Below, piece after piece: positions 1 to 64,000 of a stretch of 64,000 nucleotides of DNA. The notes below the pieces were generated by a model that saw only the letters and a program-made list of their open reading frames with translations, made no database searches and had not been told where the DNA came from. Location: assembly GCF_007988885.1 (NCBI RefSeq), contig NZ_BJUZ01000001.1:1-64000 (forward strand), written 5' to 3'. The stretch's first letter is position 1. The number at the start of each line of letters is the position of its first letter. The translations under genes were made by a program, and so were the position numbers. The DNA is from Gluconobacter wancherniae NBRC 103581. Lineage in GTDB: Bacteria; Pseudomonadota; Alphaproteobacteria; Acetobacterales; Acetobacteraceae.

Positions 1-375
1 TGCGGCAGCTTTACGAGTAAAATCCATGCCCGATGTGACAATCAGGGGGCGTCCTTTCGGCTTTGTCCTTACCGGAGGAAAGGTCTCGGACTACAGAGCC
101 AAAGATGCCCTGACGATGGTGCTTGTTCAGAACCTTAAAACCATGCTTGCCGACCGGGACTATGACTGTAACAGTGTTCGCTAGATTGTGTGATGCAAGC
201 GAGCCTGTCGATTATTCCCTCACGTAAAGGCCGTAGCACTTCATGAAACACTGACTGGAGCGTTACGATGCGCCGCATCGCAACCCGCTACGATAAAACC
301 GCTTTGTCATTCATAAGCTTCCTCAACCTCACCGTCGCAAGGTTCTGGATTAGATCTTTTGTCAACATATCCTGG
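1..375 (+). pseudogene. IS5-family transposase remnant (3' part)
   Basis: Conceptual translation gives IS5-type transposase pieces in shifting frames: a CGSFTSKIHARCD segment from base 1, then from base 47 in another frame GRPFGFVLTGGKVSDY, ending at a stop at 182-184, and near 270-375 the conserved C-terminal RRIATRYDKT segment. The frame changes and internal stops show a dead copy. It is cut by the window start, so its 5' end is not seen. It marks the left border of the secretion locus. Confidence 0.75.
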
Positions 376-623
376 CTTCAGAAGTCCGTGCAAAAAAAGC
401 GCTCGTTGGTTAGATATTCTGTTCGTTGATCAGGCCGATTAGTCCGAATTCGGATCATTGAAATCATAGAGGAATATCAAAAATCAGAGGGTCTCTTGAA
501 GCTTTTCTTAACGCAGGAGCGACATCCGTGTCTGTGAGAATTAAGGTCCACGCGTAATAATCTAATCATCTATCTCGCATGCTTTACCTCACAAGAAAGG
601 TATTATCATGTGGATTTTGTACA
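376..623. other. Intergenic, no gene seen
   Basis: About 250 bases between the transposase remnant and the promoter region of the first secretion-locus gene. No plausible reading frame with a ribosome binding site was found. Confidence 0.5.
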
Positions 624-639
624 GACAGGTTAACGTCAG
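624..639 (+). promoter_or_regulatory. tts-box-like direct repeat upstream of the NolX-like gene
   Basis: GACAG at 624-628 and GTCAG at 635-639 form a direct repeat with an 11-bp period, 57 bases before the ATG at 696. The same arrangement precedes four other genes of the secretion locus. OmpR/PhoB-family regulators bind direct repeats of about this period, and an OmpR-type gene lies at 16342-17061. Confidence 0.55.
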
Positions 640-695
640 GATGCGCCTTTACTGTGTGAAGAGAATGATTTTCTCTGTCTTGATGGAGTGCAAAC

Positions 696-1937
696 ATGGC
701 GATTGGAACCATTGCGTTGGGAAGCACGGACACTGCTACTCAGCTTTCTGGTAGTGCGTTGGAGCAGGCTGGCACCGAAAGTACCAAGACGGGAAAAAAG
801 GCTAATAAGAACGCAGCGTATAACGAAAATCTCGAACAGGGGATGAATACGCTCCAGCAGAGCGATCCGGCTTTGTTTTCAAAGATCATGACCGCTGGGG
901 AATCTGGAAACGGTAACAGCCTCGTTGAGGATGAACTCCAAGCTTACAAGAATGGCGATCTGACTAAGAGTCAGGCGATTGCAGCGATTTCCGGTGCTCA
1001 GTCACTTGCAAACAACAATGGCGGCGGACGGATCAACAAGAAGGAGCGGGTCGAGGCGAAAGAGGTTCTGGGGGGAAGCTATATCAAGGGCGGCCAGACT
1101 CGTGCCGGTCATGCTATTCTCAAATTCCTCGAAGATACGTCCCCGATTGCCCAGATCGTGAAGGGTATTAAATCCACGACTTCCGACGGACCGGGCAAGG
1201 AAACGGTTCTTCAGGCAGGAAGTGGTGCTTTGTTGAGTGCAACACAGCAGGCCATGTCTGATCTCGAACAGACAGATCCTTCTCTAGCCCAGCAGTTTTC
1301 GACCGATGCCAGCAAGAAGAATGGCAACGCCATGGCGCAGGATTTGGAAGTTGCCGGCGAGGAAGTGGCTGACTCTGGCGGTGCATTCTCCGATGCGGAT
1401 GCTGCGGCACTTGGAAGCCAGATCGGGCAGATGGGGGCAGGTAAGGTTTCCAAGAAGGACGCAGCGGCTTTCGAGGCTGAGTTCGGTGAAGGCACGATTG
1501 ATCGCGGCAGCACGAAGGCTGCAAAAGGATGGGACAAGTTTGAGACGGGAGTTGGTAACTTCTTGTCTTCTATGGTCTCTCCGCTGACAGACGGTGTTGG
1601 AATGATCGATCAGTTTGCCAAGGGCAACAAAAGTCAGGGTCTGAAAGATCTTGGTGGAATGTTTGAAGGTGTCGCCAGTGATGCCGCGATGCTCTTTGTC
1701 CCCGAGATCGCGCCGGAAGTTGATGGGGCGGAAGCTGCTGCCCGTACGGCCGAAGGTGTTACGGAAGGTGCGGAGAAGGGGGCTTCCTCGACTGGGGACA
1801 TTCTCAAGAGTGCTGCCGGAAAAGCAGGCAACGGGCTTTTGACTGCCCTGGATACAGCGGATTATGGATATAATCTTTACAGCATGGGGCAGGGTGACCC
1901 GATTGTGCAACAGCACGAAAATGCAGGCGAAGCCTGA
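696..1937 (+). CDS. Probable T3SS-secreted protein, HrpF/NolX translocator-like
   Basis: 413 residues, no cysteine, rich in Ala, Gly, Ser and Lys. Residues about 53-126 and 190-264 are an imperfect internal duplication: each starts with L(Q/E)Q(S/T)DP(A/S)L and ends with (R/K)(I/V)(N/S)KK followed by an acidic helix. A more hydrophobic stretch lies near 317-340. The HrpF/NolX family of translocators is known for two N-terminal repeats and C-terminal hydrophobic segments, and nolX sits beside nolW (rhcC1) in rhizobia, so a translocator role is inferred from architecture and place, not from a clear sequence match. The ATG at 696 follows a TGGAG ribosome site. A tts-box-like repeat lies 57 bases upstream and a hairpin terminator follows. 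It could instead be an effector. Confidence 0.55.
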   Translation: MAIGTIALGSTDTATQLSGSALEQAGTESTKTGKKANKNAAYNENLEQGMNTLQQSDPALFSKIMTAGESGNGNSLVEDELQAYKNGDLTKSQAIAAISGAQSLANNNGGGRINKKERVEAKEVLGGSYIKGGQTRAGHAILKFLEDTSPIAQIVKGIKSTTSDGPGKETVLQAGSGALLSATQQAMSDLEQTDPSLAQQFSTDASKKNGNAMAQDLEVAGEEVADSGGAFSDADAAALGSQIGQMGAGKVSKKDAAAFEAEFGEGTIDRGSTKAAKGWDKFETGVGNFLSSMVSPLTDGVGMIDQFAKGNKSQGLKDLGGMFEGVASDAAMLFVPEIAPEVDGAEAAARTAEGVTEGAEKGASSTGDILKSAAGKAGNGLLTALDTADYGYNLYSMGQGDPIVQQHENAGEA

Positions 1938-1995
1938 GAAGGACTTTGTTGCGCCGCTTTGGTGGCGTTTCTGTTTGACGTTTTCTAAGTAGAAG

Positions 1996-2029
1996 CCATG
2001 AACCGGGACGCTATTATCCCGCTTCATGG
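1996..2029 (+). terminator. Hairpin terminator after the NolX-like gene
   Basis: Arms 1996-2008 and 2017-2029 (CCATGAAcCGGGA against TCCCGcTTCATGG, one C-C mismatch) are followed by TTCTTTTATC on the plus strand. It lies between two convergent genes. Confidence 0.7.
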
Positions 2030-2049
2030 TTCTTTTATCTGATGTCGGA

Positions 2050-2991
2050 TCAGGCGTCTCCGAAGTCAGCCGTGTAATGCTGGCTTGGATCCTGTGCCAT
2101 GGTCATCGGATTGGAGCCAGTCGCGTTGCGATCATCATCCGGATGGATATAGGCGTTGCCAGTGCCCAGCTTTGACTCCATATAGGCGCCGCCATCTTTC
2201 ATGCCCTGTGTTGAACCGTCATACCATCCGGTCACGGTCGCGCGGCCACCTGCATCTTTCGTGATGGCGTTGGAGGGGGCGTCGGCGGCAATGCTCTGGC
2301 TATCGCCTGCGGTTTTGCCGTTGCCGTCAGAAACCTTGATGGAAGCGTTACGCCCGTCGATGTAGCTGACATCGTCGTTGTTAACGCCCTTGGCATCAGC
2401 ATAGAATTCCAGACGGCTGGCGGTGGACTGGAAATTGCCGGACGAGTCTGCTTCGGCGTCATAGCCGCCCTGTCCATTCTCGTATTTCAGTGTGCCGGTC
2501 TGGCCGGGTTTGAGGTCGATCTCAGCTGTAGGTTGGGTCGTGGACCCGCCGTTGAGAAACTGGCCAATTTTCTCATCGTGATTGCTGGTATTGGTGATGG
2601 TGGTGGTATTGGGGCCGTCTCCCGCACTGACACTAGACGCGCCAGAGGTTGTCGCAGCAGGGCTGGATGTGTTGCTCGAGGCCGAAGTTGCGGGCGACGT
2701 AGATCCTGTGACGGGTGTTGCGGAGGCGGAAGATCCAGTAGCCGGGGATATGGCTGGGCTTGCTGTATCGGAGCCGGGGCTTGCTGAACCTTCCTGGTTT
2801 CCTTGCTTCAGCAGGGCCATGAGTTCCTGAAAGACTTCTGCAAGTTTGGCTTCTTCCTGCGTGTTCTGGGTACCGTCGCTCTGACCTGCGCCATTCGTGC
2901 TTCCAGTCCCGGAAGACAGACTTCCAGACTGCATTGCAGTTATTAGTTCTTGCATTAGGCTCTGTGTGTCGGGCGTAATTGAAGTGCTCAT
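2050..2991 (-). CDS. Harpin-like secreted protein with a C-terminal beta-rich domain
   Basis: 313 residues without cysteine. The N-terminal 65 residues hold amphipathic Leu/Met/Gln helices (SLMQELITAM and FQELMALLKQ), as in harpins. Residues about 68-135 are a Ser/Thr/Ala/Pro linker. Residues 138-313 look like a compact beta-rich domain with DVSYIDGRNASIKV at 207-220, which recalls the DxSxVDGxN motif of thaumatin-like folds, although the disulfide cysteines of that family are absent. No signal peptide is visible, in line with type III export. The start codon is 36 bases downstream of a triple 11-bp repeat. Function is unknown; a harpin carrying an extra domain is the best description. Confidence 0.6.
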   Translation of the reverse strand: MSTSITPDTQSLMQELITAMQSGSLSSGTGSTNGAGQSDGTQNTQEEAKLAEVFQELMALLKQGNQEGSASPGSDTASPAISPATGSSASATPVTGSTSPATSASSNTSSPAATTSGASSVSAGDGPNTTTITNTSNHDEKIGQFLNGGSTTQPTAEIDLKPGQTGTLKYENGQGGYDAEADSSGNFQSTASRLEFYADAKGVNNDDVSYIDGRNASIKVSDGNGKTAGDSQSIAADAPSNAITKDAGGRATVTGWYDGSTQGMKDGGAYMESKLGTGNAYIHPDDDRNATGSNPMTMAQDPSQHYTADFGDA

Positions 2992-3026
2992 GTCGTCCTC
3001 GCCGCGTTTTTCTGCGGAATCTGTTT

Positions 3027-3053
3027 ACGACGGGAAGCTGACGTCAGCCTGAT
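3027..3053 (-). promoter_or_regulatory. tts-box-like triple direct repeat
   Basis: Read on the minus strand, ATCAG (3053-3049), GTCAG (3042-3038) and GTCGT (3031-3027) follow one another at exactly 11-base steps, just upstream of the ATG at 2991. GTCAGCTT also resembles the core of the rhizobial tts box as recalled from the literature. Confidence 0.6.
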
Positions 3054-3069
3054 TTGCGTCCAGACAGCG

Positions 3070-4113
3070 TCACGACGGAAGATTCTGAAGAATACGCGCG
3101 ACGGGTTGGAAGAATTCAGGCGTGATCGTTGTGCCTGGTTTGAATTTATCCGCAAGATTTCGCGCAAGTTCATAATCCCAGACGACAGGAATACGGCCCT
3201 CCTGAGCGATCGTGCGATAGATCTCGGCCTGTTCTCCATGCGCTCGGCAGACAATGCGTGGAAGCGGAGTTTGTGGCGGTTTATAGCGCAGACCGATGAC
3301 AACCGCGTCTCCACAAATCATAACGCTTGCCTGCTTCGGGCCAAGTGGCGCCGTATTACGACGTGCCTGGCTCTGAAGACGGCGCTGTTGCCGTTTAATT
3401 AACGGATTGCCCTGGCTTTCCTTCTGTTCGTTTTTGGCCTCGGTGGGCGTCATCCGCATTTCCTTGAGAAACATCTGCCGCTGGATCAGCAGGTCGATCA
3501 CACCGGCAACCATGTAGAAAACACAGGCTGCACCTAGGATCGGCATAAGGAGCATGAAGAGAATGCGGGGCAGTGCAGTAATACCAGCTTCAGGCACACG
3601 GACGAGGCCGCCAATCGCGCTATGAATAATGAGTGCCAGTGCTCCGCCGAAAAACAGGACCTTCACCAGTGACATACCCAGATCCACGAAAGTCCGGGGT
3701 TTGAAAAGGTTTGCAAACCCCGAAACCGGATTGATCTTCTCGAATTTCGGCATCAGGGGATCGAGTGCGAAAACAAACCCGCCATTGGTCAGAAGCCTGA
3801 CGATAATGCCCGTGAAAACGGCCAGAGCGAGAGGGGTTAAGGCGTCTTCGATGCAAATGGTTCTAAGGGTTTGATCCACGCTTGCGATCCCAGATCTGAA
3901 ATCCATCGTCAGAGCGTTTCCGACCGCATCCATCATCGTTTGCAGATGAACGGCAATTGCGTTTCGCCGCAGGAGAAGCCAGCCGATCAGCATGATAGTC
4001 ACTCCCCCCGACTGAAGATCCGGAGCCTTGGCGATATGGCCTTTGCGACGTTCATCAGCGAGCTTTTTGGCAGACGCCGGGAGGGATTTTTCCTCGCTAC
4101 TGCTTCCGCTCAT
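3070..4113 (-). CDS. sctU: T3SS export gate protein SctU (YscU/HrcU/RhcU), NPTH motif missing
   Basis: 347 residues, close to the family norm. It has a cytoplasmic N-terminus, four membrane segments between about 33 and 215, then a cytoplasmic switch domain. In SctU/FlhB proteins this domain cuts itself at a conserved NPTH loop, which changes substrate choice from needle to later substrates. Here the loop between strands SVMI and VVIGLRYKP reads CGDA (residues 267-270, bases 3304-3315), so both the Asn and the Pro are absent. The following TPLPRIVC and IPVVWDYELAR segments are normal. The gene is last of the sctI-to-sctU operon and overlaps sctT by 4 bases (ATGA). The open frame and normal flanks argue for a functional but non-cleaving protein. 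Confidence 0.93.
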   Translation of the reverse strand: MSGSSSEEKSLPASAKKLADERRKGHIAKAPDLQSGGVTIMLIGWLLLRRNAIAVHLQTMMDAVGNALTMDFRSGIASVDQTLRTICIEDALTPLALAVFTGIIVRLLTNGGFVFALDPLMPKFEKINPVSGFANLFKPRTFVDLGMSLVKVLFFGGALALIIHSAIGGLVRVPEAGITALPRILFMLLMPILGAACVFYMVAGVIDLLIQRQMFLKEMRMTPTEAKNEQKESQGNPLIKRQQRRLQSQARRNTAPLGPKQASVMICGDAVVIGLRYKPPQTPLPRIVCRAHGEQAEIYRTIAQEGRIPVVWDYELARNLADKFKPGTTITPEFFQPVARILQNLPS

Positions 4114-4916
4114 GGCTTCAGCAACTGGTGCATGATGCCAAGGACATTTCGCGAGGCGACAAGATCATGCTTCATGTACGACACGAGCCAGGCGCAGTAG
4201 CCGAACATCATCAGGACGAAGACCAGATTGCGCAGGTTCGGGGCGAGATCATAGAGGTGCAGTTTCGGGATGGCGCGCATCAGCAGAATGACACTTGCCT
4301 CACACAGCAGCATCGCCAGCATGACGGGAGCGCCGATTGAAAGGCTTACGGTTTCCAGCCGGTCAAGCAGGCCCAGCAGAACCATACCGAACCCCGGCTG
4401 CGGTGCCAGCGTCAGAGCGAGCGGAGGCCAGAGCGTTTCTGACGACAGCAGCGTATCGGCCAGAAGATTGAGCCCCCCGGACAGGACAAACAGCGTCGTG
4501 ACGGCAAGGGCAAAAAAACCGGCGCTTGTGGATTCCTGATTTCCGCTCCCCGGATCTTCGGCTTGACCCTGCGTTGCGCTACGCTGGGTGTCGAGCAGTT
4601 CGCCCGCGCATTGCACGCCCCAGATTGGCAGACCGATGAGCAAACCAATGATGACGCCGATCACCATTTCCTTGGCCCCAATCATACCGAGCGCTATCAG
4701 GGTGCGTGGTTCGATGAGCAGTCCGGCATGGATCATGGGAGTTGCGGGAATAGCGAGCGCGAAGGCAATAGCCCCCGTGACAGGGCCGCCAAGCTGCATG
4801 CGTGTAAAGACCGGCAGTACGATGGCCGCCCCTGCCGGGCGGCTCATCGCCAGCGCGATGGAACTCAGCCAGGGCATCATCTGTTGCAGGACAACAAGGG
4901 CGTCAGTGGTAGGCAC
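4110..4916 (-). CDS. sctT: T3SS export apparatus protein SctT
   Basis: 268 residues, strongly hydrophobic, with six or more membrane spans, matching the FliR/SpaR/HrcT family. The family protein forms part of the export gate core in the inner membrane with SctR and SctS. Recognisable segments include GAIAFALAIPATPMI near residue 50, the GLPIWGVQCAGELLDTQRS loop near 105 and a C-terminal KLHLYDLAPNLRN stretch. It lies between sctS (3-base gap) and sctU (4-base overlap), the order fixed in nearly all T3SS loci. Confidence 0.95.
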   Translation of the reverse strand: MPTTDALVVLQQMMPWLSSIALAMSRPAGAAIVLPVFTRMQLGGPVTGAIAFALAIPATPMIHAGLLIEPRTLIALGMIGAKEMVIGVIIGLLIGLPIWGVQCAGELLDTQRSATQGQAEDPGSGNQESTSAGFFALAVTTLFVLSGGLNLLADTLLSSETLWPPLALTLAPQPGFGMVLLGLLDRLETVSLSIGAPVMLAMLLCEASVILLMRAIPKLHLYDLAPNLRNLVFVLMMFGYCAWLVSYMKHDLVASRNVLGIMHQLLKP

Positions 4917-4919
4917 GGC

Positions 4920-5192
4920 TCAGAAGCGCGTCATGGCCGGGAAATCGGTCAGGACGTGTTCTGTAAAGGCCAGCAGTGGCGGAAAGAGTGTCGAGGCCAT
5001 GAGCAGCAGCGTCGCGCAGACGGCGACGACCTTGAAGGTCAGTGGCATCGTCTGGTCCTGAAGCTGCGTTACGGCCTGTAGAAGCCCGATCATAAGTCCG
5101 ACCACCAGCGCAATTGCCAGCGGTGGCCCCGCGATCGAAGCGAACAGGAAAAGCGCGGCAGAGAGTTCCTGCGTAAGGGCCGCATCATCCAC
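4920..5192 (-). CDS. sctS: T3SS export apparatus protein SctS
   Basis: 90 residues with two membrane hairpin segments (about 14-40 and 50-78), the size and layout of FliQ/HrcS proteins. The loop GLLQAVTQLQDQTMPLTFK is the family's best conserved stretch. The protein joins SctR and SctT in the helical export gate core. It starts 38 bases after the sctR stop and ends just before sctT. Confidence 0.95.
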   Translation of the reverse strand: MDDAALTQELSAALFLFASIAGPPLAIALVVGLMIGLLQAVTQLQDQTMPLTFKVVAVCATLLLMASTLFPPLLAFTEHVLTDFPAMTRF

Positions 5193-5230
5193 AGATGGTT
5201 TTTTCCCGCAGATGTGCGCGCCAGGCTGGT

Positions 5231-5881
5231 TTATGCATAGCTCATCACCAGCCCGTGCAGCAGGCGTGTCCAGCCGCTGGCCAGAACGAACAGCAGCAGC
5301 TTGAGTGGAACCGAAATTGTGTTGGGCTGCACTTGAGAGAGGCCCATCGCGATCAGGATCGTGGTGACGACAAGGTCAATGGTGATAAATGGCAGATAGA
5401 TCAGGAAGCCGATTTCAAACGCGCGTTTGAGCTCTCCCGTCAGAAAGGAGGGGAGGAGGATCGGGAGGGATTCCGGCGTCAGGCTGTCGCGCATATCCTC
5501 GGGCCACAGGCGCTGGGTGGCGTTCATGAAGAAATTGCGCTCGGGAGCCTGTGTAAAGCGGAGCAGATGTTGGGCGACTGGGGCCTGCACGCGTTCATAG
5601 GCATCCACATAATCCGTCAGCGTCTCGTATTTCTGGTCGCTTTCGATGGCCGCCTTGTAAATGTCGTGGCCGAGAGGCGCGGAAATGAAGAGCGTGAGGA
5701 TCAGCGAGATTGCATAGAGTACGATATTCGGCGGAGACTGCTGGATGCCGAGGGCGGTGCGCAGCAGGAACAGGACGACCGAGATTTTCACGAACGACGT
5801 GGTGGTGATGACCGCCAGGATCAGGACGCCGAACCCAAGGGTCAGGACAAGGGCCGTGACGAGATTGCTCGAGCCGATCAT
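5231..5881 (-). CDS. sctR: T3SS export apparatus protein SctR
   Basis: 216 residues, typical of FliP/HrcR. Visible are the TSFVKISVVLFLLRTALGIQQ-type first helices, the LPSFLTGELKRAFEIGF signature around 145-165 and a closing hydrophobic helix. It forms the pentameric heart of the export gate. The start codon overlaps the stop of sctQ by 4 bases (ATGA), which suggests coupled translation. Confidence 0.96.
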   Translation of the reverse strand: MIGSSNLVTALVLTLGFGVLILAVITTTSFVKISVVLFLLRTALGIQQSPPNIVLYAISLILTLFISAPLGHDIYKAAIESDQKYETLTDYVDAYERVQAPVAQHLLRFTQAPERNFFMNATQRLWPEDMRDSLTPESLPILLPSFLTGELKRAFEIGFLIYLPFITIDLVVTTILIAMGLSQVQPNTISVPLKLLLFVLASGWTRLLHGLVMSYA

Positions 5882-6936
5882 GCGGTGATGATCCGCGTTA
5901 CCCGGATGGCGGCGGAGGGCCCAAGATCTACGAGTTCACCTTCGCCAATGCGGCGACCATTGGCCATGATCGACACGGAACGCTCGGTTAGCGCGCCGAT
6001 ATCAATCACATGTCCTTCTCCGATCGTCCTCAGTTCGGCCAGCGAGACCGACATCCGCGCCAATTCAAAAGTCAGGGGGATCTGAAGGTGCTCGATGGCG
6101 GACGCTTCGGCCTCGACTGTCGTGGCCGGGTGCGGGCTGGTCGCGGCGGAGGAGGGGGGTGTTTCAGTCATGCTGTTCCAATCTGCTGGCCAAATCCGGG
6201 CGAGAGGCACAAACCCGCCTTCAAAGACAATTCTGCTGCCATCATGCCGGGCCGCTGCGCCCAGCACCTCGCCCGCAACGATGACATGTCGGACCTGTGC
6301 CGCCGCCCCGAGGACCAGTCCGAAACCGGGGGCGAGCGCCATAAGTTCTGAGGGCGAGACCAGAACGCTGCCAACTCTCAGCGATAGCATCACCGGCGGA
6401 TCGGGAAAGTGGCGCATAAGTGGCGGGACCAGACGGTGAAGCACAGGCATCAATGCCGGAGGGAGGCGCACGAGGCCGCAGAAACTGTCCGAATTTCCAA
6501 AACGGGCCTCAAACCCGATCTCACCAAGCGCGGGCATGTGGGGCATGGTCTGCTGTGCAGGTTCGACCCGCGTAAACCGGATTGGCGCGCCTGTCGTAGC
6601 TTCCAGTGCGGTCAGACCCTGATCCAGCAACATTTCAAGCAGCAGCAGGGCTGCCGGCGCTTCCATCGGGGCACGAGGCTTCGGCTCCGCCAGCGAAACC
6701 AGCCTCTGAAGGATATCGTGAGGGAGAAGGCATTGCCCCTCCCTGTCACCGATCCGAAAACAGATCGCACTCCATTGCGCGGATGGGAGGATCGGCGGCG
6801 TAAAGCGTACTGAAAGTCGCTCTTCGCCTACGGACAACGCAAAGTCGTGCCGTCCGAGCAGACCTGCCGCTAAAGCGTCATAGCCCAGAGGCCTCGGCGT
6901 GAGGCGATGTATCGCGCGCGGCAGAGACAGTGTCAT
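5878..6936 (-). CDS. sctQ: T3SS cytoplasmic ring (sorting platform) protein SctQ
   Basis: 352 residues. The C-terminal 75 residues (from IPLTFELARMSVSLAELRTI) are a SpoA/FliN domain, with the usual pattern of a hydrophobic strand, a GEGHVIDIG turn and an IGEGELVDLG repeat. The N-terminal 270 residues are variable, as in HrcQ/YscQ. The family protein builds the pods of the sorting platform under the export gate and binds SctL and SctK. It overlaps sctO by 4 bases upstream and sctR by 4 bases downstream. Confidence 0.9.
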   Translation of the reverse strand: MTLSLPRAIHRLTPRPLGYDALAAGLLGRHDFALSVGEERLSVRFTPPILPSAQWSAICFRIGDREGQCLLPHDILQRLVSLAEPKPRAPMEAPAALLLLEMLLDQGLTALEATTGAPIRFTRVEPAQQTMPHMPALGEIGFEARFGNSDSFCGLVRLPPALMPVLHRLVPPLMRHFPDPPVMLSLRVGSVLVSPSELMALAPGFGLVLGAAAQVRHVIVAGEVLGAAARHDGSRIVFEGGFVPLARIWPADWNSMTETPPSSAATSPHPATTVEAEASAIEHLQIPLTFELARMSVSLAELRTIGEGHVIDIGALTERSVSIMANGRRIGEGELVDLGPSAAIRVTRIITA

Positions 6937-7478
6937 GGAAGACTGAACCGCGATGTCGTGCTGCGTTGACGTGTGAGCCGCCCGCTGCTCTGACGCATCA
7001 TGGCAAGTTCCGCGATGTCCTGTTCCTCGCGCTGTTCCTGTGCTGTGCGGTGTTCGGTCAGAACGCGCTCCAACAGGTCGCGCGCCTGTTTTTCGCGCTG
7101 TTCGTATTGCATCAGGAGGCGACGTGTTACAGCGGCGAGCTGCCGGGATTTTTCGACGTCCCGTTCGGCTTGGGTGATACCGTCTTCTAGGCGTTTTTCG
7201 TGACGGGCGAGTTCTTCGATATGCTCATGATCCCGCCGCATGAGCACGGCGCTGACCGGTGCATTCTGTGCGCGTGCGGCAATCTTCGTCTGAACCTGAA
7301 GCTGGTGTGTTTGATGGTCGGACAGGATTTGGCTGGCGTGGTTGAGGAGCGCTAGGCGCTGATCGACCTGCAATGTTGCCGCCGACAGAAGCTGACGCGC
7401 CTCTGCCGCACGGCGCTGGCGCAGCGTCATAAGCTGTTCCGCTGCCTGTGGGCTCAGGCGCAAAGACGGTTGAGCCAT
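6933..7478 (-). CDS. sctO: T3SS stalk protein SctO (YscO/HrpO/FliJ type)
   Basis: 181 residues, almost entirely charged helix rich in Gln, Arg and Glu, with a predicted long antiparallel coiled coil (about 10-160). Sequence similarity in this family is weak, so the call rests on length, coiled-coil character and its fixed place between sctN and sctQ (the y4yJ position in rhizobia). SctO proteins form the central stalk linking the ATPase to SctV. Its start lies inside the last 25 bases of sctN. Confidence 0.8.
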
Positions 7479-9163
7479 TCCAGTATCTCCGCAAAGGATG
7501 TCCGTTCGTCGTTGCCCTGACGCAGGAAACCCCGCAGCGTGCCGATTTTGGCAATCGCCTCGTCCGCAAGTGCGTCACCGCCCGGCTTGTATTCGCCGAC
7601 CTGCAACAGAAATGCGATCTCCTGATATTTCGCCCACAGGCTCCGGATTTTCGTGGCCGCCGCCTGATGACGGGGATCGGTCACGAGAGACATCACGCGC
7701 GACCGGCTGGTCAGGACGTCAATCGCCGGATAATGCCCTGCCGCCGCCAGCGCGCGCGACAGAATGACATGGCCGTCCAGAATGCCGCGTGTTTCTTCGG
7801 CAATCGGATCATCCATCCCGTCTTCGACCAGCACGGTATAAAACGCCGTGATCGATCCCCTTACGCCCATGCCCGCGCGCTCCATGAGTTGGGGCAAGGC
7901 CGCGAAAACCGATGGGGGGAAACCGCGCCGCGTGGGCGGTTCCCCAGCAGCTAGCCCGATCTCGCGCAGGGCCCGGGCATAACGCGTGACATTGTCCACG
8001 AACAGCAGGACCTTCAGCCCCTGGTCGCGGAAATATTCTGCAACTGTCGTGGCGGCCTGCGCGCAGACGACGCGCTCGGCGGCGGGCCGGTCGGAGGTGG
8101 CGACGATCAGGACAGCATTTTTTAGCCCGTTCGCTCCCAGATTATGCTCGACGAATTCGCGCACTTCGCGGCCACGTTCGCCCACAAGTGCCACGACCGC
8201 GACATCGGCGGAACTACCTTTGACGATGGCGGACATCAGCGTGGATTTTCCCGCTCCGGCCTCGCCATACACCCCGAGCCGCTGGCCCTCGCCACAGGTC
8301 AGCAACCCGTCCAGAGCGCGAAGACCGACAGGCAGCGGCCGGGCGATCGGCTGACGTTCCATCGCGGGGGGCGGTGCGGCCTGGACGAAGCGTGATGGCC
8401 CTGCCTCCAACGGCCCCAGACCATCAATGGGCGTGCCGAGCGCATCGAGAACACGGCCCAGAAGCCGCTCGCCGACCGGAAAGTTACGTCGTCCCCCAGT
8501 CGTGACGACTTCCGTATCGACCGAAACACCTTCGAGACTGCCCATCGGCGTCATGAGCACTTCGTTTCCGTCCAGCCCCACCACTTCTGCATCCAAAGAC
8601 CAGTCGCGATCGTGGTTCTGCAGCCGGCACAGATCGCCCACGGCCACATTCGGCAGAATGGCGCGGATGATGGTTCCAGTAGCGCTGACGACGCGCCCCT
8701 GCATCGGATGTGTGTCGATTCCCGCCGCCCGTGAGCGCAACATGGGCAGGAGGGTCTTCATGCGCGCGATGACATGATCGGCAGTCTGTGACGGATCACG
8801 GCTCACCTGCGCCTGCTTGGCCTGCAGTTTACCCGCCTCAGTCTCATCGGGCAGACGGGGGGCGTCCGTCAGGTCTGCGTTTTCCGAAGCCGGATACTGT
8901 CCGATAAGAGACGCACCGGACTGGCCGGCCTGGGCATCGGGTGTTTCAGGATCGGAAGGTGAAACAGTCTGTTCCATTTCTTCCGGGGCCACTTCCTGTG
9001 CCTGCCGTTTCTCGTCCGTCCGTTGCAATGCGTGGAGCCGAACGAAATCCGCCTCCAGCGCACTGGCGAGAGACACAGTCGGACGCGCGGTATCTATGAT
9101 GCCATCCGCAGAAGCGGTGTTGTCCGGAGCATGAGAGAGTGGCGTGAGCGGGATGTCAGTCAT
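7454..9163 (-). CDS. sctN: T3SS ATPase SctN
   Basis: 569 residues. The ATPase core has Walker [10 protein letters not shown] at 300-308, Walker B LLFVD, the LVGERGREV loop and the [20 protein letters not shown] stretch typical of FliI/YscN/HrcN. The family protein is a hexameric ATPase that unfolds substrates and strips off chaperones at the base of the injectisome. The protein is longer than the usual 430-460 residues because of an extra N-terminal stretch of about 125 residues, acidic and Ala/Gln/Pro rich, with no recognised domain. A later start near M135 would give a conventional length, but the upstream ATG fits the tight packing with sctL (8-base overlap). Confidence 0.95.
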
Positions 9164-9764
9164 GCTGTATCCATTGCGCCGTTAGACGCTCCCGAAGCAC
9201 GGCAAGCTGGGCATCTACGCCCAGTTCTGCCACGCCCAGTTCACTTTCCAGCACACACCTGCCTGGCGCCAGCATCGGGTCGATCTCAAGACGTAGTCCG
9301 GGATTACGGGCCGTTAACTCTTCCACGACCGGGCGCAGGATATCGGCGCAGTCGGACGCCACCCGCAGCGTGGCGAGTGTGCCATGCCGGATTTTTCCCA
9401 GCGTATGCCTGATGGCGGCGGGAAGGGCTTTGCCGATATCAAGTCGCCCGAAAAGATCCGTCACGACATCCGTCACAATGGCCGGAAGGCTCGTTTCCAG
9501 ATCCCGAAGCACTTTTGCGACTGCTTCATCGGTCACGATAAGACGACGCGCCATTTCTGCGGAAGCTTGGTCATGGCCGCTCTGATAGCCACGCCGACAT
9601 TCCGCATCATAGGCGTTCCGCGTAGCGGAAAGCAGCATCGTGGCGTTTCGAATGGCGGTGTCATAGGCTTGGGATGCGTCGCACCAGGCGCTCATCTCCT
9701 CGGGGCGTAAGATCGTCGTGGAGGGACGCATCCGTGAAAACATCCGTTCAGACATGCGCGGCAA
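9156..9764 (-). CDS. sctL: T3SS ATPase-linked stator SctL
   Basis: 202 residues. The N-terminal half (about 25-90) is helical and charged. The C-terminal half has the [21 protein letters not shown] and [21 protein letters not shown] pattern of the HrpE/YscL/FliH family. SctL connects the ATPase SctN to the SctQ pods. It sits between sctK and sctN. Several in-frame Met codons (9764, 9755, 9743, 9728) make the exact start uncertain; the first overlaps the end of sctK by 17 bases. Confidence 0.88.
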
Positions 9765-10383
9765 TTCCTTCCGCGACCTTCAGGATGATCGGATCGTATG
9801 TGCTGGATGCTGCGGGCAGAAGGGTTCTTGCAGGCAGCTTCAGCGTGGCGAGGCGTCCGTAATCTCCGGTCAGACTGTCGCGCCAGCGGATCAGGCAGGA
9901 CCAGCCGCAGTCCGTGACGGCTCTGGCAAGGGTGGCAAGGTCCATGTCGGGTTCGGTCGATGTTATTGAGGGCGGGATGGACAGACCAGCCTGCGCCCAG
10001 TGAGCCCCGTTGCGGATACCAAACAGCCGCACCCCTTCTCCAAATGCGGCGTCAAGGACCGTAGTCGCCTGACGGTCCACCTGTTTCGCCAGACTGCGCC
10101 AGTGAACGACAGCCCCCATACGTCGTCCTGCGTTCTGCAAGGCGTGTTCAGGCTGCAACGCCAGGGCTTCCAGCGGGCTTTGTGGAGCGTGGGCCGGTGG
10201 CAGTCCCTCATAATCCAGCAATTCAATCAGACGTTCTGACAGCCTTGAACAGGTTTGGAGTTTCTGGACTGTGTCACGTTGCAGCATCGGTAGGTGCAGT
10301 TGCAGATGGGACGGATGAATACTTGCCAGCATCTGACTGTAATCTGACCTAAAAGATGCGTTCATGCCGTGTGGTGTCGTCAC
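9748..10383 (-). CDS. sctK: T3SS sorting platform accessory SctK (NolU type)
   Basis: 211 residues, mostly helical, with no signal peptide or membrane segment. It lies exactly between sctJ and sctL, the position of nolU in rhizobia and of SctK elsewhere. The motif AVVHWRSLAKQVDRQA and the LRALARAVTDCGWSCL-like region (LATLARAVTDCGWSCL) fit the SctK pattern, but the family diverges fast, so position carries much of the call. SctK bridges the SctQ/L platform to the inner ring. It overlaps the sctJ stop by 4 bases. Confidence 0.75.
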   Translation of the reverse strand: MTTPHGMNASFRSDYSQMLASIHPSHLQLHLPMLQRDTVQKLQTCSRLSERLIELLDYEGLPPAHAPQSPLEALALQPEHALQNAGRRMGAVVHWRSLAKQVDRQATTVLDAAFGEGVRLFGIRNGAHWAQAGLSIPPSITSTEPDMDLATLARAVTDCGWSCLIRWRDSLTGDYGRLATLKLPARTLLPAASSTYDPIILKVAEGIAAHV

Positions 10384-11138
10384 GCGGCCTCACGCGGCAC
10401 GATGGCCAGTTCCGTGGTCTTCTGAATCGGTTTCCTGCGAAAGCGCCGCCATAGGAGGTTGGCACCATATCCGGCAGGGAAGGCGAAGGCGAAAAACCAT
10501 CCGGTCCAGCCGAGCGGACTCATCCATTCCGTCTGAACTGGCGCAAGATGAGGAACCGCGACCGGCAGCAGAATGACGGACACCCGGTCATAGGCCAGAT
10601 CCTGAACTGCATTGGCGACCATTAACTTGATCTTGGGGAGCAGTCCTGACACTGTTGTTCCGGAGTCATATCGAATGACAACTGATGCCGTGGCCGGTTT
10701 GTCCACACCCGTCACCGGATCGCTCGCGGCGGGCGCGATGTGGACGCGCGCATCAATCACGCCATCAATGTCATTGAGCGTGTGGCCAAGCTCCTGACTG
10801 ATGCCGTAATACAGCTTGGCGCGCTCGGCCGTGGGGGTGCTGATCATGCCCTGCTGCTGGAAGATCTTGTCCATGCTGTCATATCCGTTGCGGGGATAAT
10901 GACTACTGCGCAGGATGGAGACAGCATCCGCCACGTGCCGTTCCGGCACTTCCACGGTGGAACTACCGTCTTTGGCAATCAGACGGGTAGCAGAAATTCC
11001 ATGCTGCAAAAGGATGGCAATCATCTCCATCGCATCGCGTTCGGAAAGCTCGGTGTAGAGCACGGTCTGGCACGCGGTGAGGGAGAGGAGAAGGAGCAGG
11101 GTGGGAAGGGTGAGAAACAGACGCCGGATGCGGAACAT
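10380..11138 (-). CDS. sctJ: T3SS inner ring lipoprotein SctJ
   Basis: 252 residues. A lipoprotein signal ends at LTAC (Cys23), followed by the YscJ/FliF domain: VLYTELSERDAMEMIAILLQ, the YPRNGYDSMDKIFQQQG loop, and DIDGVIDARVHIA. A membrane helix near 215-235 precedes a short basic tail. SctJ forms the inner of the two periplasmic inner-membrane rings, with SctD outside it. It is the second gene of the operon, 4 bases after sctI. Confidence 0.95.
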   Translation of the reverse strand: MFRIRRLFLTLPTLLLLLSLTACQTVLYTELSERDAMEMIAILLQHGISATRLIAKDGSSTVEVPERHVADAVSILRSSHYPRNGYDSMDKIFQQQGMISTPTAERAKLYYGISQELGHTLNDIDGVIDARVHIAPAASDPVTGVDKPATASVVIRYDSGTTVSGLLPKIKLMVANAVQDLAYDRVSVILLPVAVPHLAPVQTEWMSPLGWTGWFFAFAFPAGYGANLLWRRFRRKPIQKTTELAIVPREAA

Positions 11139-11142
11139 TGTC

Positions 11143-11679
11143 TCACCCCCCCTGAGTGAGGAGGCTTTTCAGTGTGGAAGTCATGTTCTGTGATGACACG
11201 GTGATAATGTGGGTTTCGAATTCAGAATTGGTGAACGCCATTTGTCGCGTCAGGGCCTCGTTGTACATCGCAATCCCTTCCTGCTCGACTTTCTCGAACA
11301 GACTGTTCAGGGGAGCCGTTTTCTCATCCGTTTTGCCAGAGGAAATGGCACTGGCTGCACCGGAAAGACCCGGCGTTCCGACGCTACTTTGAGAAAGAGC
11401 CAGATGTTCCGGCCCTGTTGTCGGAATGACAGTGGGTGCCAGCGTATTGAGCGTCGAGAACGCACTGCTGATCCGCCCTAGTCCGGACAGGATCTGGTCT
11501 CCCAGTGTGTCTGTCGTTGAGATAGACTGCGTTTGGTATGTCTGACGGGCGGGTGTGCTTTGCAGGAAAGCAACCTGGTCGTCACCGGGCGCAGGCGCTC
11601 CTGCTGTCAGGCTGTTTGTTTGGTCAGTGAGGGAACGCTGGGTCAGCGTTGTCGCATCCAATCCCGTAATGCCTGTCAT
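11143..11679 (-). CDS. sctI: T3SS inner rod protein SctI (NolB position)
   Basis: 178 residues, Ser/Thr/Gly rich for the first 125, then a helical C-terminus (about 125-178) with IAMYNEALTRQMAFTNSEFE and a final amphipathic helix. This C-terminal pattern is typical of SctI/HrpB/NolB rod proteins, which cap the export gate and anchor the needle. It is first in the long operon, divergent from sctC1 as nolB is from nolW. A tts-box-like repeat lies 68 bases upstream of its start. Confidence 0.82.
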   Translation of the reverse strand: MTGITGLDATTLTQRSLTDQTNSLTAGAPAPGDDQVAFLQSTPARQTYQTQSISTTDTLGDQILSGLGRISSAFSTLNTLAPTVIPTTGPEHLALSQSSVGTPGLSGAASAISSGKTDEKTAPLNSLFEKVEQEGIAMYNEALTRQMAFTNSEFETHIITVSSQNMTSTLKSLLTQGG

Positions 11680-11746
11680 ACCTGCGACCCCGAACGATTT
11701 CCTGTAACAGGCCCGGACCTATCGCAATCAACCCTAGGGACGTAAG

Positions 11747-11774
11747 CTGATCTGAACCTGACCTTCAGGCTGAC
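11747..11774 (-). promoter_or_regulatory. tts-box-like repeat in the sctI/sctC1 divergent promoter
   Basis: On the minus strand GTCAG (11774-11770), GTCAG (11762-11758) and ATCAG (11751-11747) are spaced 12 and 11 bases. The core GTCAGGTTCAGATCAG is nearly the same as the one at 22153-22168. The site lies between the divergent operons and could serve both. Confidence 0.6.
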
Positions 11775-11882
11775 TGTCCAAAAACGTCTTCAGGCGTCCG
11801 GTAAGAATTGTCGGGCCCCTGCGCGCGGTCTATAGAAGAACAGATGAAGCAGAACTCCACTTGCAGTTCAGAAAAGGTGGCG

Positions 11883-12458
11883 ATGCTACACCGGCGATTT
11901 CTTTCCGGCGTTCTGCTGGCCTCTGCGGTGCTGGGCTCCGGGGTGCTGGCTAGGGTCCGGGCCGAGCCGCTCCCGCTCCCTGACCAGGGACGTTATACGG
12001 TCATTCATCAGACTTTGCCCGACGTCCTGATCCAGTTCTGTGAAGATGTGAACCTGCGCGTTGTCGTGGACCCGTCCATTCAGGGAAGTGTGCGATCCGG
12101 CTTTACCGCAGAGACGCCGCTGGCATTCCTGAATGCGCTGTCCGCCGAATACAGGCTGGACTGGTATTATGATGGCAATACGTTGCACGTCACACCATCA
12201 TCTGCGACGACCACACAGTTTTTTCCGCTTGGCGGCGTGTCGTATGCGGCACTGATGCGGGTTGTGGACGCGAAGAAAATGCTTGAGCCCCATTATTCGG
12301 TTCATACCGATGATCACGGGCGTTCCGTTAGTGTCTTCGGGCCACCCGATCTGCGTGATCGCATTAACCAGACGATCCAGTCCCTCAGTGGACCGGGCGC
12401 AGGTCATCGGACAGTCAGGATTTTCCGGGGAAGTGCCGTTCAGGAAGTCTCGAAATAG
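11883..12458 (+). CDS. sctC1: T3SS outer ring N-domain protein SctC1 (RhcC1/NolW type)
   Basis: 191 residues from the ATG at 11883, which has an AAAAGGTGG ribosome site; a farther upstream start would bury the signal peptide. Residues 1-30 are a signal peptide. The rest is the N0 domain plus one short ring domain of a T3SS secretin (YTVIHQTLPDVLIQFCEDVNLRVVVDPSIQG, then LNALSAEYRLDWYYDG). The membrane-inserting secretin domain is absent. Rhizobial T3SS have exactly this split, with RhcC1 as the N-terminal remnant and a separate RhcC2 pore. The partner here is 14880-16319. The gene ends before a perfect hairpin. Confidence 0.88.
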   Translation: MLHRRFLSGVLLASAVLGSGVLARVRAEPLPLPDQGRYTVIHQTLPDVLIQFCEDVNLRVVVDPSIQGSVRSGFTAETPLAFLNALSAEYRLDWYYDGNTLHVTPSSATTTQFFPLGGVSYAALMRVVDAKKMLEPHYSVHTDDHGRSVSVFGPPDLRDRINQTIQSLSGPGAGHRTVRIFRGSAVQEVSK

Positions 12459-12490
12459 ATCGGGACATTTTTGACGAACGGATATGAAAA

Positions 12491-12523
12491 CTCTTCCCGG
12501 TCAAAAATGGTGGCCGGGAAGAG
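12491..12523. terminator. Perfect hairpin between convergent genes
   Basis: CTCTTCCCGG (12491-12500) and CCGGGAAGAG (12514-12523) form a 10-bp perfect stem between the sctC1 stop (12458) and the stop of the next minus-strand gene (12539). There is no long T run, so termination is inferred from the position. Confidence 0.55.
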
Positions 12524-12538
12524 AATTGCGCGCAGGTC

Positions 12539-13051
12539 TCAGGAAGTCTGCTGCGAAGGAATGGGAGCCATATCCGGCACTTGTCCGGTCGCGCCTGAGG
12601 TATCGTTTCCCGAAGCGTCGCTGGTTGTGCTGGAATTGCTGGAAGAGTCCTTGTTTTTGGCCTCCTGAGCCTGGCCGAAAGAAATCAGGCTGGCAATCTG
12701 TGCGGTAGATCCTAGCGTGACGGTAAGAGGCTTCAGGATCTTATCGAATTTATCGCCAAAATCTTTTGCCTGGTCGCTTTTGGACTTGGCAGGCTTTGCT
12801 GTCGGTTCTTCGGTAGCCGCCTCGGTTTCAGTATGAGTGGTGTGCGCAGCAGGCGCATGTTCAGATGCTACCGATGCGGGATGTAGTATTTCTGAATTCT
12901 GCGAATAAACGGAGCTGGTGGGTCTCGGTGCCGTGTTGTGAAGGGTATCGTTAAAGCCCGTAATTTCGTTTTGCGGGGTGGAGGTGCTACCGCCAGCGTG
13001 GGTTACGGGCGTATGTAGCTCAATATCGCTGGATCCGATTCTAGCGGTCAT
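12539..13051 (-). CDS. Probable T3SS substrate, Ser/Thr-rich, unknown
   Basis: 170 residues from the ATG at 13051, chosen because GGAGA lies 8 bases upstream and an earlier start would overlap the regulatory repeat at 13152-13167. The protein has no cysteine and is rich in Thr, Ser, Ala and Pro. A Lys/Asp-rich helix (about 88-108) leads into the single hydrophobic stretch ILKPLTVTLGSTAQIASLISF. No family is recognised. The export-compatible composition, absence of a signal peptide, location inside the T3SS locus and a tts-box-like repeat upstream suggest a secreted protein, perhaps a small translocator or an effector. Confidence 0.6.
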   Translation of the reverse strand: MTARIGSSDIELHTPVTHAGGSTSTPQNEITGFNDTLHNTAPRPTSSVYSQNSEILHPASVASEHAPAAHTTHTETEAATEEPTAKPAKSKSDQAKDFGDKFDKILKPLTVTLGSTAQIASLISFGQAQEAKNKDSSSNSSTTSDASGNDTSGATGQVPDMAPIPSQQTS

Positions 13052-13151
13052 CTCTGGCTCTCCATAAATCAATGTTGCGCTCATCACCGAAATGCTGAAA
13101 GGCCGGGACAGAGGGGCAAATCGGCGTGCTTTCATTCTGTAAGAGAGCAGT

Positions 13152-13167
13152 CTGTCTTTATCCTGAT
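13152..13167 (-). promoter_or_regulatory. tts-box-like direct repeat
   Basis: On the minus strand ATCAG (13167-13163) and GACAG (13156-13152) are 11 bases apart, about 100 bases upstream of the start at 13051. It is one of five such sites in the locus. Confidence 0.5.
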
Positions 13168-13263
13168 CTGGTTTTGATATTTGCAAAGCGCTGTTCCGCT
13201 TTCATGGAACCATAATAATATGATGAAAATCCCGATGCTTTCCGCCTGTCAAAAAAAATCCAT

Positions 13264-13285
13264 ATTTCAGGATATGTCCTGAAAT
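13264..13285. repeat. Inverted repeat upstream of the TadD-like gene
   Basis: ATTTCAGGA (13264-13272), spacer TATG, TCCTGAAAT (13277-13285): a perfect 9-bp inverted repeat 73 bases before the ATG at 13358. It could be an operator; no T run follows, so it is unlikely to be a terminator. Confidence 0.5.
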
Positions 13286-13357
13286 CGTTAGCGTCTGATA
13301 GGTTTGGCAGGTTGCGCCTTCCAGATCTGTTCTGCGCTTCGCTACGAAAGTTTTTCC

Positions 13358-14203
13358 ATGCGGGTTTCTTTTCCGTCACGTGCTTCGTTCTTTGCTTTCA
13401 CACTGGCGGTTCCTCTTGCCGGTTGTGTCTCAAACGCTTCCCATAACGCGCAGGATGTCGCGCGGGAGCAGCAGGCGGCACGCAACCCGGATAGCATGAT
13501 GAAAGTCGGGGATAGTGCCCGCGCGCACGGAGAGTGGTCGACCGCCGCAGCCTTTTATGGCCGCGCTGTTGCGCTGCGTCCCGGACAGCCGAATTATGTT
13601 GGACCATACGCCGAAGCGCTTATGCATCAGGGGCGGACGAACGAGGCGATAGAAGCCATTCATGGCGCTGAGGCCAACGCGACGTCTGCCGAGCGTGTGC
13701 GTCTTGCGCTGCTGCTTGCTCCGCTCCTCAATACTGCACAGCGGTCACAGGAGGCGATCGGGGTTCTCCTCCCCGTGATCCAGCAGAATCCCAATTCTGC
13801 TCCTTTGCGAGTGGCGTTGGGAATTTCCTATGAAATTTCCGGGGATGCGCAGGGTGCGCGCCAAAGTTATTGCGATGCGTTGCGGATCGACCCTGCCAAT
13901 ATCGCCGCCGCCAATGATCTCGCCCTTTCGGAAGCCCTCGGAGGGCAGCCGCAGCAGGCGCGCACTGAGCTTCTGGCCCTGAGGACACAGGCTGTCGAGC
14001 GCGGTGCATCAGCGGCTTCACTTTCCACGATCGATGGAAATCTGGCGATTGTTTACGCTCTTGAAGGCAAATTGTCGGACGCGCGGCAATCTGCGCGCTC
14101 TGCCGCCCTTAGCAGCGAACAGATCCAGCAAAACATGCGATTTTATACGCTCCTGCACGCAGCTCAGGGCGTGGATGCTGCCTCATCCGCAGCGGGAAAC
14201 TGA
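13358..14203 (+). CDS. TadD-like TPR lipoprotein
   Basis: 281 residues from the ATG at 13358. An earlier in-frame start would put 18 residues before the signal peptide. The signal ends with the lipobox LAGC, followed by about four TPR repeats between residues 50 and 270; EIAANDLALS-type segments (AANDLALSEALGGQPQQA) are typical of TadD of Tad pili. In Tad systems this outer-membrane TPR lipoprotein helps to assemble the secretin. Here it faces the CpaD-like and CpaC-like genes with a 40-base 3' overlap, which suggests that it serves the adopted secretin of this T3SS as a pilotin-like factor (inference). Confidence 0.8.
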   Translation: MRVSFPSRASFFAFTLAVPLAGCVSNASHNAQDVAREQQAARNPDSMMKVGDSARAHGEWSTAAAFYGRAVALRPGQPNYVGPYAEALMHQGRTNEAIEAIHGAEANATSAERVRLALLLAPLLNTAQRSQEAIGVLLPVIQQNPNSAPLRVALGISYEISGDAQGARQSYCDALRIDPANIAAANDLALSEALGGQPQQARTELLALRTQAVERGASAASLSTIDGNLAIVYALEGKLSDARQSARSAALSSEQIQQNMRFYTLLHAAQGVDAASSAAGN

Positions 14204-14883
14204 GACGCATCGTTCTTTGTTGTGGCGTCTGAAGACGCTGCCGGGCTGTCGCTTCCCGTCGTCGGCGTGGAACTGTTGCCACCTGTGCTGCCCCCGCTCA
14301 TAGCCGACGGGAAGGCTGACGTCGCAGACGTTTTGTTCTGTGAATTACGATCCATTCCCGCTTCCCATAATTCCACAACACGGCCAAACCGCGCACCATT
14401 GGCCGGTTGCAGATGTGCAGGCTCCAGCAGATCTCCCGGATTGGCGATTTCCGCAGACAAGGCGGAGGCCTGAAGACACTGTCCGAGCGGATACAGACTT
14501 TCGGATGTATCTCCGGTCCAGGACGGCCGGACGGCCCGACGACAATCGGGTTGGGCAACGACATACGTCCTGAGGACGAGCGTGTCCGAAGCGTCATGGA
14601 CGACGCGGATCCGTGCCGGTTCCACCCCGGCATGGACCAGTGCGTGGGTCACTAGAGCTGTAATCTGCGGGTCCGCGCTGCTGATCGTGGCATGGACGGC
14701 ACGCGGATCGCCAAGTCTGGTGAGCGCGGTATCGAGAGCACTGTCTGCGTTGGCGGCATCGAGAGGAATGCGATGCTGGTTGATGCCAAGGAGAAGCGGC
14801 GGCGGTGAGCCGGACGAACGGGTGCCGTTGAATGTGCATCCGGCCAGCGACAGTGCAAGAAGGGCGAAAAGCGTGTGTCTCAT
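14164..14883 (-). CDS. CpaD-like lipoprotein of the Tad-type secretin module
   Basis: 239 residues. Signal peptide with lipobox LAGC (Cys16). The middle matches the CpaD family of Tad pilus lipoproteins: VVAQPDCRRAVRPSW, then CLQASALSAEIANPGDLLEPAHL and ARFGRVVELWEAG. The last 60 residues are a Ser/Thr/Gly-rich tail. The start overlaps the stop of the secretin gene (ATGA), so the two are translationally coupled. In rhizobia a lipoprotein gene (y4xK, from memory) also neighbours rhcC2. Its likely role is to help place or stabilise the secretin in the outer membrane. Confidence 0.82.
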   Translation of the reverse strand: MRHTLFALLALSLAGCTFNGTRSSGSPPPLLLGINQHRIPLDAANADSALDTALTRLGDPRAVHATISSADPQITALVTHALVHAGVEPARIRVVHDASDTLVLRTYVVAQPDCRRAVRPSWTGDTSESLYPLGQCLQASALSAEIANPGDLLEPAHLQPANGARFGRVVELWEAGMDRNSQNKTSATSAFPSAMSGGSTGGNSSTPTTGSDSPAASSDATTKNDASQFPAADEAASTP

Positions 14884-16319
14884 TCGTAAAGGAACCCGGC
14901 CGCACCCTGAAGATGGGGCATACGTGTGGTATCGGGCGCATCTGTTGCGGCGGCGGCCGAGCGGCGGAGTAACAGTGCTTCGATTGCCGATGTCGGGCGG
15001 ATATAATCAGTTGGCAGCGCCGGGACACGGTCGGATGGATGAACGATATAGGCCGTGACGACAATCAGCAGTTCGCTCTCGTTGCGCTGGAATGAGGCGG
15101 AGCGAAACAGCGATCCAAGCACGGGAATATCCCCTAACCCAGGCACTTTGGAAATAGTATTGCTCGCATCGTTCGAAATTAGACCGCCAATGGCGAAACT
15201 CTGACCCGAGGCAAGCTGGATGGTGGTATCGGCCCGGTTGGTGCGGATGGCGGGAACGACGCTACTACCTGAAATGGAATACGCACCGTCCGAGGCTTCG
15301 GTGGAAACGGAGCTGACTTCCGGTGCGACATGCATGCTGATGGTCCCGTCAGACAGAACCGTTGGCGTGAAATCGACGCTGACACCATAATTTTTGTAGG
15401 TGATCCCGACAGTGCCCAGACCTTGCGGGATCGGAACTGGGAACTGACCGCCGGACAGGAACTTTGCTGTCTCACCGGACATGGTAGTGAGGTTGGGTTC
15501 CGCTAGCATGGTCGCAAGCCCCTCCGTCGCCATGGCGTCGAGTGTGCCCGTGACGGAAGAGGCTCCGTTCGTATAGCTCCCCGACAGTGCATTGCTTGCG
15601 CTCGACAGTGTTTTGATGGCGCTGGGGACGCCGCTTAGGCCACCCGTTGCGGCCCCGATTGCGAAAGAGCCCACACCGTTGAAAACCGTTGTCCAGTTAA
15701 AGCCCAGATCCTGCGAAAGCTGCCGCTGCACTTCCGCAACCCGGACCACAAGATTGACCTGAACCGGCTCGCCTATCGTTAGACGATTGATCAGTTTGGC
15801 GCCGCTCCCGCCATATTGTCGGGCAAGAGCCTCTAGATGTGCGGCCGCTTTGGCATCCGCAACAGATCCGGACAGGACAACACCGTCAGGCGACATCTGG
15901 AGCTGAACATTCCGGCCACCTTCTTTGGCGATCATGGCGCGCATCGCATCCATATTGAACATTACCGTCACGTCGCCGGAAATCATTTTCTGGCCGCTCT
16001 GATCCAGCACGATGAGTGTCGTATGGCCGGGTTTCTTACCGAATATGAACAGGCCGTTATTATCGGTGTACTGCACGTCCATAATCGTAGGATCGGCGAT
16101 CATGACATTGCCTGCCGCGCGGGGAAGCTGGATCAATTGAGCTCCTCCGACAGACAGCGTCATGGAACCACCATGCCGCGCGGGCTGTGCTTGCGCGACT
16201 GCACTTTGTGTGGTCAGCCCGACACTGGCAATGCTCAGGAACAGAAAAGACCCCTGCAAGACGCCTGTAAGGGCGATCTGCCAGAAGCGTGTATTGTGTG
16301 CTGAACGGGCCAAAATCAT
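14880..16319 (-). CDS. sctC2: Tad/CpaC-type secretin serving the T3SS (RhcC2 type)
   Basis: 479 residues with an N-terminal signal segment. The N-terminal pilus-secretin domain (about 50-120) and a BON-like domain (about 120-195) are as in CpaC/RcpA. The C-terminal secretin pore domain is marked by MLAEPNLTTMSGETAKFLSGG, GVSVDFTPTVL, the ASGQSFAIGGLI strand and VPGLGDIPVLGSLFRS, and ends with LLIVVTAYIV. This is a Tad pilus secretin by sequence type, not a YscC/HrcC type. It lies 22 bases after the TtsI-like gene, as rhcC2 lies by ttsI in rhizobia, and should form the outer-membrane pore with SctC1 as adaptor. Confidence 0.92.
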   Translation of the reverse strand: MILARSAHNTRFWQIALTGVLQGSFLFLSIASVGLTTQSAVAQAQPARHGGSMTLSVGGAQLIQLPRAAGNVMIADPTIMDVQYTDNNGLFIFGKKPGHTTLIVLDQSGQKMISGDVTVMFNMDAMRAMIAKEGGRNVQLQMSPDGVVLSGSVADAKAAAHLEALARQYGGSGAKLINRLTIGEPVQVNLVVRVAEVQRQLSQDLGFNWTTVFNGVGSFAIGAATGGLSGVPSAIKTLSSASNALSGSYTNGASSVTGTLDAMATEGLATMLAEPNLTTMSGETAKFLSGGQFPVPIPQGLGTVGITYKNYGVSVDFTPTVLSDGTISMHVAPEVSSVSTEASDGAYSISGSSVVPAIRTNRADTTIQLASGQSFAIGGLISNDASNTISKVPGLGDIPVLGSLFRSASFQRNESELLIVVTAYIVHPSDRVPALPTDYIRPTSAIEALLLRRSAAAATDAPDTTRMPHLQGAAGFLYE

Positions 16320-16341
16320 ACTGGAAAACTGTCCCCGCTCA

Positions 16342-17061
16342 TCATGCCGTAAGTTCCTGCGACTGTGTCAGTCCCATATCCTTGTCGAGCCGTGCCGCAA
16401 GGCGATAACCCACGCCGCGCACGGATTCGATCGTCACAAGGGAGCGGGCCTTTGCAAGTTGCCGCCGAATCCTGCTGACACGCACCTCAAGAGAGTTCGG
16501 GCAGTATTCGGCCTGTGCGCCATAGACGTCATGTTCGAGCCCGGAGCGGGGGACGACGTGACCACGGCGCCGCATCAGCGATTCCAAGATCAGCGTCTCG
16601 CGGCGCTGGAGCGTGAGCTCGAGATTGCCGACCCGGACTTCGCGTGTGGCGGTGCAGAGTGTGAGGTCGCTGAACTGGTGCTGCTCTGCTGAACGGATGC
16701 GGGGACGGCGCATGATGGTGCGAACCCGCGCGACCAGTTCGCGCGGGCTCACATCACGTGTCACACTGTCGTCTGCTCCCGCTTCGAGAGCTGCGATCCG
16801 CTCTTCCTGACAATTGGCGATGAGCACGAGGAATTCGTCGCCGTCATGGCGCCGGCAACGACAGCGCGCTTGCCACCAAACGCTGTAGACGCCATCGCCA
16901 CTTGTGGAATCCAGCAGGACGAGGCTGTAATTCGATACCGTCAGAGCCTCGTTTGCATCGTCGAGCGTTGTGAAAACATCTGTTCCGAAACCGGCGCTTT
17001 GAAGGTTTTTGGCAAGGCCGTCTGCATACCCGCTATCGGGGGACATGATCATCAGTCTCAT
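16342..17061 (-). CDS. OmpR/PhoB-type regulator of the T3SS (TtsI-like)
   Basis: 239 residues from the ATG at 17061, which has GGAG 8 bases upstream. A receiver-like domain (1-125) precedes a winged-helix DNA-binding domain (about 130-230: REVRVGNLELTLQRRETLILESLM, then LEVRVSRIRRQLAKA and VRGVGYRLA). The receiver is atypical. Only one acidic residue follows strand 1 (MSPDS), the loop after LVLLD is changed, and the conserved Lys is replaced (SVTRDVSPREL), so normal phosphorylation is doubtful. Rhizobial TtsI, also encoded next to rhcC2, is a similarly unusual OmpR-family activator. No kinase gene is nearby. It probably binds the 11-bp repeats of this locus. Confidence 0.85.
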   Translation of the reverse strand: MRLMIMSPDSGYADGLAKNLQSAGFGTDVFTTLDDANEALTVSNYSLVLLDSTSGDGVYSVWWQARCRCRRHDGDEFLVLIANCQEERIAALEAGADDSVTRDVSPRELVARVRTIMRRPRIRSAEQHQFSDLTLCTATREVRVGNLELTLQRRETLILESLMRRRGHVVPRSGLEHDVYGAQAEYCPNSLEVRVSRIRRQLAKARSLVTIESVRGVGYRLAARLDKDMGLTQSQELTA

Positions 17062-17092
17062 GTGCGTTTCTCCTGCAAAATCCGTTGATCCA

Positions 17093-19234
17093 TCATTGCT
17101 GTCTGGCAATGACAGCATCGCCCCCGAACACGTCCGTTCCGATGGATGCAATGGGATGGACCGGGAACTCGTCGGCAAGGTCCTGATAGGAGAGAACGGG
17201 ATTGTCGAAGCCGTTCCGGATCAGGAATCCTCTGATGAACCGTCGCGTGTCGACCGAACACACGATGATGGGTTTGGTGGTTTCCGCTTCCGCGCCGGAT
17301 TTTCCGGGTGCGTTGGCCAGACGCTCGCGGACGGCCTCCAGAAGCTTTTGGGATGCATCCACTTCCAATGCCAGAAACGAGCCGGCAGGCGTCTCGCGGA
17401 CGGACTGTCGCAGAAACTGGTCCGTTGCCTGTGATAGCACGATCGCGGGAATCGCCCTGTGGTTCGTCGCATAACGGTGGCAGATCTGACGGGAAAGGGC
17501 ATTCCGGACGTGTTCGGCCAGCATTGGCACTTTGTTCTCGGTCTCGCCCCACTCTACGAGCGTTTCGAGAATAAGACGCATGTTGCGCAGCGACACGTCC
17601 TCTTCCACGAGACGTCTGAGGACTTCGGCGAGCCGCTGGACGGGCACCAATTTTGTGGCCTCGCGCGTTAGGTCGGCATATTGTGTCTCCACACGCTGGA
17701 CGATCTGCCGCGTTTCCTGAAGCCCAAGGAAACGCCCGGCATGGCGACGCAGGGCAGCACGAAAGCGGAAAGCAATGATCCCGGCATGATCGTAGAACCC
17801 GAGCCCTGCTGTTCGGAGCCGCCCCTCGCTGGCGGAGGGAACCCAGAGGGACGGATCGTTGGTCAACAGGGCAACGCCTTCTTCGCCCTCTATTCCTGCA
17901 AGATCCAGATGAACCGGATCGTCATGCAGGAGAAGGAAGTCCCTGCGTAGTTCATGCTCCTCAATGGGGACGTCTTCCAGATCAATTGAAAACCGCAGAT
18001 CTCCGCTGTCGTCGCGCTGACGGAGGGTAGGCGGGGGAAACTGGAAGCCCAGATCGTTGCCAATTTCCATGCTGGCTCGCGCCAGAAGGCGGCTCAAACG
18101 TGCTTGGTCCAGAATGGCACTCAGCTTCTGGCTGAGAGTGATCGCCATCAGGGGGGTGAAATTTTCCTGAAGTGTCGTGTCGGTCTGTCCCGCCGGTGAG
18201 GCGGTGGAGAAGATATCGTCCTGCTCGCCGGGATGCGTTTGGGCGGAGCGTCGGAATACGCGGTTCGTCAGGCTTTTCCAGTCAGGGCGGCTGCCACAGA
18301 AGAAAATTGCAGCTAGAATGAGGAAGACGGGTTTGGGAAAGCCTGGAATAAGCCCCATTGCCAGAAGAACGACTGACGCCACGCGCAGGGCGCTGCTGTT
18401 TGCCGTAAGCTGGGTCGCCATATCGCGGCCCAGATCCATGCCATGACCGCCCACGCGCGTTACTACGACAGCTGCCGTGATGGACAGCAAAAGGGCTGGG
18501 ATCTGCGAGATCAGAGCATCGCCAACCGTCAGCAGCGTGTAGGTCTGCATGGCCTGACCGATCGCCATGCCGTGCTGCGCCACGCCGATGCCGATCCCCC
18601 CGACCAGATTGACCACGATGATGATCAGTCCGGCGATTGCATCGCCCTTCACGAATTTCAGAGCGCCATCCATGGCACCATGGAGGGCGCTTTCACTAGC
18701 CAGTTCCGTGCGACGGCGGCGTGCTTCGATCGCGTCGATGTCTCCCGACCGCAGATCGCTATCGATGCTCATCTGCTTGCCGGGCATGGCATCTAAGGTA
18801 AAGCGTGCGCCTACCTCGGCAACACGTTCGGTGCCTTTTGTAACGACGATGAACTGGACCGTGGTGACAATCGCGAAGACCACCAGACCGACGACGATGT
18901 TTCCGCCAATGACAAATTCGCCGAACGTTTCAACAATTGCTCCGGCATCCGCTGTCGTCAGGATCAGCCTTGTGACCGTGACTTCAAGCGCCAGCCTGAA
19001 CACGGTCGAGACGAGGATCATGCCGGGAAGTGCCGTCAGATCCAGCGGCGAACGAAGATAGACGGCCACCATCAGAAGCAGGACCGACAGGCTAAGATTG
19101 CATCCGATCAGCACGTCCGCGAAGGCTGCGGGCAGCGGCATGATGAGCATGCCTATCGTCAAGACCAGCACCAGAACGAGGGCCAGATCCTGCCGCTGGC
19201 TCATGACCCTGAAAAAGTGCGTGAGATGTTTCAT
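17093..19234 (-). CDS. sctV: T3SS major export apparatus protein SctV
   Basis: 713 residues. About seven or eight membrane helices fill the first 330 residues, and the FHIPEP signature region reads ARFTLDAMPGKQMSIDSDL followed by DAIEARRRR. The C-terminal half is the cytoplasmic domain that forms the nonameric ring and docks chaperone-substrate complexes (VPVQRLAEVLRRLVEEDVSLRNMRLILETL). The start overlaps the stop of the preceding TPR gene (ATGA), and the regulator follows after a 31-base gap. Confidence 0.96.
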   Translation of the reverse strand: MKHLTHFFRVMSQRQDLALVLVLVLTIGMLIMPLPAAFADVLIGCNLSLSVLLLMVAVYLRSPLDLTALPGMILVSTVFRLALEVTVTRLILTTADAGAIVETFGEFVIGGNIVVGLVVFAIVTTVQFIVVTKGTERVAEVGARFTLDAMPGKQMSIDSDLRSGDIDAIEARRRRTELASESALHGAMDGALKFVKGDAIAGLIIIVVNLVGGIGIGVAQHGMAIGQAMQTYTLLTVGDALISQIPALLLSITAAVVVTRVGGHGMDLGRDMATQLTANSSALRVASVVLLAMGLIPGFPKPVFLILAAIFFCGSRPDWKSLTNRVFRRSAQTHPGEQDDIFSTASPAGQTDTTLQENFTPLMAITLSQKLSAILDQARLSRLLARASMEIGNDLGFQFPPPTLRQRDDSGDLRFSIDLEDVPIEEHELRRDFLLLHDDPVHLDLAGIEGEEGVALLTNDPSLWVPSASEGRLRTAGLGFYDHAGIIAFRFRAALRRHAGRFLGLQETRQIVQRVETQYADLTREATKLVPVQRLAEVLRRLVEEDVSLRNMRLILETLVEWGETENKVPMLAEHVRNALSRQICHRYATNHRAIPAIVLSQATDQFLRQSVRETPAGSFLALEVDASQKLLEAVRERLANAPGKSGAEAETTKPIIVCSVDTRRFIRGFLIRNGFDNPVLSYQDLADEFPVHPIASIGTDVFGGDAVIARQQ

Positions 19235-19554
19235 GCCGCAGCGTGCCGCGTATATTGCGCAAAACAGGTGCGTGCTTCGTCGAGCCGGCCAAGCTGATGC
19301 AGCGCCCGTGCTCTCAGGAGGGCATTGCCCGCATCGGGGGTAGTCTCAAGCTTGTCGAGACAGTCGAGCACAACGAGGGCGAGCTCACTGCGGCGGATGA
19401 CGGTATAAACATGCGCCAGCATCCGCAGACATTCATGATCACCCGTGCGCTGGGCGAGTACCAGCAGCAGCATGGGCAAAGCCCGCCAGGGGCGTCCGCA
19501 GCAGATGTAGAGATAGGCGAGAGACAGCAGGAGATCGCGTTGATCACTTTCCAC
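19231..19554 (-). CDS. Small TPR protein of the T3SS locus
   Basis: 107 residues with about two and a half TPR-like helical repeats (LLLSLAYLYICCGRPWRALPML, then CLRMLAHVYTVIRRSELALVVL and ALLRARALHQLGRLDEA). There is no signal peptide. Small TPR proteins encoded by sctV in other systems (SctY/SctG types, or rhizobial y4yS) act as chaperones for needle or gatekeeper proteins; which of these it equals cannot be told from sequence alone. It is coupled to sctV by a 4-base overlap and lies 4 bases after the preceding small gene. Confidence 0.7.
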   Translation of the reverse strand: MESDQRDLLLSLAYLYICCGRPWRALPMLLLVLAQRTGDHECLRMLAHVYTVIRRSELALVVLDCLDKLETTPDAGNALLRARALHQLGRLDEARTCFAQYTRHAAA

Positions 19555-19558
19555 GACT

Positions 19559-19939
19559 TCAGCCGCCGATCAGACTGTTGGATGCCTTGAGCAACTGCTC
19601 CAGGGCTGCCAGTTCATGTCTGAGCGTTTCGATCCCCCCGGGAACAACAGGCGCCGGGCTGGAGTGTGAGGAGAGCTGTTCTTCCAGCCGTCGCAGAAGT
19701 TCCTGTCTGCGCGGTGGTAGAAGAACTGCCGGGTTGCGGAGATGCGGCATAATATGGGCGTAGACCGCGCCGATGACGGTGGGCGGATCAATGGTTTCGG
19801 AGAGTGCGTTTTCAGGCGCTAGTGTCTGGCGAAGGGCAGCAACTTCAGCGTTTAGCAGGCTATCGTCATGCTGAAGTGACAGTTCCTGCAGAGCGCGGTC
19901 GAGACGAACAGTGCCTTCGGACCAGACTCTCTGAACCAT
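19559..19939 (-). CDS. Unknown small protein between sctD and sctV
   Basis: 126 residues, helical, no cysteine, no membrane segment. A central Pro-rich hinge (HLRNPAVLLPPRRQELLRRLEEQL) separates two coiled-coil-like halves. No family is recognised. Its place between sctD and a TPR gene in the same operon suggests a needle co-chaperone (SctE/SctX-like) or sorting platform factor, but that is only inference. The ATG at 19939 has GGAG about 10 bases upstream. Confidence 0.65.
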   Translation of the reverse strand: MVQRVWSEGTVRLDRALQELSLQHDDSLLNAEVAALRQTLAPENALSETIDPPTVIGAVYAHIMPHLRNPAVLLPPRRQELLRRLEEQLSSHSSPAPVVPGGIETLRHELAALEQLLKASNSLIGG

Positions 19940-19975
19940 CTGTACTGTCTCCAGCTGATCTGCCGGTAAGGCAAA

Positions 19976-20878
19976 TCAATACTTAAAGTTAACAGGTCGT
20001 AAACCCTTGTGCATTATTACGGTATGTTTCCGTATCTCTGAAAGAGACAATCCTGTGACAATTTCAGTGCCAACCCGGTAGCGCTGCGAATGCACGACAA
20101 TATTAGGATTTTTTCCTGTCCAGACGGCCTGAATGGGCACATCAACCGGCGCAGTCACTGGCGCAATTGAGACATTCGAAACCCACACAGCCTGCGTTCC
20201 GAAGGACGCATCGAACCATTTTTCGACGTCCCGGAATGTTTTCATTTCCTGAGCCGAAAGGCTTCCATCAACGATGATAACCCCGGAAGACGCACTGACC
20301 TTCAATTCAGGTAGGTGATGCTGCGTTAGTTGCTGCACGACCAGATGGCCAAGTTCAGCATCGCTGGCCGGCTGTTGGAGGGAGGCTGTTTCCAGATCAG
20401 GCGCGTGGGAAGGGGAGGCACTGGCTATTCTGGGGGCGGGTGTTGCGGAATGTGACAGCGCCTGTATCACGACAAGTATCAGAATTGTTGCCACTCCCCC
20501 AATAATCATGATTGTGGGAATAGTTTTTTGTTTTGTACTGATAGTGTTTTCAGATGCGGAGGTAAACGTCTCCGGCGAAGCCGCGATGGTGCCATCAAAA
20601 CCCAGATGAAGGGAGACGGGACCAAGCCGAAGTGTCGCAGGACCTGTGATGGTCGTGCTCTCACCAGAAGGAAGCGACATCGTATTCACAACGACATCCG
20701 GTGCAAGGGCTTGCAGCAGATAGACACTGCCAGACTGTTGTCTGATCGAAAGATGTTGTGCGGCGATGCCATCATCGAGCAGGGCCATTGTCGCGTCCGG
20801 GCCTGAACCAATGATTACAGGCTCTGTGCCGAACGTCATGACGGCATCGCTGTGCAATCCGTTCTGAACAACCAGCAT
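19976..20878 (-). CDS. sctD: T3SS outer inner-membrane ring protein SctD
   Basis: 300 residues. An N-terminal cytoplasmic FHA-like domain (1-100) has a GSGPDATMALLDDGIAAQHLSI core. A single membrane helix (about 122-145, IMIIGGVATILILVVIQAL) follows, then a periplasmic part with two BON/ring-building-like motifs (LPELKVSASSGVIIVDGSLS and VSNVSIAPVTAPVDVPIQAVW). This is the YscD/HrpQ/RhcD (y4yQ) layout, although shorter than some. SctD surrounds the SctJ ring and touches the secretin and the sorting platform. Confidence 0.88.
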   Translation of the reverse strand: MLVVQNGLHSDAVMTFGTEPVIIGSGPDATMALLDDGIAAQHLSIRQQSGSVYLLQALAPDVVVNTMSLPSGESTTITGPATLRLGPVSLHLGFDGTIAASPETFTSASENTISTKQKTIPTIMIIGGVATILILVVIQALSHSATPAPRIASASPSHAPDLETASLQQPASDAELGHLVVQQLTQHHLPELKVSASSGVIIVDGSLSAQEMKTFRDVEKWFDASFGTQAVWVSNVSIAPVTAPVDVPIQAVWTGKNPNIVVHSQRYRVGTEIVTGLSLSEIRKHTVIMHKGLRPVNFKY

Positions 20879-20986
20879 TATTCATCCCGGCTTGGGAGGA
20901 CAGATCCTCCAGGTGATAAAAACGGAAAATGGCCTGCACGACGGGGTCTGCCCCCGGCATGCAGGCCATGTCCGACGATGCGGAAA

Positions 20987-21175
20987 TCAGTCCTTCGTGA
21001 AGGCGGACTTCGCGTTGCTTTCCATCGTCTGGGCAAAATCGTTCGCAAATGTCTGGGCGTTTGAGATTTCAGACATCTGTTCCTGCTTCTGCAGGTTCTG
21101 GTCTTCCATAGCTTCAGACTGCTGCATGATCTGCTGCATGGTTGAGTCGCTGCTGGCAGAGATGGAACCGCTCAT
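20987..21175 (-). CDS. Probable T3SS needle/pilus subunit (SctF-like)
   Basis: 62 residues from the ATG at 21175, chosen for the GGAG 6 bases upstream. It is very rich in Met, Gln, Ser and Asn, entirely helical and cysteine-free, and ends in FTKD. Needle subunits (SctF) and rhizobial NopA have this size and character. It precedes sctD, a usual place for the needle gene. Family-level similarity is too low to be certain; a small chaperone is the alternative. Confidence 0.62.
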   Translation of the reverse strand: MSGSISASSDSTMQQIMQQSEAMEDQNLQKQEQMSEISNAQTFANDFAQTMESNAKSAFTKD

Positions 21176-21263
21176 TTTGTTCTCCATGACGTTGTTGGTG
21201 ACTAAATCAGCGCCGTTTTCTCTTGGCGCCATTCGGAAGCTCACATGAACTTCCGACAACCGT

Positions 21264-21282
21264 GACGTTTGTAACAAACGTC
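21264..21282. repeat. Inverted repeat between the harpin-like and needle-like genes
   Basis: GACGTTTGT-A-ACAAACGTC, a perfect 9-bp inverted repeat with a one-base centre, 89 bases upstream of the needle-like start. Its compact symmetry fits an operator better than a terminator. Confidence 0.55.
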
Positions 21283-21340
21283 TGAACACGCTCTGCATTT
21301 CTCCCGTGGCCCAAAAGAGCGCAGGGCAGAATGCCGAGCG

Positions 21341-22021
21341 TCAACCCTGCGCGGACTTCAGTTCGGATGCAGCAGAGCTGCTGTTGAACGTGCCGGACTG
21401 AATTTGGCTGGCTAGCATCTTTGCAACATCGGCAAGATTGTTGTTGCCGGCGTTCGAGGCTTCGAGGGCGAGGGCATTGAGATTGTTGAACTCATCCGAG
21501 CCGGATTTACCGGATTGGAGGGCATTAGCAATCGTGTCGACATTGTTGCTCAGCGCATCGACGCTATTGCCCTGAAGGGCCTGCTTGATGGCATTGCTGC
21601 TGCCGCCCTGATCGTAGGTGCCATCTGACAGGCTGCGTCCGATATTACCTGCAACGGAAGAGTCGAGGCCGTTGCCCTGCTGGCTGGCTTCTGAAGAAAC
21701 AGCCTGAGCGTACTGCTGAAGGGTGTTTCCATTCGTGCCGTTCATGTCGACGAGCGTCTTCAACGTCTTCATGTCGTCGCTGAGATTTCCGGTCAGGGAC
21801 AGGCCTGTGTTTCCAACAGGTGTGGGGGTCGAGGATCCGGTGTCGGACGTACCCGTGCTCGAGGCGTTGCCGCTGGCTTCCATTTCTTGCAAGAGCTGGA
21901 TCAGGGCCTGCTCCATTTCCTGTGCCGTTTCCGTGCTCAGGTTTTGGCCGTCCGCTGAAGTGTTGAGGGTGCTCGTGTTCGTCGGGTTAAATGTTGTGTT
22001 GTAGCTGTCAACGGTGGACAT
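21341..22021 (-). CDS. Harpin-like secreted protein
   Basis: 226 residues from the ATG at 22021, preceded by GGAGAGCAGT; an upstream ATG would add 24 residues without a ribosome site. It is acidic, rich in Asn, Gly, Ser, Gln and Leu, with no cysteine, aromatic residues almost absent and no signal peptide. The helix MEQALIQLLQEMEAS (about 37-50) resembles the harpin amphipathic helix, followed by Ser/Thr/Gly linkers and Ala/Leu/Asn helices. Harpins are exported by plant-associated T3SS and aid translocation. The gene heads the sctF-sctD-sctV block and has a triple tts-box-like repeat about 130 bases upstream. Confidence 0.72.
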   Translation of the reverse strand: MSTVDSYNTTFNPTNTSTLNTSADGQNLSTETAQEMEQALIQLLQEMEASGNASSTGTSDTGSSTPTPVGNTGLSLTGNLSDDMKTLKTLVDMNGTNGNTLQQYAQAVSSEASQQGNGLDSSVAGNIGRSLSDGTYDQGGSSNAIKQALQGNSVDALSNNVDTIANALQSGKSGSDEFNNLNALALEASNAGNNNLADVAKMLASQIQSGTFNSSSAASELKSAQG

Positions 22022-22152
22022 ACTGCTCTCCACACCAGAAAATCTGCGATCAGAGAGCAAGGTGTGACTTACCCTCTTGACCGAAATTTCCACGTTCTGC
22101 AGTCGCAGTTCTCATGGTCGTTTCGGCCTGAAAAAAGAGATATGTAAGCAAT

Positions 22153-22179
22153 CTGACCAGAACCTGACGTAAGCTTCAG
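22153..22179 (-). promoter_or_regulatory. tts-box-like triple direct repeat
   Basis: On the minus strand CTGAA (22179-22175), GTCAG (22168-22164) and GTCAG (22157-22153) follow at exactly 11-base steps. The central GTCAGGTTCTGGTCAG is the best match to the site upstream of sctI. Confidence 0.62.
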
Positions 22180-22505
22180 CAAAACATATTTTTGCTTAAA
22201 ACCCGTAAATATTCACTTAATTGCAATGTAGTCCTGCTGTTGATTTTCAATCTGATTTCCGATCCGGGTGAATCGGGTAGTCGCGATTTTGAATTTCGCA
22301 TTGCTTAATTTTTGCGATTCTCAGGTAAATATTCTGGTTGTTGGCAATAAAAATAGGCAAGAGTATTGTATTTAAATTTTATTTTTAAATAAATTTTACG
22401 GATAACTATCGTTTTTCAAGAATTTACTGTTAATAATTTTTATTGGTTAAAATAATTTCTAAATTGTTTATGGATATATTTTTATTTATGGATCAGTCTA
22501 AATTT
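22180..22505. other. AT-rich intergenic boundary of the T3SS locus
   Basis: About 325 bases of strikingly AT-rich DNA with long runs of A and T around 22370-22460. No gene is supported. The drop in GC marks the right end of the secretion locus. Confidence 0.6.
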
Positions 22506-23289
22506 CTAGCTAGTGGAAACATTAGATCTGTATCTCAAGAAAGGAATGGTAAGATCGAACGTGGGTACGTCCTCGAAGCTTCCTCGGCTCTCAGCTTCTG
22601 TGCCAAGACCAACATAGACGCGATCGATATTCGATCGTGTCTCTTTCTGTGCTCGCGTCATTTCGTTGAGAACGGAGATTGCAATCGTTGTGTTGACCAG
22701 GGCGGCAATCGAAGGAGGGCGCGCGTAATAGATCGGGTCATTGAGCGTGTGCCGCGCAAAAATCGGGTGCATATGGGTTAGAATGCGTGGATCTGCATTT
22801 GCGATGTCAGCGCGCCCGGCACCATCGATCAGATCCAACCCCTGTAGGCTGATCTGAAGATAAAGGTAAAACATTTTTTCAAAAAATTCGGTCATGGCAC
22901 AGGCCCGCATACGCCGGTCCGCTTTGGGCAGCAAAGTGATATAGCCTCGTGCATGAATTTCTTTCAGATAACTCGTCACCGTATTGGGACTGGTTATCCC
23001 TGTATGTTCAACCGCACGAAAAGGTTTGTTGCCGTGAGTGGTGGAAGATCCAGATTAATCTTGTGTGAAAAATTCGATGCAAGTGCGCCGTGAGTCATGA
23101 CCCACGGCATAAATCAGCGACATAGCGGGCCTCTCTCGGCATTTGCCTGTGAATCTCTAGAAGTTGCTGGTTGCAGAAATTTAGGCGTTGAAGGAAGGCC
23201 GGTGAGGCAATCAGATTATCGACTGTGTAGGTTGGCACGGTTTTGTGATCGGAAGGTGAGAAGTCAGCGTATGCCATACAAATGCCCAA
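22506..23289 (-). pseudogene. Winged-helix transcription regulator, broken by two frameshifts
   Basis: Three frames join into one regulator-like protein. 23289-23097 gives an N-terminal part ending REARYVADLCRG-stop. From about 23110 another frame continues WVMTHGALASNFSHKINLDLPPLTATNLFV. From about 23005 a third frame reads RAVEHTGITSPNTVTSYLKEI and ARGYITLLPKADRRMRA, a recognition-helix-and-wing pattern, then runs to the stop at 22506. The last frame has no good start codon of its own. The pieces fit end to end with no loss, so the most likely history is two small indels in a MarR-like winged-helix gene. Confidence 0.65.
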
Positions 23290-23509
23290 CAGAATGATCA
23301 GGCGTCATCTTTAGAGATCTGCCGGATGAAGGAAATCCCTTTGTCGCATTTTTGGTAAGATTCATGTTTCGACTTGCTTTTTTTGAGGCCGAGGTCGAGA
23401 TTGGAGGTATATCTTTTAAGAATAGTCAATTTCATAGAGATGTATTTTTGAGTGTGATCTTTTTTCACTTAAAATACGACAGAAAAAAGTATCAAAGGCG
23501 CATATCTGC
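23290..23509. other. AT-rich intergenic, promoter region of the tail-collar/Hint gene
   Basis: No gene seen. AT-rich, with TTTTTTCACTT and AAAATACGAC just before the start at 23510; a promoter is expected but no clear consensus is claimed. Confidence 0.4.
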
Positions 23510-25669
23510 ATGACTACTGGGGTATTCGATAATAATCAGCAGACCATAACGTTAACGCAGGCGATTGTCGTTAGCGGTAGCTTTCTATCTGCCGAAAGCT
23601 CCTCGGATATGCCGACAGCAATGATCCGAACCTTTGCTTTTGACAATATTTTATCGTCAGTCACCTTAAAGAGCGAGGGGCAGCTTCTTTCCATTTCGGG
23701 CAACGAACAGCTGTATGCCTCTATTGGCTCGATATATGGTGGAGATGATTATAAAAGTTTCAATATTCCGGATCTGGCAGGGAAAGTAGAAGTAGGAAGC
23801 CAAAGCAGCGCGTATTTGGGACAGGTGACTGGCGAAAGCCAGACCACGCTGACCGAAGATCAGTTGCCGCCGGCATTAGGGGGCGTTAGTCAGTCAGTGG
23901 ATAACGCTCAACCTTCTCTGAGCGTCAATTATCTCATTCGCGTGACGAGTGATTCGTCGTCGCCGGGATTCGTGGGAGAGGTTGACGCTTTTGCAGGGAC
24001 AACATTCACGATCTCTGGTGGTCAGTTTCTTGTGGCGGCTGGGCAATTACTGCCTATCGCCGAATACCCCCAGTTATATGCGGTAATTGGCACCACTTAT
24101 GGCGGAGATGGACTGGCAACATTTGCGTTGCCTAATCTGACTGGACGCAGCATTATCGGGACATCCAGCACGTTAAAATTGGGGGCTGTTGTGGGAAAGC
24201 AGACAGTCTCACTGAGTAATGCGAATGTCCCCGTGTCTGATGGGGGTAGCGGTACGTTTTTTGACAATCGTGCTCCCGGGCTCGCACTAAATTACATTAT
24301 CTGTGTCAGCGGTACTTATCCTAGTTCAGGGAGCAATAGTGGGCCCGTCATGGGCGAAATCCGTGCCTATGCAGGATCAGCGACCTCAATTCCTCAGGGG
24401 TGGGTATTGGCGAATGGTGCACTGCTGCCCATTGCTCAAAATCAGGCACTTTTTTCTCTTTTGGGCACAACTTACGGCGGTAATGGTACCACGAATTTTG
24501 CCCTTCCGAATCTTTCAGATACAGTTGTTGCCGGAAGTGGTGGGTCTCAGAGTTTTGGGAAGACTTACGGAAGCAACTCTGCCATTCTAAGCGTATCTGG
24601 AGGGGCCTGCTTTTGCCGAGGAAGCCGTATACGTACGTCCAGAGGCGATATTCCGGTAGAAGAGATCCAGATCGGCGATCATATTGTTGCCTTTGATGAC
24701 GACGTAACAGGGGGCACTATCAGGTCGGTGACGTGGGTGGGACAATCGCGTGCCGTCGTTCGTTCACGTCTGCCGGATGATGAAGCTGGCTATCCGGTGC
24801 GTCTGTTGAAAGGGGCTATCGCGCATAACGTTCCTTACAAGGATATGTTGATTACATCAGAGCATTGTTTATTTCTTGATGGTCGGTTCGTTCCAGTGCG
24901 CATGCTTGTCAACGGACGTTCTATTTTTTTCGATAAAAGCATAGTATCTTACGATTATTATCATGTGGAGACAGAGGATCACTCTGTCATTATGGCCGAT
25001 GGCGTATTAACTGAAAGCTACCTCGATACCGGTAACAGGCTTGCCTTCGACCAGAACGGTCCGGTTGTCTCAATTAGGCAGAGCCGTAATTTAACTTGGG
25101 ATGATGCGGCGGCCCCACTCGATGTTTCGCGTCATTTTGTTGAACCTCTGTTTCGTAGCTTTCAGTCTCGGGCCGATCACGTTGAACATATGGGTGGGTC
25201 GCAAACCCCGCTTCTGACATACGAAGATGGGTTATGCCTTGTCACCGAAACCGGGCGCCTACTTCATCCTATCCGCAAGGTGAAAGATCGGGTCATGTTC
25301 AAGATCCCTTCTGGCGTGAGGTCCGTTCGTATTCTGTCCAATGCCAGCCGTCCTTGTGATGTGATCGGTCCTTTTGTGGATGATCGTCGTATGCTTGGTG
25401 TGTTGGTCGGTTATATCGAGCTTTTTGAATCTGACATAACGACAACGCTGATCTCTCATTTGCAGGACGTTGATCTGTCTGGATGGAATAATATCGAGAA
25501 TGGTGCCATGCGCTGGACAAATGGGAGTGCACTGCTACCGCTTCGTTCTCGGTCGGTTGAAAGCACAGCGATCATGGCTCTTCAGATTCATAGCGCGGGT
25601 CCATACTTGGTTTCGGATAGTTGGTCCGGCGATGTGACACTGCAAGTGGGGGGGGCGAAGAGCCGTTGA
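23510..25669 (+). CDS. Three tail-collar domains plus a Hint domain
   Basis: 719 residues. Three repeats of the phage tail-collar fold lie near 48-110, 156-225 and 283-350; each has a YGG(D/N) motif then F(N/A)(I/L)P(D/N)L and a G. A Hint (hedgehog/intein-type) domain starts at about Ala366-Cys367 (ACFCRGSRIRT), with PVEEIQIGDHIVAFD, then TSEHCLFLDGRFVPVRMLVNG. The last 170 residues are beta-rich and unassigned. Hint_2 domain proteins of Acetobacteraceae often carry such N-terminal repeats and are thought to be surface or secreted proteins. Cys367 could act in self-cleavage. No signal peptide is obvious. It stands alone, with no phage genes around it. Confidence 0.85.
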   Translation: MTTGVFDNNQQTITLTQAIVVSGSFLSAESSSDMPTAMIRTFAFDNILSSVTLKSEGQLLSISGNEQLYASIGSIYGGDDYKSFNIPDLAGKVEVGSQSSAYLGQVTGESQTTLTEDQLPPALGGVSQSVDNAQPSLSVNYLIRVTSDSSSPGFVGEVDAFAGTTFTISGGQFLVAAGQLLPIAEYPQLYAVIGTTYGGDGLATFALPNLTGRSIIGTSSTLKLGAVVGKQTVSLSNANVPVSDGGSGTFFDNRAPGLALNYIICVSGTYPSSGSNSGPVMGEIRAYAGSATSIPQGWVLANGALLPIAQNQALFSLLGTTYGGNGTTNFALPNLSDTVVAGSGGSQSFGKTYGSNSAILSVSGGACFCRGSRIRTSRGDIPVEEIQIGDHIVAFDDDVTGGTIRSVTWVGQSRAVVRSRLPDDEAGYPVRLLKGAIAHNVPYKDMLITSEHCLFLDGRFVPVRMLVNGRSIFFDKSIVSYDYYHVETEDHSVIMADGVLTESYLDTGNRLAFDQNGPVVSIRQSRNLTWDDAAAPLDVSRHFVEPLFRSFQSRADHVEHMGGSQTPLLTYEDGLCLVTETGRLLHPIRKVKDRVMFKIPSGVRSVRILSNASRPCDVIGPFVDDRRMLGVLVGYIELFESDITTTLISHLQDVDLSGWNNIENGAMRWTNGSALLPLRSRSVESTAIMALQIHSAGPYLVSDSWSGDVTLQVGGAKSR

Positions 25670-25774
25670 TTGATGTGTCCGAGTCTTATTTTTAAACTTT
25701 TGGCGTACTAATTGTTGGTTGCTGTGTAGTGTTCGATTGCGTTTTGAGTAGACTGGGACTCCCACACTGGATTA

Positions 25775-26205
25775 CTACCCGCTCGCGTTCATCCTCTTCA
25801 GGAAGAGATAGCGGCGTATATTGTAGACGATATTGGCAAGGCCGATCCTCATTGCGACCAGGGTGATGCCTACGGGTCGGACGAACAGCTCAGTCTGCGC
25901 CTGCTAATCAGAGCCAGTACTGTGGAATACGCTCTTTACGCAGTTCTGTCTTTTGGCGTTGGTATTGCGCTGCTTTGGGGGGAGGGGGCGCCAGCGTGGC
26001 ATCCAAAATCTTGAGCATCAGTACCGGATCAAACGGTGGACGCCCGCTCTTGCGCCCGTCTTAATTAGGTCAGAACTTGCTACAAATTAGGGCGGAAGAC
26101 TTCAAAACCCAAAGTCCGAAAAAACGCATCAAGCTGAGCACCAAACCCGCTCAGACGGGCCAGACGTTCCTCAATATCAAAAAAGCCGGACTCTTCATGA
26201 TCCAT
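25775..26205 (-). pseudogene. IS5-family transposase remnant, internally deleted
   Basis: On the minus strand an ATG at 26205 opens MDHEESGFFDIEERLARLSGFG, the usual IS5-group N-terminus, which runs into a stop. A second frame gives GRKSGRPPFDPVLMLKILD. A third gives the C-terminal end LFVRPVGITLVAMRIGLANI followed by VYNIRRYLFLKRMNASG and a stop at 25775. The central catalytic part is missing. The element is dead. Confidence 0.8.
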
Positions 26206-26250
26206 CTTTCCGTCATCATACCAAGGATGGAATCACAGATAACGACCCAA

Positions 26251-26279
26251 AGCCAGAGGGTTTTTCGAACCCTCTGGCT
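26251..26279. repeat. 12-bp perfect hairpin near the IS5 remnant
   Basis: AGCCAGAGGGTT (26251-26262), spacer TTTCG, AACCCTCTGGCT (26268-26279). The stem is perfect and lies about 45 bases upstream of the transposase start. It may be a terminator that shields the element from outside transcription, or part of the element's end. Confidence 0.65.
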
Positions 26280-26329
26280 AACGCTTTTCAAGGCTGGAGG
26301 TTAAGCGGGATGTCGTGAACTGTGCCTCT

Positions 26330-26745
26330 TCTAGTATTGAAATTTTCGGGGAACCATAACGCGTGAGGGCATCCTGCAGCACCTCAATGTAGAGCTCCGC
26401 GTTCGTCGTGTTTCACAAACGTCAGGACAAGACCTTGCGCGTGGACTAGTTCATGAGCCAGCTGCCTGACCCTCTTGCGGCCGACATCATGTTTCGAACG
26501 ACGCCGATGGTATGTCATCTGTCGTGAGCCATGATACGGCGTTTTCAATAACTTGGATGTTGATCAGTCGCGTTAACGCCAGATTGGCATCGTTCTGTGG
26601 TATAGGCCGACAGGAGAAGCCCGACTGGTTTAGCTGCAGCGTGTAAATTGGCGCTCAACCGCATAGAGGCATCGCGTAAAAAATCGCCTTCCACGAGAGG
26701 CTCGCCAATCTTCGCGTGCAGTTTTTTAGCATCAGCAGGGTTGAT
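26330..26745 (-). pseudogene. IS3-family transposase fragments
   Basis: On the minus strand 26745-26640 encodes NPADAKKLHAKIGEPLVEGD, a pattern of the OrfA end/OrfB start of IS3-type elements. The strand later reads ELYIEVLQDALTRYGSPKIS near 26400-26335, a degenerate form of the integrase-core segment before the DQGSQF motif. Stops and frame changes lie between them. Only short blocks are recognisable, so the subgroup is not assigned. Confidence 0.55.
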
Positions 26746-26751
26746 CAGATG

Positions 26752-27675
26752 TCAGTAGGTCCTTGTTTTGCGCTCCAGAACGCGGCGCCCGAAAAGGCTT
26801 GCGGCAAGGTCGGTCATGAGGTGCGCTGTTTTTGCGCGTACATCCAGGAACGGATTGAGTTCTGCCAGATCGAGGGAGGTCACGAGACCACTGTCATGTA
26901 GAATTTCCATGATCAGATGAGCTTCGCGAAATGTTGCTCCGCCGCAGACTGTCGTACCGACGGCGGGTGCAATTTCAGGGTCAAGAAAATCCACATCCAG
27001 ACTGACATGTAGGCGCCCGTTAGCTGCCCGGACGCGCTCTAGAAAACTGTTCAGCGGAGCGACGATGCCCTGTTCGTCGATTGCGCGCATGTCGAAAACG
27101 GTAATACCGATATCCGCAACGTGGCGTTTTTCAGCTTGATCGACAGAACGGATTCCCATCATGCAGACATTGCGTGGATCGACGATAGCCACAGGCGCGG
27201 GGCAGTTCTCAAAGCCTGGCTGCCCCGTGAAATAGGCAACAGGCGTGCCATGAAGGTTGCCGCTGGTAGTTGTGTTAAGCGTATGTAGGTCAGTATGGGC
27301 ATCTAACCAAAGCACGAATTGCGGCTGGCCCACTTCCTGTGCCCTGCGGGCTACACCGGAAACCGTTCCGGCAGACATTGAGTGATCCCCTCCTAAAAAT
27401 ATAGGAAAATCGCATGAGCGGGCCATGTCGTAAGCCTTGAGGCTAACGCTTTTGGTCCAGGCAATGATCGCATCCAGATTCCGCACAGCGGGGTTGGAAT
27501 GACTGACGACGGGGGCTTCCGACGGAACGGCGTCTCCAACATCTGTAACCTGCCATCCCAGTTCCTGCAGGATTTCAGGCAATCCTGCGATGCGGAAGGC
27601 GGTTGGCCCCATGATGCATCCTCTTTCTGATGTCCCGCTCTGAGTTGGAACACCCAGAATTTGGCATGTCTTCAT
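26752..27675 (-). CDS. Arginase family ureohydrolase
   Basis: 307 residues from the ATG at 27675, chosen for the AGAGAGA ribosome site. The manganese-binding motifs of the arginase/agmatinase family are all present: GGDHSMSAG, WLDAHTDLHT and SLDVDFLDPEIAP. The GCIMGPTAFRIAGL start and the TTSGNLHGTPVAYF loop favour arginase (L-arginine to ornithine and urea) over agmatinase. It is monocistronic and flanked by the IS graveyard on one side and about 580 bases without a supported gene on the other. No arginine transporter or urease is in the window. Confidence 0.88.
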   Translation of the reverse strand: MKTCQILGVPTQSGTSERGCIMGPTAFRIAGLPEILQELGWQVTDVGDAVPSEAPVVSHSNPAVRNLDAIIAWTKSVSLKAYDMARSCDFPIFLGGDHSMSAGTVSGVARRAQEVGQPQFVLWLDAHTDLHTLNTTTSGNLHGTPVAYFTGQPGFENCPAPVAIVDPRNVCMMGIRSVDQAEKRHVADIGITVFDMRAIDEQGIVAPLNSFLERVRAANGRLHVSLDVDFLDPEIAPAVGTTVCGGATFREAHLIMEILHDSGLVTSLDLAELNPFLDVRAKTAHLMTDLAASLFGRRVLERKTRTY

Positions 27676-28215
27676 ATCATTCTCTCTCGTGTTCATAGCT
27701 CGATCAGATGCATGTGGGCTTCACCACGCCCTTGTAAAGCGGCTGCTGAATGGGTCAAATGGGGATACAACCATGCTACCTTTCGTATTTTCAAAAATGG
27801 CCAATTCTGCCGATCCGAGGTGATCGGGAATATTCAGATTTTCCATGTCATTTTAGTGGATATTCGTGCTGTCGGAGGGAAAAGGGACGAATAATTTTTC
27901 CAGAAAGCACAGACTCTAGCGCTTATGAAGCGACGAGAGCTTTGCAGTCTCAATAACGGTATCTACTGCTCAAACGCGAAATGCTTATTTTTCTTCAGAC
28001 GAGCATAGAGAAAAACGTATAATTGAAGTGCTTGAACTAACGGTGACTGTTCAGCACCCTGCTCATTCCATGCAGAATGATTTGTGAGAAAAGGATCTCT
28101 TGAGGGAAAGTAGGCACATATGGCCCCCGACCGGCCCGAAGGGTGTTTCCATGGTCGATGTTCGAGCGTCTACAATGACTTTGCAACAGTTGGGGCAGGT
28201 TAGGGGGGAGGACTG
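27676..28215. other. Intergenic, nothing supported
   Basis: About 540 bases between the arginase start and the terminator of the TonB receptor remnant. Short open frames exist on both strands but none has a ribosome site or recognisable product. The minus strand at 28063-28200 has a Cys-rich translation that may be a transposon scrap. Confidence 0.4.
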
Positions 28216-28245
28216 GGCTCCTCGCGCTGTCATGCGAGAGGAGCC
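28216..28245 (-). terminator. Hairpin after the TonB receptor remnant
   Basis: GGCTCCTCGC (28216-28225) pairs with GCGAGAGGAGCC (28234-28245), with a two-base bulge. It lies 14 bases beyond the minus-strand stop at 28259. On the plus strand it is followed by TTTATAAAA. Confidence 0.55.
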
Positions 28246-28258
28246 TTTATAAAAGGTA

Positions 28259-30566
28259 TTAAAAGCGTGCGTGCAGTGAGCCGAAGAACTGGCGTGGTGC
28301 ACCTGCAAAGAGTTGCTGTGTGTCGCCAGACAGGGAGTAACCACCAATACCACCAACATATTGTTGATTGAAAAGGTTGTAGATCCCTAGGTTAAGTTCC
28401 AGCATTGCGAGATGAGGGATGTGATGAAAACGGTAATTCGCAGAGAGCGTCGCGAGCCAGTATCCGTCAACATTTGCATCATTCATGTAAGAAATATAAC
28501 GTCGGCTCATATAATTTACATTAAAGTTGAGGCGGGCATCTTTATATGAATAAGATGCGTTGGCTTTATATATCCACTGTGGATATCCAGCCTCCAGTTT
28601 TCCTGCGATACCGTAATTAACCCCGTCACTGACCACATCGCGGCCATAAGTCGATTTGTTGTAGCTGAAACTGTTAAATATCTCGAGGTTTTGGACCGGG
28701 CGCACAGTGACGCCTGCATCAGCGCCCCACATGTTCATATTACCCACGTTGATATAGCTGTTATGCGCGTTTACGAGGCTGCCAACGGTAATGGTCGCCA
28801 AACGATTGCGGTAGTCAATATAATAGAGATTAATAAGAATGGTCAGTGGTTTAGAGTTGTAGCGGTACCCCACTTCATAGTTGAATGTTGTCTCTGGTTT
28901 CAGGTTGCGTGGCATTTCGTTTACGCCCCACGCATTTCCGCTCTGCCACGTATTATAAGTGTAGGCGCGAAGGTTTTTTGAAAAATTAAAAAACAATTCA
29001 TTATGGTGCAAGAATGTCCAGTTCAAACTTATGTGGGGTAAAAATGCGCCGGCAGTGGTTAAACTTCCATTCGGAAGTGTGTCTTGACCCGTATATGTTG
29101 GATCGTTCTGCGTTGCGCCACCTGCCGTTGTTGTCAGCATCGATTTGAAGCCTGCATGAGCTCGCAGGTTTGGCAAGATTTTATATGCATCTTCCAGGTA
29201 GTACTGGAAGGTGTTCGTATTGAACATCATCGCATAGGCAGTAGTAAATGGATCATTATATGGCCCCAAAGCGTTTCGTGGGGTGCCTTCACTAAGAACA
29301 GGCTGGCTATAATAGCGCTGCGCCCAAGTGTATCCAACATGCTCGTACCAGACGCCGGACTGAATTTCATGATGGCCGATATCATACTGTAATGATGCCG
29401 TTGCACCTAGTCGGGTCACGGAGGTTTGCCCAACCTGCTGTATCATAGGAGCGCCAGAAGGCGAGCTCACATAGGGGTTTGTCCACTCATAGTTACCACC
29501 CGACTGGTGATCATACAGAACGCTCTTGAAGTGCATACGGCTGGTCAGGTCATATTGCAAATTAATGCCAGTCAGGTAATTCCTCTGTTTCTGGGCACCA
29601 TCGTAATATGAGGCATCTGCCGGGTCCGAAAGTTTTTCATATCCCGCAGGATAAATTCCCTGCGCTGCGTGATAGGCAGTCGCGTAATTTGGATAGTAGT
29701 AATCAACTCGCTGCCCCCATCTTCTGAATGATCTCTAGGCTAAGGTCGCTGTAATTATACTGATCGAATTCTGAATAATTAAAGAATCCGCTGATTTTCC
29801 CCCGCGTTCCTAGCGGTTGGATAATTTTAAAATTCGCCTGCTGCTCGAACTGATCTCCAACACCTTTCCATTTGCCCGCGTCTGTCCGTGCATATGATGC
29901 CGAGAATTTGGTGCCTGTATGATTTAGAATTCCGCTTTCGAATTTCGCAAATGTTCGATACGTCGAATTGCTCCCGAATGTCTGTGATATGTCACCCCCC
30001 ATTTTATCTCTGGGGTCTGCAGTATAATACTGAAGCGCACCACCAAGATTGGTAATTGAATTCACGTCGAGAGCACCGCCCCCCTGAGACATATCGACAT
30101 GGCCAATATTGTCCTGAATTACCGCCTGATTGATGTCGAGGCCACTAGCGTTAATGAACTGACCATCGCCCAGAGGAATGCCATCAAGAGTTATGCCGAT
30201 CTGGCTTTGGGTATACCCGCGAATATAAAATGTATTTGCCCAGGTATCCATTCCGAATGGATCGTCGGAAGCGAAGCTTACGCCTGGTGTTGTGGCTGAT
30301 AATACTTGAAGTGGACTGGTCCCTGGGACAAACGCATCCATTGTCTTTCGGGTTATGGTCTGTTCCATGCCATGTGAAGTTAAGCGGCTGGCCGTTACGG
30401 ATACGGACTCCGGAGTGGAAGGCTTTTGAGGCACAGAAGCTGCATGCTTGGCAGCATGTGGCTTTGGTTTGGTGTGCCGGTTCACAGCTGCATGAGCTGG
30501 GGATGTCTCGGCCAGCAAACCCAGATATGACGTAAAAAGGAGCAAACATTTTTTCTGGCCCGACAT
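28259..30566 (-). pseudogene. TonB-dependent receptor with one frameshift
   Basis: From the ATG at 30566 (AGGCAG upstream) a signal peptide, a plug domain (SVSVTASRLTSHGMEQTITRK, RGYTQSQIGITLDGIPLGDG) and part of the barrel run to a stop near 29705. The barrel continues without a gap in the next frame (QRVDYYYPNYATAYHAAQGI onward) to 28259 and ends with the aromatic-terminated strand FGSLHARF. The frame is lost in a run of five G on the minus strand (plus 29713-29717). A one-base indel in a homopolymer explains it: a true mutation, a phase-variable switch or a sequencing error. It is of the same receptor class as 51996-54437. The ligand is unknown. Confidence 0.8.
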
Positions 30567-30708
30567 ATCTGCCTCGTAATTACAATTTGTGAAGCGCAAT
30601 AATATCGGAAGCGACATGAATTGTCTTATCTGATTATAAGGATAAAATGGAAATTTCATTCTATAAGATGGTATAAAATGAACGAATCTTGTTTTTTGGG
30701 GAGGATAT

Positions 30709-31191
30709 ATGGGGGATAATTCTTCAATAGAATTAGACAAAACTGATAAAGCGATTCTGGGCTATCTGGCGGAAAACGGACGCTTGCCTGTTTCTGATCT
30801 CGCTCCCCTTGTGCATTTGAGCACAGCGACCTGCTTTCGTCGCGTACAACGTTTGGTCGAGCGAGGTATTATATTACGGTTCAGTACTATCCTCGATCCC
30901 GTTAAAGTTGGACGTGGTGCGCTTGTTATCGTTGGGGTTAATTTGAATATCCTTGACAAGGACAGTATGGTTTCTTTTGAAAAATCTATAACTTCGCTTG
31001 ATATAGTGATAGATTGTTATTTGGTGTCAGGAGAATTTGATTATTTTCTAAAAATTCGTGTTTCAGATATTTATAAATTTAATGAAATATATAGTAATTA
31101 CCTTGTTTGCATTCCTGGAGTGTCCAGGACGCGAACCTTTATTTGTCTAAAGGAAGTCATAGATCGGCACGAAGCGTCTATTTATTTATAA
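30709..31191 (+). CDS. Lrp/AsnC-family transcription regulator
   Basis: 160 residues. The N-terminal helix-turn-helix (LDKTDKAILGYLAENGRLPVSDLA, then LSTATCFRRVQRLVERGII) and the C-terminal RAM ligand-binding domain (about 70-150) are as in Lrp/AsnC proteins. It is transcribed away from the TonB receptor remnant with 142 bases between starts, so it may control that gene. GGGGAGG lies 7 bases before the ATG. Codon use is AT-richer than in the T3SS region, which suggests later acquisition together with the receptor. Confidence 0.88.
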   Translation: MGDNSSIELDKTDKAILGYLAENGRLPVSDLAPLVHLSTATCFRRVQRLVERGIILRFSTILDPVKVGRGALVIVGVNLNILDKDSMVSFEKSITSLDIVIDCYLVSGEFDYFLKIRVSDIYKFNEIYSNYLVCIPGVSRTRTFICLKEVIDRHEASIYL

Positions 31192-31360
31192 TTTTCACCT
31201 GGTAAGCAGGGTGGTTTTTAATTTTAGATCAAATGATAGATTTTTGGGTGTTTTGAGGGGTGCTTTGAAATGTAATTTATTTCGAATTCAAACCAATTTA
31301 TTGTTCTCTGTGGGAGTATTTTTGACATCTTTCTCTTAAATCTAACGATTTTATAAAAAA

Positions 31361-31404
31361 AAGAAGGTCGCGTGTTAGCCTACTAGCTGAAAGACGGCCT
31401 TCTT
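31361..31404. terminator. Bidirectional hairpin terminator
   Basis: AAGAAGGTCG (31361-31370) pairs with CGGCCTTCTT (31395-31404), one G-T pair. A run of eight A precedes it, giving a T run on the minus strand, where it ends the deaminase gene at 31416. The 170 bases before it hold no gene. Confidence 0.65.
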
Positions 31405-31415
31405 CTGCTCATTTT

Positions 31416-32771
31416 CTACGGGAGGAGTTTTTGGATGCGACGGGCGTGTTGGCTATGTTCTTTCAGTATGTCCCCTAGGTTTGCGATAAGGGGGACGCCC
31501 TCCTCTACGAGAATTCGTCCGTTTACAATGGTCGTACCCGCGATCGCTGGAGCGCAGCGTAGCCACGCTTCAATAGGGTCACTTAATGCGCCAGCGAGCG
31601 CAATTTCGGACATTTTCCACACGACTAGATCCGCACAGGCTCCCGGACGCAGATGGCCGATTTCATCTTCCCATCCAAGGCACGCAGCGCCGCCGCGGGT
31701 TGCCATGTCCAATGCGTCTCGGGCTGTCATGCCGTGTGGGCCGTTGCGGTATCGGCCCAGAAGCAGGGCCATGCGCGTTTCGAGCCACATGGAGGCGTGA
31801 TCTGTGGATGCAGATCCGTCACACCCAAGCCCAACCTTCATGCCGCGTCGACGCATGTCCATCGCGTCTGCTGAACCCCCGCCGATCATCATATTGGAGC
31901 ATGGACATTGTGCTGTGCAGACGCCGGCATGAGCGAGGCGATCGATTTCGTCTTTGGACGGGTAAATGTAGTGGGCGACCCACGAGCGATGATTTGCCCA
32001 GCCAACGCGTTCGAAATATTCGGTGGGCGTGCAACCGTAGATTTCGGCGCAATACGTGTCTTCGTCAGGGTCTTCGGCAAGATGTGTGTGTAAGCGCAGT
32101 TCGTGTTTTTCTGACATTCGTGCTGATTCAGTCATGATGCGTTCGGAGACGCTGAATAGCGAGCAGGGCGCGAGGGCTACGCGCCCCATGGATCCCGCAG
32201 ATGCGTCATGGAATTTTGCTACAAGGCGCTCGCTGTCCTCCAGAATGGTTTCTTCATCCTGCACGACAGACACAGGCGGCAAGCCGCCGTCTTTCACGGA
32301 GCGTGTCATGGAGCCACGGGTCGCGTGAAACCTGAAGCCTATCTCCTGCGCAGCTTTAAACTGTGCATCGATTAGGAAAGGCTTCGGATGGACATACATA
32401 TGGTCCATCGACGTTGTGCAGCCGCCCATGAGCAGTTCGACCATCGCAATGAATGTCGACAGATAAACTGAATCTTCATTCAGTTCGGCCCAGAGCGGGT
32501 AGAGGCCTGTCAGCCATTCGAACAGCGTACCATTGGTGACGGGCGCATAGGCACGCGTCAGGTTCTGATACATGTGGTGATGGGCATTGATCAGCCCCGG
32601 CGTGATCAGTTGACCATGTGCGGAGATGGTTTTGACGGAGGGAGGAGGCTCCTCGGCGTGGCTCCCGATCGCATGGATGCGACCGCCTTCGATGGCAATC
32701 CAGCCATCTGCGATTTCCCAATCACGATCAACGTAAATGTATGCATTTCTGATCAGAAGATCGACCGTCAT
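31416..32771 (-). CDS. 8-oxoguanine deaminase (amidohydrolase family)
   Basis: 451 residues from the ATG at 32771, with AAGGA 8 bases upstream. It is a metal-dependent amidohydrolase of the AtzA/TrzN branch. The metal site HHHMYQ follows GLINA, and other landmarks are LTRAYAPVTNGTLFEWLTGLYP, GCTTSMDHMYV, LRLHTHLAED and GCDGSASTDHASM. The whole pattern follows bacterial 8-oxoguanine deaminase (8-oxoguanine to uric acid), known from Pseudomonas, as recalled. It is apart from the guanine deaminase pair by about 160 bases. Hydroxytriazine hydrolases are the nearest alternative. Confidence 0.85.
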   Translation of the reverse strand: MTVDLLIRNAYIYVDRDWEIADGWIAIEGGRIHAIGSHAEEPPPSVKTISAHGQLITPGLINAHHHMYQNLTRAYAPVTNGTLFEWLTGLYPLWAELNEDSVYLSTFIAMVELLMGGCTTSMDHMYVHPKPFLIDAQFKAAQEIGFRFHATRGSMTRSVKDGGLPPVSVVQDEETILEDSERLVAKFHDASAGSMGRVALAPCSLFSVSERIMTESARMSEKHELRLHTHLAEDPDEDTYCAEIYGCTPTEYFERVGWANHRSWVAHYIYPSKDEIDRLAHAGVCTAQCPCSNMMIGGGSADAMDMRRRGMKVGLGCDGSASTDHASMWLETRMALLLGRYRNGPHGMTARDALDMATRGGAACLGWEDEIGHLRPGACADLVVWKMSEIALAGALSDPIEAWLRCAPAIAGTTIVNGRILVEEGVPLIANLGDILKEHSQHARRIQKLLP

Positions 32772-32933
32772 GACGGTGTCCTTGTTCAATACCGGTTGCA
32801 GGGCGGTATGCGCCCTGTCGCGATGAGGCCCTGTCCCGGAGCTGCGAGGTCCGGATCGTCATCAAGATGGTATTGAACGGGCTTGGATTTATGGAGCGTC
32901 TAGCATTTGGTATTATGGTTTTCCAGCGTAAAT

Positions 32934-33446
32934 TCAGGCCTGAGTGTGCTGGGCATTCCAGAATTCGCGCTGGAGTGCGGCGGCTTCATCTTCAAGCATC
33001 GGCCCTACAACCTCTACCGGCGTCTGTCCGGCAGCGAATACGATGCGGCATGGTAGGTCCAGAGTGGGGTTTTCCGGGTGGTCACCGGTCATGGTTTTCA
33101 GACTAGCTTCCGACTGCCCATAGACCACGCGCCCAATACCGGCCCAGTAAATGGCGCCAGAGCACATCGCGCATGGTTCGGCGGAGCTGTATAATGTGCA
33201 GCTCGCAAGTTTTTCTGCCCCGTATTGGCGGCTGGCACGGCTTGCAAGAAGGCGCTCGGCATGGGCGGTCATGTCGTATCCTTCTGCGCTGAAACCGTTT
33301 CCCTGCTCCATGAGAAGATTGCCCTGATCGTCTACGAGGACGGAGCCAAAAGGATGATCGCCTCCCGCCCGCGCCTTGCGGGCAACGCCGAAGGCCATAC
33401 GCAGAAATTTGGTATCATCGAGGGCGCTGGTGGGCGGCGCAGTCAT
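32934..33446 (-). CDS. Nucleoside/nucleobase deaminase, CDA fold
   Basis: 170 residues. The zinc site of the cytidine deaminase fold is clear: HAERLLASRAS and SSAEPCAMCSGAIYWAGIGRVVYG. The size and the DHPENPTLDLPCRIVFAAGQ region fit the bacterial guanine deaminase (Bacillus GuaD type) or tRNA adenosine deaminase relatives. The neighbouring purine genes make guanine or a related base the likely substrate. Its stop is 1 base after the start region of the next gene's end (33448), in the same minus-strand operon. Confidence 0.8.
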   Translation of the reverse strand: MTAPPTSALDDTKFLRMAFGVARKARAGGDHPFGSVLVDDQGNLLMEQGNGFSAEGYDMTAHAERLLASRASRQYGAEKLASCTLYSSAEPCAMCSGAIYWAGIGRVVYGQSEASLKTMTGDHPENPTLDLPCRIVFAAGQTPVEVVGPMLEDEAAALQREFWNAQHTQA

Positions 33447-33447
33447 G

Positions 33448-34782
33448 TTATTCCTTCCGGATTAATCGTCCGTTTATCCAGACTCGGGCAATATTTTCGG
33501 GCCCCGCATGGCAGACAATTTTCTGTGCTGCAGTCGGGCCGTTTTCATTAAGGTCAAGTCGCAGGGAGCTACGGCCGCTAGTAATTTCCAGAGCATCGAA
33601 TGTCATACCAGTCTGTAACTGACCGGTGGGGACGCCAAGGGCTTCAGCTCCTCCGCGCGTGGCAAGCCAGAATGCTTCCTGAAAATCAATGCGGTTGCCC
33701 GGTGCTCCCCTTGATTGGGGAGAAACATGCGGGTCTGTTCCGCTATCAAGCATTCGCGCAGCGAGCACGGCTTGCCGTGCATTTTCCAGAATGGAGGGCG
33801 AATAACCGCCTGAGATATCGGTGCCGAGGCCACACCGGACATTTTCATCCAGTATTTTGTGGACGGGAAGTACAGCGCCCGCGAAGAATGCATTTGAAAT
33901 TGGACAATGCGCCAGGCCAGCGCTGCGATTGCGGATCAACGTCCGGTCCTGGTGAGTGACAAAGTTGGAATGCGCCAAAATCGTACAGGGGCGCAGAAGG
34001 CCGAAAGAGTCCAAGGCTTCAGTATCTGTGCAATGCAGTCGACTGAGAACATGTTGGTGTTCCCAGTCACTTTCGGAGGCATGGGTCTGCACCCGGACGC
34101 CTGTTTCCCTGGCGAGATCGCCTAGTCCCTGCAAAAGGGCGTCGGAACAGGCAGGTATGAAGCGAGGCGTAATGACGGGTTGGACAAGGCCGCTTTCGTT
34201 ACCGGGAAGCTGCTGGACAGCTGTTATGAAACGTCGTGTTGCTTCTATCGCGGCGGCTGCACTGGAATTGCGATATTCCGGCGGGCAGAGTTGTGGGTCG
34301 TCCATGGCAACCAGCCCCACAAATCCACGTTGCCCGTGGCGCAGGCAGGATTTTGCCAGTTCCAGACTGGCTTCCTCATGGATCGTGGCGAAATACAGAG
34401 CTGTGGTCGTCCCGTTTCTGAGCAGGGTAGGCACCAGTTCATCATAGACGCAGGCTGCAAAATCCAGATCTGCATACCGGGATTCCAGCGGGAACGTGTA
34501 TCTTCCCAGCCATTGTTCCAACGGTAGGTCCAATGCTTTTCCGGCTTGCGGCCATTGTGGCGCATGAATGTGCAGATCTGTAAGGCCGGGCATGAGAATG
34601 CTGTCTGCGCTCAGGGAAATTGTCCCGGGGCTTTTACAGAGATCGTTATAGGCGTTGGAGCCTTCTTCTGCGCGCTCTGCAATAATGCCGTGGTCATCAA
34701 TTCGCAGAGCACTCCATGTCAGGGAAGTGCAGCCCGGGGAGATTGGATCGAGTATTCGCCCGGTGATGACAAAGCCGCTCAT
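33448..34782 (-). CDS. guaD: Guanine deaminase (amidohydrolase)
   Basis: 444 residues from the ATG at 34782, which overlaps the stop of the upstream Rieske fragment (ATGA). An alternative start at 34821 adds 13 residues. The motifs LPGLTDLHIHAPQWPQ, LPLEQWLGRYTFPLE, RVQTHASESDWEH and GLGTDISGGYSPSI are those of guanine deaminase, which turns guanine into xanthine and ammonia with zinc. It lies directly before the CDA-fold deaminase, so two unrelated deaminases share one transcript. Confidence 0.92.
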   Translation of the reverse strand: MSGFVITGRILDPISPGCTSLTWSALRIDDHGIIAERAEEGSNAYNDLCKSPGTISLSADSILMPGLTDLHIHAPQWPQAGKALDLPLEQWLGRYTFPLESRYADLDFAACVYDELVPTLLRNGTTTALYFATIHEEASLELAKSCLRHGQRGFVGLVAMDDPQLCPPEYRNSSAAAAIEATRRFITAVQQLPGNESGLVQPVITPRFIPACSDALLQGLGDLARETGVRVQTHASESDWEHQHVLSRLHCTDTEALDSFGLLRPCTILAHSNFVTHQDRTLIRNRSAGLAHCPISNAFFAGAVLPVHKILDENVRCGLGTDISGGYSPSILENARQAVLAARMLDSGTDPHVSPQSRGAPGNRIDFQEAFWLATRGGAEALGVPTGQLQTGMTFDALEITSGRSSLRLDLNENGPTAAQKIVCHAGPENIARVWINGRLIRKE

Positions 34783-35160
34783 GCGAGCGCGCCATAACGC
34801 ACACCACGACTTTTGAGCCACCTTCGGTATGCGACAGACGCACGATCCACCAGTGCGGGGATTTCCATGGTGCCGTCGAGGGATAACAGGTGTGGATGTT
34901 GGTTTTCCAGAATGATGCGATCCTGAAGGAAGGTAAGCTGCTGGAACTCGATCAGTGCGTCCAGCGGGGAGGTGTCATCAATCAGGAACATGACGGGATG
35001 TGCCTCAATTGTTGATAGCATGGCCAAAGAATACCATTGAGCAAGTGTTTCGGTATCTATTTCGGTCATGCAGTCTGGTGCCCTCTATATGGCGTGATCT
35101 TGTCTCTGACACTTTAACGGGGATGTGGTGTCTGGCAAAATATAAAACATTGTCTTCAAG
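34779..35160 (-). pseudogene. C-terminal fragment of a Rieske-type oxygenase
   Basis: The open frame from the ATG at 35069 (96 residues) extends upstream without an ATG as LEDNVLYFARHHIPVKVSETR and continues to match the C-terminal end of Rieske non-heme oxygenase alpha subunits: an acidic EFQQLTFLQDRIILENQH helix region and the closing ASVAYRRWLKSRGV. The N-terminal Rieske and most of the catalytic domain are absent on this strand. A Rieske N-terminus lies 220 bases away on the other strand. It overlaps the guaD start. In purine pathways the relevant relative is the HpxD-type oxygenase (inference). Confidence 0.6.
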
Positions 35161-35383
35161 GAACGATCATGTCCGGCATACGCGAAGAGGCATATGGTTT
35201 GGCCTAGAGGTGGATTCGGTGCAGGGGGCGCTTCATTCCGGATCGGCTGCGTGCTTTTGTGATGCAATGGCTGCTCTTTTTTCTGTTGAAAGGAGATGCG
35301 GTACTGTTGGGTATGTTTGAAATCGCGTGCCTACTCGGGCTGCAGGAATGCATCGTAACATCTATGGAAAGCGGATCTTCGAG

Positions 35384-35741
35384 ATGAGTAGGTGGTCCCC
35401 CGTTGCGCGAGCCATGGATATCGAACTTGCAGCGGTGGCGCCCGCGCGTCTTTCTAGGCAAGAGATCGCTCTCTGGCGCGAGCCGAACCGGACGCTTCAT
35501 GCTTGGGAAGATCGGTGTCCCCATCGGGGCATGCACCTGAGCTTCGGGTTTGTGCACGGGAATAATCTGACGTGCCTGTATCATTGTTGGCAATGTGATG
35601 GTGCTGCTCGTATGCTCGAGGAATGTTCGGTGCTGCGTCGAAACATATTGATGGCGGCCATGATCTGTATCCCGCCATGAGGCATTTTATCCGGCGCATC
35701 CCTGCGCTTACGGGGTTTATCGCAATGCCAGGAATCCCTGA
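35384..35741 (+). pseudogene. N-terminal Rieske domain fragment of an oxygenase
   Basis: From the ATG at 35384 the protein reads MSRWSPVARAMDIELAAV, then the Rieske iron-sulfur motif CPHRGM (Cys-X-His) and, after about 17 residues, CLYHCWQ (Cys-X2-His). After CDGAARM the frame is lost, and the next frame gives YPAHPCAYGVYRNARNP and a stop at 35739. The catalytic domain is missing. With the minus-strand piece at 34779-35160 this suggests one oxygenase gene broken by an inversion or deletion. Confidence 0.7.
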
Positions 35742-36842
35742 ATGTCACTGAAAAAACCATTTTTCTTTGGGCGCCGGGCGGCCCTTTCCGGGGCAGGCAG
35801 CTTTCTGCTAACGTCTGGCGTCAGGGCGGCAACTCCGCGATTTGCACCTGTTCGAGAAGAAGACCTTCTGGTTGCGTTCGGGCACACCAGCCCGGTAACG
35901 GACGGCGGGTGGACGCATGCGCACGATATGGGAATTCAGGCTCTGAAGCGCACGTATCCGAAGCTGAAAACGCTGTATGTTGAGAGCATTCCATATTCGG
36001 CAGATGCAACACGGATATTTCGCCAGTTTGTCGCAGAAGGTGCGCAAATGGTCATCTCGACGTCCAATTACGGTGACTTCATCCGGGACGTTGCGGATCG
36101 TGCTCCAGCAGTGGCGTTTATGGAGTGCGATGGACATGCCGTCAGTGGGAATCTCGGCTGGTATTACATCACACACTGGTATGCGAGTTATGCCATTGGC
36201 GTTGCAGCAGCGCGGCTGAGTAAAACTGGCAGGCTTGGCTATGTTGCGTCGTTTCCTGTTCCATCGGTTTATGCAGGCGCCAATGCTACATTGCTCGGGG
36301 CGCGGTCCGTAAATCCCGAGGCAACAATGCGAGTGATTTCGATCAACTCGTGGTTCGACCCACAGGCTGCGACAGAGGCCGGGTCTGCACTCGTTGATAG
36401 CGGTTGTGATTTTCTCTGTGGCATCATGGATGATCCCGGATATCTACGCGTTGCACAGGATCGTGGTGTATGGGCCGCTATGTGGAACACAGATATGCGT
36501 CAGTTCGGCCCGGACGCGTATGTCAGCTCCGTTACGCTGGATTTTGCCAAATTTTACATTGAGCAGGTGGGCGCTCGGATCCGTGGAGACTGGAAGCCTG
36601 AAGCACGCTTCCTGACGTTGGGTGCTGGTGTCGACCGCGATGCATGGGGACAACGTGTGCCAGAGGTAGTTCGTGTGGAAGCCGATGCGGTACGCGCACG
36701 CATGCTTGGTGGCTGGTCTCCGTTTCAGGGTCCTCTTTATGATTCCGAGGGGAAGCTGAGGGTGGCGGAGGGGCATGTCATGAATGACATGGAGCTCTAC
36801 AACTGGAACTGGCAACTGCAGGGAGTATCGGGCCTTGGATGA
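35742..36842 (+). CDS. BMP-family substrate-binding protein of a nucleoside ABC importer
   Basis: 366 residues. The N-terminus FGRRAALSGAGSFLLTSGVRAA is a signal peptide with a twin-arginine-like pair. The body is of the Med/BMP (PnrA) periplasmic binding fold: VTDGGWTHAHDMGIQALK, AEGAQMVISTSNYGDFI, ASFPVPSVYAGANATLLGAR and SWFDPQAATEAGSALVDSGCD. This family feeds purine nucleosides or bases to four-component ABC importers, and the ATPase and two permeases follow directly with overlaps. With guanine deaminase next door, purine bases or nucleosides are the probable cargo. Confidence 0.9.
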   Translation: MSLKKPFFFGRRAALSGAGSFLLTSGVRAATPRFAPVREEDLLVAFGHTSPVTDGGWTHAHDMGIQALKRTYPKLKTLYVESIPYSADATRIFRQFVAEGAQMVISTSNYGDFIRDVADRAPAVAFMECDGHAVSGNLGWYYITHWYASYAIGVAAARLSKTGRLGYVASFPVPSVYAGANATLLGARSVNPEATMRVISINSWFDPQAATEAGSALVDSGCDFLCGIMDDPGYLRVAQDRGVWAAMWNTDMRQFGPDAYVSSVTLDFAKFYIEQVGARIRGDWKPEARFLTLGAGVDRDAWGQRVPEVVRVEADAVRARMLGGWSPFQGPLYDSEGKLRVAEGHVMNDMELYNWNWQLQGVSGLG

Positions 36843-38418
36843 GCATGAGCGCTCTGAGGGCGCGCCGCGTCCCCTTAATCTTGCGCCTGGAACACCGCCA
36901 GTTCTGACATTATCTGGCATCTGCAAGTATTTCCCAGGTGTTATTGCGAACGAAGACGTTTCTCTGGATGTTTTCCCTGGCCAAATTCATGCGCTGTTGG
37001 GAGAAAACGGAGCAGGAAAATCAACGCTGATGAATGTTGTCACCGGGCTTTACCAGCCGGATGGCGGTGAAATCATTGTTGATGGGTACGGTGTGACGTT
37101 TGCTGCGCCTGACGCTGCTATCGCGGCTGGGATTGGCATGGTTCATCAGCATTTCAAGCTGGTCTCGCGTTTTACGGTCGCTGAAAATCTGCATCTGGGC
37201 TGGTCTGAAACGCCCCGTCGTCTTTCTGCCAGACAGATCGAGGCGAATGCGCGGACGTTGTCTGAGAAATTTGGTCTGGCAATTCGCCCCGAGGCTGTTG
37301 TTGGGACGCTTTCTGCTGGCGAGCAGCAGCGCGTGGAAATCCTGCGTGTTCTCTCACGTGGTGCGCGCCTGCTTATTCTGGATGAGCCGACAGCGGTGCT
37401 CAGCCCCGTGGAGGTGGGAGAGCTGTTCATAGCACTCCGGCGTTTCCGTGATGGGGGAGGCGCCGTCATCATCATCAGCCACAAGCTTGATGAGATCATG
37501 GCCCTTACTGATCGTGTTTCGGTTCTGCGGCATGGGCGACTTGTTGGCACGCATCTCACGGCTTCGACGACACCTGCTCTTCTGGTGGCGGAAATGATTG
37601 GCCGCCCGGTAACGCTGGCGACGTCATATCCACGAGGAAATGAGGTTCCGGTGACGCCCTCGCCACTGGTTCTCGAGGAGGTAACTGCTCGTGATGACGG
37701 CGGGATTATCAGGCTGGAAGGCGTAACGCTTTCCTTGCGTGCAGGGGAAATTCTCGGTGTCGCAGGCGTGACAGGAAATGGCCAGCCTGAGCTGGCTGAA
37801 GTTCTGACTGGCCTGCGTGCGCCCGATCAAGGTAGCGTTGCACTTGATGGGGTGGCCGTGAAGCAGGCTGACCCGGCTGTTTTCGCCCGTGCCGGCGTAG
37901 GTCATGTGCCGGAAGACCGCCTGCGGAGGGCGCTTGCACCTTCTTTGAGCGTTGCCGAAAATGCGGTCCTGCGAGAATACGCGCAGGCTCCCATCGGGGG
38001 GCGTTTTGGATTTTCCATCGTACGTGCGCGCGAATTTGCACAGCTTCTCGCCGATAAGGTTGGTGTGAAGCTTCCAGGCGCAATGATGCCTATTCGTGGG
38101 CTTTCAGGCGGTAACCAGCAGCGCCTGGTTCTTGAGCGCGAAATCCGTATTGCGAGCAGGGTTTTAGTGGCCAGTTATCCCAGCCGTGGGCTGGATATTG
38201 GTGCGATTGCAGCGATGCGTGAAATGCTCGCGAAGGCACGCGATGCGGGTGTGGCGGTCGTTTTGATGTCTGAAGATCTGGATGAGATTTTTGCCTTGAG
38301 TGATCGTGTGGCGGTGTTGTGTGCAGGCCGGTTGATGGCCGTGATTGACCGCTGTGATGCCGATCGTGACCGCATTGGTGCATTGATGAGCGGGCGTACA
38401 CAGGCGGAGGCAGCATGA
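36835..38418 (+). CDS. Nucleoside ABC importer, double ATPase
   Basis: About 527 residues from a TTG at 36835, which overlaps the previous stop and has GGGAG 11 bases upstream; an ATG at 36784 is possible but lies deep inside the upstream gene. The two ATPase halves are clear. The first has Walker A GENGAGKST and signature LSAGEQQRVEILR. The second has GVTGNGQPELAE in place of a canonical Walker A and LSGGNQQRLVLEREI. This doubled, half-degenerate layout is typical of the BMP/ribose-type importers (NupA/YufO group). Confidence 0.92.
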   Translation: MDEHERSEGAPRPLNLAPGTPPVLTLSGICKYFPGVIANEDVSLDVFPGQIHALLGENGAGKSTLMNVVTGLYQPDGGEIIVDGYGVTFAAPDAAIAAGIGMVHQHFKLVSRFTVAENLHLGWSETPRRLSARQIEANARTLSEKFGLAIRPEAVVGTLSAGEQQRVEILRVLSRGARLLILDEPTAVLSPVEVGELFIALRRFRDGGGAVIIISHKLDEIMALTDRVSVLRHGRLVGTHLTASTTPALLVAEMIGRPVTLATSYPRGNEVPVTPSPLVLEEVTARDDGGIIRLEGVTLSLRAGEILGVAGVTGNGQPELAEVLTGLRAPDQGSVALDGVAVKQADPAVFARAGVGHVPEDRLRRALAPSLSVAENAVLREYAQAPIGGRFGFSIVRAREFAQLLADKVGVKLPGAMMPIRGLSGGNQQRLVLEREIRIASRVLVASYPSRGLDIGAIAAMREMLAKARDAGVAVVLMSEDLDEIFALSDRVAVLCAGRLMAVIDRCDADRDRIGALMSGRTQAEAA

Positions 38419-39458
38419 GCAGCTCACGGACACGTCTGACCGTTGTTCCCACGCAGCGCATTCTTGTGGGGCGCGGACTTGCGCTTCTTGCTGCCCTGCT
38501 GATCGTCGCTGTGACGTTAGCTGCAATGGGGCGTTCGCCGATTACGCTGTTTGGGTTGGTTATGCACTCGACTGTTGGGTCCCGGTTCGGGCTTGAGGAC
38601 CTTGCGCTCTTCATGACGCCTCTCATGCTAACGGGCGCTGCGGTGTGGGTCGGAATTCGCGTCAATTTATGGAATATCGGCGCGGAAGGGCAATTTTATG
38701 CTGGCGCTACGGCTGCAACCGCAGTTGGTTTATTCACTGGCTTGCCGCCAGCCCTCGCCATACCAGCCATGATTGTTGCTGGCATGGCAGCTGGAATGGC
38801 ATGGATTTTTGTTCCCGCGGTCGCCCGTGCGTGGTTGGGTGTGAGTGAAATTGTCACGACATTGCTCCTGAATTTCGTGGCATCGCTCTTGGTATATTAT
38901 CTGGCAACTGGGCCTTGGGCAGATCGCGTGACGGGTGCTCTGGCTTCTACAGAGCGGCTGCACGTAATCCTCCCTGATATCTGGGGGGTAGTGCACTGGG
39001 GCTTCCCTCTCGCAGTTTTCACTGTCGTTGTTCTGGGGGTGCTGCTGGCCCGCAGCCGGTTCGGGTATGAAACGGCAATTGCTGGTGCCAATCCCGAAGC
39101 TGCCCGCTACGCGGGTATCTCTGTGGCGCCGCGTGTGTTGGCTGTCCTGCTTCTGTCGGGTGGATTGGCTGGGCTTGCTGGCATGGTTGAGGTCGCGGGA
39201 ACGGTGCACAGGCTGCAGGGCGGGATTGCCAATAATTATGGCTATTTGGGTATTGTCGTGGCGCTTCTGGCACGAGGATCCTGCCTGTCCCTCATTCCCG
39301 CAGCCCTGCTGATGGCGTTTATTCTGGACACGGGCATCGTACTCCAGACCACGCAGATCAGCGCATCCGCCGTGCTCGCCATTACCGGTCTTCTGGTGTT
39401 GGCGATTGCTGTTGGTGATGAACTTGCAGCTTATGCACGGGTAAAGAAAACCTCATGA
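38415..39458 (+). CDS. Nucleoside ABC importer permease 1
   Basis: 347 residues, eight or more membrane helices, BPD_transp_2 type. Marker segments are WNIGAEGQFYAGATAATAVGL and VSEIVTTLLLNFVASLLVYYLATGPW, typical of the NupB/YufP permease. The start overlaps the ATPase stop by 4 bases (ATGA), and the stop overlaps the next permease in the same way, so all four importer genes form one tightly coupled operon. Confidence 0.93.
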   Translation: MSSSRTRLTVVPTQRILVGRGLALLAALLIVAVTLAAMGRSPITLFGLVMHSTVGSRFGLEDLALFMTPLMLTGAAVWVGIRVNLWNIGAEGQFYAGATAATAVGLFTGLPPALAIPAMIVAGMAAGMAWIFVPAVARAWLGVSEIVTTLLLNFVASLLVYYLATGPWADRVTGALASTERLHVILPDIWGVVHWGFPLAVFTVVVLGVLLARSRFGYETAIAGANPEAARYAGISVAPRVLAVLLLSGGLAGLAGMVEVAGTVHRLQGGIANNYGYLGIVVALLARGSCLSLIPAALLMAFILDTGIVLQTTQISASAVLAITGLLVLAIAVGDELAAYARVKKTS

Positions 39459-40393
39459 TCGAGCTTCTTACAGGCCTTCTGGGTCATGCTGTGCTGTCTG
39501 GCAGCGTTCTTGCACTCGCGGCTTTGGGAGAAGTCATAGCCGAGCGTTCGGGCGTGACGAACCTTGGCGTCGAAGGGCTGATGTCTCTTGGTGCGGTGGT
39601 GGCCGTGATGACGGTGGCGGCCATTCCTCACCCGTGGGTCGGGCTATTGATGGCAGGGCTGGTTGGAGGTCTTGGAGCGGGCGTTCTGGCGCTGGCCAGC
39701 GTCGTGCTGCGTGCCAATCAGGTTCTGTGTGGCGTAGCCGTGACGTTTCTCGGGCTCGGACTTAGCGCGACCATAGGCCGTCCTGTTGCTGGTATGCCTG
39801 TTCCGGTGATTTTCGAACCTGTCTCAGTCCCTATGCTTTCCAGCATACCTGTTATCGGGCCAGCTGTTTTCGCACAGAATATTCTGGTCTATTTCATCTA
39901 TCTGCTCTTGCCACTGATTGTACATTTCTGGCTCTTCCGAACGCGGTATGGGTTGGACCTGAGAGCTGTTGGCGAAAACCCTGCTGCGGCCGACGCAGTG
40001 GGCGTTCCGGTAACGAAATTGCGTGTCATGGCGGTGATGATTGGGGGGATACTGGCCGGGTTTGCGGGCGCAGATCTAACGCTTGCTGTCGTACCTGTAT
40101 GGTCTGACGGTATGATTGCCGGACGTGGCTGGATTGCGGTGGCGCTTGTAATTTTTGCAGGCTACCGACCTGTCTGGGCTGTAGCATCAGGGCTGCTCTT
40201 CGGCCTTGTCACAGCAATCGGTTTCATGGGGCAGGCGCGGGGATGGCCTGTTGCGCCAGCAGTTTTGAACACGCTGCCATATCTTGGGACTATTGGTTGT
40301 ATCATCGTGCCAATTCTGGCGTTTCCCCGCCTACGCCGCGCGATGGCGGCTCCTGCGGCGCTAGCAACGCCCTATCATCGGACAGGGCGCTAG
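39455..40393 (+). CDS. Nucleoside ABC importer permease 2
   Basis: 312 residues, BPD_transp_2 type membrane protein (NupC/YufQ type): GEVIAERSGVTNLGVEGLM, then GLDLRAVGENPAAADAVGVPV and GRGWIAVALVIFAGYRP. It completes the importer with permease 1. Its last 4 bases overlap the 3' end of the convergent MocR-type regulator gene. Confidence 0.93.
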   Translation: MIELLTGLLGHAVLSGSVLALAALGEVIAERSGVTNLGVEGLMSLGAVVAVMTVAAIPHPWVGLLMAGLVGGLGAGVLALASVVLRANQVLCGVAVTFLGLGLSATIGRPVAGMPVPVIFEPVSVPMLSSIPVIGPAVFAQNILVYFIYLLLPLIVHFWLFRTRYGLDLRAVGENPAAADAVGVPVTKLRVMAVMIGGILAGFAGADLTLAVVPVWSDGMIAGRGWIAVALVIFAGYRPVWAVASGLLFGLVTAIGFMGQARGWPVAPAVLNTLPYLGTIGCIIVPILAFPRLRRAMAAPAALATPYHRTGR

Positions 40394-41799
40394 GAGCGCG
40401 GGTTCGGGATAGGATTAGACAGAAAACTGAACAGCCGCGGATTATCCATCTGACTCGCGTTGAAGCGCAGCCATGGTGTCGGTGTCTGATCCGGGCTGAA
40501 CAGAAAACCGGGGGCGAGCATGATGTTCTGCTCCGCGGCTTTCCTCGAAATTTCCACGGGGGTTCCTCTGTTTTGAAAGCGAGCCCATAGGAACATTCCT
40601 CCCTCAGGGCGTGTAAAAATCTCCAGCCCGGCTGTTCGCAAGGAGCTTTCGACATTTTTTCGGGTAACTGCCAATTTGTCCCGGAGTTTCGCCAGATGCA
40701 GGCGATACCGTCCATCTGCCAGAATTGTATGGACGACTGCTTCGCCCATGGAACTGCTTGTCAGACTGCTGGCCATTTTAAGGCGCAGGATCCGTGCCGA
40801 GATGTCTGCAGGGCAGGCAAGAAATCCCACACGCAAGCCCGGCGATATTGTTTTGGAAAAGCTGCTGATGAAAATGACGCGTCGCAACTGATCGAGATGT
40901 GCCAGCGTGGGAATGGCCTCATCCGCCAGCCCACCGAAGATATCGTCTTCGATGATCATGAAGTCGTGCCTTTCAGCCAAGCTCAACACATGATGCGTAA
41001 CAGACGGCGTACAACTGGTACCCGTCGGATTATGGAGGCGTGTATTGAGCACAAAGGCCTTTGGTCGCTTTGTGTGGGCAACTTGCTCAAGCGTTTTCAG
41101 GCACGGGCCATCATGAAGGCGCGGAATGCCAATGACCCTGAGGCCAAGTGCCTCCAGAGCCGGGAATAGATTGCAGTAGCCCGGGTCCTCAACCAGCACG
41201 GTATCTCCGGGCTGCGTCAGACAACGGACACTCAGTTCCAACGCCTGACTGGCGCCATGTGTCAGAATCAGAGCAGAAAGATCGCATTTTATCCCCTGCC
41301 TCAACAGAAGCAGACGTACCATTTCCCTTAGTCCGGGGTGGCCGTATGGATTGCCATACCCCGACATGGCGGGGTCGGGGCGACGAGCCAATGCGGTGAA
41401 GGCATGGCGAATTCCGTCAAGGAAAAGATAGCTGTCCGGTAGCCAACCACACCCGGCCTGAATGACCGAGGCATTGTTTTCATAGGCCCGTTGCAACATC
41501 CACGAAGAGTCGATCGATGTCGCGATATCCGCAGGCACGGCTGCGGCTTCATTCCTTTGCTCGGCTTGTCGTGCAACGAAAAAACCACTAGCGCGCCGTG
41601 CCTCCAGAACACCATCGGCTACAAGGCGGTTATAGGCATTTGATACGGTAAGCGGGCTGACCTCGCATTGTGCAGCCAGACGTCGGATGGAGGGCAGCCG
41701 CGTACCCGGTATCCAGTTGCCATTCTGTACCAGGGCAGAGACCTGCCGGATGATCTGAGCCACGAGTGGCGTCTGGGCGTGATGGTCAATTTCAAGCAT
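40390..41799 (-). CDS. MocR/PdxR-type regulator (GntR helix-turn-helix plus aminotransferase fold)
   Basis: 469 residues. The N-terminal GntR winged helix (about 10-75: WIPGTRLPSIRRLAAQCEVSPLTV) is fused to a class I aminotransferase-like domain with HGASQALELSVRCL, VEDPGYCNLFPALEALG and the PLP-lysine region ISSFSKTISPGLRVGF. Such regulators sense PLP-linked ligands such as amino acids. It is divergent from the beta-alanine aminotransferase gene, and repeats in between probably form its operator, so it may regulate that gene in response to beta-alanine (inference). Confidence 0.9.
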   Translation of the reverse strand: MLEIDHHAQTPLVAQIIRQVSALVQNGNWIPGTRLPSIRRLAAQCEVSPLTVSNAYNRLVADGVLEARRASGFFVARQAEQRNEAAAVPADIATSIDSSWMLQRAYENNASVIQAGCGWLPDSYLFLDGIRHAFTALARRPDPAMSGYGNPYGHPGLREMVRLLLLRQGIKCDLSALILTHGASQALELSVRCLTQPGDTVLVEDPGYCNLFPALEALGLRVIGIPRLHDGPCLKTLEQVAHTKRPKAFVLNTRLHNPTGTSCTPSVTHHVLSLAERHDFMIIEDDIFGGLADEAIPTLAHLDQLRRVIFISSFSKTISPGLRVGFLACPADISARILRLKMASSLTSSSMGEAVVHTILADGRYRLHLAKLRDKLAVTRKNVESSLRTAGLEIFTRPEGGMFLWARFQNRGTPVEISRKAAEQNIMLAPGFLFSPDQTPTPWLRFNASQMDNPRLFSFLSNPIPNPRS

Positions 41800-41807
41800 G
41801 ATGGCTG

Positions 41808-41870
41808 ACTGTACTGCCTGTTCTGATGATACAGTTTAGCCCCATATTCTCACAACTGTATATATTCAGT
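41808..41870. promoter_or_regulatory. Repeated ACTGTA half-sites between MocR-type gene and aminotransferase
   Basis: ACTGTA occurs at 41808-41813 and 41855-41860, its complement TACAGT at 41830-41835, and the related ATTCAGT at 41864-41870, in the 165 bases between the divergent starts. MocR-type proteins bind repeated short half-sites, so this is the likely operator. Confidence 0.6.
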
Positions 41871-41964
41871 TTGATTTATATCCGCGATAATATCGTTCGC
41901 ATGTGACGGATCCGGAACGACGACCGGTAAGGAACACACCTATCATCAGTCTGTGAGGCGTATC

Positions 41965-43314
41965 GTGTCGAAACTGACCAATGAGTTTGACTGTGTTGAA
42001 ACCATCAGGAAGGGCCCATACTGGATGCCCTTCACCGCCAATCGGAGAGTAAAAGCCAATCCTCATGCCCGGCTTTTAACGTCTGCAAAGGGGCCATATT
42101 ATTATACGGCTGATGGCACAGAGCTTTTTGATACCCTTTCTGGGCTCTGGTGTTCCCCACTTGGCCACGCACATCCGAAGATTGTCGAGGTCCTAAAAAC
42201 CCAAGCGGAAAAACTTGATTACGCCCCGCCGTTCCAGATGACGAACCCGCAGACGGTCCATCTGGCCGAACGCATTGCCAATCTTGCACCGGCCGGTCTG
42301 GAGCATGTTTTTTTCGCCAATTCAGGCTCCGAAGCTGTCGATACGGCTTTAAAGGTCGCGCTTGGCTATCATCGTCTGCGTCATGAAGGGCAGCGCTTTC
42401 GCATGATCGGGCGGGAGCGGGGCTATCATGGAGTTGGGTTTGGCGGAATGTCCGTGGGTGGCATCGTGCCAAACCGAAAAATGTTTGCTTCCGGGATGAT
42501 GCCTGGCGTGGATCATTTGCGCCATACCTACAGCTCTGAGCACATGGCGTTTTCACGCGGTCAGCCCAATTGGGGTGCGGAGTATGCAGAGGATCTGGAG
42601 CGCCTTGTCGGTTTGCATGACGCATCGACTATTGCGGCTGTTATTGTCGAGCCGGTTCAGGGATCAACAGGCGTTATTGTGCCACCTGTCGGATATCTGC
42701 AGAAATTGCGTGAGATCTGTACGAAATACGGCATTTTGCTGATTTTTGACGAAGTCATTACGGGTTTCGGGCGCATGGGAGAAAACTTTGCGGCCCAGCG
42801 TTTTGACGTAAAGCCGGATATGATCACTTTTGCAAAAGCCGTCACTAATGGAATTATTCCGATGGGCGGCGTTATTGTGACGGATGAAATCTACAATACC
42901 TTCATGACCGGCCCTGAAAACGCTGTCGAATTCGCGCATGGCTACACTTATTCCGGCCACCCCATGGCCACGGCTGTTGCTCATGCCGTTCTGGACGTCA
43001 TGGAGGAAGAATCCCTCTTTGCACGTGTCCGTACATTGGAGCCGGTTCTGGAAGATGCAGTTCATGGATTGCGGGAGCTTTCTTCAGTGAAGGACGTACG
43101 CAATATCGGGCTGACGGCAGGTGTGGATCTTTGTTCCGCTGATGGTGCGCCGGGCGCTCGAGGGCTTGCCATTTTCGAAAAAGGTCTGCGCGAGGGGCTT
43201 CTTCTGAGATGCACTGGCGACACCATCTCTTTCGGCCCTCCCTTTATTTCCACACCAGATCAGCTTCGCGGAATGATTGATGGGGTCCGCCGTCTCATCC
43301 AGTTCGTTTCCTGA
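41965..43314 (+). CDS. Class III aminotransferase, probable beta-alanine:pyruvate transaminase
   Basis: 449 residues from a GTG at 41965 with GAGG 6 bases upstream; a GTG at 41953 is the alternative. It is a PLP-dependent class III aminotransferase: FANSGSEAVDTALKVAL, YHGVGFGGMSVGGI, LIFDEVITGFGRMG and the PLP lysine in ITFAKAVTNGIIPMGG. The sequence follows omega-amino acid:pyruvate aminotransferases. In this context it turns beta-alanine, the end product of uracil breakdown, into malonate semialdehyde, which the next gene would decarboxylate. Its own promoter faces the MocR-type gene. Confidence 0.88.
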   Translation: MSKLTNEFDCVETIRKGPYWMPFTANRRVKANPHARLLTSAKGPYYYTADGTELFDTLSGLWCSPLGHAHPKIVEVLKTQAEKLDYAPPFQMTNPQTVHLAERIANLAPAGLEHVFFANSGSEAVDTALKVALGYHRLRHEGQRFRMIGRERGYHGVGFGGMSVGGIVPNRKMFASGMMPGVDHLRHTYSSEHMAFSRGQPNWGAEYAEDLERLVGLHDASTIAAVIVEPVQGSTGVIVPPVGYLQKLREICTKYGILLIFDEVITGFGRMGENFAAQRFDVKPDMITFAKAVTNGIIPMGGVIVTDEIYNTFMTGPENAVEFAHGYTYSGHPMATAVAHAVLDVMEEESLFARVRTLEPVLEDAVHGLRELSSVKDVRNIGLTAGVDLCSADGAPGARGLAIFEKGLREGLLLRCTGDTISFGPPFISTPDQLRGMIDGVRRLIQFVS

Positions 43315-43338
43315 ATTTAGAAAAACAAGGACAAGACT

Positions 43339-43746
43339 ATGCCGTTATTGCACTTTCATCTTATTGAAGGTCGTACCGATCAAGAAATAAAAACACTTCT
43401 CGACGCTGCTCATGAGGCCATGTTGGAGGCATTTAATGTCCCGCGTGGCGACCGATATCAACTGGTTTCGGAGCATAAGCCTTCACGGATGATCGTCGAA
43501 GACACTGGACTGAACATCCCACGGACCAAAAACGTTGTGCTTCTTCAGATGTTCAGTCGTCCCCGCGGAGAAGAAGCCAATGCACTCTTCTATCGATTGC
43601 TAGTGGAGAAGCTTGAACAAGCGTGTGGGATTGCATCATCTGACGTCATGATTGCTGTTGTTGAAAACGAAGATGCACACTGGTCGTTCGGCTATGGTCG
43701 CGCTCAATTTCTGACGGGAGAACTGGGCGCAAAAAAGCCGGACTGA
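43339..43746 (+). CDS. Malonate semialdehyde decarboxylase (tautomerase superfamily)
   Basis: 135 residues including Met1. After Met removal, Pro1, Asp37, Arg73 and Arg75 are all in place, the catalytic set described for malonate semialdehyde decarboxylase of Pseudomonas pavonaceae. The FHLIEGRTDQEIKTLL start and the SFGYGRAQFLTGEL end are typical of this branch. The enzyme converts malonate semialdehyde to acetaldehyde and CO2. It lies 24 bases after the beta-alanine aminotransferase, its probable supplier. In the known haloalkene pathway the same enzyme follows other steps, so its use here in pyrimidine breakdown is an inference from gene order. Confidence 0.88.
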   Translation: MPLLHFHLIEGRTDQEIKTLLDAAHEAMLEAFNVPRGDRYQLVSEHKPSRMIVEDTGLNIPRTKNVVLLQMFSRPRGEEANALFYRLLVEKLEQACGIASSDVMIAVVENEDAHWSFGYGRAQFLTGELGAKKPD

Positions 43747-43760
43747 CTTCGGCTTCATAT

Positions 43761-45256
<1,496 letters not shown>

Positions 45257-45299
45257 TCAGATCTTGCCAGGATCGAGGAAAGGCTGGAACGATGTTTCT

Positions 45300-45980
45300 A
45301 TGAACGAGATACTTTCCGCGCGCGGCATATCCGACAGTAGGTCTTCCCAGAAGACCCGCCCGGGCGTGCCCAGACAGGCGGCGGAGGCGACTATTCTTGC
45401 GGCGGCTGAGCGCGTGTTTGGGCAGCACGGATTTCGGGGCACGAGCATGAACGAGATCGCCCAGGAAGCGGGAGTCCCCAAGGCAAACATTCACTATTAT
45501 TTTGGTACGAAGGAAGAACTTTATCGGAGTGTTCTGGAAGGCATCATGACTTTCTGGTTGCACGATGCCGATTACTGGCTGGTACCTGAGCGCCGGGCTT
45601 GCGACGGGTTTGAGGGCTATATCCGTGCGAAAATGATGTTCTCCCGAGAGCGTCCTGATGCCTCCCGTATTTTTGCATATGAGCTTTTGCAAGGAGCGGG
45701 GAATATTCACCATTATCTCTCTACGACTCTGCGGGAGCATGTTGCGAGACGCGGGCAGACATTTGCAGTCTGGGAAGAAGATGGGCAGATGCCTCGTGTT
45801 GATCCCGCGCATCTGATGTTCGCAATCTGGTCAATGACACAGGCCTACGCAGACATGAGCGCCCAGATGAATGCGGTAATTGGCAACGCGCATCTCCTTG
45901 AATCTGATTTCGAAACAGGACTGCAAACGATCCTGCGCCTCGTTTTGGGCTTTTGCAATGATGTGGCAGGAAAATCGTGA
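45300..45980 (+). CDS. RutR-like TetR-family regulator
   Basis: 226 residues from the ATG at 45300; a longer frame would begin inside the hydantoinase start region. The TetR helix-turn-helix is AAERVFGQHGFRGTSMNEIAQEAGVPKANIHYYFGTKEELY. The C-terminal part (YIRAKMMFSRERPDASRIFAYELLQGA and FAIWSMTQAYADMSAQMNAV) follows RutR, the uracil-responsive repressor of Escherichia coli. A near-perfect RutR site lies 70 bases downstream, in front of preT. It probably represses the pyrimidine operon until uracil is present. Confidence 0.86.
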   Translation: MNEILSARGISDSRSSQKTRPGVPRQAAEATILAAAERVFGQHGFRGTSMNEIAQEAGVPKANIHYYFGTKEELYRSVLEGIMTFWLHDADYWLVPERRACDGFEGYIRAKMMFSRERPDASRIFAYELLQGAGNIHHYLSTTLREHVARRGQTFAVWEEDGQMPRVDPAHLMFAIWSMTQAYADMSAQMNAVIGNAHLLESDFETGLQTILRLVLGFCNDVAGKS

Positions 45981-46049
45981 GATCGGCAATGAAATTTCTC
46001 CCGCCTGAGTGTGGGAAAATGAATGTTGCTAAAGGTACGATGTAATTTT

Positions 46050-46065
46050 TTGACTATTTGGTCAA
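46050..46065. promoter_or_regulatory. RutR-type operator upstream of preT
   Basis: TTGACTATTTGGTCAA matches the RutR consensus TTGACCAnnTGGTCAA in all but one position. It lies 73 bases before the preT start and 70 bases after the regulator stop. No second copy was found between the regulator and the hydantoinase gene. Confidence 0.78.
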
Positions 46066-46137
46066 GTTTACGTTGCGGAATCGGTCTGACTTCAGTCATG
46101 TTGTGTCAAGAAATGCACATGGTGGAGATTTCTTTTC

Positions 46138-47481
46138 GTGGATCATTCCCAGAGTATCGCCGCAAACCGCCTACCGCCGGACGTGCTGGCAAGAAATTTT
46201 TCAGATGCGCATCCGCCTCTGACGGCAGCTCAGGCTGTCATTGAAGCGGACCGGTGTTATTTCTGTTATGACGCTCCGTGTATTGAAGCTTGCCCGACCG
46301 GGATCAATATTCCCGGGTTCATAAAAAAGATCTCATCTGGAAATGTTTCGGGTTCCGCTCGAACTATTCTGGAGTCTAATATTTTTGGTGGCTCCTGCGC
46401 CCGCGTCTGTCCGACTGAAATCCTCTGCGAAGACAAATGCGTTCGCAATACGCAGGAAGACCGTCCTCTGCAGATAGGTGCCCTTCAGAGGCATGCCACA
46501 GACTGGCAGATGCAGAAAATGAAGCAGCCGTTTGCTCGCGCTCCTCTGACGGGTAAGCGTGTGGCAGTTATTGGCGCAGGGCCTGCCGGATTGTCCTGCG
46601 CTCATCGGCTTGCAGTGCATGGTTACGATGTCACGGTGTTCGATGCGCGCCCCAAGGCTGGCGGTCTGAATGAATATGGCGTCGCCGCGTATAAGCTTGC
46701 GGATGAGTTTGCGCAGAAGGAAGTGGATTTCGTTATGTCCATCGGTGGCATTACGATTGAAGCAGATATGAAGCTTGGACGCGACATGACGTTAGCCTCA
46801 TTGAAAGCTGAATTCGACGCAGTTTTCCTCGGCATTGGGCATGCTGGTGTCAGGGCTCTCGGGATTACGGGAGAGCATCTTGATGGCGTAAGAAACGCTG
46901 TGGATTTCATTGAAGAACTTCGGTCGTCTCCAACCAAGTCGGATGTCGCGGTGGGAAGACGTGTGGTCGTGATCGGTGGGGGAAATACCGCGATTGATGC
47001 CGCTGTTCAGGCGAAGCGACTGGGTGCGGAAGAGGTTACACTGGTTTATCGGAGGGCTGCGGATAATATGTCTGCAACGACCGTGGAGCAGGAATGGGCC
47101 CAGACGAACAACGTCACGTTGCGCTACTGGTCTGCACCGGTTCGTATTGACGGGGACGGAGGTAAGATATCGTCCATAACGTTTGCACGCGGGCTGCTGA
47201 AGGATGGCCGACCAGTGTATGAATTGGGTGAGTACACACTCGCTGCGGACATGCTCCTCAAGGCAGTGGGACAGCTTTTTCTTCCAGATCCACTAGTGGA
47301 TGATGAAATCCTGATCGAGGATGGCCGGATCAAGGTAGATGCCGAAGGGCGTACCACGATGCGCGGTGTTTACGCGGGTGGAGATTGTACGGCTGGGGAA
47401 GACCTGACGGTCGCCGCTGTGCGTGATGGTCGTAATGCTGCCGAAGCGATTAATGCTGATCTGATGATGGTGGGAAACTGA
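46138..47481 (+). CDS. preT: Dihydropyrimidine dehydrogenase subunit PreT
   Basis: 447 residues from a GTG at 46138 with GGAG 10 bases upstream. The N-terminal iron-sulfur domain has cysteine clusters CYFCYDAPCIEACPTGI and CARVCPTEILCEDKC. Two dinucleotide-binding folds follow: VAVIGAGPAGLSCAHRL near 142 and VVVIGGGNTAIDAAVQAKRLG near 282. This is the NAD(P)H-oxidising subunit that feeds electrons to PreA for reduction of uracil and thymine. preA starts 4 bases after the stop. Confidence 0.95.
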   Translation: MDHSQSIAANRLPPDVLARNFSDAHPPLTAAQAVIEADRCYFCYDAPCIEACPTGINIPGFIKKISSGNVSGSARTILESNIFGGSCARVCPTEILCEDKCVRNTQEDRPLQIGALQRHATDWQMQKMKQPFARAPLTGKRVAVIGAGPAGLSCAHRLAVHGYDVTVFDARPKAGGLNEYGVAAYKLADEFAQKEVDFVMSIGGITIEADMKLGRDMTLASLKAEFDAVFLGIGHAGVRALGITGEHLDGVRNAVDFIEELRSSPTKSDVAVGRRVVVIGGGNTAIDAAVQAKRLGAEEVTLVYRRAADNMSATTVEQEWAQTNNVTLRYWSAPVRIDGDGGKISSITFARGLLKDGRPVYELGEYTLAADMLLKAVGQLFLPDPLVDDEILIEDGRIKVDAEGRTTMRGVYAGGDCTAGEDLTVAAVRDGRNAAEAINADLMMVGN

Positions 47482-47484
47482 GCT

Positions 47485-48765
47485 ATGGCCGATCTGAGCA
47501 TCAATATTGCTGGTATTTGCTCTCCCAATCCTTTCTGGCTCGCTTCAGCGCCGCCGACTGACAAGGAATATAATGTTCGCCGGGCTCTTGAGGCAGGGTG
47601 GGGGGGCGTTGTCTGGAAAACGCTGGGTGAGGACCCGCCAGTTGTCAACGTCAGCAGCCGCTATGGCGCAACCCGGTATAACGGGCAGCGCATGGCGGGG
47701 CTCAATAATATTGAATTGATCACGGATCGGCCGCTTGCTGTAAATCTGGCCGAGATCAAGGCCGTAAAGAAAGACTATCCGGACCGCGCAATCATTGTCA
47801 GCATCATGGTCCCATGCGTCGAGGAAAGTTGGAAGCGCATCCTGCCGCTTGTGGAAGAGACGGGTGCTGATGGTATTGAGCTGAATTTCGGCTGCCCACA
47901 CGGAATGTCTGAGCGGAACATGGGTTCCGCGGTAGGGCAGGTTCCGGAATATGTGGAAATGGTGACCCGCTGGTGCAAGCAGTATACGCGCATGCCGGTC
48001 ATCGTGAAACTGACGCCGAACATCACGAATATCCTCAACCCTGCACGCGCGGCCCTTCGTGGTGGCGCGGACGCTGTGTCTTTGATCAATACGATTCAGT
48101 CTGTTGTGGGTGTTGATCTGGATGCGATGGCACCTATGCCAGTTGTGGGTGGTCTGGGCACGCATGGTGGCTATTGCGGTCCGGCCGTAAAGCCGATCGC
48201 ATTGCGCATGCTGGGGGAAATCGCCCGGACGCCAGATACGTCCGTCCTACCGATTTCTGGCATTGGCGGGATTTCAAACTGGCGGGATGCTGCCGAATTT
48301 CTCGTGATGGGTGCGACATCTCTACAGGTCTGCACAGCTGCGATGCATTATGGTTTTCGGATTGTGGAAGACATGATCGATGGTCTTTCACACTGGATGG
48401 ATGAAAAGGGCTTCGAAACGATTGCTGATGTAACGGGGCGTGCGATTCCGAATTTCGTAAATTGGAATCAGCTGAATCTGAAGTTCAAGACACTCGCGGC
48501 GATAGATCAGGATTCCTGCATCAAATGCGGCCTTTGCCATATCGCGTGCGAAGACACCTCACATCAGGCGATTTCTAAAAGCCTGCTGAATAACGAACGT
48601 CATTACGAGGTAATCGAAGAAGAATGTGTGGGATGCAATCTATGCGCGCATGTCTGCCCGGTGGACGATTGCATCACAATGGTACCGCAGCCCTTTGATG
48701 GCGTTCAGACATGGACCGAACACCCCAATAATCCGATGCGCAAACTCCCCGCTGAAGCCGGCTGA
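47485..48765 (+). CDS. preA: Dihydropyrimidine dehydrogenase subunit PreA
   Basis: 426 residues. A DHODH-type FMN barrel has LASAPPTDKEYNVRRALEAGWGG, NFGCPHGMSERNMGSAVGQVPE, KLTPNITNI and ISGIGGISNWRDAAEFLVMGA. Two 4Fe-4S clusters follow at the C-terminus (CIKCGLCHIACED and CVGCNLCAHVCPVDDC). It reduces uracil and thymine to the dihydro forms with electrons from PreT. The position of the catalytic Cys of mammalian enzyme is Val here (GSAVGQ); as recalled, bacterial PreA also lacks Cys there, so this is not seen as a defect. Confidence 0.95.
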   Translation: MADLSINIAGICSPNPFWLASAPPTDKEYNVRRALEAGWGGVVWKTLGEDPPVVNVSSRYGATRYNGQRMAGLNNIELITDRPLAVNLAEIKAVKKDYPDRAIIVSIMVPCVEESWKRILPLVEETGADGIELNFGCPHGMSERNMGSAVGQVPEYVEMVTRWCKQYTRMPVIVKLTPNITNILNPARAALRGGADAVSLINTIQSVVGVDLDAMAPMPVVGGLGTHGGYCGPAVKPIALRMLGEIARTPDTSVLPISGIGGISNWRDAAEFLVMGATSLQVCTAAMHYGFRIVEDMIDGLSHWMDEKGFETIADVTGRAIPNFVNWNQLNLKFKTLAAIDQDSCIKCGLCHIACEDTSHQAISKSLLNNERHYEVIEEECVGCNLCAHVCPVDDCITMVPQPFDGVQTWTEHPNNPMRKLPAEAG

Positions 48766-48815
48766 TCGCCGGGCTCACAGCCAAAGCAGCACAATACCTA
48801 CGACGGAGAACGACA

Positions 48816-50078
48816 ATGAGCACACAGCAGTCATCTGGCGCGGTTGGCAATATCATTGTGGATGGGCAGAAGCTCTGGGATGATATTCTGGAGACCGCAA
48901 AATTTGGCGGAACAGCGAAGGGCGGCATCAAACGTCTGACGCTGACGCAGGAAGACCGTCAGGTGCGTGACTGGTTTACCAAGGCCTGTGAAGCTGTTGG
49001 GTGCAGTGTCTCGTATGATTCTCTGGGGAACCAGTTTGCCCGGCGCCCAGGAACGGATGATGCCCTTGCGCCGATCACTATGGGAAGTCATCTGGACACG
49101 CAGCCGACCGGCGGAAAATTTGACGGCATTATTGGAGTTTTGGGTGGGCTGGCGGTCCTGCGGACGCTCCATGAGACCAAGCGCGAGACCCGCCATCCAA
49201 TCGAGCTGATCAACTGGACGAACGAAGAAGGCTCGCGTTTTGCACCTGCCATGCTGTGTTCGGGCGTATTTGCTGGCGTTTTTACGGAACAGGAAGCTCT
49301 CGATAAAAAGGATCGTGAGGGTATTCGCTTTGAGGATGCTCTTAATGGCATCGGATATCGTGGCGTGGCGCCGTGTGGAGATCATCCCGTTGCGGCATAT
49401 TTCGAACTTCATATTGAGCAGGGGCCCATTCTTGAGGCCGAGCATCAGACAATCGGTATTGTAACCGGTGTTCAGGGTATGCGCTGGTATGAAGTCACGC
49501 TCAGAGGGCAGGATGCACATGCAGGCAGCACACCGATGCGTATGCGCGCCGATGCTTTGGTGACAGCTGCACGCATGATCGATGCAGTTCAGAAAATTGC
49601 GCTGGAAAATGGGCCAGACGCGGTGGGAACCGTTGGGCTTATTGAAAATACGCCCAATAGTCGGAACGTGGTGCCGGGAGAGGTATTTTTTACGGTTGAT
49701 TTCCGCGATCCCGATGATGGCGTTGTTCAGAAAATGGAAGAGACATTCTATCGGATAGCGAATGACCTCGCGGAAAAGGCAGGTTTGACGCTGGAGCTGG
49801 CGCGCGTCTGGGATTCTCCTGCTGTTCATTTTGATGTCGAGTGTATTGCTTCCGTGCGGCGGTCAGCCGAAACACTCGGATACCCGGCCAGAGCCATCGT
49901 TTCAGGTGCTGGCCATGATGCTGCATATATGGCGCGGATTACTCCGACATCGATGATCTTTGTACCCTGTGCGGGTGGCCTCAGCCACAACGAGGCAGAA
50001 AGTGCGGAGTCCGATGATGTCACGGCAGGGGCCAATGTGCTACTTCGTGCCGTATTAGAAACGGATATGCGTCTTTGA
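48816..50078 (+). CDS. N-carbamoyl-beta-alanine amidohydrolase (M20 family)
   Basis: 420 residues. It is of the M20 hydantoinase/carbamoylase group with two-metal motifs GSHLDTQPTGGKFDG, NEEGSRFAPAMLCSG, FELHIEQGPIL, and HAGSTPMRMRADAL in the lid domain; SGAGHDAAYMA and GGLSHNEAE complete the site. Relatives act on allantoate, N-carbamoyl amino acids or beta-ureidopropionate. In the preT-preA operon the substrate is most likely N-carbamoyl-beta-alanine, giving beta-alanine, CO2 and ammonia. A GGAGA site precedes the ATG. Confidence 0.88.
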   Translation: MSTQQSSGAVGNIIVDGQKLWDDILETAKFGGTAKGGIKRLTLTQEDRQVRDWFTKACEAVGCSVSYDSLGNQFARRPGTDDALAPITMGSHLDTQPTGGKFDGIIGVLGGLAVLRTLHETKRETRHPIELINWTNEEGSRFAPAMLCSGVFAGVFTEQEALDKKDREGIRFEDALNGIGYRGVAPCGDHPVAAYFELHIEQGPILEAEHQTIGIVTGVQGMRWYEVTLRGQDAHAGSTPMRMRADALVTAARMIDAVQKIALENGPDAVGTVGLIENTPNSRNVVPGEVFFTVDFRDPDDGVVQKMEETFYRIANDLAEKAGLTLELARVWDSPAVHFDVECIASVRRSAETLGYPARAIVSGAGHDAAYMARITPTSMIFVPCAGGLSHNEAESAESDDVTAGANVLLRAVLETDMRL

Positions 50079-50089
50079 AACGCTAAAAG

Positions 50090-50374
50090 ATGACAGTAAT
50101 GCCCAACCGGGGAACACTTCTTGCCTCAGCCCCCGCAGCCCTCATTACGCAGTGCGGAACGGCGATGGCAACTCCAATACGCCGAAAAGTCATTTTCGAT
50201 ACTGATCCTAGTATTGATGATGTCATGGCGGTTCTTTTCCTGCAGGCTGTGCCGGATGTTCAAAAGGGGCCAGCAAGTGCATGGGACAGCCGTCCATCTC
50301 AGAAAGTCTGCGTTGACGTGGATTCAGAGCACATGAAGGCGCTTTTTCGCCACACGCTACAGCAGGCATCCTGA
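50090..50374 (+). pseudogene. Nucleoside hydrolase remnant with a large internal deletion
   Basis: 94 residues. The N-terminal part PIRRKVIFDTDPSIDDVMAVLFL is the calcium-binding start of inosine-uridine nucleoside hydrolases, and VCVDVDSEHMKALFRHTL is their C-terminal end, joined in frame at QAVPDVQKGPAS. Roughly 230 residues, including most of the active site, are missing. It sits in the operon between the carbamoylase and the NCS1 transporter. It keeps its reading frame and start but cannot be an active enzyme of this family. Confidence 0.75.
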
Positions 50375-50400
50375 TTTTTCCAGATAACGGAGATACGTTC

Positions 50401-51819
50401 ATGAAAGCAGCTTTTGCAGCGGATCTCTATAACGAGGAACTTGCCCCTGTTGCTCCGGAAAGGCGGAACTGGTCATGGCTCAACATGGCGACCGTCTGGA
50501 TGGGCATGGTGCACAATATCGTCGCCTACGAGGCTGCTGCTGGTCTTATGGCCATTGGTCTTTCTGCCTGGGAATGCCTCGAAGTTGTCGCGGTGGCCTA
50601 TGCAATTTTATTCGTGACAATGTGGTTCAATGCCCGTGCCGGGACGCGTTATGGCATCCCATTCTGTGTTCTGATCCGGTCTGCATTTGGCCCCAAGGGA
50701 GCTCAGATCCCGGTAATTCTCCGGGGTTTTTGTGCAGTCTTTTGGTTTTCGGTGCAGGCTTATGGGGCCACTCAGGCAATGGATGCCATTTTATCGACGC
50801 TGAGTGCGACATGGGCCAGTTTCAATGAATATATTCTTGGAATGCCTGAGAAACGCTGGGCTGCAATGGCAATTGTCTGGGCACTTCATGCATGGATTTC
50901 CAGTCATGGCGTCCATCGCATCAGGAATTTTGAACTGATTGCGGGCCCATTAGTGATTGTGGTTGGCCTTATGGCAACATTCTGGGGGCTGCATGTCGGG
51001 CATGGACTTGGCCCTCTTTTCTCCGTTCCATCCCACTTGCATGGATTAGCGTTTGTGGGGGCATTTGCGGTTGGTGTCACCGGTATGATCGGGATGTGGG
51101 CGACGTTTGCTGTGAATATTCCCGATCTGTCGCGTTTTGTACGCTCTCAGCGTGATCAGGTGATCGGTCAGGCAATTGGTTTGCCACTAACCGCCCTCGT
51201 TTTCACGCCTATGGCAATCATTACCACGTCCGCTACAGTCCTGCTCTTCGGGCGACCGATCTGGAACCCGACAGAGCTTTTGCTGGCACTTAATCAGCCA
51301 ATGATTACGGTTATTGGTGGCGCAACCCTGATATTGGCGACGCTTTCGGTAAATGTTGTCGCCAATATTCTGCCAGCGTCATACGATCTTATAAATCTCT
51401 TTCCCCGCCATCTGGATTTCAGACGCGCCAGCCAGCTTGTTCTCATATTGGGCGTGTTTTTCGTACCGTGGCTATGGTTTGATCATGCCGCTAATATTTA
51501 TCGGATGCTCGATATCATCGGTGGTACGCTTGGGCCGGTAACCGGCATCATGCTGGCGGATTATTATGTAATCCGCAGACAGGCACTCGATGTAAATGCG
51601 CTGTATCGGCATGAAGATATCTATGACGGTAACAGAGGCTGGCACCTCCCTGCGATTATTGCACTGCTTGTTGGCGCCGCTGTTACCTCCGCCGGAGAGT
51701 TCATCCCTGCGTTTCATTCTGTGGGTGCAATTGCATGGTTTGTGGGCGTTCTTCTGGGGTTTGGAATTTATGTCGCTTTGGCTCGCAAGGTTCCGATCCC
51801 AAGCGTATTAGGCATGTAA
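50401..51819 (+). CDS. NCS1-family nucleobase transporter
   Basis: 472 residues with about 12 membrane helices. The NCS1 pattern is clear: NWSWLNMATVWMGMVHNIVAYEAAAGL at the start, TRYGIPFCVLIRSAFGPKGAQIPVILRG, the mid segment FAVNIPDLSRFVRSQRDQVIGQAIG and the TGIMLADYYVIRR loop. The family moves uracil, cytosine, allantoin or hydantoin with cations. As the last gene of the pre operon it most likely imports uracil or thymine. Confidence 0.92.
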   Translation: MKAAFAADLYNEELAPVAPERRNWSWLNMATVWMGMVHNIVAYEAAAGLMAIGLSAWECLEVVAVAYAILFVTMWFNARAGTRYGIPFCVLIRSAFGPKGAQIPVILRGFCAVFWFSVQAYGATQAMDAILSTLSATWASFNEYILGMPEKRWAAMAIVWALHAWISSHGVHRIRNFELIAGPLVIVVGLMATFWGLHVGHGLGPLFSVPSHLHGLAFVGAFAVGVTGMIGMWATFAVNIPDLSRFVRSQRDQVIGQAIGLPLTALVFTPMAIITTSATVLLFGRPIWNPTELLLALNQPMITVIGGATLILATLSVNVVANILPASYDLINLFPRHLDFRRASQLVLILGVFFVPWLWFDHAANIYRMLDIIGGTLGPVTGIMLADYYVIRRQALDVNALYRHEDIYDGNRGWHLPAIIALLVGAAVTSAGEFIPAFHSVGAIAWFVGVLLGFGIYVALARKVPIPSVLGM

Positions 51820-51995
51820 CGATCGGTACATGAAGCTTTAATGAAGAAGTTATCTGTTTCGATGAAGAATCATTGTGGTCGTTAAGGCGGTTTGCTATCA
51901 ATTTGACTGCTCAGTCAGCTTTGCAACAATCCAGCCCTGAGCAGACTGCGAAAAAAAGCCGCCGTTTGCTCGCTTTGGAAGGAAAACGCGTTTCC

Positions 51996-54437
51996 ATGTC
52001 GCTTCCTTTTACCCGAACATGTTATGTGACGCTCCTTGCCGGTACTGCCCTTGCCAGCACCATTGCCCATGCCGCGCCAGCGCGTCATGCACATCGTGCT
52101 GCTGCTTCAACGGTCAGTAGCAAAAGCGCTCAGGGGAAAGCCAAGCCTGTAGCTAGCCCTCCCGTGGTTGCAGTCCAGCCGCGTCCCCATGATGTAACTG
52201 CCTCCAGCCAGGCCGAAGAAGTCAATGTTTCCGGCCGCAGTGCGCGTACGCGCTCTCCAGGTGGCGGATTGATGCGGGTCGAGACTGTGCCAAAAGCAGT
52301 GCAGACAATCACTCGTGACTTCATTGCCAAGCAGATGCCTTCCGCAAACGTGCAGCAGCTTATTGCTATGTTGCCAAGTGTGAACGTTTCGCAGCAGGAC
52401 GCGGCTGGTCTGTATTCAGGTCAGGTCAATGTTCGTGGCTTTGATCAGAGCGAAGTCGGCTGGACACTGGACGGGGCCCCACTGAACGACATTGGCGGTG
52501 GGCAGTTCTATGCCAACGAAGTTCTGGAATCCGAAGATCTGGAGACTGTTTCTCTTCAGCCTGGGTCTGTCGATATCAACAGCCCGGTGGTGAATGCTTC
52601 TGCTGGCCTGACGAGCATGACCATGACCAACCCCACCACACGTGCAGGCGGTTTGATGGATGTTTCGTTCGGATCCTATGACACGTTCCGTCAGTTCTTG
52701 CGTCTGAACTCCGGCTATATTGGGAACAGCGGTATCAGAGCCATGTTCGCGTTCAGCCATACAAAGGGTAATCAGTGGCGTGGGGCGGGTCAGGCAGAGA
52801 AGTTCCATTATGATTTTAAGGCTGTAAAAGATTTTGATAACGGTAGCCACACGGGTTTGACGGTCTCGTATAATGATCAGGTCAATGATTCTTATTTAAA
52901 TCCTAGCCTTACGCAGTACCTGAAATCCGGATATAGCAATAATTACGCGGCAGATTACGCAGGTGCGACCTCGGCGGGTGCTGCTTATTATAAATTGCAC
53001 GTTAATCCGTTCCGAAATGTTGTTGCAGCACTTCCGACCCATATTGTGATTTCGCCCAAAATTTCGATCGATGATTCCCTGTATTTTTGGCATGGAATTG
53101 GAAACGGAACAGGCGCAGGCTTGGTCAATTCCTCAACCGGCCTCGGTAATCAGGCTGTTACGGTTGATTTGAATGGGGCGACTTCGGCTCTTGCGCTGAC
53201 ACCTTCTAATCAGGAGCAGTTTCGTACAGGCAACACGCTGTCCCTGCATTACAAACCAGATCGGCACAATGATCTGTCACTGGGGTGGTGGTACGAATAT
53301 TCGAACCTCCTGCAGTATTCCCCTTATGGTCAGGTCAATCAGGCGACTGGGCAGCCATACAATATCTGGGGTACGGGTAATGTCATCAAGACGAGCACCG
53401 GGCAGGACTACAATGTCCGCAACTTCCTGACACTGACGCAGGTGAACATGCTGTTCATCGGCGATGAAATGAAATATTTTAATGATCGTCTTCATGTGAC
53501 GCTCGGCTTCAAGGAAGCGATGGTCACCCGTCGGACCTACGATTACACACCCGGCACTACCTACAACCGAAATCTGCATAACGCCGAGCCGCTGCCACAA
53601 GTTGGCGCGGCGTGGAATTTCGATCATAAAAATCAGATCTATATTTCAGGAAGTACAAACTTTAGAATGCCCGCGAATACATCGCTGGTTGATTATTACG
53701 GTACCGCCAAGAAGCAAACCCAGATCGGTGGGGCCAGCAATCCTGAGTACACGATCGAGGAAGAACTGGGTTATCGCTACAACGGTGATGTCATTGTTGG
53801 ATCGGTGTCCTTCTTCAACTACAACTTGTCAAACCGTCAGCAGTCTCTGAACTATTATCTGAATGGCGCATCTTACAGCCAGACTGTGAACGCCGGTGGC
53901 CAGACAACGCGCGGTGTGGACGTTCAGCTTAGTACGCGGCCAATCTGGCATCATTTGCGCCCATATGTGACGTTCGAATATCTGCACTCGACCATTGATA
54001 ATAACATCAAGGCGGCTACCACGACGGGCACGACCGATTATCTTCCCACCAAAGGCAAGACGGCAATTCGCTCCCCTCATGAAATGGCTGGGATCGGTAT
54101 TGATTATGATGACGGCAGTTTCTGGTTTTCTGGGCAGATCAAATATGTCGGGAAGCAGTATGCCACGTTCACAAACGATAGCTCCATCCCGCAATACATC
54201 ACCAACAATGTAGGGCTAGGCTATCGTTTTCATAACGCCGGCTTCCTGAAGTCCCCGCAGATCCAGCTCAACATGCAGAACCTGACCGGCGCTAAATTCC
54301 GTAGCGGCGTTTATGGTTTCACAACCAATGCCAATGCCACCAAAGGCATTTATGGCGGCACGATCGCAGGGTCTGCGCCAACCTATTATCTTCAGGTACC
54401 ATTCAGCGCGATGGTCACACTTTCCACCGGCTTTTAA
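51996..54437 (+). CDS. TonB-dependent outer-membrane receptor
   Basis: 813 residues from the ATG at 51996; the upstream TTG would add 41 residues before the signal peptide. Signal peptide to about 26, then an Ala/His/Lys-rich region, a TonB-box-like EEVNVSGRS, a plug domain (PKAVQTITRDFIAKQMP, NVRGFDQSEVGWTLDGAPLNDIGGG) and a long beta barrel ending TYYLQVPFSAMVTLSTGF. It belongs to the same receptor class as the broken gene at 28259-30566. Its place after the pyrimidine operon suggests uptake of nucleosides or bases, which is unproven. A terminator follows. Confidence 0.9.
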   Translation: MSLPFTRTCYVTLLAGTALASTIAHAAPARHAHRAAASTVSSKSAQGKAKPVASPPVVAVQPRPHDVTASSQAEEVNVSGRSARTRSPGGGLMRVETVPKAVQTITRDFIAKQMPSANVQQLIAMLPSVNVSQQDAAGLYSGQVNVRGFDQSEVGWTLDGAPLNDIGGGQFYANEVLESEDLETVSLQPGSVDINSPVVNASAGLTSMTMTNPTTRAGGLMDVSFGSYDTFRQFLRLNSGYIGNSGIRAMFAFSHTKGNQWRGAGQAEKFHYDFKAVKDFDNGSHTGLTVSYNDQVNDSYLNPSLTQYLKSGYSNNYAADYAGATSAGAAYYKLHVNPFRNVVAALPTHIVISPKISIDDSLYFWHGIGNGTGAGLVNSSTGLGNQAVTVDLNGATSALALTPSNQEQFRTGNTLSLHYKPDRHNDLSLGWWYEYSNLLQYSPYGQVNQATGQPYNIWGTGNVIKTSTGQDYNVRNFLTLTQVNMLFIGDEMKYFNDRLHVTLGFKEAMVTRRTYDYTPGTTYNRNLHNAEPLPQVGAAWNFDHKNQIYISGSTNFRMPANTSLVDYYGTAKKQTQIGGASNPEYTIEEELGYRYNGDVIVGSVSFFNYNLSNRQQSLNYYLNGASYSQTVNAGGQTTRGVDVQLSTRPIWHHLRPYVTFEYLHSTIDNNIKAATTTGTTDYLPTKGKTAIRSPHEMAGIGIDYDDGSFWFSGQIKYVGKQYATFTNDSSIPQYITNNVGLGYRFHNAGFLKSPQIQLNMQNLTGAKFRSGVYGFTTNANATKGIYGGTIAGSAPTYYLQVPFSAMVTLSTGF

Positions 54438-54452
54438 GAGCCGAAGACGTTA

Positions 54453-54491
54453 AAAAAACCTGCTTTCCGAACGATGGAAAGCAGGTTTTTT
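54453..54491. terminator. Bidirectional rho-independent terminator
   Basis: AACCTGCTTTCC (54457-54468), loop GAACGAT, GGAAAGCAGGTT (54476-54487), flanked by A and T runs on both sides. The stem is a perfect 12 bp and extends into A/T pairs. It separates the receptor gene from the convergent nucleoside hydrolase. Confidence 0.92.
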
Positions 54492-54512
54492 ATTTTGGAT
54501 TTTGAGAAGAAA

Positions 54513-55646
54513 TCAGGGCAGTGGTTTACCGCTCACCGGGTTCTGAGGGCGGTCAATCAGCTGCTTCAGAAGATTTTCCAGGCGCGGTACATCTACTTTT
54601 TGCACGACTGTGTTCTTCTGTTCTCCAAGTCCTGGTTCATAGCCCGGTGTCCATGACAAGACGTCGCCATAGGCTGCACCAAACTGTGCATTCACATCGA
54701 TAAAGAGCTCTGCTTTCTTGGTGATGAGGCTTGGGTCCAGCCACACTGCAACAGCAATTTCATCCCAGAGCGGAAAGCCCCCTTTGTTCTGGCGGACCAT
54801 ATGCGCCACGGGCGTGTTACCTGAGCCAAGGCGCTTCACGAGCTCTGGTGAAAATTCGGTATCTGTTGACGGATCAGAAGGTACCATCGTGATATGGCGC
54901 CAGGGTGAGCGCAACACGATGCTCGCCGCATCCGGGTCGAAACGGAGGTTGAATTCGCGACGCGGGGAGTTGATGAATTCGCGCGCAAATTCGGCAGCAA
55001 CCTGATCTTTCCGCGTTTGTTGGGGGTTCAAGCTGCCGCCCATATAGACCAGTTCCTTTGCAAGCCCTGCAAATTCCGGATCAAGGCGTTCTGCCAGTGC
55101 GAGATTTGTAAATGGACCCGTCGCAATGATGGTGACCTGGCCGGGGTAGCGATGCACCATACGGATCATAAAGTCCGCGGCACGTTCGCTTTCTGCTTTT
55201 TTGGTCGCATTGCCCTCGGGTAAATCGGGAACGACATCTGGACCATGATAAGGTGGAAGCGCCTGAAGTGTGGGTTCAACCCAGTGCTTCATCCAAGCGC
55301 CCTTCCACGTCAGCTTCCCATAGAGTGACTCCCAGCGCTCCGTCAGTTTTTCTGAGTTTACGAGCGGATAGGTTGCACCCGCCATAACGGGAATATCCGG
55401 GCGCCCCGCAATTTCAACGCCGCGCAGTGCTTGAGCAGTGGCCTGTTTTTGCCAGACATCACCAGACACGGTGGTAATGCCCAGAACTTCTACATTAGGT
55501 GCTTTGATGGCGAGCCATTGTGCGAGTGCGAAGCCATCGTCATCAAAAATGACCTTTCGGCTTTCGGCGCTTGCAACCTGCGTAAAGCCTAGCGTTGCGG
55601 CCGCCACGGCGAGGCCGAGCCATTTTTTGCCAGATTGTGTTCTCAT
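54513..55646 (-). CDS. Periplasmic nucleoside hydrolase-like protein
   Basis: 377 residues from the ATG at 55646 (GGAAGG upstream). Signal peptide to about 28 (LGFTQVASA). The fold is of the inosine-uridine nucleoside hydrolase family: NVEVLGITTVSGD, IPVMAGATYPLV, VTIIATGPFTNLALAERLDPEF, KELVYMGGSLNP and EFNLRFDPDAASIVL. The usual DTDPGxDD calcium motif reads FDDDGFALAQ here, so two of the metal-binding Asp residues are replaced. Export suggests release of bases outside the inner membrane, to be taken in by the NCS1 or BMP systems. Confidence 0.85.
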   Translation of the reverse strand: MRTQSGKKWLGLAVAAATLGFTQVASAESRKVIFDDDGFALAQWLAIKAPNVEVLGITTVSGDVWQKQATAQALRGVEIAGRPDIPVMAGATYPLVNSEKLTERWESLYGKLTWKGAWMKHWVEPTLQALPPYHGPDVVPDLPEGNATKKAESERAADFMIRMVHRYPGQVTIIATGPFTNLALAERLDPEFAGLAKELVYMGGSLNPQQTRKDQVAAEFAREFINSPRREFNLRFDPDAASIVLRSPWRHITMVPSDPSTDTEFSPELVKRLGSGNTPVAHMVRQNKGGFPLWDEIAVAVWLDPSLITKKAELFIDVNAQFGAAYGDVLSWTPGYEPGLGEQKNTVVQKVDVPRLENLLKQLIDRPQNPVSGKPLP

Positions 55647-55668
55647 TTTTGGCCTTCCTGCTGCCGGA

Positions 55669-56320
55669 TCAGTGTTTTGTGTGTTCGCGCAGTGCTCTGA
55701 CGACGCGACTGTCAGATTGCTGTTCAACCGCTGTCATGTCTTGTGTCAGGACGTGCCTGTGATCAACCACTTTGTGTCCGCCGATATACACGGCCTCGAG
55801 GTCGCGTTGGGAGGCCGCGAAGACGAGTGTCGCGCCAGCTTTCCCCGTTTTATCAATGATCTCGGGACTGGTCATGGTTGTCTGCTGTTGGCTGGATGCC
55901 GTGAACGAAGCGCATGCCAGATGCGAGTTCCGCTCTGAACTGCTGATGATCGACATTGTCTTTCTCTGAAGGTGCAGCACCCCAGTGATTGCTGTAGTTG
56001 AAATTGAAGGCTGTCGTTACGCCGTGCTGGAGATGGTCCAGAGCGCCGTCCAGTGTGAACCAGTGAAAATCCTCGGGTGTCGAGCGTGGATGAAGCATGA
56101 AGTCTGGGGGATGGATTTCCCGGATGGACAGTAATGATTGTGCCGCTTGCATCACGGTCATGTAGCCCAGAAACGGCTCTTTCTGGGTGTCTGCCATCGA
56201 AAAAATATAGGCGTTGCGAACCATAAGGGCGGTGTTAGGGTCTTTTGCCTATGCAGTGGCGTAGGTCAGAAGAGAAGCTGCGGCGAGCGCAAGGGCATTG
56301 CTGGTTTGAGGCAGTCGCAT
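55669..56320 (-). pseudogene. Secreted amidohydrolase remnant with stop codon and deletion
   Basis: From the ATG at 56320 a signal peptide (LALAAASLLTYATA) runs into an in-frame TAG, after which the same frame continues AKDPNTALMVRNAYIFSMAD and DHLQHGVTTAFNFNYSNH, an amidohydrolase pattern. A different frame from about 55880 gives the family's C-terminal end (KTGKAGATLVFAASQRDLEAVYIGGHKVVD) to the stop at 55669. The metal-binding middle is gone. The neighbourhood suggests a former deaminase of the cytosine/guanine type. Confidence 0.72.
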
Positions 56321-56343
56321 GCAACGGGTCCGGTCTAGTAGCA

Positions 56344-56363
56344 GGTAGACAATATGGTCTACC
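56344..56363. repeat. Inverted repeat (operator-like)
   Basis: GGTAGAC (56344-56350), spacer AATATG, GTCTACC (56357-56363): a perfect 7-bp inverted repeat 24 bases before the start of the amidohydrolase remnant. It looks like an operator of a dimeric repressor. Confidence 0.55.
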
Positions 56364-56956
56364 CGCTATCAGAGCAGGTGCGGTCGTTAATGGAAAGAAC
56401 CGTATGCGTTTCGTATCAATCTGTCATGCAGGGGTGCTTCAGCTTACTAATATAGTTTACTACGTTGCATCGCGATCAGGCTCGTCTATGAACTGACGTG
56501 GCTAACTCTTGTTGTTCCTCCCCCCGTGTTGAGGGTCGAGGGGCGTAGAGTTATTGCGTTACACTCAGGCTGCACGGCGGACCCGTTCACATGAAAGGCG
56601 TTCATGATACCGGGCGATCAAGGCAAAGCTCATGATTTTTTAGTATGCGAGGAGCCACATAGTTTTTTTGGTAGCGCCTTCTCTTTCTTGACGACCTTCA
56701 GGTGTCACATTGCCATTGTTAAAATTAACATGGAAAAGCATAAATATATCAAAATAATGTTAGAATAATCATTAAAATTGTTATTATTGTCATTTGCGTG
56801 TGTTGGAATATGCAAAAATGCGCTAAGGTCAAGTCGTTATGTGGCAGTTTCCCGCACACGTCTGACATTTTATCAAAGCGTTACGAATATCGCCGCTCAC
56901 GGATATGGTGTATTGGGCACTTCAGTGCTGAAGATGGACAAGGATCGATTCAAGAC
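56364..56956. other. Intergenic region upstream of the DeoR-type gene
   Basis: About 590 bases without a supported gene. The part 56710-56800 is very AT-rich and includes GTTAAAATTAAC; a promoter for the DeoR-type gene is likely there. A longer reading frame entering from 56798 lacks a ribosome site. Confidence 0.4.
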
Positions 56957-57775
56957 ATGAGTGAGAGCCAGGGCGAACCTTATCCCACCCTGTCATCGGG
57001 CTCGGGAAAACGTCGGGATAATGCTTCGCGTCAGCAGCGTATTCTCGATGCGCTTTTCGAAGAAGGCAATGTCAGTATCGAGACTCTGTCCGAGCGTTTT
57101 GGCGTGAGCCGTATGACCATCCACAGAGATGCACATGCCTTGGCGCAACAGGGACTTATCGACAAATTTCACGGCAGCATCGGGCTTAAAAACCGTGCTG
57201 TCACGCAAAAGACTGTTAATTTCCGCAAGACCCGTGCCGCAGATCTCAAGCAGGACATCATCACGCGTGCCGTCTCGATGATCGAGCCCGAGCAAATTCT
57301 TGTTCTTGATGATTCCACGACGGTTGCGCAGATGCTGCCGCTGCTTCCGGCACTCGCGCCTTTGACCATCATTACCAATGCTATGGGCGTCATTCAGGCG
57401 CTGGCACCCTATCCAAATCTCAACCTGATCTGCCTTGGTGGAGATTACAGCGCGCCACGCAATGCTTTTTTTGGGCTCCTTTGCGAGCAGGCCGCGCGTT
57501 CAATTCGTGCCAACACGATGTTTCTTTCCACTTCTGTTATTCATAACGCCATAGCGTTTCAGAATGATCAAAACGTGGTTAAGGTCAAACGTGCCCTTAT
57601 GGAAATTTCAGACCGCTGCATCCTTCTGGCAGACAGCACGAAGTTCCAGAAAGGTGGGTTGCATCGGCTCGCAGATCTGTCCGAGTTCGATCTCGTTCTG
57701 TCGGACACTCAGTTGAAGCCCGCCACGCGCAAGGCGCTGCTTCAGGCAGACGTAAAACTCGAAATCTGCGGGTGA
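56957..57775 (+). CDS. DeoR-family transcription regulator
   Basis: 272 residues from the ATG at 56957, with AAGGA about 10 bases upstream. The DeoR helix-turn-helix is RQQRILDALFEEGNVSIETLSERFGVSRMTIHRDAHAL. The C-terminal sugar-phosphate sensor domain has ILVLDDSTTVAQML, TIITNAMGVIQAL, LICLGGDYSAPRNAFFG, ILLADSTKFQKGGLHRLADL and FDLVLSDTQL. The family senses phosphorylated sugars such as those from nucleoside breakdown. No target gene can be assigned with certainty; the nucleoside hydrolase region is the nearest candidate. Confidence 0.9.
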   Translation: MSESQGEPYPTLSSGSGKRRDNASRQQRILDALFEEGNVSIETLSERFGVSRMTIHRDAHALAQQGLIDKFHGSIGLKNRAVTQKTVNFRKTRAADLKQDIITRAVSMIEPEQILVLDDSTTVAQMLPLLPALAPLTIITNAMGVIQALAPYPNLNLICLGGDYSAPRNAFFGLLCEQAARSIRANTMFLSTSVIHNAIAFQNDQNVVKVKRALMEISDRCILLADSTKFQKGGLHRLADLSEFDLVLSDTQLKPATRKALLQADVKLEICG

Positions 57776-57778
57776 AAT

Positions 57779-57812
57779 AAAAAAGCCCGCCTCCACTCAG
57801 GGCTGGCTTTTT
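57779..57812 (+). terminator. Rho-independent terminator
   Basis: AAAAAAGCC at 57779-57787 pairs with GGCTTTTT at 57805-57812, with alternative inner pairing AGCCC/GGGCT. It lies 3 bases after the DeoR-type stop. Confidence 0.75.
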
Positions 57813-58058
57813 GTTGTGTTGATCCTCTGGGGCCACAGATCCGGAGGATACACTCGCTCAGACGCCTGCTGTGCGTCCCTGAGCGTGCATTGCGATCAGG
57901 CCCATACAAAGTGTGTTCAATTGTATGCCGAGGGAATCAATAATTTCATCTGAAAATTGAATATATCGAATTTTGAGAGTGCTTGGGCTGTGTAGGCATG
58001 GCCTTGTGATCCGTGTTACGGCCATGCGCTTCTGCCTTTTTGCCGGATGCTTCATTGC
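57813..58058. other. Promoter region of the serine dehydratase gene
   Basis: Non-coding stretch between the terminator and sdaA. TTGAATATATCGAATTTTGAG near 57957 is AT-rich and could hold the promoter. No gene is supported. Confidence 0.4.
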
Positions 58059-59417
58059 ATGATCAGCCTGTTTGACATTTTCAAAGTCGGCATTGGGCCG
58101 TCATCTTCGCATACGGTAGGTCCGATGCGGGCAGCCCGACGCTTTATAGATGGGCTCGATGTGGAACTGGACGTGCACCATATAAAGGTGACGCTTTATG
58201 GTTCTCTCGCCTGGACCGGTCTCGGTCATGCGACCGATACCGCTGTCGTTCTGGGGCTTGCCGGAGAAGCCCCGGACACGATCGATCCCGATCAGGCAGA
58301 AGGCATTGTGGCTGCGATCACTACTGCTGGAATGATCAACGTGCGGGGACGACAGGTCAGGTTTGCACCGGCCTCTGACGTCCTCTTTGATTACGAGACC
58401 ATCCCGCCTGTTCATCCCAACACGTTGCAGTTTCGGGCGCTGGATGAGCATGAGGCGATCGTCGCATCTGCACGTTATTGCTCGGTGGGTGGTGGGTTTA
58501 TCGTTCCTGAGAATGTTGCCGAGACGACGTCCTATACGCTGCCTGACATGCCTCACGATTTCGCGGATGGTGCTCAGCTTCTGGCGCGGACAGCTGAAAC
58601 GGGCCTGAGCATAGCCCGGATTGTGCTCGCAAATGAGAGCGCGCTGCGCCCGGCGCATGAAGTTGAGGCTTACCTGGATCTCATTATTGATACGATGATG
58701 GGATGTATCGAGCGTGGCCTTACACAAAGAGGGGCACTGCCTGGGAAACTGAAAGTACGTCGGCGTGCGGCAGCGCTTCATGAGAAGCTGCAGAGGAATA
58801 CACTCCAGAACCAGCGTTCTCCCCACGAAGTTATGGACTGGGTCAGCCTGTTTGCCATTGCAGTGAACGAAGAGAATGCTGCGGGTGGCCGTGTGGTGAC
58901 AGCCCCAACGAACGGGGCTGCAGGCGTTATACCGGCAACGCTTCGATATTACCGGGATTTTTGCCCTGGAGCGTCGCGGGAGGGAATGAGGGATTTCCTG
59001 CTGACGGCTGCAGCAATTGGTGGGCTATTCAAACTGAATGCATCCATCTCGGGCGCGGAAGTTGGATGTCAGGGGGAGGTGGGCGTGGCGTCGTCTATGG
59101 CGGCTGCGGGCCTTGCGTCAGTGCTGGGAGCCAATCCGTTACAGGTTGAAAATGCGGCGGAAATCGGGATGGAACACCATCTCGGGATGACCTGTGACCC
59201 GATTGGTGGGTTGGTGCAGATCCCCTGTATCGAGCGCAATGCGTTCGGGGCTGTCAAGGCGATCAACGCTGCATCTCTCGCCATGCATGGGGATGGGGAA
59301 CATCATGTCTCTCTGGATCAGGTGATCAGGACAATGGCGGAGACGGGACGCGACATGAACCATCGTTACAAAGAGACGTCTCTCGGTGGTCTGGCGGTAA
59401 ATTTCCCAGAGTGCTGA
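58059..59417 (+). CDS. sdaA: L-serine ammonia-lyase (single-chain, iron-sulfur type)
   Basis: 452 residues from the ATG at 58059; an ATG four codons upstream is also possible. The beta-type N-terminal domain opens [22 protein letters not shown], and the alpha domain has [66 protein letters not shown] and the cysteines expected to bind the 4Fe-4S cluster. It deaminates L-serine to pyruvate. The gene has its own upstream region and is followed after 184 bases by the peptide ABC genes. Confidence 0.95.
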
Positions 59418-59601
59418 CGGCGCGCTAGACCGGCTGCATGGCCGGATTTGATCAAGAATGTCTCCATAGCGTAACGTGCCTTGTGTCGTTCCCGGCGCAT
59501 CTCGCGAAAGGACATGCTCTTTTCTGTCTCCGGGAAACGGCGCTGGCATCTGTTTTGCAGGATGCTGGATCAAGAGAGGCCATAAGGGCCAGGGATGGAT
59601 C

Positions 59602-60576
59602 GTGCTGAAAGACCGCTCTTTACGCTGGCTTGATGGGTTGCGTGCCCGCAAGGGAACTGTCGCGGCCCTTTTTCTGCTAGCAGGGATTGTTCTGGCATCC
59701 CTGAGCGCTCCTCTCTACGCGGCAATGGTGGGGGTTGATCCATTTGCCTCAGATCTGGCGGGCACAACTCAGAGAGGTGGCCAGACGGTCGATCTGATGC
59801 AGCCGAACGACAATCCCCTCCACCTAGGCCTGACGCCACTAGGGCCGGACTGGCAGCCAGGACCCTATGCATTGGGTTCTGATTCTCAGGGGCGGGATGT
59901 GGCGGCACGCGTTCTGTATGGCGGACGAAATTCGTTGCTGATTGCAGCAACGGCATCGCTGTTGTGCCTGACACTGGCAGGAATGATCGGGATCTGTGCC
60001 GGGTATTTCGGCGGATGGGTTGATATAATCCTGTCGCGTATTCTCGATATCATGTGGGCCATTCCGGTTTACCTGTTCGCGATTTCGCTTTCTGTTGTGA
60101 CGGTCGGGCACGGATTGCGTCTTGGACCCTTTGTTATTGGCGCTGACAGCCTGCTGATACCGATCGTTATTATCGCGCTGGTTTATGTGCCTTATGCCGC
60201 CCGTCCGCTGAGGGCCCGGGCTCTGAGTCTGGCGCAGGCCGAATTTGTCATGGCAGCGCGGGGAATGGGTGCATCCCATGGACGGATCGTGTTGCGCGAG
60301 ATCCTTCCCAATCTGGCTACGACAATGGTGGTTCTGGGGCCGCTGGTCATGGCTCTGTGTCTTCTTGCTGAGTCTGCACTGTCCTTCCTCTCCCTTGGCG
60401 TGCAGGCACCAGCCGCATCATGGGGGTCTATCATTCAGGACGGGGAAGGATTGCTCTATACGCGACCTGCCGTGGCGATCGTTCCGGGTATCGCCATCGT
60501 TCTGACCGTGCTTGCGCTGAACGTTCTGGGAAATAGCCTGAGAGATCATCTTGATCCGAAAGGAGCAGGGCGATGA
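59602..60576 (+). CDS. Peptide-type ABC transporter permease (DppC-like)
   Basis: 324 residues from a GTG at 59602 with AGGGATGG just upstream; the longer frame upstream looks non-coding. N-terminal membrane anchor, then the BPD_transp_1 permease core. ALGSDSQGRDVAARVLYGGRNSL is the hallmark of DppC/OppC, and the EAA-type loop reads AEFVMAARGMGASHGRIVLREILPN. It is the first of four overlapping genes. Unusually for the family the C-type permease comes before the B-type one. Confidence 0.92.
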   Translation: MLKDRSLRWLDGLRARKGTVAALFLLAGIVLASLSAPLYAAMVGVDPFASDLAGTTQRGGQTVDLMQPNDNPLHLGLTPLGPDWQPGPYALGSDSQGRDVAARVLYGGRNSLLIAATASLLCLTLAGMIGICAGYFGGWVDIILSRILDIMWAIPVYLFAISLSVVTVGHGLRLGPFVIGADSLLIPIVIIALVYVPYAARPLRARALSLAQAEFVMAARGMGASHGRIVLREILPNLATTMVVLGPLVMALCLLAESALSFLSLGVQAPAASWGSIIQDGEGLLYTRPAVAIVPGIAIVLTVLALNVLGNSLRDHLDPKGAGR

Positions 60577-61556
60577 TTGGCGCTTTTCTCTCCCGTGCGG
60601 GGCAGATGCTGCTTGTGATTTTCGGGATTTCGGTTCTGGTTTTCAGCATTTTCTTCGCAACGCCTGGAGCAGACCCGACGGCAAGGATCGCCGGGCGTGG
60701 AGCAAGCCCACAGGTCGTGGCGCGCATTCGTGCGGAATATGGCTTCGATCGTGCGTTGCCCATCCAGTATGTCCGCATGATGGAGAAGCTGTTCGTTACG
60801 CGTGATCTCACGTCTTATGTCGATCACGGGGAGCCTGTCGTGCCCGAAGTCATGGGTGCTGCGCCTGTTACGCTCTCGCTCGTACTCTGGGCAGCGTTTT
60901 TCTGGGTTGGTGGTTCCCTGCTGATTGGCGTGGCATCAGCGGTTCTGCGTGATAGCTGGATAGATAGAATCCTGATGGTTCTGGGGGTGATCGGGCTTTC
61001 CATGCCGGTGTTCTGGCTGGGGGAAGTGGTCAATCTTTTCACGCAGAGCCGATGGCATGACACCTGGATGTTCTCGTGGGTGCCTTCGCTTGGCTATGTC
61101 CCATTTAGCCAGAACCCATGGGGGTGGGCGAAGGCGCTGTTCCTACCATCATTGACGCTCGCTAGCTCCTTCATCGGGCTTTATGCGCGGGTGCTCCGTG
61201 CCGAGCTTCTGGGGGCCATGGGCGAGGATTCCATCCGTACCGCGCGGGCCAAGGGCGCCGGGCCTGTTCGCGTCTGGCTGTGGCATGGATTGCGACTGTC
61301 ATGGCTGAGCTATGTCTCGCTTTTTGGGTTGGATTTTGCTCAGCTTCTGGGGGGGGGCGCATTGCTCACGGAAGTGGTTTTCGCTCTTCCGGGTGTCGGC
61401 CGCCTGACCTATCAGGGGCTGGCCACGCTGGATCTGCCTCTGATCATGGCAACCGTTATGTATTCTGCGATCTTCGTTGTTGTGGCCAACGCATTAATTG
61501 ACGGTATCTATACATTGCTGGACCCACGGATCGCAGGAGGCCGCAATGCGCGCTGA
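60573..61556 (+). CDS. Peptide-type ABC transporter permease (DppB-like)
   Basis: 327 residues, six membrane helices. The N-terminus LLVIFGISVLVFSIFFATPGADP and RAEYGFDRALPIQYVRMM, the EAA-type loop EDSIRTARAKGAGPVRVWLWHGLR and FALPGVGRLTYQGLATLDLPLIMATVM are standard for DppB/OppB. It overlaps the DppC-like gene by 4 bases (ATGA) and the next ATPase by 11 bases. Confidence 0.94.
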   Translation: MIGAFLSRAGQMLLVIFGISVLVFSIFFATPGADPTARIAGRGASPQVVARIRAEYGFDRALPIQYVRMMEKLFVTRDLTSYVDHGEPVVPEVMGAAPVTLSLVLWAAFFWVGGSLLIGVASAVLRDSWIDRILMVLGVIGLSMPVFWLGEVVNLFTQSRWHDTWMFSWVPSLGYVPFSQNPWGWAKALFLPSLTLASSFIGLYARVLRAELLGAMGEDSIRTARAKGAGPVRVWLWHGLRLSWLSYVSLFGLDFAQLLGGGALLTEVVFALPGVGRLTYQGLATLDLPLIMATVMYSAIFVVVANALIDGIYTLLDPRIAGGRNAR

Positions 61557-62499
61557 ACCGCTGCTTCAGATCCAGGACCTAAGGCTTGAACTTCCGGATG
61601 GACGGAGGCTGCTTGACGGCGTGACGCTTGATGTTGCTGCAGGTCAGTCACTGGGAGTTGTGGGAGAGTCCGGTTCCGGCAAGAGCCTGACGGCCATGAG
61701 TGTCATGGGGTTGCTGCCTCGCCTTAAAGCGAAGGGAAGCATCGTTTTCCAAAAGCACGAACTGCTTTCGATGCGGGAGAAAGAAAGGCGCAAACTCCGC
61801 GGGTCGCAGATGGCCATGATTTTTCAGGATCCGATGACCGCCTTTCTGCCAGTCCGCTCGATTGGCGCGCAGATCGACGAACAGATCCGCCTGCATCAAC
61901 CCCTAAGCCGCCACGAAGCACGCGCACTGACCGTCAAGTTGCTGGAGCGGATGGGCGTGCCTGACCCTGAAATGGCCGCGAGGCGTTATCCACATCAGCT
62001 TTCGGGTGGTTTGCGGCAGCGTGCCATGATTGCCATGGCACTATCATGTTCGCCAGCATTGCTGATTGCCGATGAGCCAACAACTGCTCTGGATGTTACT
62101 GTTCAGGCACAGATTCTGGTGCTTCTGCGTACGCTGCGGGAAGAGGGAGCGGGCGTAATGCTCATTACCCACGATATGGGCGTTGTCGCGCAGAGCTGTA
62201 CGCATGTTGCAGTTCTGTATGCTGGCGTTGTGGTTGAACGCGGCACAGTGGTTGATGTGCTTCAGCAGCCACTGCATCCTTATACGCAGGCTCTTCTGGC
62301 TGCCATTCCGCCCCTGGATGGCCCAAAGCCCGAGAGATTGCCAACCATACCTGGGCAGCCCCCCGTCCCGGAGGCACGGCCATCGGGATGCGTCTTTTCG
62401 CCTCGTTGCCCGAAAGTCCGACCAGATTGCGCCGTACGCCCTGACATGATCGAAATGGGAGAGGGCAGGCGCGTGGCGTGTGTTCTGTACGGAGCATGA
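61546..62499 (+). CDS. Peptide-type ABC transporter ATPase (DppD-like)
   Basis: 317 residues from the ATG at 61546 with AGGAGG 6 bases upstream. Walker A GESGSGKSLT, signature LSGGLRQRAMIAMALS, Walker B LLIADEPTTALD and H-loop ITHDMG are intact. The C-terminal oligopeptide-ABC extension (PEARPSGCVFSPRCPKVRPDC) carries the cysteine cluster typical of DppD/OppD. Confidence 0.95.
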   Translation: MRAEPLLQIQDLRLELPDGRRLLDGVTLDVAAGQSLGVVGESGSGKSLTAMSVMGLLPRLKAKGSIVFQKHELLSMREKERRKLRGSQMAMIFQDPMTAFLPVRSIGAQIDEQIRLHQPLSRHEARALTVKLLERMGVPDPEMAARRYPHQLSGGLRQRAMIAMALSCSPALLIADEPTTALDVTVQAQILVLLRTLREEGAGVMLITHDMGVVAQSCTHVAVLYAGVVVERGTVVDVLQQPLHPYTQALLAAIPPLDGPKPERLPTIPGQPPVPEARPSGCVFSPRCPKVRPDCAVRPDMIEMGEGRRVACVLYGA

Positions 62500-63431
62500 G
62501 TATTCTGCTGGAAGCCCGCTCGGTTGAGAAGCATTACCGCCTCGGTGGCGGCCGCGTTCTTCAGGCTGTCGCAGGAGTGTCGTTACAGGTGCGTCGTGGA
62601 GAGGCACTGGCGCTTGTTGGTGAGTCCGGGTGTGGAAAATCCACTCTTGGGCGGACCCTGATTGGTCTGGGCGCGCCTACATCCGGAGAGGTTCTTTTTG
62701 ACGGTGCGCGGATTTCGGGTCTTTCGGACCGAAGTCTGCGTCCCTATCGCGCCCGTATGCAGATGGTGTTTCAGGATTCCTCGGCTTCCTTCAATCCGCG
62801 TCGAACGGTTGGGGAAGCACTTGCCGAGCCTCTGAAAATTCATCGACGGACAGGCATTGTGGAGCGTGTTCATGAACTGCTCGATCAGGTGGGGATGTCG
62901 CGTTCAGTACTAAAGCGATACCCGCATGAGTTTTCGGGTGGCCAACGCCAGAGGCTGAATATCGCGCGTGCACTCGCACTCGGCCCCGAGTTGTTGGTCG
63001 CGGACGAGCCAGTTTCTGCACTGGATGTTTCCGTGCAGGCCCAGATCGTCAATTTGTTTGGAGATCTGCGCAGTCAGCTTGGTGTGGCGTGTGTTTTCAT
63101 TTCGCATGATCTGGCCGTGGTTCGGCAAATGGCCGATCGCATTGCCGTCATGTATCTGGGGGGCATTGTCGAGCAGGGAGATGGCCTTGCAGTGTTGGGC
63201 GCTCCCGCGCACCCATACACAAAGGCCTTGCTCGATGCAGTGCCTCGTCCGGACCGCCCATTGCCACCCCCGCTCGCGGGGGATGTGCCCAGCCCGGTCA
63301 ATCCGCCATCAGGGTGCCGGTTTCACACGCGCTGCCCGATTGCCCAGGCCCGCTGTGCGCAGGAGCGGCCCGAGTTGCGCGGGATCACGGGCGGGCGTGA
63401 AGTGGCGTGTCACTATCCGCTGGTAAGCTGA
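62496..63431 (+). CDS. Peptide-type ABC transporter ATPase (DppF-like)
   Basis: 311 residues from the ATG at 62496, overlapping the previous stop by 4 bases. Walker A GESGCGKSTL, signature FSGGQRQRLNIARALA, Walker B LLVADEPVSALD and H-loop ISHDLAVV are present, with the C-terminal PPSGCRFHTRCPIAQARCAQ cluster. It completes two permeases and two ATPases. No binding protein gene lies on either side within the window. Confidence 0.95.
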   Translation: MSILLEARSVEKHYRLGGGRVLQAVAGVSLQVRRGEALALVGESGCGKSTLGRTLIGLGAPTSGEVLFDGARISGLSDRSLRPYRARMQMVFQDSSASFNPRRTVGEALAEPLKIHRRTGIVERVHELLDQVGMSRSVLKRYPHEFSGGQRQRLNIARALALGPELLVADEPVSALDVSVQAQIVNLFGDLRSQLGVACVFISHDLAVVRQMADRIAVMYLGGIVEQGDGLAVLGAPAHPYTKALLDAVPRPDRPLPPPLAGDVPSPVNPPSGCRFHTRCPIAQARCAQERPELRGITGGREVACHYPLVS

Positions 63432-63437
63432 ATGCTC

Positions 63438-64000
63438 TCAGTGATGCGCGTTTTCCAACATCAGGGGATAGAGTGACGCCACCAGAAGGACGGCCATTCC
63501 GTAATTGAAGCTGCGCAGAATGGCAGGCTGTCTCAGCCCTCTTTTCATTACTGCGCCGAAGCCGGCCCAGAGGCTGACAGAGGGTAGATTCACAATGCAG
63601 CAGATCAGGCAAACAATCAGCAAATTGAGCAGGTAGTTTCCCTGAGGCATATACGCGGAAACGATTCCGATCGCGATGACCCAGGCTTTTGGATTCACCC
63701 ACTGAAAACCCGTTGCCTGCAGGAACGTGATCGGCCGGGATGTTGCACTGTTTTCGCTGCCTGATTTCGATGTGGCGATTTTCCATGCAAGCCAGAGCAG
63801 ATACAGCGCGCTCGCATATTTCAGGACAGTATAAAGCTGAGGAACGGCCTCGAAGAGCTTGCCCAGACCCAGCCCTATAATACCAATCATGACGGAAAAC
63901 CCGATGCTGACGCCCAGAATATGGGGAACGGTTTTGCGCATCCCATGATTGAGGCCCGAAGCCGCCAGCATCGTATTATTGGGACCAGGTGTGACGGACG
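63438..64000 (-). CDS. LysE/RhtB-family exporter, cut by the window end
   Basis: At least 187 residues; the start lies beyond base 64000. The visible N-terminal part SVTPGPNNTMLAASGLNHG is the conserved start region of LysE/RhtB amino acid exporters, and QATGFQWVNPKAWVIAIGIV is the second family motif. About five membrane helices are seen. It converges on the DppF-like gene with only 6 bases between the stops. Confidence 0.9.
   Translation of the reverse strand, partial: SVTPGPNNTMLAASGLNHGMRKTVPHILGVSIGFSVMIGIIGLGLGKLFEAVPQLYTVLKYASALYLLWLAWKIATSKSGSENSATSRPITFLQATGFQWVNPKAWVIAIGIVSAYMPQGNYLLNLLIVCLICCIVNLPSVSLWAGFGAVMKRGLRQPAILRSFNYGMAVLLVASLYPLMLENAHH

Follow-up and report, generated by a model that had tools for sequence, protein, structure and literature searches.

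Five direct-repeat sites in the T3SS locus of the window (the whole stretch of 64,000 nucleotides analysed here) are probably variant tts boxes, the predicted targets of a TtsI-homologous OmpR-family regulator encoded at 16342–17061, which together would constitute a self-amplifying T3SS regulon. The boxes and genes of the locus are arranged as follows.

624..651, plus strand: box 1, GACAG-N6-GTCAG + TA; first base 72 bases 5′ of the start of 696–1937
696..1937, plus strand: cysteine-free candidate secreted protein of 413 aa
2050..2991, minus strand: cysteine-free harpin-like protein (by eye) of 313 aa, its C-terminal part conserved
3026..3053, minus strand: box 2, ATCAG-N6-GTCAG + TA; upstream of 2050–2991
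3070..11679, minus strand: apparatus run sctI-J-K-L-N-O-Q-(R)-S-T-U (sctI and sctR assigned by position and appearance only, sctO by a weak FliJ match)
11735..11762, minus strand: box 3, GTCAG-N6-ATCAG + TA; upstream of sctI and the sctI-to-sctU run
11808..12458, plus strand: rhcC1/NolW-like secretin part, divergent from sctI, with no box of its own
12539..13186, minus strand: small Ser/Thr-rich cysteine-free protein
13140..13167, minus strand: box 4, ATCAG-N6-GACAG + TA; upstream of the small Ser/Thr-rich gene
14164..14883, minus strand: CpaD/y4xK-like lipoprotein
14880..16319, minus strand: rhcC2-like secretin, 40.9% to NGR234 rhcC2
16342..17061, minus strand: TtsI-like OmpR-family response regulator, between sctV and rhcC2
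17093..22093, minus strand: sctV, two small genes, sctD, a small needle/pilin-like gene (named by eye and position) and a harpin-like gene at 21341–22093
22141..22168, minus strand: box 5, GTCAG-N6-GTCAG + TA; upstream of the harpin-like to CpaD-like run that contains the regulator

Each site consists of a pair of (G/A)(T/A)CAG half-sites at an 11-base step, oriented toward its gene (5/5), the first half-site reading GTCAG in two boxes, ATCAG in two and GACAG in one. All five carry a TA ten bases past the second half-site, at box positions 27–28, a dinucleotide that accounts for 3% of those in the window. The initial annotation had placed five repeats upstream of these genes, and all five are confirmed; its description of half-sites 'two or three in a row' holds for the pairs (5/5) but not for the triples, as the extra GTCAG at 11763–11774 lies 12 bases off and is missing from all five congeners, and no RWCAG occurs in either 22169–22179 or 3027–3037. 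The TA, common to the published tts consensus, had been overlooked. Since box 4 lies inside the longest reading of 12539–13186, the true start of that gene is likely a later Met.

Within the 2.78-Mb genome, the loose pattern RWCAG-N6-RWCAG is common (149 matches, against 54 for the reversed control), but it is enriched in the locus, whose 22.2 kb hold seven matches where 1.2 would be expected (Poisson P ~2e-4), two of the seven lying inside genes at 10333 and 18006 on the minus strand. The refined form RWCAGGHTNNNRWCAG has 11 matches genome-wide, five of which are the T3SS-locus sites, and addition of the TA at positions 27–28 reduces these to six, again including the five, with none in the reversed control. 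These refined counts are partly circular because the pattern was drawn from the same five sites; the independent tests are provided by relatives and by the published consensus.

Comparison of the source genome with five congeners shows that 77 of 80 box positions are invariant, whereas the 40 bases upstream of the boxes drift (69 of 200 positions invariant in the same six genomes); box 1 is kept in all five congeners. The pattern also precedes orthologous genes at the rearranged loci of three divergent relatives. In G047 there are three such boxes, all with the TA, and in G004 two, one of them with it; the box before sctI has the TA in the former and lacks it in the latter. The third relative, G456, was examined after the pattern was fixed and has two boxes that begin 76 and 77 bases upstream of an ATG, the presence of the TA in both following from the TA-requiring pattern used. 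A further box, at a contig end in G608, has CA in place of TA (0/1), and G055 and G026 show neither regulator nor box in their T3SS stretches. The regulator is present in all eight genomes carrying these boxes, and no match to it at E 1e-24 was obtained in any of 19 congeners without this T3SS. Of 397 genomes sampled, five are members of the family that have this regulator.

The apparatus itself is related to that of rhizobia. In the SctV tree, which concerns this protein only, the clade is sister to six Rhc-I SctV sequences (support 98/96) and apart from Rhc-II. Gene order and a split secretin are shared with Rhc-I systems, the product of 11808–12458 showing 29.8% identity to NGR234 NolW (E 4e-19), as is the succession of regulator, rhcC2 and CpaD-like gene. 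However, the present system belongs to probable acetic-acid bacteria, and BLAST of the 696–1937 product against two NopX/NolX proteins of rhizobia gives no match; as Pfam offers no support either, the name 'NolX-like' given to it previously is not supported. BLAST likewise yields no match between sctI and NolB, and a PDB search with the product of 2050–2991 returned no usable match. The probable family placement rests on other genes: an IS5-type mobile element on contig 5 has its matches mainly in plasmids of Acetobacter, Gluconobacter and Komagataeibacter, and the closest counterparts of a dihydropyrimidinase-like gene in the window are those of Kozakia (72.7%) and Acidiphilium (69.4%), a TonB-receptor-like gene being less informative; plasmid searches with positions 40000–64000 of the window and with contig 6 returned nothing.

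The regulator shares 34–35% identity with rhizobial TtsI, and its orthology to TtsI, which occupies the corresponding place in the Rhc-I cluster, is moderately supported. The tree groups the two with support of 96/60 over long branches, and two alternative topologies have AU p values of 0.33 and 0.21. Of the loci fetched from a sample of 385 genomes of the class, the one with the top tblastn score is a TtsI beside rhcC2 (L153), although HMMER places this TtsI third, behind two other regulators; NGR234 TtsI, for its part, scores 123 bits with its own paralogue (L144), 109 with L141 and 108 with the regulator described here. Both proteins belong to the OmpR family, precede rhcC2 and a CpaD-like gene and have a degenerate phosphorylation site. 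They differ in how it has decayed, the window regulator retaining the acceptor Asp and lacking the receiver Lys that is kept in 9/9 TtsI rows. A TtsI-like regulator in the locus, as initially proposed, is supported, as is the view that a shared operator marks the T3SS regulon.

Comparison with the rhizobial tts box, the target of TtsI in NGR234 and Bradyrhizobium, reveals both a common layout and differences in detail. Both have two half-sites at an 11-base step and a TA at positions 27–28 from the first half-site. Scored against published rhizobial consensuses, all five boxes are among the top 22 of ~128,000 positions by summed score, and box 5 ranks first with each consensus; taken one consensus at a time, box 1 drops to rank 54 at worst, box 3 to 17 and box 4, the poorest match of the five, also to 54. 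The first half-site, GTCAG at a frequency of at least 90% in NGR234 tts boxes according to PMC3009519, is relaxed here to (G/A)(T/A)CAG and followed by G-H-T rather than CTT, and the second is (G/A)(T/A)CAG rather than the consensus GaaAG/GacAG. The second half-sites are closer to GTCAG than to GaaAG, and in this they resemble rhizobial nopB boxes: a GTCAG-N6-GTCAG tandem is found in all three rhizobial loci with an annotated nolB (L129, L130 and L131), and also in a fourth (L132), left out of this count as NolB was not found there. The initial annotation had set a plain tandem form against the tts box, a contrast that fails because these nopB boxes have the same tandem; a motif distinct in form from the tts box is ruled out by them and by the B. 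japonicum consensus, which contains GTCAG...GacAG (PMC3009519). Placement is also conserved, with boxes before nopB/sctI (box 3) and before the needle/sctD/sctV operon (box 5) and none before rhcC1, as in the rhizobial layout given in PMC3973906, where tts boxes lie upstream of nopB and of the nopC/nopA operons.

These features suggest a mechanism in which two regulator protomers would bind the two half-sites one DNA turn apart. The TA at positions 27–28 would belong to a −10 element and, because ten bases separate it from the end of the second half-site, the bound regulator may substitute for the −35 contact and recruit RNA polymerase by class II activation, of the type known for PhoB. It would thereby turn on the secreted-protein genes and both main apparatus operons together. 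Since its own gene lies within the putative box-5 operon, the regulator, once triggered, would amplify its own expression, in contrast to the nod-box drive of rhizobia. The genes of 17093–22093 and the downstream regulator form one close-packed run with gaps of −4 to 108 nt, in which the regulator follows sctV directly after 31 nt instead of lying behind a nod box. Nod boxes contain the motif ATC-N9-GAT in paired form, and no such pair with 22-base spacing occurs in the first 26 kb; there are ten single motifs, one of which, at 17035, falls within the start of the regulator gene. For comparison, NGR234 ttsI shows the pair at 9100 and 9122 of L133. Positive feedback of the regulator on its own operon is likely, as the gene sits in a box-headed run without room for a nod box.

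The boxes might instead be operators of another OmpR-family regulator, for example a PhoB-type protein linking phosphate status to the T3SS. The genome encodes at least ten further members of this family, and the pho box consists of 11-base direct repeats with core TGTCA, thus having the same layout, and the same spacing to the −10. That core is nevertheless present in none of the ten half-sites; moreover, box occurrence tracks the local regulator, and of the six refined matches in this genome five fall in the T3SS locus, against a total of nine in 18 congeners that lack this T3SS; this reading is improbable. A separate origin, with a regulator from another OmpR lineage and a convergent likeness to the tts box, would fit the long-branch regulator tree, whose alternatives are not rejected, and the occurrence of a GTCAG first half-site in only two of five boxes. 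Against it stand the sister relation of SctV to Rhc-I and the shared promoter positions, gene order around the regulator and TA position, and we consider it equally unlikely. Repeats of no regulatory significance, due to chance or to coding sequence, which the abundance of the loose pattern might suggest, are a far more distant prospect, given the concentration of the refined pattern in the locus (5/6), its absence from the reversed control, the conservation of the boxes and their recovery in G456.

The variant-tts-box reading has implications beyond this locus. As the sites resemble a variant of the rhizobial switch, a tts-type switch probably exists outside rhizobia. Chances are about even that the TtsI/tts-box switch predates legume symbiosis, going back to the common ancestor of Rhc-I and the present lineage, and that here it is self-amplifying, free of nod boxes and captures lineage-specific effector genes elsewhere, such as the candidate of G021 (below). 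It would offer an outgroup for understanding how a T3SS switch of older date came to be controlled by flavonoids and NodD in rhizobia, and the boxes would provide an operator for locating T3SS genes in acetic-acid bacteria, for which the titles and abstract openings searched contain no description of a T3SS.

Further effectors elsewhere in the source genome had also been predicted, and no convincing extra target emerged among the matches read in context. The one extra refined match (C3:78621) lies inside an ORF resembling sucB by eye. Seven further matches with up to two mismatches were read, five of them inside ORFs of at least 120 aa and the others 74 and 43 bases before ORFs resembling, by eye, an outer-membrane channel and a transporter; two more from a wider pattern are both inside ORFs. 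Across six genomes, refined matches outside the locus number eight, of which four were read and four carry GTCAGGCTGGCGACAG, a sequence with near-identical counterparts in 5 of 18 T3SS-less congeners. The two-mismatch search of six genomes gives 70 matches, of which 24 belong to the locus; 21 of the 46 elsewhere were read in context. Two of these 21 accompany large cysteine-free ORFs, one box each in G016 and G021, whose products are candidate T3SS effectors; a PDB search with the G016 protein returned no usable match, and the G021 protein is ADP-ribosyltransferase-like.

Each of the five sites that the initial annotation proposed as marks of a type III secretion system (T3SS) regulon consists, as described there, of a pair of (G/A)(T/A)CAG words at an 11-base step, oriented towards its gene:

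Box 1: 624..651, plus strand, candidate secreted protein 696-1937
Box 2: 3026..3053, minus strand, candidate secreted protein 2050-2991
Box 3: 11735..11762, minus strand, sctI
Box 4: 13140..13167, minus strand, candidate secreted protein 12539-13186
Box 5: 22141..22168, minus strand, gene run from 22093 to 14164

The extra half-sites that had been described with them are missing or unlike the motif in the congener comparison. The loose form (RWCAG-N6-RWCAG) has 149 matches genome-wide; the first 22.2 kb hold 7, where 1.2 would be expected. With G-H-T required behind the first word the genome count falls to 11, and with TA at positions 27-28 as well to 6, these sites accounting for five in both cases; the reversed control of this TA-containing refined pattern gives 0. 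Since both refinements were derived from the five sites themselves, the fair tests are conservation, occurrence in relatives and the published tts consensus.

The tts consensuses of NGR234 (tcGTCAGcttntcGaaAGctnngccncnta) and B. japonicum (tcGTCAGcTtntcGacAGctagnccnnntA), as given in the accessible text of PMC3009519, carry the 11-base step and final TA at the same places as the window boxes. When the window was scored with these two published strings (about 128,000 positions, ties counted), box 5 ranked first and, by summed score, none of the five fell below rank 22; when a single string is used, the rank drops to 54 for boxes 1 and 4 and to 17 for box 3. Moreover, plain GTCAG-N6-GTCAG precedes nopB in all three rhizobial-type loci with annotated nolB (L129, L130 and L131), so the plain tandem form, claimed earlier to set these sites apart from the tts box, does not distinguish them.

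All five boxes are found in each of five congeners compared (SctV 96-97% identical). Of the 80 positions compared within the boxes (1-16 of each), 77 are invariant, as are all 10 positions of the TA. The 40 bases upstream are invariant at 69 of 200 positions, with box 2 as an exception (upstream conserved, 27/40); the spacer (36/50) and the 30 bases downstream (104/150) are fairly conserved too. The starts of 12539-13186 and 20987-21298 are likely mis-set, box position or the congener-conserved stretch favouring later Met codons.

The window opens contig 1 (64 kb) of a 2.78-Mb genome, whose host is probably an acetic-acid bacterium. Pfam places the T3SS at about 3-21 kb:

sctJ, sctL, sctN, sctQ, sctS, sctT and sctU: minus strand, Pfam matches
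sctO: minus strand, weak Pfam match
sctK: minus strand, BLAST match to NolU
sctI and sctR: minus strand, assigned by position and look only
NolW-like secretin part: divergent from the minus-strand sct run
Second minus-strand run: sctD, sctV, OmpR-family regulator (16342-17061), rhcC2-like secretin, CpaD-like lipoprotein

BLAST of sctI against NolB gave no match. Gene order is the same as in rhizobial Rhc-I clusters; the annotations of NGR234, Bradyrhizobium 62B, S. alkalisoli, R. etli Mim1, B. barranii and M. huakuii show regulator, rhcC2 and CpaD in this succession. A 48-row SctV tree places the window protein, together with those of a congener (G025) and two divergent relatives (G047 and G004), as the sister group of six Rhc-I proteins (support 98/96). 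The T3SSs of two family members, G055 and G026, branch deeper, and show neither box nor such a regulator in the 26-32 kb fetched. In literature mostly outside subscription journals, searches on T3SS or TtsI in Acetobacteraceae, acetic acid bacteria, Asaia and Acetobacter found, among the papers listed, none that described this system in its title or the opening of its abstract; for Asaia, the accessible text of PMC12502724 reports T3SS-type secretion predicted by software. Just past the T3SS, 23510-25669 encodes a 719-aa protein with a Hint domain and three tail-collar stretches. Elsewhere in the genome (C2:582153-584192), a flagellar-type SctV/FlhA homologue has a TAA inside the match, which could reflect a broken flhA or simply a match extended too far.

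Relatives with rearranged loci retain the association. G047 (SctV 73%) has three refined matches: one precedes sctI, another has a cysteine-free 474-aa harpin-like ORF starting 158 bases on and then a needle-like gene, and the third, about 10 kb off, lies ahead of a 67%-identical orthologue of 2050-2991, inside its longest reading yet upstream of later Met codons and of the homologous part. In G004 (SctV 66%) the one refined match stands ahead of a needle-like gene (65% to 20987-21298), at a distance of 105 bases, and a harpin-like gene; ahead of sctI there is an RWCAG pair that lacks the TA. G456, a divergent relative from the last genome search, was examined once the pattern was already fixed; in 18.4 kb it shows two refined matches and no more, located 76 and 77 bases upstream of the ATGs of the 696-1937 and 2050-2991 orthologues. 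The contig carrying these boxes yielded no sctI match, and its harpin gene extends past the contig end. Genome G608 has one tandem GTCAG box at a contig end, with CA in place of TA. The 18 congeners without this T3SS (SctV matches, if any, 37% or less, taken as flagellar) have 9 refined matches in total. In two other genera, where the surroundings differ, the C-terminal part of the harpin-like protein 2050-2991 keeps 67-72% identity.

The regulator is 34-35% identical to TtsI and groups with nine TtsI proteins at 96/60 in a tree of 52 regulators, alternative groupings with two other regulators not being rejected (p 0.33 and 0.21). Among the fetched loci its best tblastn score is the TtsI beside rhcC2 (L153), which HMMER ranks only third, and NGR234 TtsI does not single it out against regulators from NGR234 itself. 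It is present in all eight genomes with these boxes, is without a match at E 1e-24 in each of the 19 congeners that lack this T3SS, and occurs in 5 of 397 genomes of the family sample at E 1e-40; G026 has a 35% match outside the T3SS stretch. The receiver lysine usual in such domains is lost in 5/5 regulator rows and G047 has Gly in place of the acceptor Asp, so activity free of phosphorylation is possible, judging from these residues; TtsI has Glu at the acceptor position in eight of nine rows and Asp in the Bosea row.

The genes from 22093 to 14164 are close-packed (gaps -4 to 108 nt), the regulator starting 31 nt after sctV. A nod box precedes ttsI in rhizobia, according to the accessible text of PMC3973906. 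The paired nod-box half-motif is present at NGR234 ttsI and absent from the first 26 kb of the window. The close-packed run and this absence suggest that box 5 most likely also drives the regulator gene, which would create positive feedback.

The prediction of more effectors elsewhere in this genome was not borne out, none of the extra-locus matches examined being convincing. Two congener ORFs are candidate targets, and candidates only:

G016, L138:3771-4688: box and cysteine-free 283-aa ORF
G021, L198:1007-2083, contig 18: weaker box and cysteine-free 349-aa ORF

Each ORF is found only in its own genome among 27. In G016 (contig 7), the box GTCAGGTTTAGAACAG is followed by TATAAG, 66 bases before the ORF, which has no Pfam match and no usable match in a PDB search; its YRTDSRPP stretch is, by eye, reminiscent of ADP-ribosyltransferases. 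In G021, the second word is GTAAG and two antisense ORFs cross the box spot. This box lies 27 bases before and overlaps the first ATG, so that a later Met is needed as start. In Pfam the G021 ORF matches ADP-ribosyltransferase exoenzymes below threshold, scoring 17.5 bits (E 0.0027) where the cut-off is 23.4.
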